Shown: piece by piece, positions 1-64,000 of the stretch | Layout: each line of letters begins with the position of its first letter | Numbering within the stretch: the first letter of the stretch is position 1 | DNA from: Cephalotus follicularis | Taxonomy: Eukaryota > Streptophyta > Magnoliopsida > Oxalidales > Cephalotaceae | Assembly (NCBI GenBank): GCA_001972305.1 | Contig: BDDD01001355.1 | Span: 36,529 to 100,528 of the forward strand | Length of the DNA stretch: 64,000 nucleotides | Direction of reading: 5' to 3' | Position numbers and translations under genes: made by a program | The notes under the pieces: model-generated | Told to the model about the DNA's origin: nothing | Database searches by the model: none | What the model saw: only the letters and a program-made list of their open reading frames with translations

Positions 1-214
1 TGGATTGAATTGCATGCACGTTTTGTCCCTTGGTGTGTGAATGGTGTGATTTGTGTTAGGGTTGCTATGAGTGGCTAACCTGCATTGCATATTGTGATTG
101 AAATGATTGTGGATCGAATTGCAGGTGTGATTATGCATGTTGATCTCTTGGTATTGAACGTGTTGAAGGAGAAGATGTTTCTGATCTTCTCTAACCGTCG
201 ATGGTTAAATGGTA

Positions 215-560
215 AGTGTCGACGCTATGGACTGTTACGCGTAGGAATGTACACTGATTTCGCGATAAACGTCGACGCTTAAGGAAAGCGTTGACGCTCT
301 GGTTTGAATATGCATAGTGATGGACACGTGGATGTTGACGCTTGAGGTCCTACCTCAAAGCGTCGACACCAAAGCAATGAACGCTGACGCTCAAGGATCC
401 TTACCTTAAAGCGTCGACGTCAAGGACAATTGTTGACACTTAAGTCACTAGTTAAAGTGTTGACGCTTAAAGGGTATAAGCGTTGATGCCTAGGGTTAAG
501 CGGCGACGCTTAAGTGACTAATATGAACGATTTGGTGCCTAGAGGTTAGGTGTCGACGTC
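215..560. repeat. GTCGAC palindrome cluster, GCGTCGACGC flavour
   Basis: About a dozen spaced, degenerate copies of a palindrome with core GCGTCGACGC lie here, for example near 268 and 408. Many carry changes at the central CpG (GCGTTGACGC), as expected from decay of methylated cytosine. The spacing is irregular, roughly 20-40 bases. The cluster holds the same LTR position as the CAGTCGACTG cluster at 13765-14060. Confidence 0.85.
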
Positions 561-1491
561 GAACGGGTCGGGTTGCATTTTGAGCATATGTTTGCTTGCA
601 TATTATTATGGATTGGTCGAGATTTCCTTGCCTTGTGCCGGTTAGCGTCGATGTAGGTATGAATTGAACTGTGAACTTAATTGTGAATTGAAATGTGATT
701 GAATTCTAAAGTGTTTTATCATTTTAGAAGTGCATACATAATTTTATAACAAATCATTATTTTACACGAAAATGTATATTTGTTAAATGTATATTTTCGA
801 AGGATTGAAACGTGATTTCAAAGACTGTTTACATTTTGAATAAATGTATTATTTCAAGTATTTTATAACTTATGAATTACTCGGAAAGGATTGATTTTTG
901 GATTGATTGAGCTTTCCTAGCACCACGGGACAGTTAGCTGTGTGCTTTCCTAGCTCAGGGCCGGTTAGCATCAATGATTGAATTGTTTGATTGATTGTGA
1001 TTGTTACGCTGTTAGTGCGGTGACGGAGGTTGTCACTTACGCTAATGGCAGGTTGTGCTCTAGGGGCCAGGAGATGGCTAGGGACACCACACCGGATGGT
1101 CTTTCTCCGCTACTCGTCGGTTGACATCCACACTATGAGCTATCCTCCGCCTATGTGCCAGTTAGACTCATTTGTTTGTTGAATTTTCCTCCGCTACGTG
1201 CGGGTTAGTGTCAATTATTGATCGAGCTTTCCTCCGCCTATGGGCCGGTTAGCATCGACGTGAGATAATACTAACCTACGGGTGGTGGTTATCGAATACT
1301 GATTGAATTCATTGGTCCTTAGTGACATGACTGATGATTTGTGTTGATGTAGCCACTTGGCATGGTTGCGTAAGTATTGATCGAGATACATATACAAATA
1401 CATATTGTATATATATGGTACTGCATCATTATGCATTCATTACATGATTTACATTATTGTTGATCCCAAAAGGTATTTATACTTTCTCTAC

Positions 1492-1516
1492 TTAGCCGAG
1501 TGAGGACAAAGGCTAA
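1492..1516 (+). other. Conserved LTR stem-loop TTAGCC/GGCTAA
   Basis: Arms TTAGCC (1492-1497) and GGCTAA (1511-1516) flank the loop GAGTGAGGACAAA. The same arms and nearly the same loop occur in every family-B LTR in the window: 14802-14826, 41982-42006, 52327-52351 (minus) and 63862-63886. The arms do not vary, so there is no covariation evidence. It lies about 350-550 bases before the LTR end. A role in the transcript (polyadenylation or primer-region folding) is only a guess. Confidence 0.6.
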
Positions 1517-2056
1517 CCCCCTACAATTTCAGATTGACAGGGGCAATCGGACAAGTGCTGCTGAATCTGTGTTGGAAGCTTCTTTCCTGAATGTTGTTTT
1601 AATTGTATTGTATTGTAATAATCATACTCGTGTTTTAAGAGAATGATGAGACGTGCTTGTTAAGAATTATCAGTTGGATAATTGTATCAATTGGTTATTG
1701 AAATGATGGAATATTGTACTGGATTAATGTATAATAGTTTATGGCTTTACTAATTTGGGATAATGTATTATCGTATTTGATGGATAATCATTTAGTATGG
1801 ATTTTGTATTTAATGAAATACTGTATCAACATGTTTTGATCAAGCTCCGTTTTGAGGGCAATTAACAATGGAACGTCGTATTTTGGTAACACGTAGTATG
1901 GGATGCATGTTACGTTGTTAATTCGGCTTATAATTGAATGCTTCCGCTAGTTATTAATCATTTTGAAAGTTTTAAATTTCCGCGTAAAACTGTATAAGCC
2001 GGATATTATGTTGATTGCTACCATTATTATTGTTGTTATGGAAACGGGGTGTGACA

Positions 2057-2301
2057 ACATCCAAGAATGAAGAATCTGTACCTTAGCCGTTCAAATCAAA
2101 TCAAACACATGATCGAACCGAAATCACGTACAAAATCACCCTAATCGTCACAACAGGTGTCTTTGAATCCTAACATGCCAACCAAATCCAAATTATCACA
2201 TAACATACGTTAAACACGAACTGTAGAGGAAAGCGTCGACGTTTAAAATGAAAGCGTCGGCGCTTAAGACATAGCGTTGGCGCTTTAAAACAAACGTTAA
2301 C
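2057..2301 (-). other. Remnant of older host element (probable copia leader)
   Basis: This non-coding strip lies between the family-B LTR end and the gag-only element. It holds decayed GTCGAC palindromes at about 2228-2285 and ends with TTAAC at 2297-2301, the left copy of the target-site duplication of the element at 2302-8837. Read with 8843-9029 and 15275-16079 it would be one leader of a minus-strand Ty1/copia element. That linkage is inference from the nesting order and from a similar palindrome cluster in the leader at 59880-60040. Confidence 0.4.
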
Positions 2302-4675
2302 TGTAACGCCCCCGATCCGAGTTCACTTTATACTCAAAGCGATCCTCAAGGATCCGGTGTGTTACGTGGGGATGCATTCTTTAACCATTTTAACAAAATA
2401 ATTTATTGCTACATTTATCATTAAACTTCTCATAAATCTCAATTATATCTCGTCGCAGTCAATAATTATTCTTAACATTCTATCACTATCATATCAACAT
2501 CTTACATCTATATGTCATCTTACACAGCGGAAATCATTAATTTATTACAACCGATACAGTTTATACAAAACAATATTGCATAACATACTTCCTTCGCTAC
2601 ACTTCATTTACGAACTTCCTCTAAAGCTCGCAATTCCACGTTCAACCATTTCCTGGAAATTTTATTTAAAAACAAACATTGAAAGGAATGAGCTCAAATA
2701 GCCCACTAGGAATCATAGTGATAAACGTTATCGAAATCCATTGTTTTTGATAATCTTTATAAAATTAGAACATTTCCATAAGCATACATTTTCTAGTGTA
2801 TAACACCGCCATACTTGAAAACGTCATTAAAATCATTTTCTGGTATATTTTTTAAAATTAGAGCATTTCACATTCCTTTCCTTTTTCTGATCATATCTAA
2901 TGAATCAGAACATTTTATACATAACTGAGGGGTTATAAAACATAAAGAACCCAATTGAACCATGCTTCACCGGGGCATTGTGCACTCCCCAATTACTATC
3001 CTTACATCACATGCATATCCGTGAGCATCTCGCTCCATTAACATTAATCCTTCTCGGATTAATCCTCCATGGATCGAAATCCAAGAGTTGTTCATCTCAG
3101 TTCATCACTTTTCACATTTCATAAAACATTTCTTAACACTTTGAGTGATCAGCTCAAGGCGTTCATAAAACAGCAACGTGCAATATTTCCAAAACTGATT
3201 TTTCGTCTATAGGTAGTCATTTCCAGAGAAAACTTTAAACATAAAAGTTAAAGCAGACATTTCATAGATTCCAGAAAGGTAAAGTTCATAATTTTTAGTT
3301 GAGAAACGAAGCCACGATAAATTTTTTAAGTTGCAGGTTCCATATAATAGCATAACAGGAGCAGTAATTTTAAACATAGATTTTTGTCAGGAATTTGACC
3401 GAAATTCGAGATACATGAAACATAACAGTTAAAGAGGACATCTTATAGTTTCCAAAACATTCAACCATTTGAAATTTCATCAAGAAACGAGTAAGTTAAG
3501 AATAAAACAATATACTACATAATCTGGAAGTAAAACAAAGGAATAACTTAGCATGAAAGAGTTTGATTTTCCTTTGCTTTAATTTCCTTTTCTCCTTTCT
3601 CTACACTGCACTAATCTCAGCAGAAACTCTTCCTCGTCTCTACTCCCTTTCACTTAGTTGAGCTTTCCTAGTAAACTTAGCAGAAAACAGCCCTTCCTTG
3701 GCTACACTACACATACATATATAAAGAGTAATCTTGGGATGCAAGCTTCTCTTTCTCATGATGATTACCATGGTAGCAGCCCATGTGCTAATTTTTCCTT
3801 CCTTCCATTTCATGACATCTTTCCTCGGTTATTATTTTAGTCTTGTCATTAGGATAAATATATGCAGTTCTCCTTCCCTAGTTTGACAACTGTCCCTCAA
3901 TTAGTATAATTAAACCACAAAACAACAAAAAAAAAAACTAAATTTGGTAACTGGTCTGCATAACTCCTGAGGACACTCACTGTCCTCGGTTCTCTACTCC
4001 TCTGCTCTACTCCAAAGATCACTCCTCCAACATTACTAAACCTTAGCATCAGAACACATGATATAATTAAACTTAAAACACTGGAGCGCTAGAAACTTCA
4101 AGTTGTCCTCGGACCTCTCCTTTTCTTGGATCCTTTGACTATTTTTCGAGGACTCTCTTCTGACTATGTAATCCTCTGCCATGCCATCCTCTTTCGTGCC
4201 ATCCTCTGTCATGCGATCCTCTATCGTGCGATCCTTTGCCTTGTGATCCTCTGCCATGCCATCCTCTTCCATGCGTCCTCCGCCACGCGTCCTCTACCAT
4301 GCCGTCCTACGCCATGCATCCTCTGCCACGCAACCTCTGCAACGCGTCCTCTGTCATGCCGTCCTCCGCCATGCATCCTCTACCACGCATCCTCTGCAAC
4401 GCGTCCTCTGCCATGCTGTCCTCTGACACACGCCCTCTGCCTCGCGTCCTCTTCCATGCAGTCCTCCGCCATGCAGTCCTCCACCATGTGGTCCTCTGCC
4501 ATGAGGTCCTCTACCATGCCATCCTCCGATGTGCGGTCCTTCGCTCCTCTGCCATGCGCTCCTCTGCCACGTAAAGGAATATTGTGATCATTACATTACT
4601 CCACAACATATAAGACGTAGAGCAAGCACACTTCCATAAATAATAACTTTAACGAAAAAAATTCTAGTTATTACA
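2302..4675 (-). repeat. 3' LTR of the gag-only element
   Basis: The LTR is 2374 bp, reads TGTAATAAC to GGGGCGTTACA on the minus strand, and pairs with 6539-8837. Sense order is: a start block, a CATGC/TCCTC minisatellite (about 4570-4150), a pyrimidine/purine-rich stretch, then a half rich in small stem-loops (about 3165-2970) shared with family C. The polypurine tract at 4676-4688 abuts its sense start, which identifies it as the 3' LTR. Confidence 0.88.
4140..4575. repeat. LTR minisatellite, 14-15-bp unit
   Basis: This is a degenerate tandem array whose unit reads roughly TCCTCTGCCATGCG, with TGC/CGC and ATG/ACG variation. About 28 units are present. It gives long apparent reading frames on both strands (Cys/His/Pro-rich on plus, Arg/Glu/Asp-rich on minus) that are by-products of the repeat. 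The matching array in the other LTR is at 8375-8740 and differs in unit order and number. Confidence 0.85.
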
Positions 4676-4688
4676 ATCTTCCCTCCTT
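4676..4688 (-). other. Polypurine tract of the gag-only element
   Basis: On the minus strand AAGGAGGGAAGAT directly precedes the LTR start TGTAATAAC. This is the expected plus-strand primer position. The preceding bases, GAGGACAAAATTTTG, are typical of Tekay-type chromoviruses. Confidence 0.85.
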
Positions 4689-4939
4689 ACAAAATTTTGT
4701 CCTCAAAATTTTCTATACAATCGACTTAAAAAAAAAGATGAGGGTATTCTTGTCTCATAGCGTCTTCTAATTCCCAAGTTAAAACGTGACGCTTTTCCAT
4801 TTCGCATCTCATCCTCTATCTCCTTAATCTCCAAATCTTGTGATGGGGTACTGTCACACATCATTTGGATCTTCCACACCTTCAGTTGTCATGCCGTATG
4901 TCCTAGCTGGTGCTCAAGGTGGTTGTGCTCCACCCTCTC

Positions 4940-5935
4940 CTTATCCTCCCATCTTTGGACGAGTACAACGGTTAGCCATATGTCCTTCTTGACAACAATT
5001 ATAACATCTGATTGGTCATTGAGCTTGATTTTTTCCCTTGTTGACACTCCCTTGCCTGATGTCCTTGCTTTCCACATTTATAACAAACTCCCTTTCCTAG
5101 TAGGCATTCCCCACGATGGGTCTTTCCGCACTGTTGACAGGGTTTAAGGTCTCTTCCCTCATCAGTCCTTGCTTTCTTACTATTTTTGTCTGAGGATTCA
5201 CCTGTTTTCCTCTTTCTTTGTCCTTGTTCTGCCCGTTTGTTATGATACTTTTGATTGTCCATCTCTATTCTCAACGCACATCTCAAAACTGCCTCATAGG
5301 TTTGTAGATCTTGTGCTATCAATAGCCTTCGAATATGCGGTTTCAGACCCTAGCAAAACTGTTTTGCCCTTCTCTCTTCAGTTGCTACCATATGAGCCGT
5401 ATATCGAGATAATCTCGCAAAGTTTGCCTCATACTGGGCTACGGTTTCTGATTCGCCTTGTTCCAAACGAAAGAAGTCTTCCTCCATCTTATCCTTCATT
5501 GTTTGCGGGAAATATTTGTCCATGAATATTCCCTTAAACCTTTCCCACGTCATTGTTTCTATTTCCTAACGTGTCTTCGTTCTCTCGGTCATATCCCACC
5601 ATTGATTTGCCTCTCCTTCTAATTTATAAATAAAAAATTCCACCTTCTGATGATGTGTACAGTCCAGCACTCTGAAAATCTTCTCATTTCCTCGGATCCA
5701 TGCTTTGGCTTCTATGGGATCTGTTGCTCCCGAAAAGGCTTTCAAATTATGTCGTCCGAACTATTCGAGGGTTGGCCTTGCTGGTGGATGTGCTTGATGG
5801 TTATTACCGTTGTTATTGGCAATAACTTGAGCCAAGCGATTCAAAACCGCGTTTAGAGAATTATCTTCTCCATCATCGTGTGCATTCCCATTTCGTCTTT
5901 GACCATGATTTCTTCTTGCGTCAGCCATCTAGTTA
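4940..5935 (-). pseudogene. gag remnant of the gag-only element
   Basis: The minus strand carries a chromovirus-type gag region. The capsid-like part (about 5350-5553) has the WERFKGIFMDKYFP and EQGESETVAQYEANF segments typical of the retrotransposon gag family. Downstream (about 5040-5160) are two Cys/His clusters, CQQCGKTHRGEC and CYKCGKQGHQAREC; the second is a CX2CX4HX4C zinc knuckle. The likely amino end lies near 5930, about 600 bases after the primer binding site. Gag would form the particle and bind RNA. With no pol present, the element would have needed enzymes from a related chromovirus. The remnant is broken in a few places. Confidence 0.8.
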
Positions 5936-6523
5936 GCATTCTCAAGTTAGTCTTTAGCTTTAGTCAATTCTATGGTTAGACAATAACAGAATAAAAATTC
6001 CAAAACTCAAGGTTGTACAAAGAACTAACAATTATTATTTATCTTACACTTCCTTTATGCATATATCACATTTCTACATTTCTACCTACACCAAGCTTCT
6101 TCATTACTACTCTAATCTTCATTGCTCGACGTAGTGTTATCTAGTATCTCTTCTAATATATATCTTATCAGCATCCTTAAATTTTCTCTAACCCCTCAAA
6201 TAACTATTCCATCGACTTCCCAAATATACCTCAAAAGAACCTTCTGACATGACTTAACTTCTCTAAAGCATTCATCCTTTCTTGCTAACTCCTCATTATA
6301 CTCTTCCTCCATCTTGTATATATGAGTGCAATATTCTTCTCAATTACTAGCTATAATCCGTCTCAAAATATCTTTCTATTCTCGAAGATTCTGATTCTTA
6401 GTCATTAAATCTAGTAATAGTCTCTGAAGGATCTAACTTACTCTTTGATGACATCTAAAGAAATCATATCAGCAAAAAAATTTTCCAAACAATTTATATC
6501 CTCAAAATATAGCAATATTCAAT
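5936..6523 (-). other. Leader of the gag-only element
   Basis: This is the AT-rich, non-coding stretch between the primer binding site and the gag region. I see no repeat or conserved motif in it. Confidence 0.6.
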
Positions 6524-6535
6524 TCTCTAATACCA
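6524..6535 (-). other. Primer binding site, initiator-Met tRNA type
   Basis: On the minus strand TGGTATTAGAG lies three bases after the LTR end. It matches the 3' end complement of plant initiator Met tRNA (TGGTATCAGAGC) with small differences. It marks 6539-8837 as the 5' LTR. Confidence 0.75.
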
Positions 6536-6538
6536 TTC

Positions 6539-8837
6539 TGTAACACCCCTGATCCGAGTTCACTTTATACTCAAAGCGATCTTCAAGGATCTGGTGTGTT
6601 ACGTGGGGATGTGTTCTTTAACCATTTTAACAAAATAATTTATTGCTACATTTATCATTAAACTTCTCATAAATCTCAATTATATCTCGTCGCAGTCAAT
6701 AATTATTCTTAACATTCTATCACTATCATATCAACATCTTACATCTATCCGTCATCTATCATAAACCGTTACACAGCGGAAATCATTAATTTATTACAAC
6801 GTATACATTTTATAAAAAACATTATTGCATAACATACTTCCTTTCCTACACTTCATTTATGAACTTCCTCTAAAGCTCGCAATTCCACGTTAAACCGTTT
6901 CCTGGAAATTTTATTTAAAAACAACCATTGAAAGGAATGAGCTCAAATAGCCCCGTGGGAATCATAGTCATAAACGTTATCGAAATCCATTGTTTTTGAT
7001 AATCTTTATAAAATCAGAACATTTCTATAATCATACATTTTCTAGTGTATAACACCGCCATACTTGAAAAAATCATTAAAATCACTTTCTGGTATATTTT
7101 GTAAAACCAGAGCATTTCACATTCCTTTCCTTTTTCTGATCATATCTCATGAATCAGAACATTTCATACATAACTGAGGGGTTATAAAACATAAAGAACC
7201 CAATTGAACCACGCTTCACCGGGGCATTGTGCACTCCCCGATTACTATCCTTACATCACATGCATGTCCGTGAGCATCTCGCTCCATTAACATTAATCCT
7301 TCTCGGATTAATCCTCCATGGATCGCAATCCAAGAGTTGTTCATCTCAGTTCATCACTTTTCACATTTCATAAAACATTTCTTAACACTTTGAGTGATCA
7401 GCTCAAGGCGTTCATAAAACAGCATTGTCCAACATTTCTAAAACTGATTTTTCGTATATACATACAGAAAACTTAAAACATAAAAGTTAAAGCAGACATT
7501 TCAACGATTCCAGAAAAGTAAAGTTCATATTTTTTTTGTCGAGAAACGAAGCCACAATAAATTTTTAAAGTTGCAGGTTCCATATAATAGCCAAATAGGA
7601 GCAGTAATTTTAAATATAGATTTTTGTTAGGAATTTGACCGAAATTTGAGATACATGAAACATAACAGTTAAACAGGACATCTTAAAGTTTCCAAAACAT
7701 TCAACCATTAGAAATTTGATTAAGAAACGAGTATGTTATGAATAAAACAATCTTCTGCATAATCTAGAAGTAAAACAGAGGAGTAACTTAGCATGAAAGA
7801 GTTTGATTTTCCTTACTTTGCTTTAATTTCCTTTTCTCCTTTCTCTACACCGCACTAATCTTAGTAGAAACTCTTCCTCTTCTCTTCTCCCTTTCACTTA
7901 GTTGAGCTTTCCTAGCAAACTTAGCAGAAAATAGCCCTTCCTTGGCTACACTACGCATACATATATAAAAAGTAATCATGGGATGCAAGCTTCTCTTTCT
8001 CATGATGATTACCATGGTAGCAGCCCATGTGCTAATTTTTCCTTTCTTCCATTTCATGACATCTGTCCTTGGTTATTATTTTAGTCTTGTCATTAGGATA
8101 AATATCTTCAGTTCTCCTTCCCTAGTTTGACAAATGTCCTTCAATTAGTATAATTAACTCACAAAACAACAACAAAAAAACTAAATTTGGACACTCACTG
8201 TCCTCGGTTCTCTACTCTCCAAAGAGCACTCCTCCAATATTACTAAACCTTAGCATCAAAACACACGATATAACTAAACTTAAAACACTGGAGCGCTAGA
8301 AACTTCAAGTCGTCCTCGGACCTCTCCTTTTCTTGGATCATTTGACTATTTTTCGAGGACTCTCTTCTGACTTTGTAATCCTCTGCCATGCCATCCTCTT
8401 CCATGCCATCCTCTGCTGTGCGATCCTCTGCCGTGGGATCCTCCGCCTTGCGATCCTCTGCAGTGCCATTCTCTGCCACGCGTCCTCAGCCATGCATCCT
8501 CCGCCACGCGACCTCTGCCATGCGTCCTCTGCCATGACGTCCTCTGCCATCCGTCCTCTGCCACGCGTCCTCTGCCATGCTGTCCTTCGCCATGCATCCT
8601 CTACCATGCGTCCTCCACCACGCGTCCTCCGCTCCGGTCCTCCGCTCCTCTGCCATGCGGTCCTCCACTCCTCCGCCATTCCATCCTCCGTCGTGCGATC
8701 ATTCGCTCTTTTGCCATGCGCTCCTCCACCATGTAAAGGAATATTGTGATCGTTGCATTACTCCATAACATATAAGATGTAGAGAAAGCACACTTCCATA
8801 TATAATAACTTTAACGAAAAAAATTCTTGTTATTACA
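6539..8837 (-). repeat. 5' LTR of the gag-only element
   Basis: The LTR is 2299 bp, minus orientation, and pairs with 2302-4675. It carries the same module order, with the minisatellite at 8375-8740 and the stem-loop half at about 7410-7205. The primer binding site follows its sense end and the TSD TTAAC follows its outer end at 8838-8842. Differences from its partner are mostly C/T and G/A, plus repeat-number changes. Confidence 0.88.
8375..8740. repeat. LTR minisatellite, second copy
   Basis: Same 14-15-bp TCCTC-TGCCATGC array as at 4140-4575, with a different unit order and length. It creates spurious Arg/Glu-rich minus-strand and Cys/Pro-rich plus-strand reading frames. Confidence 0.85.
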
Positions 8838-9029
8838 TTAACACAAAGCGCTGGACAAAGCGTCAACCAAAGTGTTACAAAGCACGACAAAAGCGTCGTC
8901 TCTCAAAGCAAAGCGTCGACTGTTAAGACCTAAGCCTTGATGAAAACGAAATACAATCGATGCTTACGACATGCAGGACGATAAAACAGTTACAAAACCC
9001 AGTTTTTCTTAGACATGCATCCATAAAAC
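8838..9029 (-). other. Remnant of older host element with palindrome cluster
   Basis: This starts with the right TTAAC duplication of the gag-only element and continues the strip interrupted at 2301. It contains decayed palindromes (AAGCGCTGG, AAGCGTCGACTG, AAGCGTCGTC) at about 8845-8935. The last bases, AAAAC (9025-9029), look like the left target-site copy of the LTR starting at 9030. Confidence 0.45.
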
Positions 9030-9652
9030 TGTCACGCCCCGAACCGCGAAGGCGAACCCCCACGATCCGACGCGTGAGATACCATCCATTCAGTCCGTCC
9101 AATCAGATATAAATCATACTCCGTATCATTTATCAATCATATTCGAAAGTGCTATACATATAAAAATTTAAATCAAAGTCATACAAGCGGAAGAATCATG
9201 CTGAATATATTCTAACTCTTAAAATCTCCCGAAATTTCAGCGTGAAGTATTCGTTTATCAGACTAAACCCCCTGTAAAGAAAATACAGTTTATATATGTC
9301 CACACTCCCAAAGGAGGAATCAACAGTTTATATATATATGGGGCTCAGCCCTCAGCAACCACGACTCATCTCATCAATAATCACAATAGCAGGACCCATC
9401 CATGTCCTTTTCATCAACACAAATATAAATCTAACACTGCCACAAGCCGACAGGTCAATAGCTAAATATAAAACATAAATCTAATGTATCTTTAGATTTG
9501 TCTCTTATAGAACAACCACAAATACATCCATATTCCAATATCTGTCCTTTTACAATATCACATTTATACAAAGTAGGTCAGAGGAGATGTAAATCCTTAC
9601 CCTACGATTTAACCTGACTGGTCACTGTTGCGCGTCACTTGGACCTGAACCT

Positions 9653-9685
9653 GACCCATTACATTACAATACAATGCAATGGGTC
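9653..9685 (-). other. Stem-loop in family-A LTR
   Basis: Arms GACCCATT (9653-9660) and AATGGGTC (9678-9685) form a perfect 8-bp stem beside GTTGCTGACCC. A similar but imperfect stem is at 43255-43274 in the related LTR at 42949-45596. Confidence 0.5.
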
Positions 9686-11299
9686 AGCAACCCGAAGGTT
9701 ATGTAGGATACACATATGCAAGGTACATATAGGAGTGCAGCAGATAAGTATGCCATATGAGATGTATGTACAATATGAGAGATGTATGCACAACAATCGA
9801 TATAAATCCTGCTATGAAATCTAGCATTTATATACTTGCCACTATCATCAACGTCCATATCATTCTAAAATCCTTTCAAGCGTATTGGCTCTTCTCGGCC
9901 TTCTCTGCCGAGGTAACAGATTAGGCGCTCTTGGTGTCCTAGGCAGAAGTCCTCATTCCACTGGCAGATTAGAGCAGCATCCGTAAGTAGAACAGGGAAG
10001 AGAAGATGGACATTCTCTAACGCTGGTCTCTCTAGCTACAGCCACCATCAATGTCCATATACCATCATAATCCAGACCATCACGATCCATAACGATATGA
10101 TCCATAAGCATATCGTATCCTTTTCGTAACCATTCCATAGCCGCACGAATCGTAACCATTCCATAACCGAACGAGTCGTAACCATTTAGTCCATAACCGC
10201 AGCACCCATATGGAGGAAAGCTATATGATATGTCATGCAATGCAACAGCATAACAGTATGTGAAGCATGTAACAGGGTAGCAGTATGCTGTGCAAGCAAC
10301 CAATGTAATCATAAGTCATGTGTGAACAATATATATATGTGTATCAATATACCATGTGATGTCATGTGTATAAATGGCAATCGTGGACAGCTTCAATATA
10401 CCAGCCGTCCCTAAGCGGGGTATATTTAGCTAGTCCTAATCACGTCAAGGCCATAGGCCTGTAGACAATCCATATAACAATCCATATCAATCATAGGGAC
10501 AATCAGTCCATAGGGTCCATCCCACCCTTGATGCACTTTTGGTGTCGTGGAGGAGTGAGGAATGAGATAACACTGGCCACGTCGTTCATATCATAGTGTA
10601 TTTGGGGCCTCCCAATGAGTGGGGTCCACGTAGTGTATTTTGATACTAGATAATGTGGTCTAGCATTCATGACCTTCATGGCGGAGGTGAGGATCATGAA
10701 TGGGTTATCTCATTTAGGTCTCATACAATACAATCAATAATCCATCCCGTAGTTGTGACCCAAAATCATGTATGCTTTTAAATGATATGGACCAGTTTGT
10801 AAAGGATCTCATGGATCCACATCCGTCAAATCATATAAGATCAATTTCGTAGTCATAAATCATTTGTCATATTCAATGGCCATTGTCATTCCCATAATCC
10901 ATTTTGTAATCAATTTTCATATATCATTTTATTGGTCCCTATCGAAGTTATAATGAATGGAAAGGAAGTCCAAATGGGAGAATCCGCGTCCAGATGTCCC
11001 AATGGAACTATCCTAACCATTTGAAATCCATAAAATAATGGAGAGGAAGTCCAAATAAGATATCCGCGTCCAGATATCCCAATGGAACTATCCTAACCAT
11101 TTTTGAAAACCATTTGTATAAAATCCCCTTTTTATGAAACTTCCTTTAAAGATTGATTTTGCAGGCTGATCCGTAGTTTAAAAATGTCACAAGAGGAATT
11201 TCATAGGCTACAAGGCCTTAGGGAGGCTTCCTATGAAATCCATTTGTATAGAAATCCATTTCGGATCAAAACCATATAAAACAGTGAAGTTTAACTAAA

Positions 11300-11462
11300 A
11301 CATGGCACTAAGCGTCGATGCTTAGCCCTAGGCATCGACAGTTTTAAAAAGCATAAGTATAAAGTATCAACGGTTTGTTTGAAAGCATAAGGCGTCGACT
11401 GTTTGGTTTAACACATAAAAGCATCGACAGTTAATAAGAAAGCGTCGACGGATTTGGAAGAA
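11300..11462. repeat. GTCGAC palindrome cluster in family-A LTR
   Basis: Five or six decayed copies of the GCGTCGACGC palindrome lie here (AGCGTCGATGCTTAG, GGCATCGACAG, GGCGTCGACTG, AGCATCGACAG, AGCGTCGACGG). They lie just upstream, in LTR sense, of the block shared with the D 3' LTR, which also has a cluster at that place. Confidence 0.8.
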
Positions 11463-12430
11463 ATATCGTTTTGCAAAACAGTTCGCAATTCAGTAAAAAC
11501 AATATCTAAAACAGTTCAAAGCCCATTAAGATTCATCCCATAGCTGTGAATTGAGAGAAGGCAAGAATTCATCTCCTCTCAATTCAACATCTAAACCTTA
11601 CACCATATGCAATATCCACATCCCTTTGTATACTCGTATGTCTATATATATATGTACAATCATGCATTCATATAATTACAATTCGTACACATATCAATCC
11701 ATATAACCATTTAGAATGCACGAATGCAATGCAAGTAGCATAACCTACTCTAGTGATCTACCATTCGTATACTACCGTCCCATACCGGCGTATACGAATG
11801 GGATCAAGGCAACAGCCATCTGAGCATGTACCATCGGAGCAAATGTATACCCTACCTATTACCAATTGAGCTGCGAGTTGGGAGGGCTTGCAACAGAATC
11901 CACGAATTGCTACCTCCTCTAAGCTTCACTCGTCGTTACGAGCACAACTCCATCTTGTGTCAACAGAATCCTTTCTCTTTGTATCATTGCAATAATCATC
12001 ACATTCTATTACGATCTACACAAAGGCAACAATTACGCATTGTCATCACCAGAGTTCTGGCCAAATTTCGGACAACACATCGAAACTCTGGCCACGTCAT
12101 AAACAAGCTCTAATTGGCCAATCAATTCATATCTGCCAAGGAACCGCTGTGACTCACCGTGAAACGTGCTGTCATGGCCGACAGTGAGTTCGACTAACTG
12201 AGTCAACTCATCGGACTTCAACAGTTCTGGTCAACACTAAAAAATGCCATAACCGACATCAAAATCCTTCAATCAAGCCGCTAGTGGCCGTAACTCGCCG
12301 TGACTCGGCGTGAAACGCCGTGTCACAGACTTCATCGCGTCAAACCTACTGGGTTGACTCAGCCTTCACATTCCGGTCGATTCCGATCAGGAAATGCCTT
12401 AACAGCCACAAAAGATGAAAGAGCTGCTCT

Positions 12431-12440
12431 TATATATAAA
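12431..12440 (-). promoter_or_regulatory. Possible TATA box of family-A LTR
   Basis: TATATATAAA lies in a GC-richer context about 690 bases (excluding the nested LTR) from the proposed sense start. The sequence is near-symmetrical, so it does not itself show direction. Position in the LTR is the only support. Confidence 0.3.
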
Positions 12441-13099
12441 GACCGGCCCCCAACCCACGATGAATCGGCTGTGGAAGCGCTCGGCCGAGATGACAGCGTC
12501 GGGAAGAAGAAAAGGACAATAGAAGAAAAGGAAGAGGAAGCTTACCATCGCGTCGCTAGCTTCTCTCTCTCCAGTCACCGGCGCCCTTGTCTTCCCCAGC
12601 GTCTCTCTCTCCCGCTTTCTATCGTATATTCGGGATATTGCAGTTGTATAAACATAACAAGACATGGTTTCTCTGTTTGGAAACATTAGCAAAACAATTT
12701 AAATGCATAAACATATTGCTTTACATGTTGAACTTGGCCATAGCAATTTTAAAAACACGGTTCTTCAATTTACATGCTTTTAAACAGGTTTTATAGATTA
12801 CAATGGAGTTTTGAATAATCTAATGACTTATAAACAACAAAACAGTGATAAATATATATCAATAACAAAATCATTATCAGACATACCTTTGAATGCTGAG
12901 AAAAATAGTGGTGAAGACGATGAAAGTGGTGCAAGCAAAAACAGTTGTTTTCTTCTGGTTTGTAAAATGATGCAGGTGATGGAATTTGTAAAAGGACGAA
13001 GAACGTATAATTTTAAATGTCAAAACATGTTGACTTCAGCTTACCTTATATGCAAATAACGTGACAATCAAACAAGGAAAAACGTATAAACTAAATATG

Positions 13100-13235
13100 G
13101 ACTGCCCAAGTGGGACAGTCGACTGGACTCCCTTTGAGTGGAACCAGCTGACTGTTGTGAGAGACAACCGGCTGGGGATGGTGTCGGCAGAGACAGCCGA
13201 CTGCCAAGATAAGGCAGTCGACTACCATGAGATGT
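13100..13235. repeat. CAGTCGACTG palindrome cluster, LTR 5' side
   Basis: Copies such as CAGTCGACTGG, CAGCTGACTG, CAGCCGACTGCC and CAGTCGACTACC occur every 20-40 bases. Most changes turn the central TCGA into CCGA or CTGA. Confidence 0.8.
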
Positions 13236-13764
13236 GTCAGTTAAAAACATGTTGGCAGTCTCATTTGGCAGAGAGAAAGGGAGAGAAGACAAAATTGGTG
13301 ATAGTGTCGGCTTGTGAAGAGAGAGACACAAAAATGGCAATAAAAACACATTCTCTCTTCTCTTCTCATCAGCAAATTCAAAGAGATAGAGAGTTGTGAA
13401 GAAGGAGAGGACAGTGGAGAGAAAAGAGAGAGAGAAGTTGTATCTCTCCAATTTTGAGCTTGGAATCTGGACTTGGAGGTCGAACCGGGCTTGGTGGAGT
13501 TGCTGGACGGATTCGGAGGCTTGGGAACTTGGATTGGAACTTAAAGAGGTGGATTGCAATTCCTAACTTGGAATTCTAAGGTAGGGGTAAATTTTATAAT
13601 TGTTATTTAAGTTCCGTTATAATGGAAGTTAATGGACGAAATGAATGTTATGGACTGTATTATGAGCATAAATGTGTATTATTGTTGTTGAATGCTCGTG
13701 TTTGGTTGGATTGAAGTGTGAAAGACATGCATTTTTCTGTTGTTTTTACCTACTGATGTAAATC

Positions 13765-14060
13765 CAGTCGACTGCCAGGGCGGGTAGCCGACTGGAGGGC
13801 TAGAATAGCCGGCTATTCAGTGCAAACAGCCGGCTAATCAATGGGAAACAGCCGACTGGACGGAAGAACCAGTCGACTGTTCATACGTTTAATAGAACAT
13901 ATCTGCAGAAGGTTGTGTAGTCGACTGCCATTTGAGGGCAGCCGATTGGACGAGTAAGACAGCCGACTGTCAAGAGGAGACAACCGACTGTTAGAGGAGG
14001 CAGCCAACTGCCAGGACTAGGACAGCCAGCTGTCAAGAGGAGACAGCTGACTGGTTAGGG
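13765..14060. repeat. CAGTCGACTG palindrome cluster, LTR middle
   Basis: About twelve copies lie here (CAGTCGACTGCC, AGCCGACTGG, AGCCGGCTA and similar). Flanking LTR sequence on both sides aligns with L1, where the same slot (215-560) holds GCGTCGACGC-type palindromes instead. Confidence 0.85.
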
Positions 14061-15274
14061 ACTGACCCGCACTTTGAGCATATCTTTGCATTGCATTTTG
14101 ATATGAAATGAATTGATGATTGGAATATGGATGATTCTAAAGTGTTATATTCATTTTAGAAATGTGTACATGATTTTATACAAATCATTATTTGATATGA
14201 AAATATATATTTTTATAAATGTATGTTTTCAAGGGATTGAAATATGGTTTCAAAGATGCAATACATTTTGATATAAATGTATTATTTCCAGTACTTTATA
14301 AACTACTTGGAAACGATTTGAAATGAATTGATTTGTTGACTGTGATTGATGTCGTACTGGCTGGGGTGACAGAGTGTCACTAATGGCTGGTGGTGGGGAT
14401 GCTCTCCTAGGTGCCAGGAGATGGATAGGGACGCCCAAGTACAATGTTACCTGACAGATAGTGCGAGTAACACGGGTTACCATGATTGCTGAACACAGAG
14501 TGCGAGCATCATGAGTTGATTGATTTGACTTGCTTCGTGACCTGGGAGTCGGGGGCCGGAGTAAGAGTACGACGTCGGGGCCAGGAGATGGCGGCGCTCT
14601 TCGTACCGTTGATTGGATTGATTTTGACCTTTGAGACATGATTGATGATTTGATGGTTGTAGCCACTTGGCATGGTTGCACCTATTGGCATATATATATA
14701 TACATATGTATATGTACGTGTGGCGATATATTATATATTGCATCATGAGTGCATTCATTTCATGACATTCATTATCACTGACCTTGAATTACACTTATGA
14801 TTTAGCCGAGTGAGGACAAAGGCTAACCCCCTACTATTGCAGATTGATGCAATGATGTGGATATCGACCGTAAGCGGCGAATCTGTGGGGAGATGGAGTT
14901 TATTGTTTAAATAAATGTCTTAACAATGTATTGAGAACCGTATTATTTTGGATTTATGTATTAATGATGTTTATTGACTATGATCACGCCCCGTTTATGG
15001 GCAATCGACGATGGCTCAATTATGTTAATGTTGGAATCATGTGGTATGGGACGCATGATTCGGTTTGTTTATCTAGCTTGTTATTAAATGCTTCCGCACA
15101 TGTGAATGGAATTGAAGTTTTTAATTTTATCATATTTGTATAGGCTGGATAACGTGACATTGATTGCCTTTACCGCTTTAATGCTGTGATATCGGGAACG
15201 GGGTGTGACAATAACATATAACAAAAACACAACATATGACGATAATCACATAGACATCGAAACGGGATATTACA

Positions 15275-16079
15275 AAAAACCCTAATCAAAGTGTCATGTG
15301 TCATTCAACCACACATGCCACATGTCCCTCAATCCAATGGTCCATCTTATGAGTCAAATCTAACCCTTAAAGTCAAGATTCAATCCTAGCCATCCATCTC
15401 ATGGATTGATCCAATGGCTATGATTCAACCTTGCAAAATAAGTTACTTTATTAAAGTAGCATTTATGCCAAAGTCTGTTAAACACTTAACATTCAAATCC
15501 CATAAATCATGCCTCTTAAACACTTAACATTCAAATCTCATAAATCATGCCTCTCATGGCCCACCTTTCATCATTTTAACCAAGCCTACACACAATCCTT
15601 TACATCACATTAATGCAACTCTTACATGTTATGACTTGAACTAAATGGTTAGTAAAGTTTATGATCTATACTGCACTTAATGTGCATAAAGGATTATGGT
15701 ATGATAACTTTATGGTAAAAATATTAATGGTTCATCTTCTTCTTCATCATTAATAACTCTTATTAACAAGAGACAAACTCCATTAATGGAGGATACAAGC
15801 TTTAGGGCTGAAATTTTAGTCTCCTTTAGAGGTCTTATTTTATGGTGGTTTTTAAGCTTAGGTCCAAACATGAAAAATGTGTCTAACATCCACACAAATA
15901 CATTGTTGGTCGCAAAACACAAAACAAAACTCTTTTACCCATTATAGATCATCAAATTAGTGACTTTTTCAACCTTAAAAAATCAAAAAAACTTATCTCA
16001 TAAATCATGCTCGTTACTCGAACATTTAACACATAACAAAACATATATTAAAGTATGATCGAAATTATCTCTAATACCA
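15275..16079 (-). other. Copia leader remnant ending at a primer binding site
   Basis: This AT-rich non-coding stretch reads on the minus strand as the leader after a Ty1/copia primer binding site. TGGTATTAGAG at 16079-16069 would stand two bases after the LTR end at 26608 if the Tat element between them were absent. TACCA (16075-16079) is the left target-site copy of that insertion. No gag coding is seen. A leader this long is also present in the copia element at 50285-62027. Confidence 0.6.
16069..16079 (-). other. Primer binding site of the copia element
   Basis: Minus-strand TGGTATTAGAG is of initiator-Met tRNA type. Its last five bases double as the TACCA target duplication of the element at 16080-26600. 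Confidence 0.6.
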
Positions 16080-16580
16080 TCATATGGGAAAATTTCTCCC
16101 CAAACAAAACCACCACGTGTCCTTTGGAAAAATGATACAAGTGTCCTCTGAAGATACAGACACGTGGTCGGGTCATTTACAATCTTAAAAGATAACGCAC
16201 AACATAACGCTCCGACGCAAAATAGGGAAATGTCGCTGTTTCCTAGGGGTACAATAATCATCTCCATAATGCAAGCTTATAGTAGGGAGACAGTTACAAC
16301 CAGGTGATCCTATAAATACCATAAAGCAACACTTTACACATGTTGGTCAATTGTAGACTTAAAGAACCTTACTGTTTCTTCTCTGCCATTATCTAACTTA
16401 AGCATCGGAGAGTGCCCGGGAGTAAAATCTCATGGACCTACAATTAGTTTGCTTCTTGTGTGTAGGGACGATCACAAAACACTTTACCACCAGCACCCTC
16501 AGAGCATTCACCGCGTTTTCCTCTGCAAATCAAACCTCTATACGCAGGGGACTGTTGTATAGTTGATTTTGACATCAACA
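16080..16580 (+). repeat. 5' LTR of the Tat element
   Basis: The LTR is 501 bp, ends GACATCAACA, and pairs with 26116-26600. It has a TATA box at 16311. The primer binding site follows within three bases. Confidence 0.88.
16311..16317 (+). promoter_or_regulatory. TATA box in Tat 5' LTR
   Basis: TATAAAT is about 230 bases into the LTR. The same box is present in the other LTR at 26332-26338. Transcription would start about 30 bases downstream. Confidence 0.6.
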
Positions 16581-16582
16581 GC

Positions 16583-16599
16583 TGGCGTTGTCTGTGGGA
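16583..16599 (+). other. Primer binding site of the Tat element
   Basis: TGGCGTTGTCTGTGGGA lies two bases after the LTR end. It resembles the TGGCGCCGTCTGTGGGA primer site common in plant Tat-lineage elements. The exact tRNA is not established here. Confidence 0.7.
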
Positions 16600-16625
16600 T
16601 ACGCAACAAAAAAGCTATTTGAACC

Positions 16626-18215
16626 ATGCCTCTGAGAGGAAATGCCAGCTCTGCAGCCACCAGTAGCCAAGCTCCCACTGATGATCAAGCACCTTCTACC
16701 GTTCAGGCTCTCAAGCAAGCTCCCATCACTATCGAGCAATTCACTCAGTTGCTCCAAGAAATGGGGCATCTTACCACCCTGCTGGTGAACAAATTGGCTA
16801 GTCAAAATCAGCTTGGCCCAAGCTGACCAACCCTTCAAGATTAGGCTGGACAGAGCAGGCCAGCCACAGAAGTGCAACAGCCCCAAGGGGCTAGGCGAAA
16901 CCCACCGAGGAGGGCCATGTGTCCTCCAAGGCGGTCGAAGATTAATACATCTCTGAGGGCGGAGTCTTCAAGCACAAGGGATTATAACTATAATCCCCAG
17001 CAAGACCTTCCAGAGCAGGATCTGATGGAAGAGGATTGTGTAGTGGAGGAGTAGGAGACCCGAGCACGTTCCTGCGTATCTCGTAGGACGGGAACCTTGC
17101 ACAGGAGCAGGTCGGACCACTCAGTCCGACTTGCAACGGGTACATTGCAAGTTTCTAGAACGATCAGGAATATTGATGATTTGGAGCAGACCATGAACAT
17201 AAGGTTTGCTGAGGTGGAGAAGAGGCTCAGAGGAGCCGAGCAGTCGAAGGGGTACCTGTCAAAGGTGCAAAACATTAATTGTATGCCCTTTACGCCAGAG
17301 ATAATGAGGGAGTGTATCCCAAGAGGATTCCGATTCCTGAATCTCAAGAAGTATGATGGGTCCACTCACCCAATCCAACATGTATGCCACTATACATAAA
17401 TCATGTTGGTTCATTAGGCTTCAGATGTTGTGCTTTGCCGAGGATTCCTGGTAACTCTAACCGGTGCAGCCCAGGCGTTGTACTCCATGATACCTTAAAA
17501 TTCGGTGGTGAATTTCGAGAAGTTTACGGAAATGTTCATTACAAAGTTCCTTAACAGCACCACGTAGAGGAAGAACTCAAATCATTTGATCAACATGTTG
17601 CAGGGGAAGAATGAATCCCTCAGGGACTATCTCACCAGATTCAACAACGAGTCTCTAATGGTGAAGGACTTGGAGCCATCCTTTGCTCTGGCGGCTTTGA
17701 ACAGTGGGTTGGAAGACAACTCACCCTTTACCTTTTCCCGCATGAAGAAGCCTGCTCTGGATATGACAGACCTGCTGAGAAGAGCAGAGAAGTACGTGAA
17801 TGCTGAGGAGGCAACGACAGCTAAGAAGCAAAAGACTTCCTGGCCAGACCATCAGGTGGAGAAAGAGGAGCACTCAGAAAGTGCTCCAAGGAAGAAGCAA
17901 AAGAGGAAAGAGAGGTCAGAACTGACCAAGGATGACCTAAGGCACAAGCTCTTCAGGAGGGAGGATTCACCAAAAATGGGGGCACCAATCCCCACCTACA
18001 ATAATTCTGCCCCTCTCTTGGAGACGCGAACCAGGATACTGGCGGTGGAGAAGGACAAGGTCCCTATCCAGTGGACAGCACCATTGAGATCTCCGATAGA
18101 GAAGATGGACTCAAACAAATATTGTCGGTACCACCGTGATCATGGGAATGATACGGCAGAGTGCAGACACTTGAAGAATCAAATTGATGACCTTATTCGA
18201 AAAAGTCATCTATAG
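16626..18215 (+). pseudogene. gag remnant of the Tat element
   Basis: The region opens with a Gln/Ser/Pro-rich part near 16626. The capsid-like core lies at about 17586-17830 (LRDYLTRFNNESLMV and a hydrophobic-helix run). Next is a Lys/Glu-rich linker and a segment near 18115-18200 with YCRYHRDHGNDTAEC, a Cys/His knuckle seen in Tat-lineage gag. It is a particle and RNA-binding protein in life. It is broken in a few places. Confidence 0.78.
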
Positions 18216-18302
18216 AGGTATGTTGACAGGGATGCTCCCCAAGAAATAAGGAAGCGCAGAGAACAAGCTCCGCAGCAGGAAGATGAGCAACAGCCAAGGG
18301 GT

Positions 18303-18790
18303 GTGATACACACCATCTCTGGAGGGGTCGCATCTGGTGGCGACCATAGCATGGCTAGAAAATCCTATGCTAGGCAAACCTTTGCTGTGCAACAATACAC
18401 ACATAGAAAAAAGTTGAAAACTGGTGGAGAAGATGAGGTAATATCCTTCTCAGAGGCCGACTATGAGGGAGTACGTGTCCCTCGCGATGAACCTATGGTA
18501 ATGACTCTTCTAGTGGAATTATTCACTATGAAGAGAATCCTTATTGACAGTGCAAGCTCGGCGGACATCCTCTACAAACATGCATTTGATCAGTTGAGGA
18601 TTCCGGCAGACCAGCTAAAGCCTGTCAAGACTCCTCTTGCAGGCTTCGTGGGAGAGATGGTACATCCTCTGGAATCCATCGACTTGTTAGTTGTTACAGG
18701 CACGACCCCACACCAAACCCAAGTACATATGACATTCCTGGTGGTTGATATACCAAGCCCGTACAATGCTATATTTGGGCGACCATGATT
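18303..18790 (+). pseudogene. Protease region of the Tat element
   Basis: An aspartic-protease-like segment reads ILIDSASSADILY near 18537-18580, in the place of the usual DTGAS/DSGSS signature. It is followed by the GFVGE and AIFGRP blocks typical of retroelement proteases. It lies between gag and reverse transcriptase, as in Ty3/gypsy pol. Confidence 0.72.
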
Positions 18791-18911
18791 AAACTTAATA
18801 GAGGCAATAGTATCAACAAGGCACCTATTTGTAAAATTCCCAACCAGGTTCGGTGTGGGGGAAGTCACAGGATACCAATAGGTAGCAAGGCAGTGCTACA
18901 AGACTGCCATA

Positions 18912-19720
18912 ATGGACAAGGGAAAGGGAAAAGCCCTTCCCATAGCTAATGTGGAGCTCAGAGGAGAAGTGGAGCCTGAGCGTCCACAGCCGATGGAAGA
19001 TGTCGTGAAGGTGCCTCTAGAAGAAGTTAATGCCGAGAAAGTTCTCCAGGTTGGATCCCAACTTCGAGAGGTGGAGAAAAAGGAACTAATAACATTCCTC
19101 AAAAGCAACAGAGATGTATTTGCTTGGTCTGCAGAGGAGGTCCCTGGGATCAGCCCAGAGGTAATGGTGCACAGGCTAAGTGTGGATCCAATGTGGCCTT
19201 CGGCCAGGCAGAAAAAGAGAAAGGCAACAGGTGATAGCAGATGAAGTGAATAAGCTATTACAAGTGGGGTTTATAAGGGAAATGCAATACTCTGACTGGC
19301 TGGCGAACCCGGTCCTAGTCAAGAAGGCCAACGGTAAGTGGAGGATGTGCATAGACTTCACAGACCTCAACAAAGCTTGTCCGAAAGACCACTTCCCCCT
19401 ACCGAAGAGTGATGAACTAGTGGATGCAACCTCTGGCTATAGAATGTTGAGCTTCTTGGATGCTTGCTCTAGCGACAATTAAATCCCCATGTACGAACCA
19501 TACAAGATTAAGACAACCTTCATCACAGATAAGGGAATGTATTGTTACAAAGTCATGTCCTTTGGCTTAAAAAATTCTGAAGCAACTTACCAACAGTTGG
19601 TCAACAAGATTTTTCAACCTCAAATCGGGAGGAATATGGAGGATTATATTGACGATATGCTCCTCAAGACACCAATGAGGAGTCCTTACATCAAGGACTT
19701 GGAGGAGACCATTGAGGTAT
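18912..19720 (+). pseudogene. Reverse transcriptase region of the Tat element
   Basis: Recognisable blocks in order are: a pol linker, NPVLVKKANGKWRMCIDF with DLNKACPKDHFPLP near 19300-19400, CYKVMSFGLKNSEATYQ near 19540-19590, and the catalytic-type YIDDML near 19650. These blocks are typical of Ty3/gypsy reverse transcriptase. The region is broken in a few places. Confidence 0.85.
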
Positions 19721-19734
19721 AGAGAAGATACCAG

Positions 19735-20954
19735 ATGCGTCTCAACCCTTCCAAGTGCACTTTGGGAGTCACTTCTGGTAAGTTTCTTGGGTTCATGGTC
19801 TCTAGCAGAGGAATAGAGGCCAACCCAGAGAAGATCGCCATGATTCAGAGTATGAAGCCTCCTCAATCTATAAGGGAAGTGCAGAGGTTGAATGGTAAAA
19901 TTGCATCCCTGAGCAGATTCGTCTCCAGATCAGTAGAGAAGTGTTTACCCTTCTTCAAGGTGTCATGGGACCCTAAGAGGTTTCTCTGGTCTGAAGAATA
20001 TCAAGCAGCCTTTGAGAAATTGAAGGAATACTTGGCTTCCCCCCTCTGATATCAAAACCAAAAGACGAGAAAGACTTGTATTTGTACCTTGCGGCAGCAC
20101 AAGGCTCAGTTAGTGCAGCGCTAGTCAGAGAAGAAGACAAAGTTCAAAGGCCAGTATATTATGTGAGCAAGGCCTTGAATGATGCTGAGAGGAGATATCC
20201 AGAGGTAGAGAAGTTTGCCTATACTCTGATCATTGCGGCAAGAAAGCTAAGGCCGTATTTCCAAGCCCATACTATCAAAGTTTTAACTGATAAGCCACTT
20301 AGACAAGTGCTATCAAAGCCAGACATGTCAGGCAGGTTGGTCAAGTGGTCTGTCGAATTGGGCGAATACGACGTGAAGTACAAAACTAGACCAGCAATAA
20401 AAACACAAGTCTTGGCTGATTTTGTGGGAGATAATACACCTACGGAGTGTATGGAAGAAGACTCCTCTGAAAATGAGAAGGGGTTATGGAAGCTATCAGT
20501 TGATGGGTCATCCTGCGTCTCCAGAAGTGGAGTAGGACTGGTACTGACTAGCTCGGATGGGTGGACCTTGGAGTATGCTCAGAGATTTGGGTTCAAAGCA
20601 ACAAACAATGAAGCCAAATTGGAAGCTTTGATTGCCGGACTGACAATAGCGAAGCACGTAGAGGTTCAAAAAACAGAAGCTTCTAGTGATTTTCAGTTGG
20701 TGGTTGGTCTAGTGAGTGGAGAGTATGAAGCCAGAGAAGAGTCAGTGGTTAAATACCCATCCCATGTTCAGAGTTTGAAGGTGGCCTTCCAAGTGTTACA
20801 AATTTTGAAAGTTCCCAGAGTAGAGAATGCCAGAGCAGACAAGTTGTCGAAGTTAGCTACTGCGGGGGAATTAGAAAGAAACCAAACCATACTTGTAGCC
20901 TATCTAGACAGGCCAACCATCTTAGAGATAGATGTGATGGACATCGATGTTTAG
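19735..20954 (+). pseudogene. RNase H and second RNase H of the Tat element
   Basis: The connection and first RNase H run from about 19735 to 20430 (FLGFMVSSRGIEANPEK, PVYYVSKALNDAERRYP, LADFVGDNTP). A second RNase H-like domain follows at about 20490-20920, with LSVDGSSCVSRSGVGLVL and TNNEAKLEALIAGL. This doubled arrangement (gypsy RNase H plus an archaeal-type one) is characteristic of the Tat lineage and is the main reason for the lineage call. Confidence 0.82.
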
Positions 20955-22200
20955 CAGGAGCCAAATTGGATGACTCCATTCATTACTTGGCTAAGGGATG
21001 GTATTTTGCCATAGGACCCAGAGGAGGCGAGAAGGTTGGTGTACAAATCCAACAAATACCAATTCAGTGAAGGGATACTCTACAAAAGGTCATTCTCTTT
21101 CCCTTTGTTGAGATGTTTAACTCCCTCATAGGCCGATTACACTCTAAGGGAAGTCCATGAAGGAATATGTGGAATCACACAGGGGGCAAAATCTTGTCCA
21201 ATAAATTATTGAGGCAAGGCTATTTCTTGCCAACCATGCACTAAGATGCCATCAACTTCGTGAAGAAATGTGATAAGTGTCAGAGGAATGCCAACATAAG
21301 CAAAAGACCATCAAAGCCTTTGACATCTATCACTGCCCCTTGGCCCTTTGCGCAATGGGGAATGGATTTTGTCAGACCATTACCAGTGGCAACAGAGCAA
21401 AGAAAGTACCTCATCGTGGCAGTGGACAACTTCACCAAATGGGTAGAAGCAGAGCTCATGGCCACAATAATTGAAAGCAAGAAGGAGAGCTTTGTCTGGA
21501 AATCAATCATATGCAAATTTGGAGTCCCAAGAGTACTTGTCTCTGATAATGAGAAGCAATTTGATTGCCAAGCTTTTCGAGACTTTTGCAAGGAATGGAG
21601 AATTGAGCATAGGCTTGCCTCCGTATCCTACCCCCAGAGCAATGGCCAGGTAGAGGTCATTAACAGAGGGATCATCTTAGGGTTGAAAAAATGCCTCGAA
21701 GATATCAAAGGAAGATGGACAGATGGGCTACCAAGTGTGTTATGGGCTTATAGAACCACTCATCGGACCACAAATGGTGAGTCCCCATTTAGCCTTTGTT
21801 TTGGATCAGAAGTTATGATACCAGTGGATATTGGGGTGCACTTTTCCAGAGTTGTGCATTTCAACAAAACGAATAACGAAGAAGGTCTGAGGAATCTCCT
21901 CGACTTAGTGGAAGAGCTCAAGGATAAAGCAGCCGTCAGAGTAGCAGCTTATCAATAGAGGGTGAGCTGCTATTACAACAAAAGGGTAAACCCCATACCA
22001 CTAAAGGAGAGAGATTTAGTCCTCCGCAACGTGGCAATTGCTAATCCTACTGGCACCAGAGGAAAATTAGCTCCTAATTGGGAAGGACCCTACAAGGTAA
22101 AGAAAGTGCTCTGACCTGGAACATTCAAACTTGAAACTCTAGGGGGTAGGAGATTCCTAGGGCTTGGAATGCTGAGCATCTAAGGAAGTATTACCAATGA
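20955..22200 (+). pseudogene. Integrase region of the Tat element
   Basis: A zinc-binding part ends in KKCDKCQRN near 21260-21285. The core follows with WGMDFVRPLPVA (first acidic block), LVSDNEKQF (second) and SNGQVEVINRGI (third) near 21350-21670. A tail with GSEVMIPVDIGV near 21810 leads to a C-terminal part up to about 22200. There is no chromodomain, in keeping with Tat. Confidence 0.82.
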
Positions 22201-22539
22201 AGATTGTACAAATGTACAAATGTTCAAGAACTTCAATAAAAAGAAGTTTTTCTTCAAAAGGATCAGTTCTAAGATAGTAGTTCCAAGTTTGCAAGGGACA
22301 GGAAGTCCAATGTTCACGTCCTTAAACCTCTAAACAGTCTCCAACAAGTTCCCTCAAGAAGAGCTTTAATACAAGTTTGTCAGACCACGCTCCCAAGGGA
22401 GTGATCAGAGCAGGCCTTAATATAGGACCAGAGCTCTCCCAATCTCAAGCAGACCAAGCACCCAAGTAGACTAATGTCTTGAACAAACTAAAGTCTCCAA
22501 TCTGAAAAGACTCCCTTCCGAGTAGTATCTAAAGCTTTA

Positions 22540-23045
22540 ATACAAGCTCATCGTAAAAGACCCCTAAGGGGGAAATCATTAAAGACTCCTAAGGGAGCAA
22601 TGTTAAAAGACTCCTAAGGGAGCAATGTCAAAATATTCCAAAGGGAACGATTAAAAGACTTCTAAGGAAGCAATAAATAAAGACTCCCAGGGGAGCAAAT
22701 GCTGGTCGGTGACTCCATAAGAACTTGTCCGACCATACCAACATCATAACTTTAGAGGCAAGCACATACGAACTCGCAACGATCAAGTTTGTTGGACTGA
22801 GCACTTTGATACAAGTGTCCCCACGAGGGCTGCAAGCTCAGATGACTTGGTCTGATTTTTCAGACCAGACAAGATCCTGACCTGCAAATCCATAAGAATT
22901 TGTCAGATCATACCTACAACTTGGTCTATGAACACTTAAGAACTCGCAAAGGCCAAGTCTCTTTGCGTAAGCGCTTTGATACAAAGTGTCCTATAGGGGC
23001 TAAAAAGCTTAGGTAACCTAGTCTGAAAAATATCAGACCATCATA
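22540..23045 (+). repeat. Tandem repeats in the Tat 3' untranslated region
   Basis: Two layers are visible. At about 22556-22700, units of 27-30 bases contain GACTCCTAAGGGAGCAA. At about 22705-23045, two diverged copies with a period near 175 bases share CCATAAGAA-TTGTC and CTTTGATACAA blocks. The region between integrase and the antisense reading region is the hypervariable, tandem-repeat-bearing part in this lineage, and it is known to seed satellites. Confidence 0.7.
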
Positions 23046-23269
23046 AAAGAAGTCTACAAATAAGATAGACTAAGTAAAAATTCCTAAGGGAATTACAAAA
23101 TCTCGAATGAAGCAGAAGTTAAGTTCTATTAGTTATATTAAATTTTCCTAAGTGAAACATAAATGCTCAAACGAAGTTGAAGAAGTCATATTTTATTGCT
23201 CGGAAAAAGAGAAAGTCACATTAAGCGAGTACAAGTTACAAGGCAAAAAGAAAAAGTTCTAGCCTAACC

Positions 23270-25840
23270 ATCATCCTCTGAAGGGACAATAGGAGAAAGA
23301 GGCTCTTCAAAATTCTTAGGCTCAGGAGATAAGATATCCTCGGCAGCAGGACCATAGTAGGGGACCAGTGCGCGTGATTACTCTGCCCTTTGTACCTCTT
23401 CATTTTTCTCGAAGGTGAGGAGAGCTTTTGCCTCCTTTACATCAATGTCCTCAGGGAAAAAATCAAACTGCTCTATAGACGGACAATGAATAATAGAATC
23501 TTGAGGAGCCTTTGGATGGCGAGCGACCCAGTTGCGGTAGGTATAAAAGCCCCTGCAATAGAGTATTGCAGATTCCTTAAGGACTTCCTCTTCAAAATCT
23601 TTGGAAGCCCTAAAGTCATCCACGACCCTAGCCAGAGCATCCTGGAACTCAGTTGAAGCTTTAAACTCTGCAAGGGCTTTGTCAACCACCGCTTGAGTCC
23701 GAGAAGCTTCCGTCTACTGGATCCTTGAGAGCTTTTCCTCCGTGGCCATCAGCGCATCACAGAGATGCTTATTAGTCCATACGAGTTTCTCTCCATCCTC
23801 TTTAGCTATGTCAAGAGCTTCCAGAGCCTGCCTCTTTTCATCCAAGATGGACTCCTGAGCCCCAAGAACATCCTCCAACTGAGCGCGAGCTGCATCAGCC
23901 GACTTCTTGAGTTCGGCAACCTCGGCGCGAAGCTGGTCGATGAGCTCACAGTCTTCCTTGGTGCTTCCCAGCAGTATATAGGCATCATTCAGAGCCTGGA
24001 AAAGAAAGACCGAAGTTAAAAGAAGAATAGATAGTTCACTTAAAAAGAAAAATAGGATGAAGTTACGTACCCTAATGTTGCTCTAAAGGCAGTGGGTCCA
24101 AAGTTGGTTGACAGACCAACCCTTTCTTACATTCATCTCGGAAGGAATGAGGCACAACCTGCCGAGCTCAACTGGCGCCCCTGGAGTGTTCAAGCTAACA
24201 CCCGAGTTACCGAGCTCTTCGAGCTCCTCTCCTACTCGGCCAAAATCCACAGGCACACCAAGGCTGGCAAGGTCCCGAGAATTCACCTCGGGGGACACAC
24301 CAGATCGCCCCCAAGAAGAGCCTTCCCCATCTCTTCACTTCTTTTGCAATTTAGATGGAGGGGGTGGATCATCCACGGCACGATTTCCATGGGCAAACCT
24401 TGCCCGGGCGGCTTTGACAGTGGCAGCCTCCACAGCAGCAGCCTCGGCGGCAGCAACATCAGCAGCTTCCTTCTCTGCTCTCTTCTTGGTCGCCACAGCC
24501 ACCTTCTCCAGAGTTCTCCGCTTCTCCTCGGCAAAAATCTTTGCTTTCTAGTTAGTAGCCTTCAAGATGTCAGGGAAGATCGCCAAGAAGCCATTCCTGT
24601 AGAGGACCACGAGAATAAAGTCAAAAGCAATAATGACGAAAAATAGTCAGTGAGCAAAATAAAGATATCAGAAATAGAGGAGGTGAGGAAGGCTTAACAC
24701 AGCTTTACCCCTCAGTAATGGGTGAGGTCACAGGTTCTTCTCGGCTATCATGAAACCCTCTCTTTCTACCCCCACTTGGGTCTCCTCTTTCTCATCCAAG
24801 TGTATCGCCAACCAGGGGACATGCTCAGCCCAACACGACGCAAATGATCCTCAAAGATGGTAGAGTTCACCTCCTCTGGCTCCAGCGCAAAAAGCTTCGC
24901 CTGGTCTGCCTTCTCGGCAACAGTCAAAATCGCCCTTGGGTTAAGATGTTGGATATCCAATGAGTCACACCATTGGCAAGGAGTGAGGTCGGGAAGATTC
25001 CTAACAAGTAAGTACCTCCCCCTCCAACATCTTCTTAGTCTGACCAATGCGTGACTTGAAATAATAACCGCGCTTGCCAAGGGAGGCATTGAGGGACTGA
25101 AACTCCTTGAATAGCCCCACCGTCGCGGTCACCCCTGTCTCCAAACACTTCACCAAGAAACCTATGATGAAGGCTTAGGATTACGCTTGAAGCAGTGAAG
25201 GATGAACTTGGAAGTGCCTCAGAATCGCAATAGCAAAGGGTGGTATGGGGAGTCTCAAGCCGTGCGACAAAGCATCTACAAACACCACAAAGAGACCAAG
25301 TTCAGTCTCTGTGGTTTCCTTGGGATCTCGGGGGAGCGAGAACTCTAAGCTCCTCTGGAAACAGTACTTCTTCTCAAAGTTTTTTACTTTGTCGTGAGTA
25401 AGAACACTCTTATCAAAGTGAGTCCTGAAGACTTGGACCCCAGCCTCGGTAGAGGTGACATCAGGAGCACCCACAACGGCAGCATCCATGGCCTCCTCTG
25501 CACCAAGAGGATGCTCGGCGACATTCACCTCTCCTACAACATGGTGCACCTCTGCAGGGGTACTGACTTGTCTGGTGATTTGTTTAACCCTAGCGATCTG
25601 GAGATTTGCGAAGAGGAGAGAGAGGGAGAGAAGATAAGAACCCAAGAAAAAGCCCAAACAATTTCGGGAAACAAATTGATAAACGCAGCTCTCCTGAGAC
25701 TTTTGCAAACTAGAAGAAGAATCGATTTGAAGTTTCGGAAAGATAGAGAGATTCGAGAGAGCAAAGGCTTTGAAATTCGAAGAAGCGTAAAGAAACTTGT
25801 CCAAGAAGAAGGAACAATTTAAAGGGCCTTGGATCAATTT
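23270..25840 (-). pseudogene. Antisense reading region of the Tat element
   Basis: Minus-strand coding remnants run opposite to gag-pol between integrase and the 3' LTR. The upstream part (about 25840-25180) has HGLRLPIPPFAIAILRHFQVHPSLLQ, which resembles the plant 'putative gypsy type transposon' domain; a middle part is at about 25090-24766. The downstream part (about 24300-23378) is Ala/Glu/Leu-rich with coiled-coil character and ends with DIDVKEAKALLTF. Antisense frames at this place are described for Tat-lineage elements; their function is unknown. The region is broken in several places. Confidence 0.68.
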
Positions 25841-26100
25841 CAGACCATGCGATCTCTACAAGATTAAAAGGCTGAGATCAGCCCATCAAATCAGGCGCGA
25901 GAAACGAAGAGGCAATGCACAGCAAGTGAAAAGACACAAACGGGAAAAACACTTGCTCTGCCACACAGTAATTAATACCAGAATCGGGCCAAATAGCTAG
26001 GCCCAAAGGCCAAAATAGGCTTAGTTACGCACTAAAGCCCTGCTCAAAGCCAAGATGATCCTCTAATGGTCTTCCTCCTCTGCCAAGCCCAGAAAATGAA

Positions 26101-26115
26101 GACCAGGGGGGCATA
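26101..26115 (+). other. Polypurine tract of the Tat element
   Basis: GACCAGGGGGGCATA directly precedes the LTR start TGATATGGG. Confidence 0.7.
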
Positions 26116-26600
26116 TGATATGGGAAAATTTTTACCCAAACAAAATGCCATGTGTCCTCTGGAGCTACAGACACGTGGTTGGGTCATTTACAATCTGAAA
26201 AGATAATGCACAACATAACACTCCGACGCTAAATAGGGAAATGGAGAGATACTCGACTGTTTCCTAGGGGTAGAATAATCATCTCCGTGATCCAAGATAA
26301 TAGTGGGGAGACAGTTACAACCATATGATCTTATAAATACCATAAAGTAACACTTTACACAGGTGGGTCAATTTTAGACTTAAAGAACCTTATTGTTTCT
26401 TCTCTGTCACTATCTAACTTAAGCATCGGAGAGTCCCTGGGAGTAAAACCTCCTGGACCTACGATTAGTTTGCTTCTTGTGTGCAGGGATGATCACAAAA
26501 CACTTACCACCACCAACATCGGAGCATTCACCACGTTTTCCTCTACAAATCAAACCTCTATACGCAAGGGACTGTTGTATAGTTGATTTCGACATCAACA
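26116..26600 (+). repeat. 3' LTR of the Tat element
   Basis: The LTR is 485 bp, TGATATGGG to GACATCAACA, pairs with 16080-16580, and is followed by the TACCA duplication. It has a TATA box at 26332. Confidence 0.88.
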
Positions 26601-26607
26601 TACCATT

Positions 26608-27900
26608 TGTTGGTTTCTTTACAAAGAGGTTAGCTTAATACTTAAACTAACCAAAAATGAAATCCTAAAGTGGAATAGATATACATTAAGAAAACCCTTA
26701 GCCAATATCAGTTTGATCACAAACTTTGATATATAAAAGTAAGTAAAGGAGAATGAAGAAGATGTAACACTTACTATAAGTTCTTTACTCCATCGAATCT
26801 TTTCAAAACCTATCCTACTTCAAGGAACCTTTTGAATAGCAAATAATATGCTATCTCCAATAGGATCCACATCAAGAGAGAAGTAAGAGAGTGTTGAGAT
26901 AGAGAGTTAAAATTTTGGACAAAAGGAGATGAAGAACCAAGGTGGAGATGCTAGTCTCTTAAGCCTTAGTATCTTTACTCCCTTTTGTGAAATGAACTCT
27001 TAAGACAAACCAAGTGTAATTCTTAGTATATATACTAAGTTAAGACCAAGGCTTACTACCTTTGACTTGACATAGCCATAGGTAAATAAGTGACATAAAA
27101 TGTCACATGTTATTAATCACATTAATCTTATAAAACCTATCTCCAAGTTTTGGTTTAATTATAATAATCATATTAGCATAATTAATTCTCTCTCTGTTTC
27201 TCTTGCATTCTCACACTTGTATTGTGTGTGACTCTATGGGTTCATAATTACATTAATTATAGGATGAATTGTAACACGTTATGATTCTCCAATTACTCAT
27301 TCCTCATTGCATTAGAAAATTCTAATCAGAAGACATAATAAAATGAGATTAATAATCAATTAATCTAAGTTATCCTACTAATCAACATCGACATCTAGTA
27401 ATGCATATTGACCCCCAGGTAATCTGAATATAATCTTGAACCTCAAATTACAGTTACGTATACGTATAATCCCTCTACCGACAAGCTTGAATTAACCTAG
27501 GGCAAGGTACATGTCAGACCCTAATAGTTTATTCATGAAAATTATATCAAAGGTAATTAGCTATCACGATCAAATTAGAAACTCTTTCTAATTAACTGGT
27601 CTTTGATATTGGAATCAACATTCCAATACTTTTTTCATGTTGGCCAAAAAATCATACACCTAAAAACCCTAAGTATAAACTCTCTATACTTGGAAAAGTA
27701 GATCTCATATTGCTCACACATCTCCATACATAATCAACCATACCCAACTTATAACTGTATACTCCTTATGGTCAGAAGACATACTTAAGTATTATCAAAG
27801 AATGAGATACACAAGATATCAACTAGTGACTCAGGTATAAGGACCACTCACACTACTGCAATACAAGTGTTAGAAAAAACATATATAAACACATATAAAA
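26608..27900 (-). repeat. Copia LTR shared by two internal regions
   Basis: On the minus strand this stretch ends GAAACCAACA at 26608, followed (ignoring the Tat insertion) by a primer binding site. On its other side the RNase H end of a copia pol begins near 27919. It is therefore placed as a 3' LTR for the right-hand internal region and a 5' LTR for the left-hand leader. The sense-start boundary near 27.88-27.90 kb is approximate because no clear polypurine tract is seen. There is no coding sequence. Confidence 0.55.
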
Positions 27901-27918
27901 TGACAAACTGATATATAA

Positions 27919-29420
27919 TCATATATGTGATAGAAATAATAAAATGAACCTGTCATGCTTCCAAAATATTGTTGTAAATCTTAGTATAAGATTCTGCTTC
28001 TCCAAACCAGTTGTAGTCACAAAATTGATGCAGAGATTTCTACAAGTGATTGGCTTGCTCCCTTCAGCCAAACTGGGATCATTAGCATTGCTTTTTAAGC
28101 ATGTCCTTGATATAGTGGTACTTGTCTTCAATATGCTTGGCTTTAGAATGACACTTCGGATCTTTTGTAATAGCAATTGCTAAAGTGTTATCACAAAATA
28201 GGTGAAGAGGACGTTCAACATATGGAACTACCAATAGATGTTTCAAAAATTTCCTTAGATACATAGCCTCCTTGGTGGCGAGTTAATTGCCACATATTCA
28301 ACCTCCATGGTTGATTGTGTTACACAATCTTGCTTTTTGCTTTTCCAAGAAATAGCTGCACCACCAAACATAAAAATAAAACCAAAAGTGGACTTCCTAG
28401 TATCCAAGCACCCTTGATAATCAAAATCTTAAAATCCCACAAGTTCTAGTTCACCAGCTTCATAGTTTAAGGCATACTTCTTGGTCCTTTTCAAATACCT
28501 TAAAACTCTTTTCACTTCCTTCCAATGAGCCTCTCCACGATTGGATTGGAACCTGCTGAGTACTCCAACCGAATAAGAAAGATCTAGTCAAGTACACATT
28601 AAGGCATACATAAGACTTCCCACCGTAGAAGCATTATATAGGACAATCTACCTTACTCATATTCTTAGTACCATGGTAAGGAACCAAACCCTCAAAGCAA
28701 TAATCCATCTTGAATCGCCCCAAGATATTATCAATATACTTCTCTTGTGCTAAGCCCAATTTTCTTGCAGCTCTATCTCTAATAATTTTAATTCCAAGAA
28801 TATAGGAAGCTTCACCTAGAACTTTAATCTCAAAATAATGAAACAGCCAAGCCTTAATTTCCATAAGTAATGCCTTATCATTGCCTCCTAACAAGATATC
28901 ATCAACATATGGAGTAAGGAGAACAATCTTTACTCCCACTGTTTTGATATATATACAATACTCCTCTCATTTTACACAAAACCATAATTTACAATTGTTT
29001 CATGAAATTTGATGTTCCATTGTCTGGAAGCTTGCTTCAGCCCATATATTGACTTCTCTAACTTACACACTTTACTTTCATCCCCGTGTGCAATAAAACC
29101 TATTGGTTGCTCCATATAAATATCCTCATTAATTTCTCTATTTAAAAAAGTTGTTTTTACATCCATCTAAAATAACTCATAATCATAATAAGCAATCAAC
29201 GCTAAAACGGCTCTAATAGATTGAATTCTGGCTACAAGAGAAACTGTTTCATCATAATTAATCCCATATTGCTAAGTAAATCCTTTTTGCCACTAATCTA
29301 GCTTTAAATTGTTCAAATCTACCGTCCATTGCTAGCATCCACTTGTCAGCATCAGAATCAGTTATTGCTTCTTCAAAAGTTCAAGGATATAAAAGATCCT
29401 CATTAAGGTGTATCCTCTCA
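27919..29420 (-). pseudogene. Copia reverse transcriptase and RNase H remnants
   Basis: Reverse transcriptase blocks are MDVKTTFLN, KLEKSIYGLKQASRQW (about 29170-29000), PYVDDILLGGND and ASYILGIKIIRDR (about 28930-28760). RNase H is marked by HLFCDNTLAIAITKDP and KHIEDKYHYIKD near 28220-28110. These are standard Ty1/copia signatures. Confidence 0.82.
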
Positions 29421-29699
29421 AAAACTTCACCAGTATAAGTGTAAAACTCAGAAGAAGAAAGAATAGAACTCAACTTTCTATCTCTTGTTCCTTTTCGTGT
29501 AGGCTTAGAAGAATTTTTCCTTTTTCATGAGGGAGACTTATAAGTCACTTGAGAGGAAGAAATATTATATGGTTAAGAATCAATAACTTCTTGAAGATAC
29601 CCTTTGTCACCAAAATTTTTCATTAGAGCCAAACCTATTTTTTAAAAACCTCACATGTCTACTTTCAATTACAACCCTTTCCACAGCGTCAAACTATTT

Positions 29700-30614
29700 T
29701 TACCCCTTGGAATGTTCAGGATAACCAATGAATATACATATCTCAGTCATAGACTTCAACTTATCTCTACCAGGATCGGGAATTAGAACATGAGCAACAG
29801 AACCCCAAACTTTCATATAATTCAACATATGTTTCTTCCCACACCTAACTTTCATAAGGTGTTTTAGTAACAGAGACTTGGAAGGCACTCTATTAAGAAC
29901 ATGCTCTGTTGTATGAAGTGTTTCACCCCAAAATGAGGTAGGTAAATTTGTCAAAGCTAACATTGACCTAACCATGTTCAATAGAGTCCTATTACGCCTT
30001 TCTGCAACTCCATTTTGCTCAGGGGTATGAGGCATACTAACTATGTGAATAGTTCCATGTTCTCTACAAAAATCACCAAAGATATCAGAACAATATTCAC
30101 CACCATGATCTGAATGGAAAGTCTTAATCTTCTTGCCAATGGTATTTTCAATCTCTGACTTAAAATTCTGAAACATTTCCAAACCTTCAGATTTTTTATG
30201 CAACAAAAAGACTTTGCCAAACTGCGAGCAGTCATTAATAAAAGTGATGAAATATTTATGATGATTTTTAGTATGCACACTCATTGGTCCAAAAATGTCC
30301 AAATGAATTAGATACAAGACATTTTCACTTCTTTGAGCCTTAGAAGGAAATGGTAATTTAGTCATTTTACCAAACAAACAACATTTACAAGTTGGGAATT
30401 CTTTTGGATCTTTTGCTTCAAGTAGCCCTTCTTTAATCAATTTACCAACTCTTTCTTTACTAATGTGACCAAGACGTAGATGCCAAAGATAAAATTCATT
30501 TGAAGATACATCATCATGATTTTTAACTTCACAAACTTTATTCTCACACATATAAACTTCATACCTATCAACATTTCTAAAACCTCTCAAGATTATTTCA
30601 TTGTCTTTAAACAT
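29700..30614 (-). pseudogene. Copia integrase remnant
   Basis: This is a long minus-strand integrase stretch. The pre-integrase zinc part has YLWHLRLGHISKERV and CKCCLFGKMTKLPF. The core has LIHLDIFGPMSV, TFHSDHGGEYCSD and PEQNGVAERRNRTLLNM, the three acidic blocks in the expected order and spacing. The C-terminal part reaches KVWGSVAHVLIP. Ty1/copia type. Confidence 0.87.
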
Positions 30615-30719
30615 TGCAAACTTCCCACTTTTATTTCTCTAAACAAGCAACGTATAATAAACACCTTCTCATTGATGGAGCTTCAAGACAATCCTCTAAA
30701 TCAAACACTTTATTATCAT

Positions 30720-31240
30720 GCAACTTCAATTGATAAGTTCCAACTCCTTCAACATATGCTTTATCATCATTTCCCATGTAAATGAAACTACTCCCATCCT
30801 CAAATTTCTTGATTTCCTTGAACTCCTACAAATCATTAGATACATGGACAGTAGCACCTGAATTACCCACCAACTAAAAGGTTTTCTATAAGAAAAATAA
30901 GATTCAAGGAGGAATAACTTACTAGGTTTATTCTGATTCAATGAATTCTTAAAAGCCCTACAATCCTTCTTGATGTGTCCAGGTTTATTGCAAAAGAAAC
31001 AAATCCTTTGTTCAGTCTTCACTTCAACCCTTTGATTGAAAGTTTGATTCTTTTGATTCTGAGCCTTATTTATAGGAAATAATTCCTCTTACCCTTCTTT
31101 TTAAAAGAGATCTTTTTCTTAGGTTTCACTTCCACATTATGAGTTGAGGGATTTGCCACAATAACTTTCTCAGGGATTTTCTCAGCCTTCCTATCTTCTT
31201 GGTGATTAATCCTATTAATAAGACTTCCTATTCCCAGTCC
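30720..31240 (-). pseudogene. Copia gag/protease remnant with zinc knuckle
   Basis: A CX2CX4HX4C knuckle, CFFCNKPGHIKKDC, lies near 31005-30960, followed by a short linker and diverged protease-like sequence. It is incomplete at its sense-upstream side, where gypsy sequence of the other strand begins. Confidence 0.7.
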
Positions 31241-31249
31241 AACTTAGCC

Positions 31250-31705
31250 AAAGTGTACTCCAAGTCTATGGAGGATCATGGAGAACATTTACGCTTAGCA
31301 TTGCAGACCTTAAGAGAGCATCGAATGTATGTCAAATTTGACAAATGTGAATTTTGGTTATCAGAGGTGGCTTTTTTGGGTCATGTCATTTCCAGTACAG
31401 GTATGTCTGTGGACCCAACATAAATAGAAGCAGTGGGGGATTGGAGATGGCCAACAAACGTGTCTGAGATCCGTAGTTTCTTAGGCTTAGCGGGCTATTA
31501 TCGTCGCTTTGTCAAAGGATTCTCACGGATTGCTACGCCATTGACCCAATTGACTCAGAAGAAGACATCGTTTGTTTGGAATGATAGCTGTGAGCAGAGT
31601 TTTCAAGAGTTGAAGCATCGCCTAATTACTGCACCTATATTAGCCTTGCCAGAGGGTGATGAAGGCTTTGTCGTATATAGCAATGCATTCGGAAGTGGCT
31701 TGGGA
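31250..31705 (+). pseudogene. D reverse transcriptase tail and RNase H start
   Basis: [37 protein letters not shown], then [21 protein letters not shown] and [18 protein letters not shown]. This is the classic Ty3/gypsy chromovirus sequence that leads into RNase H. It stops at the solo LTR insertion at 31706. Confidence 0.87.
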
Positions 31706-31782
31706 TGTAATGACTGGAAAATTTTGTTAAAGTTATATGGAAATATGATTGCCATTGTTAAGGCTGGAAAATATTTTATGGG

Positions 31783-31905
31783 GCCCGTAATATGACCCTA
31801 ACGCTCAGAGGGTTTGGGGGTTCCACTCCCCAGTGAGCGGAAGGGGGGTCTCGCTGCCCGGACAGCGGGCAGGGGCTCGGGGGCAGCGCCTCCGGAAGAA
31901 AATTG
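31783..31905 (+). repeat. GC-rich hairpin module in family-C LTR
   Basis: A strongly GC-rich 120-bp block stands in AT-rich surroundings, with inverted arms around CTGCCCGGACAGCGGGCAG. It matches, in opposite orientation, the blocks at 38620-38735 and 42710-42825. Confidence 0.75.
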
Positions 31906-32009
31906 AAATTAGCTATTTGTTTTGGATTGGCAAATTGTTGAAGTCATTGTTATATGGTTGTTCTAAGACTTGTAATATGTGTAAGAAAATGTTTTGCGCA
32001 TGTTTTGCG

Positions 32010-32300
32010 ACGTTGAAAGTGTCGACTACCAAGAATAAGTGTCGACTGTTTATAAAGCGTTGACTGCCTATTTTAAAGCGTCGACGGTTTGCCTTGGTTA
32101 TGCGGTGAAATTCCTTAAGTGTCGACTAATTTCAAGACAAGCGTTCTTAGCCTAAAAGTGCTGACGCTTTTAAGCATTTTTGTCGACAGTTAAAGCCCAT
32201 TTTCTTTGTTAATACGTTTAACCGGCGACGCTTCGTGGTCTAAGCGGCAGCGCTTTAGGGCTAAAGTGGTGACTCTTAGCGTTTAACCTCCGACTCTTAA
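32010..32300. repeat. GTCGAC palindrome cluster in family-C solo LTR
   Basis: About ten copies, including GTGTCGACTACC, GTGTCGACTG, AGCGTTGACTGCC, AGCGTCGACGG and AGTGCTGACGCTT. Several are intermediate between the two flavours: GCGTC on one side, ACTG on the other. Confidence 0.8.
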
Positions 32301-32476
32301 GGAATATTCCTCAAAAATGCCGGTTTTTTTGTCGTTTAGCTAGTTAATAATTTTAAAAAAAAGGACGCGTGGTGAGCAACGGGTGGAAGGCGGTAAAAAT
32401 TTTAGCCGCCTTAAGTAAAAACACGCCACATGTCATTTTTTTTATGGTGAAGAGTAACGTGGGGCGGCTGAAGACT

Positions 32477-32494
32477 CTCCCTATAAATAGGGAG
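32477..32494 (+). promoter_or_regulatory. TATA box inside a perfect palindrome
   Basis: CTCCCTATAAATAGGGAG: 8-bp arms CTCCCTAT and ATAGGGAG around AA, with the TATAAAT core in the centre. It sits between the palindrome cluster and the purine-rich tract, which in this LTR would be start-proximal transcript. The TATA box of the C copy at 38226-38240 (minus) is not palindromic. Confidence 0.6.
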
Positions 32495-33071
32495 GTAACT
32501 TCGGCAGATATTACAGCAAGAGGAGAGAAAGAGAGAAAGAGAAGAGAAAGAGAGAAAGAAGTAAAGGAAGAGGAGAAAAGAGAGGGAAAGTTCTGCTACA
32601 ATTACTTCAGTGTAGAAAAGAAGAGAAGGAGATTAAAATAATGTAAGGAAAAATCTTACTTTCGCCAAGGTATTTTATTCCATTTATTTTCTAAATTATT
32701 AAATGTTGTATTTTCTGATATTTTGTTATAGTTTTATTTACCAGTTAAAATTTACGAATTCGTTAAAATATTTACGTTAACTTTATTTACGAGTTTTAGC
32801 TTTCTAAATTCGTTGAGATATTTACCTTAATGTTAATACGTTAATTTTTTTTATCATGCTTTATGTATTCCGAAGTTCTGCCAATTTTTATATAATTATA
32901 TTCTACTATTACGGAAGTTATGATTTTATCATTTGAAGTTATTGAGCTAATTTTACTATTTTACGTTGTTTATTTTTTGTCATGAAAGTTATGATTTTAT
33001 GATTTTACTGTTTTACGTTATTATATGTAAATTCAGTTTTACAAATGTTGTACGAATTTATTTTATGAATG

Positions 33072-33266
33072 CTTTGAGCTGATCACTCAAAGTATTTAAG
33101 AAAATAATTTATGAAAGGTGAAAATGAAATGAACTGAGATGAACAACTACTGGATAGCGATCCAGGGAGGATTAATCTAGACGAGGATTAATGTTATGAG
33201 CGGAGAGTGCTCACGGACATGGATGTGATGTAAGTTGGTGATCGGGGAAGTGCACAATGCCCCGAT
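33072..33266 (+). other. Stem-loop array in family-C LTR
   Basis: Consecutive small hairpins are visible: CTTTGAG/CTCAAAG (33072-33092), CTGGAT/ATCCAG near 33151, ATTAATC/GATTAAT near 33171-33191, GAGC/GCTC near 33200-33212, and ATCGGGG/CCCCGAT (33241-33266). The same series, with changed bases, is present on the minus strand at about 37185-37415 and 2970-3165. It is probably a structured part of the transcript; the function is unknown. Confidence 0.55.
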
Positions 33267-33995
33267 GACTGGTTCAATTGGGTTATTTAAGTTTATACAA
33301 CCCCTCAGTTGTTTATGGAATGTTCTGATTCATGAGATATGATCAGAAAAAAGAAATGAAATGTTCTGTTTCATGAGATATGAACAGAAAAGAATGATTG
33401 TGAATTTTAAAAATAAAGGAATGTGAAATGTGCTGGTGTTTATACCAGAATAGGATTTTAATGATGTTTTGTTTTCAAAGTATGGCTATGTTATATGCCA
33501 GAAAAATGTATAAGAATGTTTTGATAATAATTATCAAAAAGGAATTTCGTTAACGTTTTTATAACTATGATTCTTACTGGGCTGTTTAAAGCTCATTCCT
33601 TGCAATGTTTTGTTTTCAAATAAAATTTTCAGGAGATGATTGACGTGGAATTCGAACTTTAAAGGAAGCTCGGAAAGCATATATGGAAAGCAATTACATT
33701 ATACATTAATGTTTTACATAAATTGCTGTTGATGTAATAAGTTAATATTTTCTGCTGTGTAATGCCTTATGATAGATCCTGTGTAGATGTAAGACATTGA
33801 CTATGATTTTTATGGTTTATGATGATTTCAATGAGAGTATAATATTTTAATGACAAGTTTGCAAGAAATTGGATAAATATTAGCAATTAGTAAGATTGTT
33901 AAAGGATTAAATGTTTCACCCCCACGTAACGCACAGATTCCTCGAGATTAGCTTTGAGCTTAAAGTGAACTTGGATTCGTGGGCATTACATGGGA

Positions 33996-35797
33996 TGCGT
34001 GCTTATGCGGAATGGAAAAGTAATCGCTTATTGCTCAAGAAAGTTAAAACCTCATGAAGAGAATTACCCAACACATGATCTTGAGTTGGCAGCGATAGTC
34101 TTCACGCTATGCAAATGGAGGCATTATCTATATGGCACGAAGTTTGAAGTATATAGCAATCACAAAATCCTAAAGCACATGTTCTCCCAAAAGGACCTGA
34201 ATATGAGGCAGAGAAGATGTATGGAGTTGCTAAATGATTACAATTGTGAAATACAGTACCATCCAGACAAAGCTAATGTAGTGGCAGATGCCTTGAGTTG
34301 TCGTCTAGCTTGCCTAATAATAGCCCAAATTCAGGCACGTCCATGGTTATTGGAGAGAATCAGAGAAGCTCAAAGTTCATATGGGATTTTGCTTAAGGCT
34401 GTGTTGAATGAACAAGGTGGTTTGAAACCTGAATTCTCTATCTATAGTGACAGATTGATAAGATATCAAGGCAGAATATGTGATCATAATAACAAAGAGT
34501 TGAAAGATGAATTGCTATCGCAAGCCCATCGCTCCAGTTTCCCAGTGCATTCAGGGAGTACCAAGATGTACCGAGATCTGAAACTTAATTACTGGTGGAA
34601 TAATATGAAGAGAGACATAGCTAATAGGTTGATTCCGGCTTGACGTGTCAACAGATCAAGGCAAAACACCAGAGACCAGTTGGATTACTACAGCCGTTAC
34701 CGGTGGCACAATGGAAATGGGAGCATATCACTATGGATTTTGTATCTGGGTAGCCAAGCACAAGGACTAACTGTGATGCCATATGGGTTATCGTCGATCG
34801 CTTTACTAAGTCTACTCATTTTCTAGCAATCAAGACGACATAGTCTCTTGAACGGTTGGCATCCTTATACGTGGCAAAGATTTTAAGGCTTCATGGAGTA
34901 CCAATCAGTGTGGTGTCTGACAGAGACCCCCGATTTACATCGCTATTTTGGAAGAAGCTATAAACTGCATTTGGTACCCAATTGATCTTCAGAACAGCTT
35001 TTCACCCTCAAACTGATGGCCAATCCAAGCAAACTATTCAGACTCTGGAAGACATGCTGCAGGCATGCGTAATGGATTGGGGTGGCAGTTAGGATGAACA
35101 TCTGTCATTAGTGGAGTTCTAGTATAATAACAGTTATCATACCAGTATTAGAATGGCACCATTCGAGGCTCTCTATGGTATGAAGTATAGAACCCCAGTT
35201 TGTTAGTTTGAAGTAGGTGAACATAGTCTTTTGGGACCAAAACTTGTGCAAGAAATGACGGAGAAGGCCAGAATCATACGAGATAGGCTTCTAACAGCCC
35301 AGAGCAGACAGAAAAGTTATGCAGATCATCCCAGAAGAGAGCTAGAATTTTCATTGGGTGATCATGTTTTTCTCAAGGTTTCTCCAACCAAGGGGGTCAT
35401 GAGGTTTGGCAAGAAGGGGAAATTAGCTCCTCGGTTTATTAGACCCTTCGAGATCCTTGAAAGAACAGGTGCAGTGGCCTACAGACTTGCCCTACCGCCC
35501 AGTTTATCGGATGTGCATAATGTCTTTCATGTCTCAATGCTCAGGAAATATCATCCAGATCCTTCTCATGTATTCAAGCCGTTAGAGCTAAGGATGAATA
35601 TGAGCTTTGAACAGATGCTCGTTCCGATCCTAGATCTCCGGATCAAACAGCTAAGGAACAAGGAAATTGCTTTAGTTAAAGTGCTATGGCTGCGCCATAG
35701 GCTTGAGGAAGCGATATGGGAGTGTGAGGATGACATGAGAGTATTGTACCCTCACTTGTTTGGACCGATAGGGAATCTCGGAACAAGATTTCTCTAA
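33996..35797 (+). pseudogene. D RNase H, integrase and chromodomain-like tail
   Basis: RNase H resumes with [38 protein letters not shown] and [13 protein letters not shown] (to about 34310). Integrase follows at about 34500-35230 with its zinc part and core. The C-terminal part (35231-35797) has KSYADHPRRELEFSLGDHVFLKV, SDVHNVFHVSMLRKY and a chromodomain-like end with VKVLWLRHRLEEAIWE. The tail is typical of Tekay/Del chromoviruses. Confidence 0.85.
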
Positions 35798-35808
35798 GGA
35801 GGGGAGGA
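35796..35808 (+). other. Polypurine tract of D
   Basis: AAGGAGGGGAGGA is immediately followed by the LTR start TGTAAGCC. Confidence 0.85.
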
Positions 35809-36529
35809 TGTAAGCCTCGGAATAATATGTAAATGTTGTAATAAATAATATTGTGAAGTAGAATTTTGGATATGTTGTTTTATCGATCGATTATATTGTG
35901 ATATATAGTATAATTCTTTTATGAATTATGTGGTCGAGTGCCATTAAATAAGTGAAGGAACAAAGATATATTGAGGCATATGGGACCCACAAGCTTGGAT
36001 AATTGCTGCAAAACACCAAAGGCAGCTCATCTCTTCTCCTATTAAAACGCCTGGCTCTTCAAAATGGCAAAAAGAGAAGAGAACACGAGAAAGAGAAGGG
36101 AGAAAGAGAAAAGAAGAGTGAGCAGTGGGGAAAGAAGAGAAAGAGAAGAGGAGAAGAGAAGGAGAGTAAGAGTTCGGCAGTGAAGAGAGAACAGCTGAGT
36201 GTTTGAGATAGAGGGGGGAAGCTCGTATTGACACAAGTGAAGCATGAGGCGCTGGCAGTTCGTCAGTTTGGCAGCAGAATCCTCCATTGTTGAGGGCTCT
36301 TCAGTTACTGTTGAGGTAGGTTATACTATTTACTACATTCATGTATTTCAATGAATTGTATGAACTGTTACTGTTACTGAGTGTTGATTTCATGCTAGAG
36401 GGATGGATTGGGAACTGAATATGGTTTATAAACTAATTTTTACTAGTTTTGAAACGGATTGTAGTGGATTTTGACATGGTTTTCACTAATTTTTTGAACT
36501 GTTCCAAACTGCTACTTCTGTTAAAACCA

Positions 36530-36591
36530 TTGACGCTTTATGCCTTTAATACTAAACACGTCGATGCTTTGTGTATTAAGCGTCAACGCCT
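36530..36591. repeat. GTCGAC palindrome cluster in D LTR, split by insertions
   Basis: ATTGACGCTTTA, ACGTCGATGCTTT and AAGCGTCAACGCCT. The cluster continues after the C element (AAGCGTCGATGCCC, about 42933) and after the next solo LTR (AGCATCGACGCTC, about 45607). Two separate insertions fall inside it. Confidence 0.75.
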
Positions 36592-38097
36592 TGTAACGCC
36601 CCAGATCCGAGTCCACTTTATGCTCAAAGCGAACTTCGAGGATTCGGTGCGTTACGTGGGGTGAAACCTTCAATCCTTTAACAATCATACTTAATTGCTA
36701 TTATCTATAAATAACTTGATATACTAAACCTTAAAATTTTATACTCTTATTTAAATCATCATGACAATTATAGTCAAAATCTTACATCTTCACAAAATCT
36801 ATCAAAGGACATAATACAGCGGAAAATGTCATAACTATTACACAAACTATATTCGTAACATAATTCGTAAAATAATTTTCTTCCGAAATATCACTTATGA
36901 GCTCCTGCCAAAGCTCGACTTTCCTCGTTCAATCATTTCCTGGAAAAATTTTAGTTGAAAACAAAAACATTGAAAGGAGTGAGCACCAAAATAGCTCAAT
37001 AAGAATTATCGTAATAAAACATTTTTGAAATTCATTTTCTGGTATTTTTGTAAAACGAAAACATTTCACATTTCACATTTATTCATTTCTTTTCTGATCA
37101 TATCTCATGAATCAGAATATTTTATAAATACTGAGGGGTTGTAAAAACGTAAATAACCCTGTTGAACCTTTTCATTCACCGGTGCATTATACACTTACCC
37201 GATGAACCACTGTTCACCGGTGCATTATACACTTACCCGATGAATAATATTACGGCACATGCATGTCCAAGAGCACTCTCCGCTCATATTAATCTTTTAC
37301 TAGATTAATCCACACTGGATCGCAATCCAGTCGTTGTTCATCTCAGCATGTTGCATTTTCTCATTTGTAAAAATAATCATTTCTTTGATACTTCGAGTGA
37401 TCAGCTCAAAGTATTAATAAAAACAATTTTTGAAAAACATTTGTAAAACTGAATTTAAAACAGTATTGTAAAACATTTGTAAAACTGGATTTAAAATAGT
37501 ATTTGTAAAACATTTGTAAAACTGAATTTAAAATAATATTTGTAAAATATTTGTAAAAATTGATATTTCACATGAAAATATTTATTTCCAGAGAAAACTT
37601 AAAATAATAATATTTCGCTTTTCATATAGCAGCAAAACATAAGTAGTAATTTTAAATATAGAATTTTGCCCAGAATTTGGCAGAATTTTAAAAATACAGG
37701 AACGTAATAATTATATATAAAAAATAAGTTATTTAAATATCAAGCATAAAAATTGCTGAATTGAAATATTAAATTTAAAAATTAACTTCCTCCACTCGGT
37801 CAGACGGATATACCGATCATATCGATGGAAAAGTTAAATGAAATTAAACTGAATACTAAAATAAAATACTTCAAAAGATTGAGTAAAAATTCTTAACATA
37901 AAGTATTTTTAGAAAAAGAACAGGAGTCCTTACTAACATAAAGTACTTTTTAGAAAAGATGAGGAATCCTTACAACGTAAAATACTTTTTAGAAAAATAT
38001 CGGAATCCTTACTTTGCTTTATCTCCTTCTCTCTTTTCTTCACACTGAAGAAATTGCTATGCTAAAATTCCAACAAAATTCTCTTTTCTCCTCTTTC

Positions 38098-38200
38098 CTT
38101 CTTTCTCTCTTTCTCTCTTTCTCTCTTTCTCTCTTCTTTTTCCCTTTCTCTCTTCCTTCTCTTCTTTCTCTCTTCCTTCTCTTCTTTCTTTCCAAATTTT
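38098..38200. repeat. Pyrimidine-rich (TTTCTC)n tract
   Basis: This is a simple repeat, about 100 bases of TTTCTC/CTTCT units. Its reverse counterpart is the GAGAAAGA-rich tract at 32517-32590 in the plus-oriented family-C LTR and 36060-36170 in the D LTR. It would lie early in the transcript. Confidence 0.8.
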
Positions 38201-38249
38201 TCTTCAAATTTTTCTTCTACTGATCACTGCTATTTATAGAAAATGCCAA

Positions 38250-38590
38250 AGTGTCGACGATTACTCTCTAAGCGTCAGCGGTTAAGGGTTTTACCCGAGT
38301 TTTTCACCTCAATCCCGACTAAAGTGCTGACGCTTTATTACAAAGCGTCGCCGCTTTTAAGTCCTCGTCAACGTCAACGTCAACGTCAACGTCAACAGAC
38401 CTACCTGACCTCAAAGCGTCGACATGTACATTTAAAGCGTCGACCGTTACCCAAAGCGTCGACTCTTTAGCCCTAAGCGTAGACTGTTTGCACTGGTTTA
38501 AAACGCAGATAGAAGGGTTCTAAGCGTCGACCATCACTACCAAAGCGTCGGCGCTTTAAGTGGAACTGTCGGCGCTTTAGACAGTTTTCC
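38250..38590. repeat. GTCGAC palindrome cluster and (CGTCAA)n in C 3' LTR
   Basis: About ten palindrome copies (AAGCGTCGACATG, AAGCGTCGACCG, AAGCGTCGGCGCTTT and others) enclose a hexamer run (CGTCAA)5 at 38366-38395. The other LTR (42347-42665) has the same cluster, with the hexamer repeated three times. Confidence 0.85.
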
Positions 38591-38619
38591 TTCTCATCTC
38601 ATAGCTAAAAAAAAATTCT

Positions 38620-38735
38620 TCTAGGGGCGCTGCCCCCCGAACCCCCGCCCGCTGTCCGGGCAGCGGGACCCCCCTTCCGCTCACCGGGGAGCGGAACCCC
38701 GTACTCCCCGAGCGTAGGGTCATACTACGGGTCCC
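38620..38735 (-). repeat. GC-rich triple-hairpin module
   Basis: Three adjacent inverted repeats: GGGGC/GCCCC (38624-38636), CCCGCTG/CAGCGGG (38648-38667) and TTCCGCTC/GAGCGGAA (38675-38696). It lies about 80-190 bases from the sense start of the LTR. A near-identical copy is in the right LTR at 42710-42825. Confidence 0.8.
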
Positions 38736-38811
38736 TTGAAATATCTGCCAAAACACAAAAGCAATCATCTTTCCATAATTAATATCTTACATGGAAATTT
38801 GTGTCATCACA

Positions 38812-38824
38812 ATCTACCCTCCTT
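38812..38824 (-). other. Polypurine tract of the C element
   Basis: Minus-strand AAGGAGGGTAGAT abuts the LTR start TGTGATGAC. The strip beyond it to about 39010 is non-coding and resembles the same place in the gag-only element. Confidence 0.8.
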
Positions 38825-39024
38825 ACAAAAAATTTGTCCTCAAAATTTGTTATACCTTATTCTCAAAAAGACGAGGGTATTCATGTCTCATTACTTCCTC
38901 CAATATACAAGTGAATTCGTAGACTACATTATTTCTCCATAACACTTTTCCAAACGGAAAAGTTGTGGTCCGTAAAACTTGTTCTTTCAATCCAAAACTC
39001 ACCAATGGTCCAATGTATTACGGA

Positions 39025-39581
39025 TTAAGCAAGTACTGGGGCCGGACTTGGTTCAAGAGACCACTGATAAAGTGGAAATGATCAAGAAGAGACTGCTAGC
39101 TGCACAGAGTCGGCAGAAGAGTTACGCTGACAGCAAGAGAAGGAAGCTAGAGTTTGAGAAGGGAGATCATGTTTTCTTGAAAATCTCGCCTTCGAAGGGG
39201 ATATACCGTTTTGGCCTCAAGGGGAAGTTAGCTCCAAGATACATTGGGCCTTACGAGATACTGGATAGAGTGGGGGAGGTAGCATACCAGATTGCACTAC
39301 CGCCTAGCTTGTCGGATGTGCATAACGTATTTCATGTTTCCATGTTACGGAAATACGTACCCGACCCATCTCATATTTTGAGCTACGACCCTGGGTTCAT
39401 CAGTCCGAGGTTGACTTATGAAGAAAGGCCAACGAGAATAGTAGATCGCACAGAAAAGGTTCTGAGGAACAAGACCATCCCTATGGTCAAAGTGTTGTGG
39501 CGTTTTCACGGAGCGGAGGAGGCTACGTGGGAACGTGAGGAAGAAATGAGGGAGACATTTCCCCACCTTTTTGAAATGTGA
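39025..39581 (+). pseudogene. Integrase C-terminus and chromodomain of family B
   Basis: It shows SRQKSYADSKRRKLEFEKGDHVFLKI, GKLAPRYIGPYEILDRVGEVAY, LPPSLSDVHNVFHVSMLRKY, and a chromodomain-like end with VLWRFHGAEEATWEREEEM. This tail is thought to steer integration toward heterochromatin in chromoviruses. What remains reads as one open stretch, but it is only the end of a pol. Confidence 0.87.
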
Positions 39582-39627
39582 TGTAAGAACTAAATTCGAG
39601 GACGAATTTTCTTCAAGGAGGGAGGAA

Positions 39628-42346
39628 TGTAAGAACCGCAAATTCAATTCGTGTACATTGTAATAATGATTAATAAAATGTTCACTTATTTGAATTTAAT
39701 GTCCAAATCTTACAATTAAAATTATTGGTAATTTACTTGGGAGGAATTGGAATGCAATTTGGTGGAAATCCACTAATTAAACCCTAATTTAATCCAGGAC
39801 AGCCGACTGCCATAGGGGAACAGTCGACTGCCTGACTCATGTAATGTCCAGTCGACTGCCTGATGAATCCAGTCGACTGTAATTTCGACAGAACATGTGT
39901 CTGTGCAGGTGTCCAACTTAGCTTTGGCGTGGCATGCTTAATGACAGGTGTTGGGGGCATGCACAAACGTCCATGACATGCAAGGAGAGCCCTTGCATGT
40001 GCTCTGAAACATGCAAGCCTGCCACCTGCAAGAATCAAGAAAGAAATGTGAGAGAAACACATGCATGTGGGAGAGAGAAAGGGAGATGAAAGAGTTGAGT
40101 AATGGAGCCTGGAAATTTCAGACTTCTAAGGCCTCTATATCAGCTGTCCAGGAGCTGGAGGGGAGTTAGAAAACACTGTGAAAAGAAGGAATTGATGGGG
40201 AAATTGATTGAGAGCTTGCTTGGAAAGTTTGGAACTTAAAGCTCAAGAAGGAAAAGGGGAAGCTTTGATCCTCTCCTGGTAAGTTCGAATTCTAACTTCT
40301 GTGCTGTTGTAAGCTGACATTGAGGTTAGGATAAGGTCTAATCTACTGTAAAGATTGATTGGTTAACATCTTAGGATGATGGAATTATATGTAATATGGC
40401 TCTTAGCTCAAGTACAAGGGTAGGTAACCTCTAAATGAATTAGAAGGTTGTTGTTAGTTCCCTAATAACCTACTGAATTTCCTCATGATATTGAGAGCTT
40501 GCTTGGAAAGTTTGGAACTTAAAGCTCAAGAAGGAAAAGGGGAAGCTTTGATCCTCTCCTGGTAAGTTCGAATTCTAACTTCTGTGCTGTTGTAAGCTGA
40601 CATTGAGGTTAGGATAAGGTCTAATCTACTGTAAAGATTGATTGGTTAACATCTTAGGATGATGGAATTATATGTAATATGGCTCTTAGCTCAAGTACAA
40701 GGGTAGGTAACCTCTAAATGAATTAGAAGGTTGTTGTTAGTTCCCTAATAACCTACTGAATTTCCTCATGATAATACAGATACACCTACTGATCTAAGAG
40801 GGAATGAATTGAGATAGTAGAACATGCATGAAAAAATGGAAAGGGGAGCTAGAATAAGCTTAATGAACTAATGACCAAATTTTCTATTGATTGGAATTGT
40901 CAAATGTTACTGAATTACTAAACTGATGCATGCATCTATAACATGCATAGATTGAACCTACTGAGATTAAAGGAATTGATTGGAAAGCTTAGAAAGTGAC
41001 TTGGAGAGCTTTAAAGAGAAAGATCATTGCAATTGATCTTGGGATATCATTTTGAGGTAGGGGTAGTGTTATGTTTTGGAAGATATGATCATGCATATGT
41101 GTATGTTAATTTTCTCCTTGCATTGGAATGATTGACACTGAAATTGCATCACACAAAACTGATCTGCCACATTTCTGGGCAAAAACAGTCGACTGTCATG
41201 CATTGCAGTCGACTGCTATACCCAACAGCCGGCTGGTTCTTGAGGGCAGCCGACTGTTCTGGACTGGAACTGCATAATAATCACTGAATTGCTACTATTT
41301 TGCATTGTGGATGATTGTACGTGTTACCAACATAATGCACATACTGTATGATGTTATTTAGCATCATTACCACTGAAATTTCACTGATCGAATGAATTAT
41401 GTGCTACATGCACCAATTATGGCCTAAAACACCATTTTAAGTGAATGCGATGGATTACAAAAACTACTGTTTTAATCTGATGTTACTGCATATATTACTT
41501 GTGTAGTATACACCTACTGTTTGATGTTATTAACATCATTAATTACTGATTTTTTCAAGAATTGACCAAACTAAGTACTACATGTACAAATTATGGTTTA
41601 AACATTACTTCCAAATGGGACTATTGTTTATAAAATTACTGTTTGATTTAATGTTATCGTATATACTATTATACTAGTATATACCTACTGTTTGGTGCTA
41701 TTGACACCACCAACACGGATAATTTCAAAGATTCAACTATTTTATGGTCCTTGTACCAAAACTATGATAATGTACTATCTTTGACAAAAGAAGGTTTATT
41801 GTTAAAATAAACTACTGTTTTCCTCCACATGAGAGGCACCGACTGTTTTGTTTCCGAATTGGAAACCCTACTGTTACTGATATCATGTTTGCGTACATAT
41901 TGGCCCACTGAAATGTTATTTTATATAAACTGTCATACATAATTGCATTCATATATTCTTCTGCATACACTATCTTCCTGCTTAGCCAAGTGAGGACAAC
42001 GGCTAACCCCTACCATTACAGATTGAGCAAGGACGTTTGGAGCTTGCTGCCAAAGCTTCTGAAAGCTTCTGTTTATCGTTTAAGGTTGTTATTTCTTTTA
42101 ATGAATTGTACTGTAATGAACGAACGAATCATACTCCGTTTTATGATGTTTCCTTATGTTAAGGATGTTGTATTGTAACCGCACGTAGTATGGGATGCGT
42201 GCGAAGGCTTGTATTTTATATATTCTGGCTTATTGACTGCTTCCGCATATTGTTATATTGTTAATTGAAATACCGGAATGTATGTTTAATACTGATACTA
42301 CCTTATATGCTCGTCTTGATACGGCACCGAAAAACGGGGTGTGACA
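39628..42346 (+). repeat. 3' LTR of the family-B piece
   Basis: The LTR is 2719 bp. It has CAGTCGACTG-type clusters at 39800-39885 and 41185-41270, a possible TATA box near 40135, a 283-bp tandem duplication (40207-40772) and the TTAGCC/GGCTAA stem-loop at 41982-42006. The two clusters sit at the same LTR positions as in the 13061-15210 and 51980-54612 copies. Confidence 0.87.
40207..40772 (+). repeat. Identical 283-bp tandem duplication
   Basis: 40207-40489 and 40490-40772 are two direct copies that read as identical base for base. The unit starts ATTGAGAGCTTGC and ends CTCATGAT. The other family-B LTRs here show only one copy. It is either a very recent duplication or an assembly effect. 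Confidence 0.9.
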
Positions 42347-42900
42347 AAAGCGTCGACGGTTACTCTCTAAGCGTCAGCGGTTAAGGGTTTTACCCGAGTT
42401 TTTCACCTCAATCCCGACTAAAGCGCTGACGCTTTATTATAAAGCGTCGCCGCTTTTAAGTCCTCGTCAACGTCAACGTCAACAGACCTACCTGACCTCA
42501 AAGCGTCGACATGTACATTTAAAGCGTCGACCGTTACCCAAAGCGTCGACTCTTTAGCCCTAAGCGTCGACTGTTTGCACTGGTTTAAAACGCAGATAGA
42601 AGGGTTCTAAGCGTCGACCATCACTACCAAAGCGTCGGCGCTTTAACTGGAACTGTCGGCGCTTTAGACAGTTTTCCTTCTCATCTCATAGCTAAAAAAA
42701 AATTTCTTCTAGGGGCGCTGACCCCCGAACCCCCGCCCGCTGTCCGGGCAGTGGGACCCCCCTTCCGCTCACCGGGGAGTGGAACCCCCGTACTCCCCGA
42801 GCGTAGGGTCATACTACGGGTCCCTTAAAATATCTTCCAAAACACAAAAGCAATCATCTTTCCATAATTAATATCTTACATGAAAATTTGGGTCATCACA
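42347..42900 (-). repeat. Part of the 5' LTR of the C element
   Basis: This is near-identical to 38251-38811: the palindrome cluster (42347-42665), the GC-rich hairpins (42710-42825) and the LTR start. It is bounded inside by the family-B insertion and outside by the CGCCT duplication. Confidence 0.88.
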
Positions 42901-43489
42901 CGCCTAGCACAGACAGTCAGCTCTTAGGTGCTAAGCGTCGATGCCCGGTGTCACTCCCCGAACCGTGGGTTGGGCCCCACGACTCGATACATGGAAATTC
43001 GTATATTTCCTTTAATCAATTCCATACAAATTTAAAACTTAGATAATCATAAACATAAGTCATTTATTTAATGTGTGGATATACAGACCCACTTCGATAA
43101 AATATACTGCTACGAACCAGCAAATATTAAAAAAATAAATACATAATTATTTCTTACAGTCGGATCATAAAAGCGTACTGCCTAGGAGGAACTTACAATA
43201 TTCTTTAACCTTGATGTTGCTGCGTTGTGCCACCACTACCTGTTCCTGTACCTGGCCCATTCAAAGGAATGGCTCAGCAACCCTGGGGGTTGTGTAGGTT
43301 ACCACATATACGGGCACATACCAGAGGAAACAACCAATATAAAGCATAGGAGAAAATAAAATATAATGCATGCAGATCACAATCCATAGTATATAAAAGT
43401 CATCATCCTTGTCCTTGGACTACTCTACTCAAACCATATATATCACAGAGGAGTTTGGTCCGGTCATCCTACGGTCTGGTCAATATGTA

Positions 43490-43735
43490 AGGTTCACCTT
43501 TAGGCTCACCTGCCCGTGGAATTCTCCTCCAGGTTCACCTGCCAAGCGGAATTCACCCTTTGCTCACCTGCTCTGGCGGTTCACCCTTTGGATCACTAGC
43601 TTTGGTGGAATTCACCCTTAGGTTCACCATTAGGCGGGTTCGCCCGAGGATCACCTACCTCACAGTATTCACCCCTTGGGTTCATCTGCTCGGAGGAATT
43701 CTCCCCAGTTGGGCTCACCTGCCTGAGACAACATT
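43490..43735. repeat. GGTTCACC minisatellite
   Basis: Degenerate units of about 25-36 bases built on GGTTCACCTGCC and GGAATTCACCC, about eight units. Confidence 0.65.
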
Positions 43736-44149
43736 TATGATTCCTCATCTTAATTAATATAATCCTCCATTAATCATTTCCTTTTGCTGATGTAACACAG
43801 TGGCCATCCTTTGGTGTGTCTCTAAATACCCTTTTATGCTCAATCATGTAGGAGGCACACCTGGGCGCATGTAAGGCAATGTTTGGCGCCTCATCATGCA
43901 AGGCACGCATGTATGGCGCATACAGGCCTTATTATTCATCACTTAAGTGCACGTGAGATGCGCATGCAAGCTTAATATTGTACTTGTTCAAGAGGCGAGC
44001 AGGGGAGGGAACAACGCCATGCATTGCATGCTTGGCGTCATTGCCTGCTCACAAGGCATGCAGGCAAGGGACGTCATTTCACGCCGTATGCTCCTCGGCG
44101 CTTACCAGGGGACAGCTCAGGTGCGCAGGGCCTAACGCCTCAGGATGGC

Positions 44150-44350
44150 ACCTTACCTCAGTACCCCTGGCATTGGCGGTTTGTCACCTCAGGCATGGCA
44201 ACTCGGCATCTCAGGCGCATCACCCCGGCACCTCTGGCGTTCTTCTCGGCCTCTCTGGCTTTCACCTCGGCACCTCCGGTGTTCACCTCGGAACCTCTGG
44301 CACCATGGCAGCTCAGCATGGGAGCTCAGCAGTTGGTTCCTTGTCACCTC
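44150..44350. repeat. CACCTCGGC minisatellite
   Basis: Degenerate units of about 20-25 bases built on CACCTCGGCACCTCTGGC, about eight units. GC-rich. Confidence 0.6.
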
Positions 44351-46799
44351 AGGCATTCTACCATGGCATCTTTCGCATGGCGGGGGAGTTCGGCCTGGCT
44401 GCCCGGGCATGGTAGGGGAGCTCGGGTATGAGTGCTCAGGTATCACACCTCCTCGGCACCATGCCTCCCTGGGCACCCCGTCTTCTTAGCACCACGTTTC
44501 CTCGGGCGACATACTATAGAGGCTCTATGGCAGGTCCGGTTTAAACACGCAGGCCTTGAATAGCATGCTTGAGCGCATGCTCAGTGTACACCGGGGACGA
44601 GGGGAGCTCGGTGCTTGCCGGCGAGGAGCTCGGTACGTGGCGGTGCTTGGACGCACAGCCAAGGGAACTCGGCACAACTCATGGCGTCTTTGCAACGATA
44701 CTAATGTGCAAGATGCACTGTTGGTGCGCACGCATGTAAGTGCCAGGGGTGGCAACAGTGGAGTATGGCGTCAATCACCCAGGCACATAATTGTGCATTT
44801 GTCAACAATGCCCAAGGAACAATTACACCCATTTCTAACACTAACAATCAATAACATTTGCACACCACAACAACCAGTAAAATACACATTATTCTACAGG
44901 TAGCACGAAAATAATAGAACACGCATAGCACACACACAAGCACACACACAAGCTGGTAGGCACTCGGACATGGAGCAACCTACCTGGGGAAAGGTTGAAA
45001 ACGGAGATCGCCCAATTCTGGACTCCCTTCTTGGCTAAGGTCTGCTACACTCTTAGATTGCCCAATTTCTCCTTCCTTGCACAAACCTTGCCCCCAAAGA
45101 ATGGGTATATATATACAATTGAAGTGCAGGGGACATGGGGGCCCACTTGGACAGCACCCCTCTTGTCCTCATCTCACACTTTTGCCAGAATTTGACCCCA
45201 TCTCCCACTTTCTCACTTCTCTCTCGATTTTTCTAGATAATGTGTGCAAGAAGAATGGCCAAAAGTGTATTTACCAGGTCCCTTTCCCCTTTTTATAGTC
45301 ACCAAGGAAGAATCTAGAATTGTGTAGGCAACTCTTACGAGTGCAGGGCTATTCAAGGACTTGGGCTAGTCTCCCCCCTTGGGCCAAATTATACTTTCTA
45401 CATTAAAGCCCAATAATTACATGCCATGTCTAGATCCGGCCCAAAGAGAAGAAAATAATCTCTTAAGCCCAAGGTCACAAATTATATTCCATTATGGCCC
45501 AAATAAATACTTCATAATATCCGGGCTCAGCCCAATAGGAAGGAAAATAATTACAAAGCCCAATAATAATATTTTATAATACTTAGGGCTCTTACACCCA
45601 GTGCTAAGCATCGACGCTCAGTGCTCTGTTTTGGCCAAATTCACTGTTTCTCACTGCTTTTCAATCCCAAGTGATTTTAGTTGTAAATGGATTCCATAGG
45701 AAGCCTCCCTAAGGCCTTGTAACTTATGGAAATCACCGTTTAACGTTTTTAATCTCCAAATTAAGTTTCAAAATGATTCTTTCAAGAAAATTAAAAAAGA
45801 TTTTTATACAAATGGTTTTTAAGAATGGTTAGGATAGCTCCGTTGGGACATCTGGACGCGGATATCCAATTGGATTTCCTCTCCATTGTTTTACAAACTT
45901 CGATAGGGACCAACAACTGTTACTAAAAACTATCACTGAAACTGTTACTAAATATTGTTACTGAAAACTGTTTTATAACTGTTTTGACGGATGTGGATCT
46001 TACCTGATCCTTTATGTCCCTATCATTTCTACTATAATACTGTTACGGGTACGGGTACTGTATGGTTTCTGTTATGACTGATACTGTTTGAGACTTTACA
46101 TGATAACTCATTCATAATCTTCATTTTCGTCATGAAGTATTATGGGTGTTTGGCCATGCCACACTGTTAATCCTCCCTTCTGAGTGACCTACGAGAGTCA
46201 CCGTATTGGGGATGGATATTGTTACTGTTACTGCTTGATAAGTCCACAAAAGCAACCAAGAGGGGGGTGAATTGGTTATATCGAAAATAACCACCTCTTT
46301 TTGAATTTAAAAATAGGAATGATAATGGCAATCAAAAACACACAAAGCAATAAAATAATTTACAAATTAAAGAGTAAGGGAAGAAGGATGCAAACTATTT
46401 TATAGTGGTTCAGCAAACCGTGCCTACGTCCAATCTCCCAAGCCCCACTTGAGGTTACACTAGAATGTAATCCCCCGATCACAAACAGCGATTCTGGATT
46501 TTTACAAGTTTAATCCTAACTTGAATTTTTGCGAGCTAAATTTTAACTCAGACTTTCAAAGCTAAATCCTAAATTATAAGAAGGTACTAACAACATTGGG
46601 TTTACAACAAATGTATGAATTGAGTATTTGTTTAATGTATTTGTAACCTCTAACAAGGCTGATATAACAAATATAAAGCTCAACAAATCTCAGACAAAGA
46701 ACTTTGTAAAATAGCTTTGAAAACAACTCTTGTATTGCTTGGATATTGCTTGTTTGATTTCTTGCTTTGGCTCAATATTTTCTTCATGGATTGAGCCTC

Positions 46800-46807
46800 T
46801 ATTTATA
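46800..46807 (-). promoter_or_regulatory. TATA box of Sirevirus-like LTR
   Basis: Minus-strand TATAAATA, preceded by GGC and followed by GAGGCTC. It lies about 750 bases from the sense LTR start, downstream of the GTTGACG cluster. Confidence 0.5.
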
Positions 46808-46939
46808 GCCTTCAGATGTTTGTTACCGTTGCTAGAGTTTAGGAATCGTCAGAGAGCCGTTTGAATCAAGAACGGAAAGGATCACACCATTTCAACACCT
46901 TCAAAATTTGCAGATCTCATGTCTGGCTGTCATTGGCAT

Positions 46940-47380
46940 TGATGTGTACGAATGGCGTTGACGCATATCCTCTTATGCGTTGACTTCTGTAGCTTTCTGC
47001 GTTGATAGTCCAAGCTCAAGTTCATCTTCAGCTCTGTTCACGTTGACGCGCATCCATGGCATTAACGTATAAACTCAAGATGTTGACGCCATAATGTCTT
47101 TGCGTTAACGTCTAAACTCATTGTCAAAAATGTGCACCATTTGTGTTGACGTCTTGATATGGCGTTGACGTCTATAGACAAGATGTTGACTCTACTTGTT
47201 TTCTGTGTTGCCGTCCAAGCCATTGACGTTGGCGTCTTCCTAAGGGCATTGACGAAAATCATAAGATTCCCAACACGTTGACGATAATAGGGATGGTGTT
47301 GACGAGAATCATCCTGTAAACCCATATGAGGTACTTAAACCCAGAACGTTGACGCCTAAGTCTTAGTCGTTGACGCCAAT
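46940..47380. repeat. GTTGACG motif cluster (decayed palindromes)
   Basis: Repeated CGTTGACGC, CATTGACG and TGTTGACGC motifs spaced 15-40 bases. They differ from GCGTCGACGC mainly at the central CpG. A smaller set continues in the leader at 49440-49680. Confidence 0.75.
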
Positions 47381-47554
47381 ATGACTGATATGCAAATTTC
47401 AACTTTCTTACATTGCAAGTTATCTTTCTTATAGTGCAATTTAACTTTGTTATCTTAGTTCTTCACATCTTGTTAGCTTAGTCCTTGACATCAAACACAC
47501 AAATTATGTGTTTTGTTATCATCAAAACAAGGCTTGTCACATATAATGTCAACA

Positions 47555-47890
47555 ATCTCCCTATTTTTTATGATGACAAAACAAACACAATAAAAAGTAT
47601 AAAAGTGCATACTAATTCAATAAAAGTCATGTCAACAATTTTCAACATATGTAGGATATACCAATTCAGCAGTAAAACTAGCAGTAGAACTATATCCATA
47701 ATCCACATTTGTAAGCATATAACTCCTTCTTTATAAGCATTCATAAGCATAACAATAAGTCTACTACCATTCATAACCATTTATAAAAAGCTCATATATC
47801 TTCAACATATGCATTACATCATTCATAAACTACTCCCCCTTTTTGGAAATCATCAAAAAAGGTTGAGTAATAAGAACTCCCCCTAAATTC
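47555..47890 (-). other. Multiple polypurine-like tracts
   Basis: Minus-strand purine tracts are AATAGGGAGAT at 47555-47565, adjoining the LTR, AAAAAGGGGGAGTA at about 47831-47845, and TAGGGGGAGTTC at about 47874-47885. Repeated tracts upstream of the 3' LTR are a known Sirevirus feature. The rest of the stretch is AT-rich and non-coding. Confidence 0.65.
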
Positions 47891-48146
47891 ATGCATATCA
47901 TTATTAACAGAAACATCAAAACAGGATTTCTGCCCCTGAAAGTTTCAATTCAGGTCAGAATGCATATCATAAGCACATAATTGAAAATACTTTACAAACA
48001 TTAAGATAACACACATTGATCATAAAATATCATTACAAACTTCATTGTATCAATAACACAACCGTTAAAAATATAATACAAACCAAGAATTTAATAACAA
48101 AAAATCAGTCACAAAGTTTTTTGAAAAACATAAAAAAAAAAAAACA

Positions 48147-49301
48147 TCATTGCTCTTGAGATCCTTCTTCTTCTTGTTCAGATGAGGAAATGTTACTAGC
48201 TTCAATAACACCTTTTGCTATGAGCTTCTTCTCTAGTCTCCTTTGTCTTTGTCTTTGATCATTGAAGAGATCTAGATACACTCCTCGTAAGTTGTCCATT
48301 TTGATGTCCACTTTGTTCATTTTGGTATTGAGTTTCTTTGTCTCATCTAAAATAGACTCCAAATACAAAGAATAGTTGTTGCTGTTGGCTTGTGTTGTGG
48401 GGCAAGGGTAGTTCTAGGCCTTTGAGGTTCACCTTGCTCCTCAACATTTTCTTCATCAATCCTTCTTTTCCTTCCACCTTCTTTAGGCAGCCACACATTG
48501 CCTTTTCCAGCTTCAAATTCTCTCTTCCAACCCATTCTCTTCAAATAGGAAGCATTATAAACATCTCCCACATCAATCCTTGAAGGTACTTCATTTTCGG
48601 GCAAAATACCAAAATGGGTAATAAGCTTAGTGATTACCATTCCACATGATAATGCACCCTCTACCTTAGAATAGGCTCTAAGCATATTCTTCATGATCAA
48701 ATGGGGTAAATTCAGAGGCTTACCAGTTACCACATGCCACATAATGTATATATCATGGTAACTCATCTTCTCATGTCCACCAGAGGTAGGTAGAACATGA
48801 GTGGCGACAATGTGGTGGAGCAGCCTATGCTCAGCACCTAGCAAATTGGTAGGCTTTGCCATGCCTCCAAACACATTTTCATTTGGGTAGAAAACCCTTA
48901 AACAGTCTTCCAAAACCAATTACGGATCTTCCGGCCATTTCTTGGTTTCAAAAAATCTAGACCCATCAGCAGGTGCTTCTAGAATCTCACTTAACAGTTT
49001 ATCATCAAACTTAATCACAGTTTTACTAACTTTAGTCTTAATCTCCAATTTATCACAGTCATCACTAGTGTTGAACATGTTGCTATAGAACTCTTTAACA
49101 AACTCAACATAATAAGGAACATTGATTGTGAAATAGTCTTTCCATCCTAGAGCAGAAAATCACTGTTCTAAAGAGAAATTATCACCTGTTGTGAAGCCAA
49201 AATCCACGATCCTTCCACTGAGAACCTTCCTTCCAGCAAAGCTTCCCTTATATCTTGAACCAAAAGGATTCTTGCTTCCAGGATTCTTCTTTGGCATGAT
49301 T
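48147..49301 (-). pseudogene. Plant-transposon-protein-like coding remnant
   Basis: A minus-strand protein-coding remnant starts at a likely Met near 49300 (MPKKNPGSKNPFGSRYKG). It includes DYFTINVPYYVEFVKEFYSNM and LLGAEHRLLHHIVATHVLPTSGGHEKMSYHDIY segments, an Arg/Pro-rich linker, and a coiled-coil-like acidic end near 48150-48360. The middle resembles the 'putative plant transposon protein' domain often annotated in plant retroelements; function unknown. It takes the place where gag-pol would be. About two breaks. Confidence 0.55.
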
Positions 49302-49955
49302 AAAGGTGATCTTGGTGAAAAAGTTGAGTTTTTTTTTAGGTTAAAAAACGATTTTGCAGAGAGAAAAATCGAGAGAGGGAAAACAGGGATGCAAATAGGT
49401 GTTGACAAAAAAGCCCAAATCTATATATATCTGGTGTTTAGGCATCGACGTCTAACATACACGTTGACGTTAATCGTGTACATACATGTACAGGGGATGA
49501 TAAAGTTAATGCCATTGTTGACATGAAAGCATAAACGTTAATGCTAATATGTAGCATTGACGCTAAAAGCATAGAAGGAGAAAACATTTTCGTTAACGCG
49601 TAAAAAAAAAAGGTTGTATAAGCGTTATCGTGTATATTACCGTTGACGTTAATATATAGCGTTGACATGAAAACGTTTTTAAAACATGGAAACTTGATTT
49701 TTCAAAACTCTTTCTTTCCAAATATTTAACACATCAAAGTATTAAGAGATATTGCATATTTAACAACAGCAAACAAGATATTGCATACATAGTTATTCAA
49801 ACATCAATATGCATAAGTAATTCATCTTTTTCAAAAACAACATAATCATGTAGCATTTCAACAACCAATTAAAAGCAATAAACACTTACAATGTGTGTGT
49901 GCTTGGATCATCTTTATGTCCAATTCTCCTCAAGCATACCTATAAAACAAAAGGT
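49302..49955 (-). other. Leader of the Sirevirus-like element
   Basis: Non-coding leader. Decayed palindromes (ATCGACGTC, CGTTGACGTTAA, GCGTTGACATG) lie at 49440-49680. The remainder is AT-rich with nothing recognised. Confidence 0.5.
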
Positions 49956-50119
49956 TGTAATAATTGCGATTTTCAATTAATGTATATTACACAATGATGA
50001 ATAAAATATGCATTATGTTGAGAGTTAATGTCCAATTACCTTATAAATTGGGGTTACTGAATTGTTGGGTTTGATTTGAAATGCAAATATGGTAAAATAC
50101 ACTTAACAAACCAAAACCA

Positions 50120-50190
50120 GCCTCAAACAGCCGACTGTCACAGGGTAACAGCCGATTGCTTTGATTCAGGGGGTGACAGTCGACTGGTCT
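50120..50190. repeat. CAGTCGACTG palindrome cluster, 5' side
   Basis: Three copies (CAGCCGACTGTC, CAGCCGATTGC, CAGTCGACTGG), at the same LTR position as 13100-13235 and 39800-39885. Confidence 0.75.
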
Positions 50191-51054
50191 GGCACAGACA
50201 GGTGTCTGTGCATGGCATGTAAAACAGAGCAGTGGCAGCCTAAACGTGTCTCCCTTGATAGATGCGTGCCACCAGGTGTGCAACTGATGGAATCGGATTA
50301 ACCAATTCCAATGCCATAAATGGACTAAGGTGCATAGGGTGTAGAACAAAATTTTATTCAACAAAATATGCAGCGGAAGAACACCCAACAGAAGTAAAAA
50401 CAGTCCATTATGGCTTGACCACAGGCCACATGGATCACCACATCAACACAAGAGTTGAATTGGTGTCACCATAGCAAGTAATGGTGACACACAAACATGG
50501 GAACTAGAGAGGGAGACAAGGAGATATACCTACGGTGATGGCTCCTTCGTCTTTGCCGCAACAAGCTTGCAAAGACTCCCTCAAATGGTTCCAAAATCCC
50601 TGATTCAGCAACCGCTCCCAACCAACAAGAACACAATAAAACCAGCCTGTGTTCTTCACTCTCTCTTCTTCACAAAACTCACAAAGGGTGCATTGGTGTA
50701 GACAAAGGTTGTCAATATCAATCCACCCTAGATAAGCTACAATGCTTGGTGTATAATCACAGAAGGAATGCCAAGAGAACCAGAAAATCCCCTTCCTATT
50801 TTTCCTAGAAGAAGCTCACTTGAAAATGCTCTCCCTTGAATACCTTATACCAACCCCATTTCTCTCTTACTCTAAAGCTCAACCTCACCTCCACTTCTTG
50901 ATCATGTTCCTATATTTTAGGAATCATGGAACCATGATCTAACCATGTCCCCCGTCATGCAGAGAAGGGAGTAAACCATCGATAGTAGGAGGTAGTGGGA
51001 GGGAGAAAACGTGTGCATGATTTTGTCCAACCAGGGAACCCACGTCGCACACTA

Positions 51055-51205
51055 AGTGTCGACGCCTTCCAATAAGCGTCGACGCTTATATGTAATAACA
51101 CTATACGTTTCAAGTGTTAAGCGTCGACTATTTCCTAGAAGGCGTCGACGCTTTGTCTAATCTTACGCGTCGATGCTTTCCTACAACGCGTCGACGCTTA
51201 GACAG
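51055..51205. repeat. GTCGAC palindrome cluster in copia LTR
   Basis: Six copies, including the perfect 16-bp palindrome TAAGCGTCGACGCTTA at 51073-51088. The matching cluster in the other LTR is at 61105-61260, with the same perfect copy at 61131-61146. Confidence 0.88.
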
Positions 51206-51979
51206 GCTGGTTAGGTAAATAGAGTCTAACTCTTAAATGAGTCTAACTCATTTTATCCCTTCTAATATTGATTAAGTAAGATCAAACAAATGTGTTTCCA
51301 CAAAATGCAAAATCCACATAACCGATATTTGACACCAAGACTTAATATGTCCAACATATTAAAGAACTAATCATTATTGGGCAGGGACCCTATAAAGTCT
51401 TGGTTAAAACTGGAGGTGTTCATAAATTACCGAAATATCCCTAGGGTTCGGTTTAGCCATTCTAAATGGTCCTAGACAAATTTAAATGCTCTCGGAATAA
51501 TATCTAATATTATCCAGATGGAAAAATCAATCTAATTAATTTTTTTCACAATTTCTTACACACCTCATTAACCCTAGATTTTCTAAATTGTCGGTTCACG
51601 TGTACTATGATCCCTTGTCATACTTGGCTCCGATTGAGGTCTAGGGTAAGGATATGTGTCAACCCCAGATAATACCTCAATGGCTAAAATATCTGATCAT
51701 TACTAGGACCTTTGGTAAACTCTCCGGAAATCTAATTTCCAGTCTACCTCAACCTTGGACAAGGATTTCAAAAGTCCAAAGTATAATCAGATCATAATAG
51801 AGCCGATCACCTTCGCTCAGGTGTGACAATCCCATATTGCGCACTCACTTATATTCGCATAGATTCGATCATACCCAAATACCACCCGATTGCCAGCCCT
51901 GCGCAAGGACTGGGTAAGGTGGAGATCAAAGCATAATCGTCTCCATACATTATAGAGCAGTCGCTCAGGTCTAAGGATC

Positions 51980-54612
51980 TGTCACACCCCGATTTTCGGT
52001 TCCATAACATTAAGACCAGCATATATGGTGATATCATAATTTAACATAATATTCCAGCATTTCATTCAACAGTTCATTAAATAATATGCGGAAGCAGTCA
52101 ATAAGCCGGAATTTAAAACACAAGTCGTCCGCACGCAGCCCATACTACGTGCAGGTAATCCAACATAAATATCCTTACATAAGGAAGTACGATAGCAACG
52201 GGGTATGAACCGTTCAATACATTACATAACATAAAAGGAAATAACAACCTTCAACCGAAAGTAGAAGCTCTCCAAGCTTCATCCACAAACTCCAAGCCTT
52301 CGCTTAATCTGAAACTGTAGGGGGGGTTAGCCGTTGTCCTCACTTGGCTAAGTAGGAAGATAATGCATGCTAAGGAATATACAAATGCAACATGTATGAC
52401 AGTTTATATTTAAAATATCATTTAAATGTGCCAATATATAAGCAACAATGCCAAGTGGCCATAGACAATCCATATGCAAAGATACCACTCAAGGGTACAA
52501 GCAATCAGTCCAGTAGTTTGTCCGAAGACCATTATTGGGCTCAAGACGTCGCTAACCCCTAGCCTACGTCGAGCCACCTAGCTATCACCCCAACTCCGCT
52601 GATGATAGGAGGTAAACAGTGCTGCCGGCATTTAGCGGGCAGATAACAGTGCACGGTCTGCGATGCAGATCAGTATGGTGAATAAGCACTAGCGAACTCC
52701 TGGCACGTAGGCTCACCGCCGTAATCAGTGATATCTTCCCATCACTCGACCACGGTATGCATAGACAATCAATCAGTCAATTCAGTTCAATGATATTACA
52801 TATATATATGATATGCAATATAAAATGTTTTCTTTAGAAACATATAACATTTCAGTGATCGTACATCTCATAAGAGGAAACGATATCAGTACAGCAGTGG
52901 TTTCCAATTCGGAAACAAAACAGTAGGTGATAAAACAGTAGTTGATAAATCAGTAGTTTCTTGTAAATAATAGTTTTCATATGAAAATGGTGTTTAAACC
53001 GTGAATTGTACATATAGCACATAGTTCGTTCGATCGTTGTAATATCAGTAGTAGGGTTGTTAAATAACATCAAACAGTATATACTATATGGTGGTAGCAT
53101 ATACAATTCAATAACAATACAAAACAGTAGCAATTCAATCAATGTTATGCAATTTCTACCCAGAACAGTCGACTGCCCTCAAGAATAGTCGACTGCTTTG
53201 GTTGAGTAGTCGACTGCTTTGCCTTGGCAGTCGACTGGATAGGTTGAGTAGTCGACTGCAATTATGAACAGTCGACTGCTTCTGCCCAGAAAGTGCAGGC
53301 AGTAGCAGTTTGTATGCAATGAAATGTCCAATTTCATACATGCAATCATACAGAAAATAATAGACATGATATGCATAAAATATCTTCCATAACATATCAC
53401 TACCCCTACCTCAAAAGCTTATCCCAAGATGAATTGCAATTGACCTTTCTCTTTGAGCTCCAAGCCTTCTTACCAACAATCTTTCAATCCTTTTAATTTC
53501 AGCAGGTTCAATCTATAACATGCATGTTTACAGACACATGCATCAGTACTAGTAGGTTCTAATTATCAGATACGATTACTACTTCATCAGTAGTTTATTA
53601 CCAAATCCATCAAGTCCTAAAATCCCATTTTTACAACCTCCTTTGAACTCTATCTCACTAATATTCAAACTCGGATTCATTGATCTTAAGTGTGTTGACA
53701 GAAGATGCATATTTACATTTAGGGAACCAGTAAGCATATCTTGACCTTAACATCAACTATAATCCAATCTAGAGGTTATAGCCATCATTTCCACTTGATC
53801 CATTTACCAATTTCCATTTCAATTCTAGAATCTGTTATCTTTAATTATGTTGACAGAAGGTATCCAACATTCTCCTAGTTACATTATCATCATAACAACA
53901 GAGAATTTGGATTGAGAACTTACCAAGAGACCAAAGCTTCAAAGGCTCCTACTTTGAGCTTTCTAATCCATCAACATGCAAGCTCCTTTAATTCTCTAGC
54001 AATTCCCCTCTATCTCTAGTGTTTTCTAACACTCTCCCACTGTGCTAGCAGTTGATATAAGGCTCAGGAAATCTTGAATTCGCCAGAGCATTTACTCAGC
54101 TTCTCTCTCTCACATGCATTTCTTTTCTCTCCTCTTTTCTATCTCTTTCTCACCTTTCTCTCTTTTCTATTTTGTTTTGCAGGTTGCAGAGAACATGCAA
54201 GCATTCTATCTTGCATGCTCTGGCAGTCCCTGACACGCATGACACCTGCCCCTTCATGCAATGCCCCATTGATTCAGTCTAACAGGCATGCACAGACACC
54301 TGTTCTGTACCGATCTAGTCGACTGGAGGCATTGGGCAGTCGACTGTCCACAATATGCACCAGGCAGTCGACTGCTCCCCTGTGACAGTCGGTTGCCCCT
54401 TCATAAACCAGGCAGTCGACTTCCTCCCTGTGGCAGTCGGCTGTCAATGGTTGTTTTAGGGTTTCTTAAGTTTGATTTTCACCAAATTGCATCTCCATTC
54501 ATCCCAAGCAATTACCAATCACAAATACAATAATTGAACATCAAATTCAAAGGAGTGCACATTTTATTAATCATAATTACAATGTACACGAATTGAATTT
54601 GCGGTTATTACA
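51980..54612 (-). mobile_element. Solo LTR, family B, nested in copia LTR
   Basis: The LTR is 2633 bp, minus sense TGTAATAACCGCAAATTC to CGGGGTGTGACA. A perfect GGATC duplication (51975-51979, 54613-54617) proves one insertion. It has CAGTCGACTG clusters at 53160-53280 and 54310-54450 and the TTAGCC/GGCTAA stem-loop at 52327-52351. It is the innermost element of a five-level nest, hence among the most recent insertions. No coding sequence. Confidence 0.92.
53160..53280. repeat. CAGTCGACTG palindrome cluster, regular spacing
   Basis: Six copies with a period near 20-24 bases, for example the perfect one at 53166-53175. The minus strand gives an apparent Ala-Val-Asp-Cys/Ser repeat protein, which is a by-product of the spacing. 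A second cluster is at 54310-54450. Confidence 0.88.
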
Positions 54613-55137
54613 GGATCAAACGAGTTTGAGAACTCGCTAAGTGATCATCACTTATACACAACCATAACAAGTAGGAGTAATTACTCACATGAGAACAGCG
54701 ACTATCCAAATAGTGTCTCCTACGTTGGTCCTGTTCAGTGTACACGCTCCCAGCGCGCACCCCATATTTGCCCTAGTGTCCAACACATATGGTAGTGAGA
54801 GAATCCATCCTCCAATTCAATGAGCAGGCAACATACGCGCAAGTCTATCCGGTTCACTAATTCCCACAAAGTGAACCTATGACTTGGAACTAATTCGACA
54901 TAAGGAATAAGGTAACCAATCTCACAGCCTCCATGCTAGGCCTCCAACCTTATGTCAGGCCATCACAAGTGTAAGTAGGTAAATAATAAACTACTTCAAT
55001 TAAGTGATAAAACACAAGTGATATAGCCATAACAAAATTAGCACACATCTTATATACAAGGAATAAGATTGTTTCATACAAGATAAGATATAATATGGCA
55101 ATCCATCTAATGGCTTGTCGGGTCACTATATCTAACA

Positions 55138-55148
55138 ATCTCCCACTT
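55138..55148 (-). other. Polypurine tract of the copia element
   Basis: Minus-strand AAGTGGGAGAT directly before the LTR start TGTTAGATATAG. Confidence 0.85.
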
Positions 55149-56580
55149 GACCCTCAAGCCATGAACTCCTATAGCCTAGACCCATCGTCCCACGATGATG
55201 CTCCAAAGCCTTGGTGCCCATTGCCTTGGTCAGTGGATCTGTTGTGTTCTCCTCTGAGGAGACCCTCTCTATCTGTATATCTCCCCTACCAATAATCTCA
55301 CGGATCAAATGATAGCGTCGCTCGATGTGTTTGGATCGCTGGTGAGACCGCAGTTCCTTGGCTTGTGCTACAAGCTCATTATTATCACAGTATATTACAA
55401 CTGGACTAATAATGGATGGAACAACTCCTAGTTCAGTAATGAACTTGCGCATCCATACACCCTCCTTGGCGGCATCTGAGGCTGCTATGTACTCAGCTTC
55501 TGTGGTAGAATCTGCAATAGTCCCTTGCTTTGAACTGCGCCAGCTCACAGCTCCACCATTAAGTACAAAAACGTACCCAGAGATAGATTTGTGATCATCC
55601 GGATCACTATCAAAACTGCAGTCTGTAAAGCCCTCCAATTTCAGCTCACTATCTTTTCCATAGATCATGAACATATCCTGAGTCCTCCTAAGGTACTTCA
55701 GGATTCCCTGGACCACTTCCCAGTGCTTCTCACCGGGATCAGACTGAAAACGACTTGCCATACCCAGGGCAAGTGCAACATCAGGCCTAGTACATAACGT
55801 GGCATACATGATCGACCCTACTGTTGAAGCATAAGGTATCCGACTCATGCGTGCTCATTCTTCAGATGTCTGAGGAGACATCTTTTGAGAAAGATGAATT
55901 CCTTCGCCTATTGGCAATAGGCCTCTCTTGGAATTTTCCATGCTAAACCTCTTCAGCACCTTGCTGATGTACTAGCTTTGGGAAAGCCCATGCAACCTAT
56001 TGGATCTATCCCTGAAGATCCTAATACCCAGTATATATGTGGCTTCTCCCAAATCTTTCATGGAAAAATTCTTAGTCAGCCATATCTTTACAGAATGTAA
56101 CATCCCTACATCATTCCCAATGAGTAGGATGTCACCTACATATAGCACTAAGAAAGTGATACTAGGTCCCTCTTGCTTTCGATAAACACAGGGCTCATCT
56201 ACATTTTTAACGAAGTCAAAAGCTTTGACTGCTTCATCAAAATGTAGATTCCAGCTATGAGATGCTTGCTTTAGTCCATAAATGGACAGTTCGAGCTTGC
56301 ACACCATGTGTGGGTGCTCGGAAGATGTAAACCCCTCGGGTTGGGACATATAAATATCCTCTTCAAGACGCACATTTAAGAATGTCGTCTTAACATCCAT
56401 TTGACATATATCTTAATCATAATGAGAGGCAATAGCAAGCAAGATCCTAATGGATTTAAGCATGGTGACAGGTGAGAAAGTTTCAGTATAGTCGACTCCA
56501 TGTCGTTGCCTATACCCTTTTGCCACTAATCGATCTTTATAAGTCTCGATTTTTCCATCTGCATTCATCTTCTTCTTGAA
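55149..56580 (-). pseudogene. Copia reverse transcriptase and RNase H
   Basis: Reverse transcriptase blocks are YRQRHGVDYTETFSPVTMLKSIR, MDVKTTFLN, KLELSIYGLKQASHSW, a YVGDILLIGND block and ATYILGIRI (about 56520-55990). RNase H has STVGSIMYATLCTRPDVALALG, EAEYIAASDAAKEGVW, VIYCDNNELVAQAKE and HIERRYHLIREI, ending in TDPLTKAM (about 55850-55180). It ends a few dozen bases before the polypurine tract. Confidence 0.88.
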
Positions 56581-56599
56581 GATCCATTTGCGGTATGGA

Positions 56600-57760
56600 G
56601 TAGAAGGCACGGATTTTGAAGGAATCTGATTGAAGATATAAGCAGCTGTATCTAGGGCATAACCCCAGACATAGGTAGGAACGTCTGTAAAAGACATCAT
56701 CGATCGAACCATGTCTAACAAAGTCCGATTCCTCCTTTTGGACACACCATTATGCTGTGGTGTTCCAGGAGGAGTCCACTGAGATAGAATTCCGTTATCT
56801 CTAAGATAACCTAGGAATTCAGCTGACAAGTATTCACCACCTCGGTCCGACTGAAGTACTTTAATCGATTTACCTGTCTTTTTTTCTACTTCAAGTCTGA
56901 GCTCCTTAAATTTCTCAAAGGATTCTGACTTGTGTTTCATCAGATACACATAACCATACCTAGATAAATCATCAGTAAAAGTTATGAAGTAGATATAACC
57001 ACCTCGCACACTAACTGACATAGGACCACATACGTCAGTATGGACTAAGCCCAGTAAGCCCATAACCCTTTCTCCTTGACCAGAGAAGGGTGATTTGGTC
57101 ATCTTTCCCAATAAACAGGATTCACAAGTTGGATAGGACTCGAAGTCCTGGATATCAAGGAGATCATCCTTAACCAACTGTGATAGCCTAACATCACTAA
57201 GATGACCAAGTCTACACTGCCAAGTATAGGTTTTATTTAGCTCAGTTTCTCTTTGTCTTTTCTTATTATTACTTTGCTCAATGGACAAGACATTGGATTG
57301 TGAAGTATTTAAGACATATAATCCATTGTTGATAACACCATTACTAACACAAACATTGTTTGAATATATATAACATCCAATGTCTTGGAATTTAAGCTCT
57401 AAGCCCATACCACATAAGTGAGAAACACTTATAATATTCCGTACAATATTCATAACAAAATAACAAGGATCCAATGTCAATACATAACCATTACATAAAT
57501 TCGCATCACAAATTCCAACAACTTGAGCAATGATCCTAGATCCATCACCAAGCCTTAAGTCCAGGTCTCCAGCTCTAAGCTTTCTAACTTTTCTTAGTCC
57601 CTGTAATGAATTGCAAAGATTAGTTCCACATCCAGTATCTAATACCCATGAAGACCTACTATTCAAAGCTACATTAAGTTCAATCATGAACATACCTGAT
57701 GTACTCGCACCATGCGGGTTATCAGCAGAGACAGCAGCAACAGCAACACGACAATCCTTT
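56600..57760 (-). pseudogene. Copia protease and integrase
   Basis: The protease signature WVLDTGCGTNLCNS is near 57650. The pre-integrase part has WQCRLGHLSDVRLSQL and CESCLLGKMTKSPF (about 57220-57080). The integrase core has LVHTDVCGPMSV, VLQSDRGGEYLS and TPQHNGVSKRRNRTLLDMV (about 57060-56710), with the three acidic blocks in order. Confidence 0.88.
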
Positions 57761-57762
57761 TT

Positions 57763-58590
57763 CTAGTGCCCAGTCTTACCGCACTGGAAACAAGCACCTT
57801 CAGCAACTAACCTCTTCATTCGATCTTTGGCAACACTCCCACTAGCTCCAAGCTTCCCCTTCTTCTTCTTACCCTTGCCTTTTGTGTTGACAGGCATGAG
57901 CACGCCCTTGCCTTTACAAGAAGACGAGGCACTGCTCTTTCCTTGGGCAGACCTAGAAGAAGGAAGAAGTAGGGAGTGGGTCTTTGACTTCCCAGAGTCA
58001 AAATCAGCCTCAGCCATCCTCAACATAGCGATCAGCTCAGATAGAGTTACCTCTATCTTGTTCATGTGAAAGTTCACCAAAAACTATGAGAATGACTTAG
58101 GAAGGGATGTCAGAATAAGATCTACATATAGATCATGATCCATGACAAAACCTAATTGAGCCAGCTGCTCAATCATGTCTATCATCTTCAATCCATGCTC
58201 ATTGACTGAAGCTCCCTCTTGCATCTGAGCCTTAAAGAGTTTGCATGATAGATTGAACCTTTGAGTCCTAGACTCAGCTCCATATATCTCCTGGAGGTGG
58301 AGTAGTATAGCAGATAAGGTCTCAATCTTTTCATTCTAACACTGAAGGTCAGGTGTCAGCCCTAGAAGGGCAAGACATCTAGCCTGCTCGTCATCCTCTA
58401 GCCACTTGGCTAGTCGCTCACTCTCTTCAGGCGTCGGATCTTCACCCAGTGAAGGAGGCCCCCAAGTCATCACATAGGCCATTTTATTGGTCGTAAGGAC
58501 GATCTTGAGGTTACGGTGCCAATCGTTGAAGTTGGGCCCCTCAAATTTGTTTGTCTCAAGTATACGGGACATTGCATTTGATAAAGCCAT
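57763..58590 (-). pseudogene. Copia gag
   Basis: It begins MALSNAMSRILETNKFEGPN near 58590. FNDWHRNLKIVL and ARCLALLGL are typical of copia gag. It continues to a Lys/Gly-rich linker and the start of a zinc knuckle, CFQCGKTGH, near 57790. It would form the particle. Broken in about two places. Confidence 0.83.
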
Positions 58591-58599
58591 TCTAGCAAC

Positions 58600-60339
58600 C
58601 TAGATAAGGAAATATAAGCATGAGTTAGCATTTATTCCAATTTTAATATATGACAACCATAACACTTGGTCTTTAGTGCTTATGGTTCCTCCCACTATTC
58701 TAATCGTATCCCATACCCACATATGGGACTCGAGAGGTCTAACTTCCTAGTGGGGATTGAAATCCATCGCAATCATATTATAGCCTCAGCTAGGGCATGA
58801 CAAACTATAATATATCCAATGGGTAGGCTTTCTTTCCAATTTGTATCTAATACAAGATCCAATCATAGTATTCAGCCTTAGATTCAATATGGCCTCAGTT
58901 AGGGCGTGACAAACCATCAGAATCTTGATAAGTCAAGTACCCATAATTTTCATTGGAATGCACTAGTTTTAACACCCACACGTAGGCATGTCCAAGTGCT
59001 AAAACATAGCCACCCTTTGCGGTGCCCAGCACCGACGTTGACATAAATCCCCAAGTTATTAGCCTCAGCTAGGGCATGACAAACCAACAACCTAGGAACA
59101 CTACTCAAAGAAAATTTCGGAAGGCCACGGGGAACCACTCCATGGGTTCCTACATTAAGACTTATTATTAAAGCGAGGGAATTTGCGGTCTCAAATTTTA
59201 ATTACCAAGCCATTAATTAATTTATTGGTTGTATTAGCCAATTCCAATTAATTACGGCTTAGCATGCAAGACGTGTATCTTATGCACCTTGGACATATTT
59301 CTAAAATATGTCAATGGATTGGCAAGGACATTATTAGTAGTGACTTTAGCTCAAAATCACTACTAGGTCTTCCTAGGTGTTACGATATTAAAACTATTTA
59401 TTACAACAAATGCCATGCATACAAGGCCTTCAAAAGCCTTGTACTTTATTTCTCCTTTCCTCCATCTTTCCTTGCAAGGTCTTCTTTTACAAAAAGAACT
59501 TTACATTTTCGAAAGGAAAAAATACATTTAAAAGTTACAAGGAAAAGTTAAAAAAGAAAGGAAAAATAAATGGTGCACGTAGGCACCTTATTACAGACCT
59601 TTAAAATAATAAATAACATCCATCCACACATAGAAAAACCATAAACTAGGTCAATGTCCTTTTTCGGGCCATCCATTGTGCATAAGACTTATATAATATC
59701 CAATATAATAATACCAGAAAATAACGCATGCCAAAAATAATAACTAATTATAAAATTTAATTTAAGGATTGTCAATATCGGTTAAACTCCCACTAAATCA
59801 CGCAATGATTTTGATCTTCTAAGTGCCACAATGTATAAAATCCAATTTTATTAAAAACAGAATTTTTTTTTAATAATGCTAAAGCGTCGACGCTTCCTAG
59901 AAAGCGTCGACGCTTACCTCTAAGGCACGAAAAATCAAAAATTGAATAAGCGTCGACGCTATGACAAGGCGTCGACGCATATAAAGAAAACAGTTGAACA
60001 AGCGTCGACGCTTAAACGTGAGCGTTGACGCTTTAACCCCCTGGGCAGTTTCTGCAATTTTAAAATTGCAGAGACTTAGTTTTGAACATTAGGCAAATTC
60101 AATTCCAGTCATTTCAAGATAAATTACAGCCATATTCTACACCATGTAGGTTTCTGAAACATGTTCAAAAGTCAATTTAACTAATCTCCAAGATTAATTA
60201 TCAATGAAATTTAATTTCATAAACTAGTTCATTAAAGCACTTTGAATATCAAGTTTAACCCAAACAACACATCCTTTAAATTAAACCTTCAATCAGTACA
60301 TCATTCATAGCACAAATTCAACTAAGGATGATGTGGGAC
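58600..60339 (-). other. Long leader of the copia element
   Basis: About 1.7 kb of non-coding sequence lies between the primer binding site and gag. At about 58720-59100 a phrase (CCTCAGCTAGGGCATGACAAAC and variants) recurs three times about 120-190 bases apart. At 59880-60040 there is a GTCGAC cluster like the one in the LTRs. The stretch 59300-59750 is AT-rich with nothing recognised. Confidence 0.6.
59880..60040. repeat. GTCGAC palindrome cluster in copia leader
   Basis: Six copies, five nearly perfect (AAGCGTCGACGCTT at 60000-60013, others at about 59883, 59903, 59949, 59966). This is a second cluster in the same element, outside the LTRs and just downstream of the primer binding site in sense. 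Confidence 0.9.
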
Positions 60340-60351
60340 GCTCTGATACCA
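60340..60351 (-). other. Primer binding site, initiator-Met tRNA
   Basis: Minus-strand TGGTATCAGAGC is one base after the LTR end. It is an exact match to the complement of the plant initiator Met tRNA 3' end. Confidence 0.9.
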
Positions 60352-60352
60352 C

Positions 60353-62027
60353 TGATGGAATCGGATTAACCAATTCCAATGCCATAAATGGACTAAGGTG
60401 CATAGGGTGTAGAACAAAATTTTATTCAACAAAATATGCAACGGAAGAACACCCAACAAAAGCAAAAACAGTCCATTATGGCTTGACCACAAGCCACAGG
60501 GATCACCACATCAACACAAGAGTTGAATTGGTGTCACCATAGCAAGTAATGGTGACACACAAACATGGGAACTAGAGAGGGAGACAAGGAGATATACCTA
60601 CGGTGATGGCTCCTTCGTCTTTGCCGCAACAAGCTTGCGAAGACTCCCTCAAATGGTTCCAAAATCCCTGATTCAGCAACTGCTCCCGACCAGCAAGAAC
60701 ACAATAAAACTAGCCCGTGTTCTTCACTCTCTCTTCTTCACAAATCTCACAAAAGGTACATTGGTGTTGACAAAGGTTGTCAATGTCAATCCACCCTAGA
60801 TAAGCTACAATGCTTGGTGTATAATCACAGAAGGAATGCCAAAAGAACCAGAAAATCCCTTTCCTATTTTTCCCAGAATAAGCTCACTTGAAAATGCTCT
60901 CCCTTGAATACCTTATACCAGCCCCATTTCTCTCTTACTCTAAAGCTCAACCTCACCTCCACTTCTTGATCATGTTCCTATCTTTTAGGAATCATGGAAC
61001 CATGATCTAATCATGTCCCCCATCATGCAGAGAAGGGAGTAAACCATCGGTAGTGGGAGAGAGAAAACGTGTGCATGATTTTGTCCACCCAGGGAACCCA
61101 CGTCGCGCACTAAGCGTCGACGCCTTCCAATAAGCGTCGACGCTTATATGTAATAACACTATACCTTTCAAGTGTTACGTGTCGACTCTTTCCTAGAAGG
61201 CGTCGACGCTTTGTCTAATCTTACGCGTCGACGCTTTCCTAGAAGGCGTCGACGCTTAAATAGGCTAGTTAGGTAAATAGAGTCTAACTCTTAAATGAGT
61301 CTAACTCATTTTATCCATTCTAATATTGATTAAGTAAGATCAAACAAATGTGTTTCCACAAAATGCAAAATCCACATAACCCATATTTGACACCAAAACT
61401 TAATATGTCCAACATATTAAAGAACTAATCATTATTGGGCAGGGACCCTATAAAATCTTGGTTAAAACTGGAGGTGTTCATAAATTACTGAAATATCCCT
61501 GGGGTTCGGTTTAGCCATTCTAAATGGTCCTAGACCAATTTAAATGCACTCGGAATAATATCTAATATTATCCAGATGGAAAAATCAATCTAATTAATTT
61601 TTTCCACAATTTATTACACACCTCATTAATCCTAGATTTTCTAAGTTGTCGGTTCACGTGTACTATAATCCCTTGTCATACTTGGCTCCGATTGAGGTCT
61701 AGGGTAAGGATATGTGTCAACCCTAGATAATACCTCAATGGCTAAAATATCTGATCATTACTAGGACCTTTGGTAAACTCTCCGAAAATCTAATTTCCAG
61801 TCTACCTCAACCTTGGCCAAGGATTTCAAAAGTCCAAAGTATAATCAGATCATCACAAGTGTAAGTAGGTAAATAATAAACTACTTCAATTAAGTGATAA
61901 AACACAAGTGATATAGCCATAACAAAATTAGCACAAATCATATATACAAGGAATAAGATTGTTTCATACAAGATAAGATATAATATGACAACTCATCTAA
62001 TGGCTTGTCGGGTCACTATATCTAACA
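60353..62027 (-). repeat. 5' LTR of the copia element
   Basis: The LTR is 1675 bp, pairs with 50285-55137 and is followed by the GCAAC duplication. GTCGAC cluster at 61105-61260; possible TATA box at 60911-60917 (minus). Confidence 0.9.
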
Positions 62028-64000
62028 GCAACATGAAAGAGTGTTGTCTTGCATGTGCTCTATTCCTTCTGCAAACCTGCAGACCTACAACCAGCAAAAC
62101 AGAAGTGAAAAGAGTGAGAAAAGGTGCATGTGAGAGAGAGAAGAGAAAAGAGGGAACCTTGAGTTATGACTAGAACTGGTCACTGGAACCACGAGTTCCA
62201 TATATCAGTGTTGCATGAGTGTTCAAAAAGGTTAGTAATCACCTGAAGAGAAGAGTTCAACCACTGTATTGATTCTGCATGATAGTTGGGGTTCCAAGTG
62301 GAGTAAAAAGCTTTAATTTAAGAGGTAAGCTTCTGCATTATTTCAAATGTGTTATAATCATTCAATAGGTATATATGTACTGATTGTGTACTATATATAT
62401 CTTCTGTTAACACACACATATAGTTAGTTGCTGGAATTTGAGTTAAGTGGATATAAGGTTAGAACTCAGAAGAAAGGTTGAGGCTTAGGAATTCCTGGTA
62501 AGTTACTGGTTTGATTCAGTGTCGATATAGTAGTTACTCAACCATATTCGGTTACTGATTTTCGTTGCATATACCTGTTAACATGCACCTATAGCATTAA
62601 ACTTCTGGATTGTTGGTGTTGAGTGAAGTTGGAACTCAAAGAGAAGAATCAATCCAATTTGATTATGGGATAGCGATTGAGGTAGGGGTATTGACATGTT
62701 TTAGAAGATATGATATGTATAGCATGTCTGGATAATTTCTCTGTGATTGCATGTTATTATTTTGGCTTCAATTGGAAGTTGAACATGCATACCCTATTTT
62801 TATGAAACTGCTGGCTGACGTTTCTGGACAAAAACAGTCGACTATTTAAACCCAACAGTCGACTGCTCAATGTAAACAGTCGACTGCCTAATGAAAACAA
62901 CCAGCTATTCTTATGAACAGTCGACTGTTAAGTGATAAATTACTGATATTAGCTGTTGTTAGGCTTTAAATCGTGTGTAATTACCCTGGCCTCAACATGG
63001 GATAATTGTAACAGTCAATCCTGGCCTTATGCAGTTACATTATAGAGAGTAAACAACTTATGCACTCCTTGTGAGAGTTGTGCAAGAATCACTAGGGTAC
63101 GCTAACATCTTGTTGAACCCTCGAATTGTGATTGTTCCGCTACTATTTAATGATGCTGATATACATACTGTATAGCTATTATGTGTCCATAAACTATTGT
63201 TACACTTAATATTAATGATTGAATCAACTAGTGCTATAAGCACGAATATGGATTTTCTTCTTATTCTTTTCAAAATGAAAACTTATTGTCAAATGAATTA
63301 CCGATTTTCCTCCAATGAGAGGCACCATTACTGTATTGAATACTGTTCCTCCAAAAGAAATGACAGTCACTGAACTATTAAATGTTTCAAAAGAAAACAA
63401 CTTTTATATTACATATTATAGATATATGTAATATTGCTATTGAATTGATTGAATTGTTTGTCTATGCTTATTGCCGTGAGTCGAGTGATAGGAGACATCA
63501 CTGGCTACGGGGTGGTCCTAGGTGCCAGGAGTTGGCTAGAGCTTCCACCAAACTTATCTGCAATGCAGATTTCATTTGTTACCTACCCACTAAATGCCCA
63601 CAGAATTGACCTGATCTATCATCCTCAGAGTGTTGGGTGATAGTTAGGCGGTGTGCAGTCATAGCTAGGAGTTAGCGACATGTGACACCCGAACCACTGT
63701 ATTGATTGATTTTACCCTTGTGCGGTATTCTTGAATTGTATTGTCTATGGCCACTTGGCATGATTGCTTACGTATATTGAAATACTTATACATATGTTAT
63801 TTCAAAATAAACTATCATACATGTTTACATTTATATATTCTTTCTCATGCTTTATTCCTACTTAGCCAAGTGAGGACAACGGCTAACCCCCTACAATTTC
63901 AGATTAAGTGAAGGCATTCGGGGAAGTGCTGTTGAAGCTTTATTGGAGAGTTTCTATGTTGTTAAGGTTGCTATTCACTATGTTTTGTATTGAAATGAAC
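62028..64000 (+). repeat. Family-B LTR, part after the copia insertion
   Basis: Continuation of the LTR begun at 49956. CAGTCGACTG cluster at 62830-62935 (perfect copies at 62856-62865 and 62877-62886), possible TATA-like CCATATATCAG near 62199-62209, and stem-loop at 63862-63886. Non-coding; the LTR end lies beyond the window. Confidence 0.82.

Follow-up and report, generated by a model that had tools for sequence, protein, structure and literature searches.

Palindromes with the core GTCGAC form arrays in LTR retrotransposons of Cephalotus follicularis, and these arrays are best explained as promoter-proximal cis-regulatory platforms of the Sirevirus repeated-motif (RM) kind, read by a dimeric DNA-binding protein, a reading to which a probability of roughly 0.6 is assigned. 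Their appearance is that of a common docking platform for a DNA-binding protein, and they may reveal how retrotransposons stay switched on. The window, the whole stretch of 64,000 nucleotides that was analysed, contains 67 GTCGAC sites, against a mean of 5.0 in 100 shuffles (sd 2.03, maximum 11), which bears out the enrichment claimed in an earlier reading of the same letters (the sequence-only reading). GCGTCGACGC, with at most two mismatches, occurs 68 times in the window and 3.98 times in shuffles. The arrays extend far beyond the window, genome-wide, with exact counts of 197,377 for the C flavour, CAGTCGACTG (reversed control 939), and 73,186 for the G flavour, GCGTCGACGC (reversed control 121).

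The dyad symmetry reaches past the GTCGAC core. Flanking dinucleotides are symmetric at 106 of 208 GTCGAC sites in 264 kb, where 57 are expected, and among eleven other 6-mer palindromes given the same test a clear excess is found only for ATCGAT (13 vs 5.0), with slight excesses for GAATTC (8 vs 6.8) and CCATGG (7 vs 5.3). Written as dyads, the two flavours are CAGTCGACTG (C) and AAGCGTCGACGCTT (G), both in one genome. They almost never mix within arrays, although exceptions exist: adjacent exact sites are C-C in 64,805 cases, G-G in 5,066 and mixed in 4, single sites that are half C and half G number 4 of 208 (264 kb), and near-matches of both flavours occur within 2 of 55 clusters (12216-12572 of contig C1 and window 32039-32087). 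The sequence-only reading had recognised the two flavours; the near-absence of mixing, the fixed spacing and the link to a gene in the env position were absent from it.

Distances between neighbouring sites are mostly 19-22 or 41-43 bp. Among the matches listed for contig C1, with 15-45 bp allowed, 57 of the 86 C-C neighbours lie at 19-22 bp, 12 at 27-28, 17 at 41-43 and none elsewhere, and among the G-G neighbours listed (n = 50), 35 lie at 19-22 bp and 15 outside this range. The 27-28 bp spacing, a poor match to whole helical turns, and the 15 outlying G-G gaps count against the preferred explanation.

Within the window, G-flavour arrays occupy 216-559 (seven GCGTCGACGC sites; the LTR is a homologue of the C-flavour one at 13535-14847), 38251-38554 (seven sites) and 42350-42641 (eight sites), the latter two in the left and right LTRs of the pair 38248-38811 / 42347-42900, with a weak cluster of three sites at 11312-11451. 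A copia element on the minus strand (50283-61853) carries G-flavour arrays in its 3' LTR (50283-51795, array 51056-51197), its 5' LTR (60351-61853, array 61114-61255) and its leader (59884-60031, six sites), and a copia integrase with the start of a reverse transcriptase lies at 56413-57762 (minus strand). C-flavour sites are found at 13116-13224 (three), 13765-13969 (five, in an LTR homologous to G-flavour LTRs), 39800-39879 (family-B LTR, spacing 21, 28, 21), 41186-41256 (a second family-B array), 50128-50186 (CAGCCGACTG and CAGTCGACTG, 49 bp apart), 53166-53278 (six, spacing 20, 21, 21, 21, 20), 54316-54443 (five) and 62835-62927 (four). The end of a gypsy integrase, with SH3_Tf2-1 above and a chromodomain just below the cut-off, stands just left of the family-B LTR (38976-39581, plus strand).

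The sequence-only reading had already placed the clusters at 216-559, 11312-11451 and 38251-38554, those in the copia LTRs and leader and the C-flavour arrays of family B, and these hold, whereas three others that it named are weak. At 36530-36591 (family D) the exact core is absent and two imperfect sites, ACGTCGATGC and GCGTCAACGC, remain at 36558-36589. The family C cluster at 32019-32189 does contain five GTCGAC cores, but it is degenerate with mixed flanks. In the Sirevirus-like LTR (46955-47376) an array is present as GTTGAC-type sites (11 GTTGAC, 1 GTTAAC, gaps of 19-22 bp in 6 of 11), but exact GTCGAC is absent. This array lies near two Sirevirus-type polypurine octamers AGGGGGAG (47833-47840 and 47877-47884, minus strand) and a decayed Transposase_32 (PF20167) gene (48189-49387, minus strand), whose open piece at 48350-48919 scores 44.4 bits against a Pfam cut-off of 45 and which has two decayed G-type sites upstream (49442-49563).

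In elements with Sirevirus-type polypurine tracts (PPTs), one set of arrays precedes the TATA box of the LTR and another lies about 125-186 bp upstream of the start of a gene in the env position (Pfam Transposase_32). The Transposase_32-bearing elements match Sireviruses in PPT position, in several linker PPTs and in an extra post-pol gene with upstream arrays. AGGGGGAG stands exactly 10 bp before a 3' LTR with an AT/TG attachment site in both elements examined at this junction (C1:4376-10195 and C1:157624-162249), which hold three and four linker copies, respectively, with two copies near the window gene. Both strands of 200 kb contain 23 such octamers, and 4 of 12 further stretches cut at both ends (L025-L036) have at least one; copia RNase H lies directly upstream of Transposase_32 in nine of the 20 stretches of the C clade and in one of the 12 of the G clade. 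The window copia element lacks the AGGGGGAG tract, though its LTRs carry arrays. In all four Sirevirus-type LTRs the array is followed by a TATA-like word no more than 160 bp away (raw counts; two of the four also have such a word on the other side), while under our own strand assignments this holds for 1 of 10 gypsy arrays and 0 of 3 arrays of the window copia element, so a promoter position is claimed for Sirevirus-type elements only.

The tie to the gene is tight. In the C clade, 18 of 20 genes (20 contigs) have at least two C sites upstream, usually at about -186, -166, -146 and -125, against 8.3% of random stretches of 600 bp (n = 5000); in an upstream alignment of 18 related rows the motif columns are 98% identical and the other columns 80%. 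Genome-wide, the start-codon region has 180 exact copies, and in 145 of them CAGTCGACTG begins 110-135 bp before the ATG. In the G clade, which shares 22-27% amino-acid identity with the C clade, sites lie near all 12 best-scoring loci and are of the G flavour at 11; at the remaining locus, L029, all sites are of the C flavour and are ascribed, on spacing alone, to a nested LTR. A start codon was found at nine loci; eight of them have three to ten G-type sites (at least 8 of 10 bases, raw counts) in the 420 bp before it, and for the ninth (L026) the upstream sequence is just 40 bp long. These sites are mostly imperfect, 29 of 53 being GCGTCAACGC or ACGTTGACGC and one an exact GCGTCGACGC.

Clusters are located in LTRs of Ty3/gypsy and Ty1/copia elements alike, which supports the proposal of a palindrome system common to both superfamilies. 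Once the sites are masked, the 55 clusters sort into 23 groups by sequence (some being two arrays of one LTR, a few chained by nesting), so the clusters are not one shared insert. Flavour also differs between homologous LTRs: window 13535-14775 (C) is 75-83% identical to C1:155803-157000 and C1:181729-182442 (both G) outside the array block, while the block itself is not alignable. Where the sequence-only reading had left convergence on a binding factor and copying between elements side by side, these two results favour convergence. Its statement that nearly every LTR family carries clusters was too broad, since some families lack them. Motif CpGs are present in 10 of 16 LTR blocks hand-picked from 45 aligned rows and absent from 6; siteless block 48120 is the same LTR as site-bearing block 48757, block 102703 has arrays just outside, and four blocks (108558, 122887, 143047 and 192951) are without any sites, as are three LTR pairs among the 45 rows (C1:84009, C1:75566 and window 16138). 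Between paired LTRs, transitions affect 6 of 63 motif CpGs and 78 of 260 other CpGs of the same LTRs (Fisher p 0.0007; p 0.02 when stratified by element), copies inside one family not being independent observations. This deficit is only an indirect hint of methylation removal.

Each site, a 10-14 bp dyad with a central CpG, would suit a symmetric (dimeric) DNA-binding protein, and recurrence at about two helical turns would set neighbouring dimers on one DNA face, where they could bind together. The two non-mixing specificities would imply two different reader proteins or protein versions. Since in Sirevirus-type elements the LTR TATA box and Transposase_32 each have arrays directly upstream, binding would most likely activate both promoters or protect them from silencing. 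The same two flavours would have arisen independently in gypsy and non-Sirevirus copia LTRs, which probably use the same readers in trans.

Within this explanation the reader could be either a host protein or one encoded by an element. The first option, two specificities of host transcription factor (stress or germline activators, for instance) on which many LTR families converged, is judged less likely than not: the superfamilies share sites without sequence homology, Sirevirus-type arrays adjoin TATA-like words, and RMs mainly matched stress-related sites in PLACE, according to the portion of Bousios 2010 consulted (PMC2829016). Two separate flavours in long arrays would, however, be unusual for host factors in our judgement. 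To our knowledge there is no plant factor with a GTCGAC core, and a literature search found no paper that links GTCGAC to a transcription-factor motif from DAP-seq, which is weak evidence. More specifically, the reader might be Transposase_32 itself, binding dyads in its own promoter and LTRs as VANC does on VANDAL elements, with other LTR elements exploiting the protein; this is slightly less probable still. VANC carries DUF1985; a PF09331 search gave no match from 8 candidates, and 14 control genomes were equally without a match. The presence of each clade's own flavour just upstream of its gene points to Transposase_32, but with only two clades this match is close to a single comparison, and the imperfect G-clade sites and L029 weaken it. 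The gene is plentiful, with 13,073 candidates at first look (150 scored), and deep comparisons show purifying selection on its protein (dN/dS 0.15-0.17 at dS 1.2-1.4; five comparisons, all with L025), although recent copies give 0.48-1.61 (10 comparisons). Its C-terminal part, as read from sequence, looks coiled-coil with basic stretches, yet a domain search recognised no DNA-binding domain, the predicted fold of the window piece was useless (pLDDT 40.8), and many array-bearing elements lack the gene. A precedent is the VANC6 motif, also present in the unrelated AT9TSD1, which VANC6 hypomethylates, as the accessible text reports (PMC5735166). Tentatively, the env-position protein might be no envelope at all and might instead read the arrays by sequence-specific DNA binding, as an activator or as an anti-silencing factor. 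Two private networks might then exist, one for each clade and its non-crossing dyad, which unrelated copia and gypsy elements might exploit through matching arrays that they evolved.

In an improbable alternative the palindromes act as RNA: neighbouring sites would pair, and the resulting hairpins would either feed small-RNA silencing or escape it, an idea put forward for maize Sireviruses (PMC10760457). Folding was better than the shuffle mean in all six arrays (z -2.5 to -10.6, with 0, 0, 0, 3, 0 and 1 of 200 shuffles as good), and RNA pairing would likewise favour one flavour per array; however, repeated palindromes give hairpins automatically, the fixed 19-22 and 41-43 bp spacing is unnecessary for them, each site is symmetric alone, and Sirevirus-type arrays precede TATA-like words. 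Very improbable is an origin as by-products of tandem duplication, or as one mobile segment spread by nesting and recombination. Some arrays are in part internally duplicated (C1:157893-158096 and C1:161477-161684 match at 76% with a shift in register), and spacer identity is somewhat raised within arrays (mean 0.44 within vs 0.35 between families; 60 spacers from 15 hand-picked arrays). Spacers are nevertheless largely unrelated, so the period is not solely due to recent tandem duplication, and the 23 masked groups, the flavour purity and the much stronger conservation of motif columns than of spacers argue against this origin.

If one protein reads each flavour, the dimeric-reader explanation would imply two parallel regulatory networks with more than a quarter million exact putative binding sites, shared by rival mobile elements from the two LTR superfamilies. 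A function would suggest itself for the Sirevirus RM, whose reader was not known when it was described in 2010, and the puzzling plant 'envelope-like' gene could become a testable DNA-binding factor. The VANC idea, in which an element brings its own antidote to silencing, would then cover LTR retrotransposons as well as DNA transposons.

The Sirevirus RM is the closest known system. As far as the available text of its description goes (PMC2829016), it is palindromic and CpG-containing, and its many copies stand a short way upstream of the TATA box in LTRs and also ahead of the ENV-like gene, all likewise seen here; the Vitis RM, CGGTCGACCG, even has a GTCGAC core, so palindrome arrays as such are not novel. 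The RM was reported there as Sirevirus-specific, with one motif per element and a CGG-CCG signature in all but Tnd-1, whereas both flavours here lack the signature (as does the Tnd-1 RM), share a single genome and are present in gypsy LTRs and non-Sirevirus copia LTRs too. In maize Sireviruses, palindromes cluster in the LTR cis region, but that palindrome is a different one, CACCGGAC-NNN-GTCCGGTG, tied to hairpins and small RNAs; its reported presence in Helitrons, in the sections seen (PMC10760457), is one precedent that qualifies the supposition that such sharing across element types was undescribed. In Arabidopsis, related VANC proteins recognise different short motifs repeated in non-coding parts of VANDAL elements, according to the portion consulted (PMC5735166); those are Mutator-like DNA transposons with proven VANC binding and demethylation, whereas here LTR retrotransposons carry a perfect dyad with a putative reader. 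The sunflower Athila additional ORF matches Transposase_32 (PF20167) and is predicted nuclear (PMC11728184, on Athila and Tekay ORFs), and LTR elements encoding VANC-like factors that shape the methylation of LTR elements have been raised as an open question (PMC12844716); the accessible parts of these two papers mention neither palindrome arrays nor an ORF-motif link. Set against these systems, what is new here is the pair of non-mixing flavours, the arrays in non-Sirevirus copia and gypsy LTRs, and the close association with the Transposase_32 promoter.

The GTCGAC core occurs 67 times in the window against 5.0 expected from dinucleotide shuffles, bearing out the enrichment over shuffled sequence proposed by the sequence-only reading. 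Two palindromes contain this core, GCGTCGACGC (G flavour) and CAGTCGACTG (C flavour), and besides TA repeats they are the sole outstanding palindromic 10-mers in 264 kb made up of the window and C1:1-200000 (C1 being a second contig of the same genome), with 77 and 25 copies and 11 for the next. Across the 1.577 Gb assembly, GCGTCGACGC has 73,186 copies and CAGTCGACTG 197,377, compared with 121 and 939 for their backwards-read control words; the shuffles and reversed-word counts, in window and genome, rule out a chance origin. Past the 10-mer, the G flavour continues into AAGCGTCGACGCTT. In the C flavour certain bases are avoided at the flanking positions, and CAGCCGACTG is a common variant. 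Degraded G sites abound (GCGTTGACGC, 40,524 with both strands counted), with lower numbers of degraded C sites (CAGTTGACTG, 21,361; control 4,173). Reading covered about 320 kb of the genome, one contig heavily, and copies inside a family are related.

The two flavours are kept apart along the DNA and are spread over both superfamilies. Among exact sites with gaps of 5-35 bp, 64,805 neighbouring pairs are C-C, 5,066 are G-G and 4 are mixed in either order. Single sites that are half C and half G number 4 of 208, and flavour mixing appears in 2 of 55 clusters when near-matches are counted. Each flavour is found in Ty3/gypsy and in Ty1/copia, superfamily being assigned from nearest genes and not from an RT tree, and on that assignment the earlier claim that palindromes are common to copia and gypsy LTRs stands. 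C-flavour gypsy LTRs surround pol genes at C1:168030-181356 and C1:184062-192643 (RVT_1) and enclose pol genes at C1:65432-73991 (phmmer), and a C-flavour copia element with a copia gag lies at C1:4376-10195. The G flavour is carried by the window copia element (50283-61853) and by the LTR pair C1:155063-156010 / 167047-168028 around a gypsy integrase end. No description of palindrome sharing across LTR superfamilies, nor of GTCGAC as a transcription-factor or DAP-seq motif, was found in the open-licence literature, where neither 10-mer turned up in its own right. Array presence or absence in LTR families was scored on hand-picked LTR blocks. The LTRs of the window gypsy element at 16138-26600, which has an RNase H, are without palindrome sites; this element also holds, antisense, a Transposase_28-like ORF (25181-25855, minus) slightly under the Pfam cut-off.

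A single shared inserted segment as the source of all clusters, an origin raised by the sequence-only reading, was looked for and not found, and it is ruled out by the 23 groups into which the 55 clusters (at least two sites each) fall once the sites are masked. One LTR family carries both flavours: downstream of its array the window C-flavour LTR shares 83% identity with C1:181729-182442, and upstream ~76% with C1:155803-155912. Between these alignable flanks the array block gives no alignment, ruling out a flavour switch by point mutation within an otherwise aligned array; the array acts like a module that can be exchanged. Adjacent sites mostly lie 19-22 bp from one another; distances of 41-43 bp form the second class and distances of 27-28 bp, chiefly in particular LTR families, the third. 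Among the matches listed, all 86 C-C neighbours fall in the three classes (all on contig C1, with 15-45 allowed), and G-G spacing is looser, at 19-22 in 35 of 50. Within each of the 15 hand-picked arrays most spacers show no relation to one another, which rules out tandem duplication alone as the source of the period. G-array spacers are often TTCCTAGAA or TTCCCAGAA, as in the window leader (59884-60031), the LTR array at 61114-61255 and several listed G-G pairs elsewhere. Within a family-B LTR region of the window (40207-40773), a 284-bp stretch occurs twice, head to tail, at 100% identity. A GTCAAC hexamer run has 5 units in one LTR (38367-38396) and 3 in its partner (42466-42483), a length difference representing slippage in a word that resembles a decayed motif core.

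Arrays also lie upstream of Transposase_32 (PF20167), the env-position gene of Sirevirus-type elements. A first look at the genome gave 13,073 candidates, and all 150 that were scored exceeded the cut-off. Motif sites lie near all 12 of the best loci (12 contigs), G in 11 and C in 1; at L029, a G-clade gene, the neighbouring C sites look, from spacing only, like a nested family-B LTR. In a second clade, whose proteins are 22-27% identical to those of the G clade, C sites lie upstream of 18 of 20 genes, usually at about -186, -166, -146 and -125; as background, at least two C sites fall in 8.3% of 600-bp stretches drawn at random from the sample. Upstream of these genes the motif columns are 98% identical and other columns 80%, over 18 rows that include the C1 copy and leave out L048, which has no sites, L045, which is short, and L040, whose upstream sequence is mostly N. 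Among exact genome-wide copies of the start-codon region, CAGTCGACTG begins 110-135 bp upstream in 145 of 180. In the G clade, the 420 bp upstream hold 3-10 G-type sites in 8 of the 9 loci with a recognised start, the start codon not being recognised in 3 of the 12; these sites are mostly imperfect, 29 of 53 being GCGTCAACGC or ACGTTGACGC and 1 exact. A TATATAA word stands among them in L034 and L036, the two loci printed. The dN/dS of Transposase_32 is 0.15-0.17 at depth (five comparisons, all with one diverged copy) and 0.48-1.61 among recent copies; judged by these ratios, the gene is under constraint at depth and about neutral among recent copies. A PDB sequence search returned one match, a ribosomal protein (E 0.043), and the predicted fold of the window piece has a pLDDT of 40.8. 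A DUF1985 search gave no match from 8 candidates, and 14 control genomes were also without one. At 17568-18788 lie two neighbouring open frames, the first without a Pfam match, and each of them is related to sequence in C1:133727-135058.

From their dyad form, helical spacing, promoter position and purity of flavour, the arrays look like binding sites for a symmetric protein that would occupy the dyads cooperatively and with two specificities. The reader could be the element-encoded Transposase_32, which would account for the gene having its own array-bearing promoter, or it could be host factors, a simpler solution for the many array elements without Transposase_32. The arrays readily form RNA hairpins in computed folding, and these may matter for small RNAs, a role suggested for maize in PMC10760457; hairpins, however, leave the spacing unexplained. 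In paired LTRs, transitions affect 6 of 63 motif CpGs versus 78 of 260 other CpGs of the same LTRs (p 0.0007 pooled; p 0.02 stratified by element), based on ten LTR pairs with non-transition changes excluded (4 motif, 26 other). Lower array methylation would be one explanation.

The Transposase_32 carriers look like Sireviruses or derivatives, a resemblance drawn from tract placement, the AT/TG junction, extra tract copies and upstream copia RNase H. Both C1 carriers, the gag-bearing C1:4376-10195 and a 4.6-kb LTR element at C1:157624-162249 (L020, L021), have the polypurine tract AGGGGGAG exactly 10 bp ahead of the 3' LTR and the AT/TG junction, with 3 or 4 tract copies. In the latter, Transposase_32 is the sole gene found (no gag/pol found), with 27 C sites in the two LTRs and 4 ahead of the gene. 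The window Transposase_32 gene (48189-49387, minus) has two such tracts beside it, and a copia RNase H end is present directly upstream of the gene in 9 of the 20 stretches from the C clade and 1 of the 12 from the G clade. The gene occupies the place that Bousios et al. give to ENV. In that account (PMC2829016), the Sirevirus repeated motifs, CGGTCGACCG in Vitis, cluster in the LTR ahead of the TATA box and lie upstream of ENV only in ENV-bearing elements. The same array-then-TATA order is seen in the carriers, where all 4 LTRs scored have a TATA-like word after their array; such a word occurs by 1 of 10 gypsy arrays and was not seen by the arrays of the window copia element, all three counts being without shuffle control. 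The window copia element, though it lacks the AGGGGGAG tract, bears arrays in its leader and in each LTR. Because this tract-less element and gypsy-element LTRs also carry arrays, the motif in this genome is, on sequence evidence, not confined to Sireviruses.
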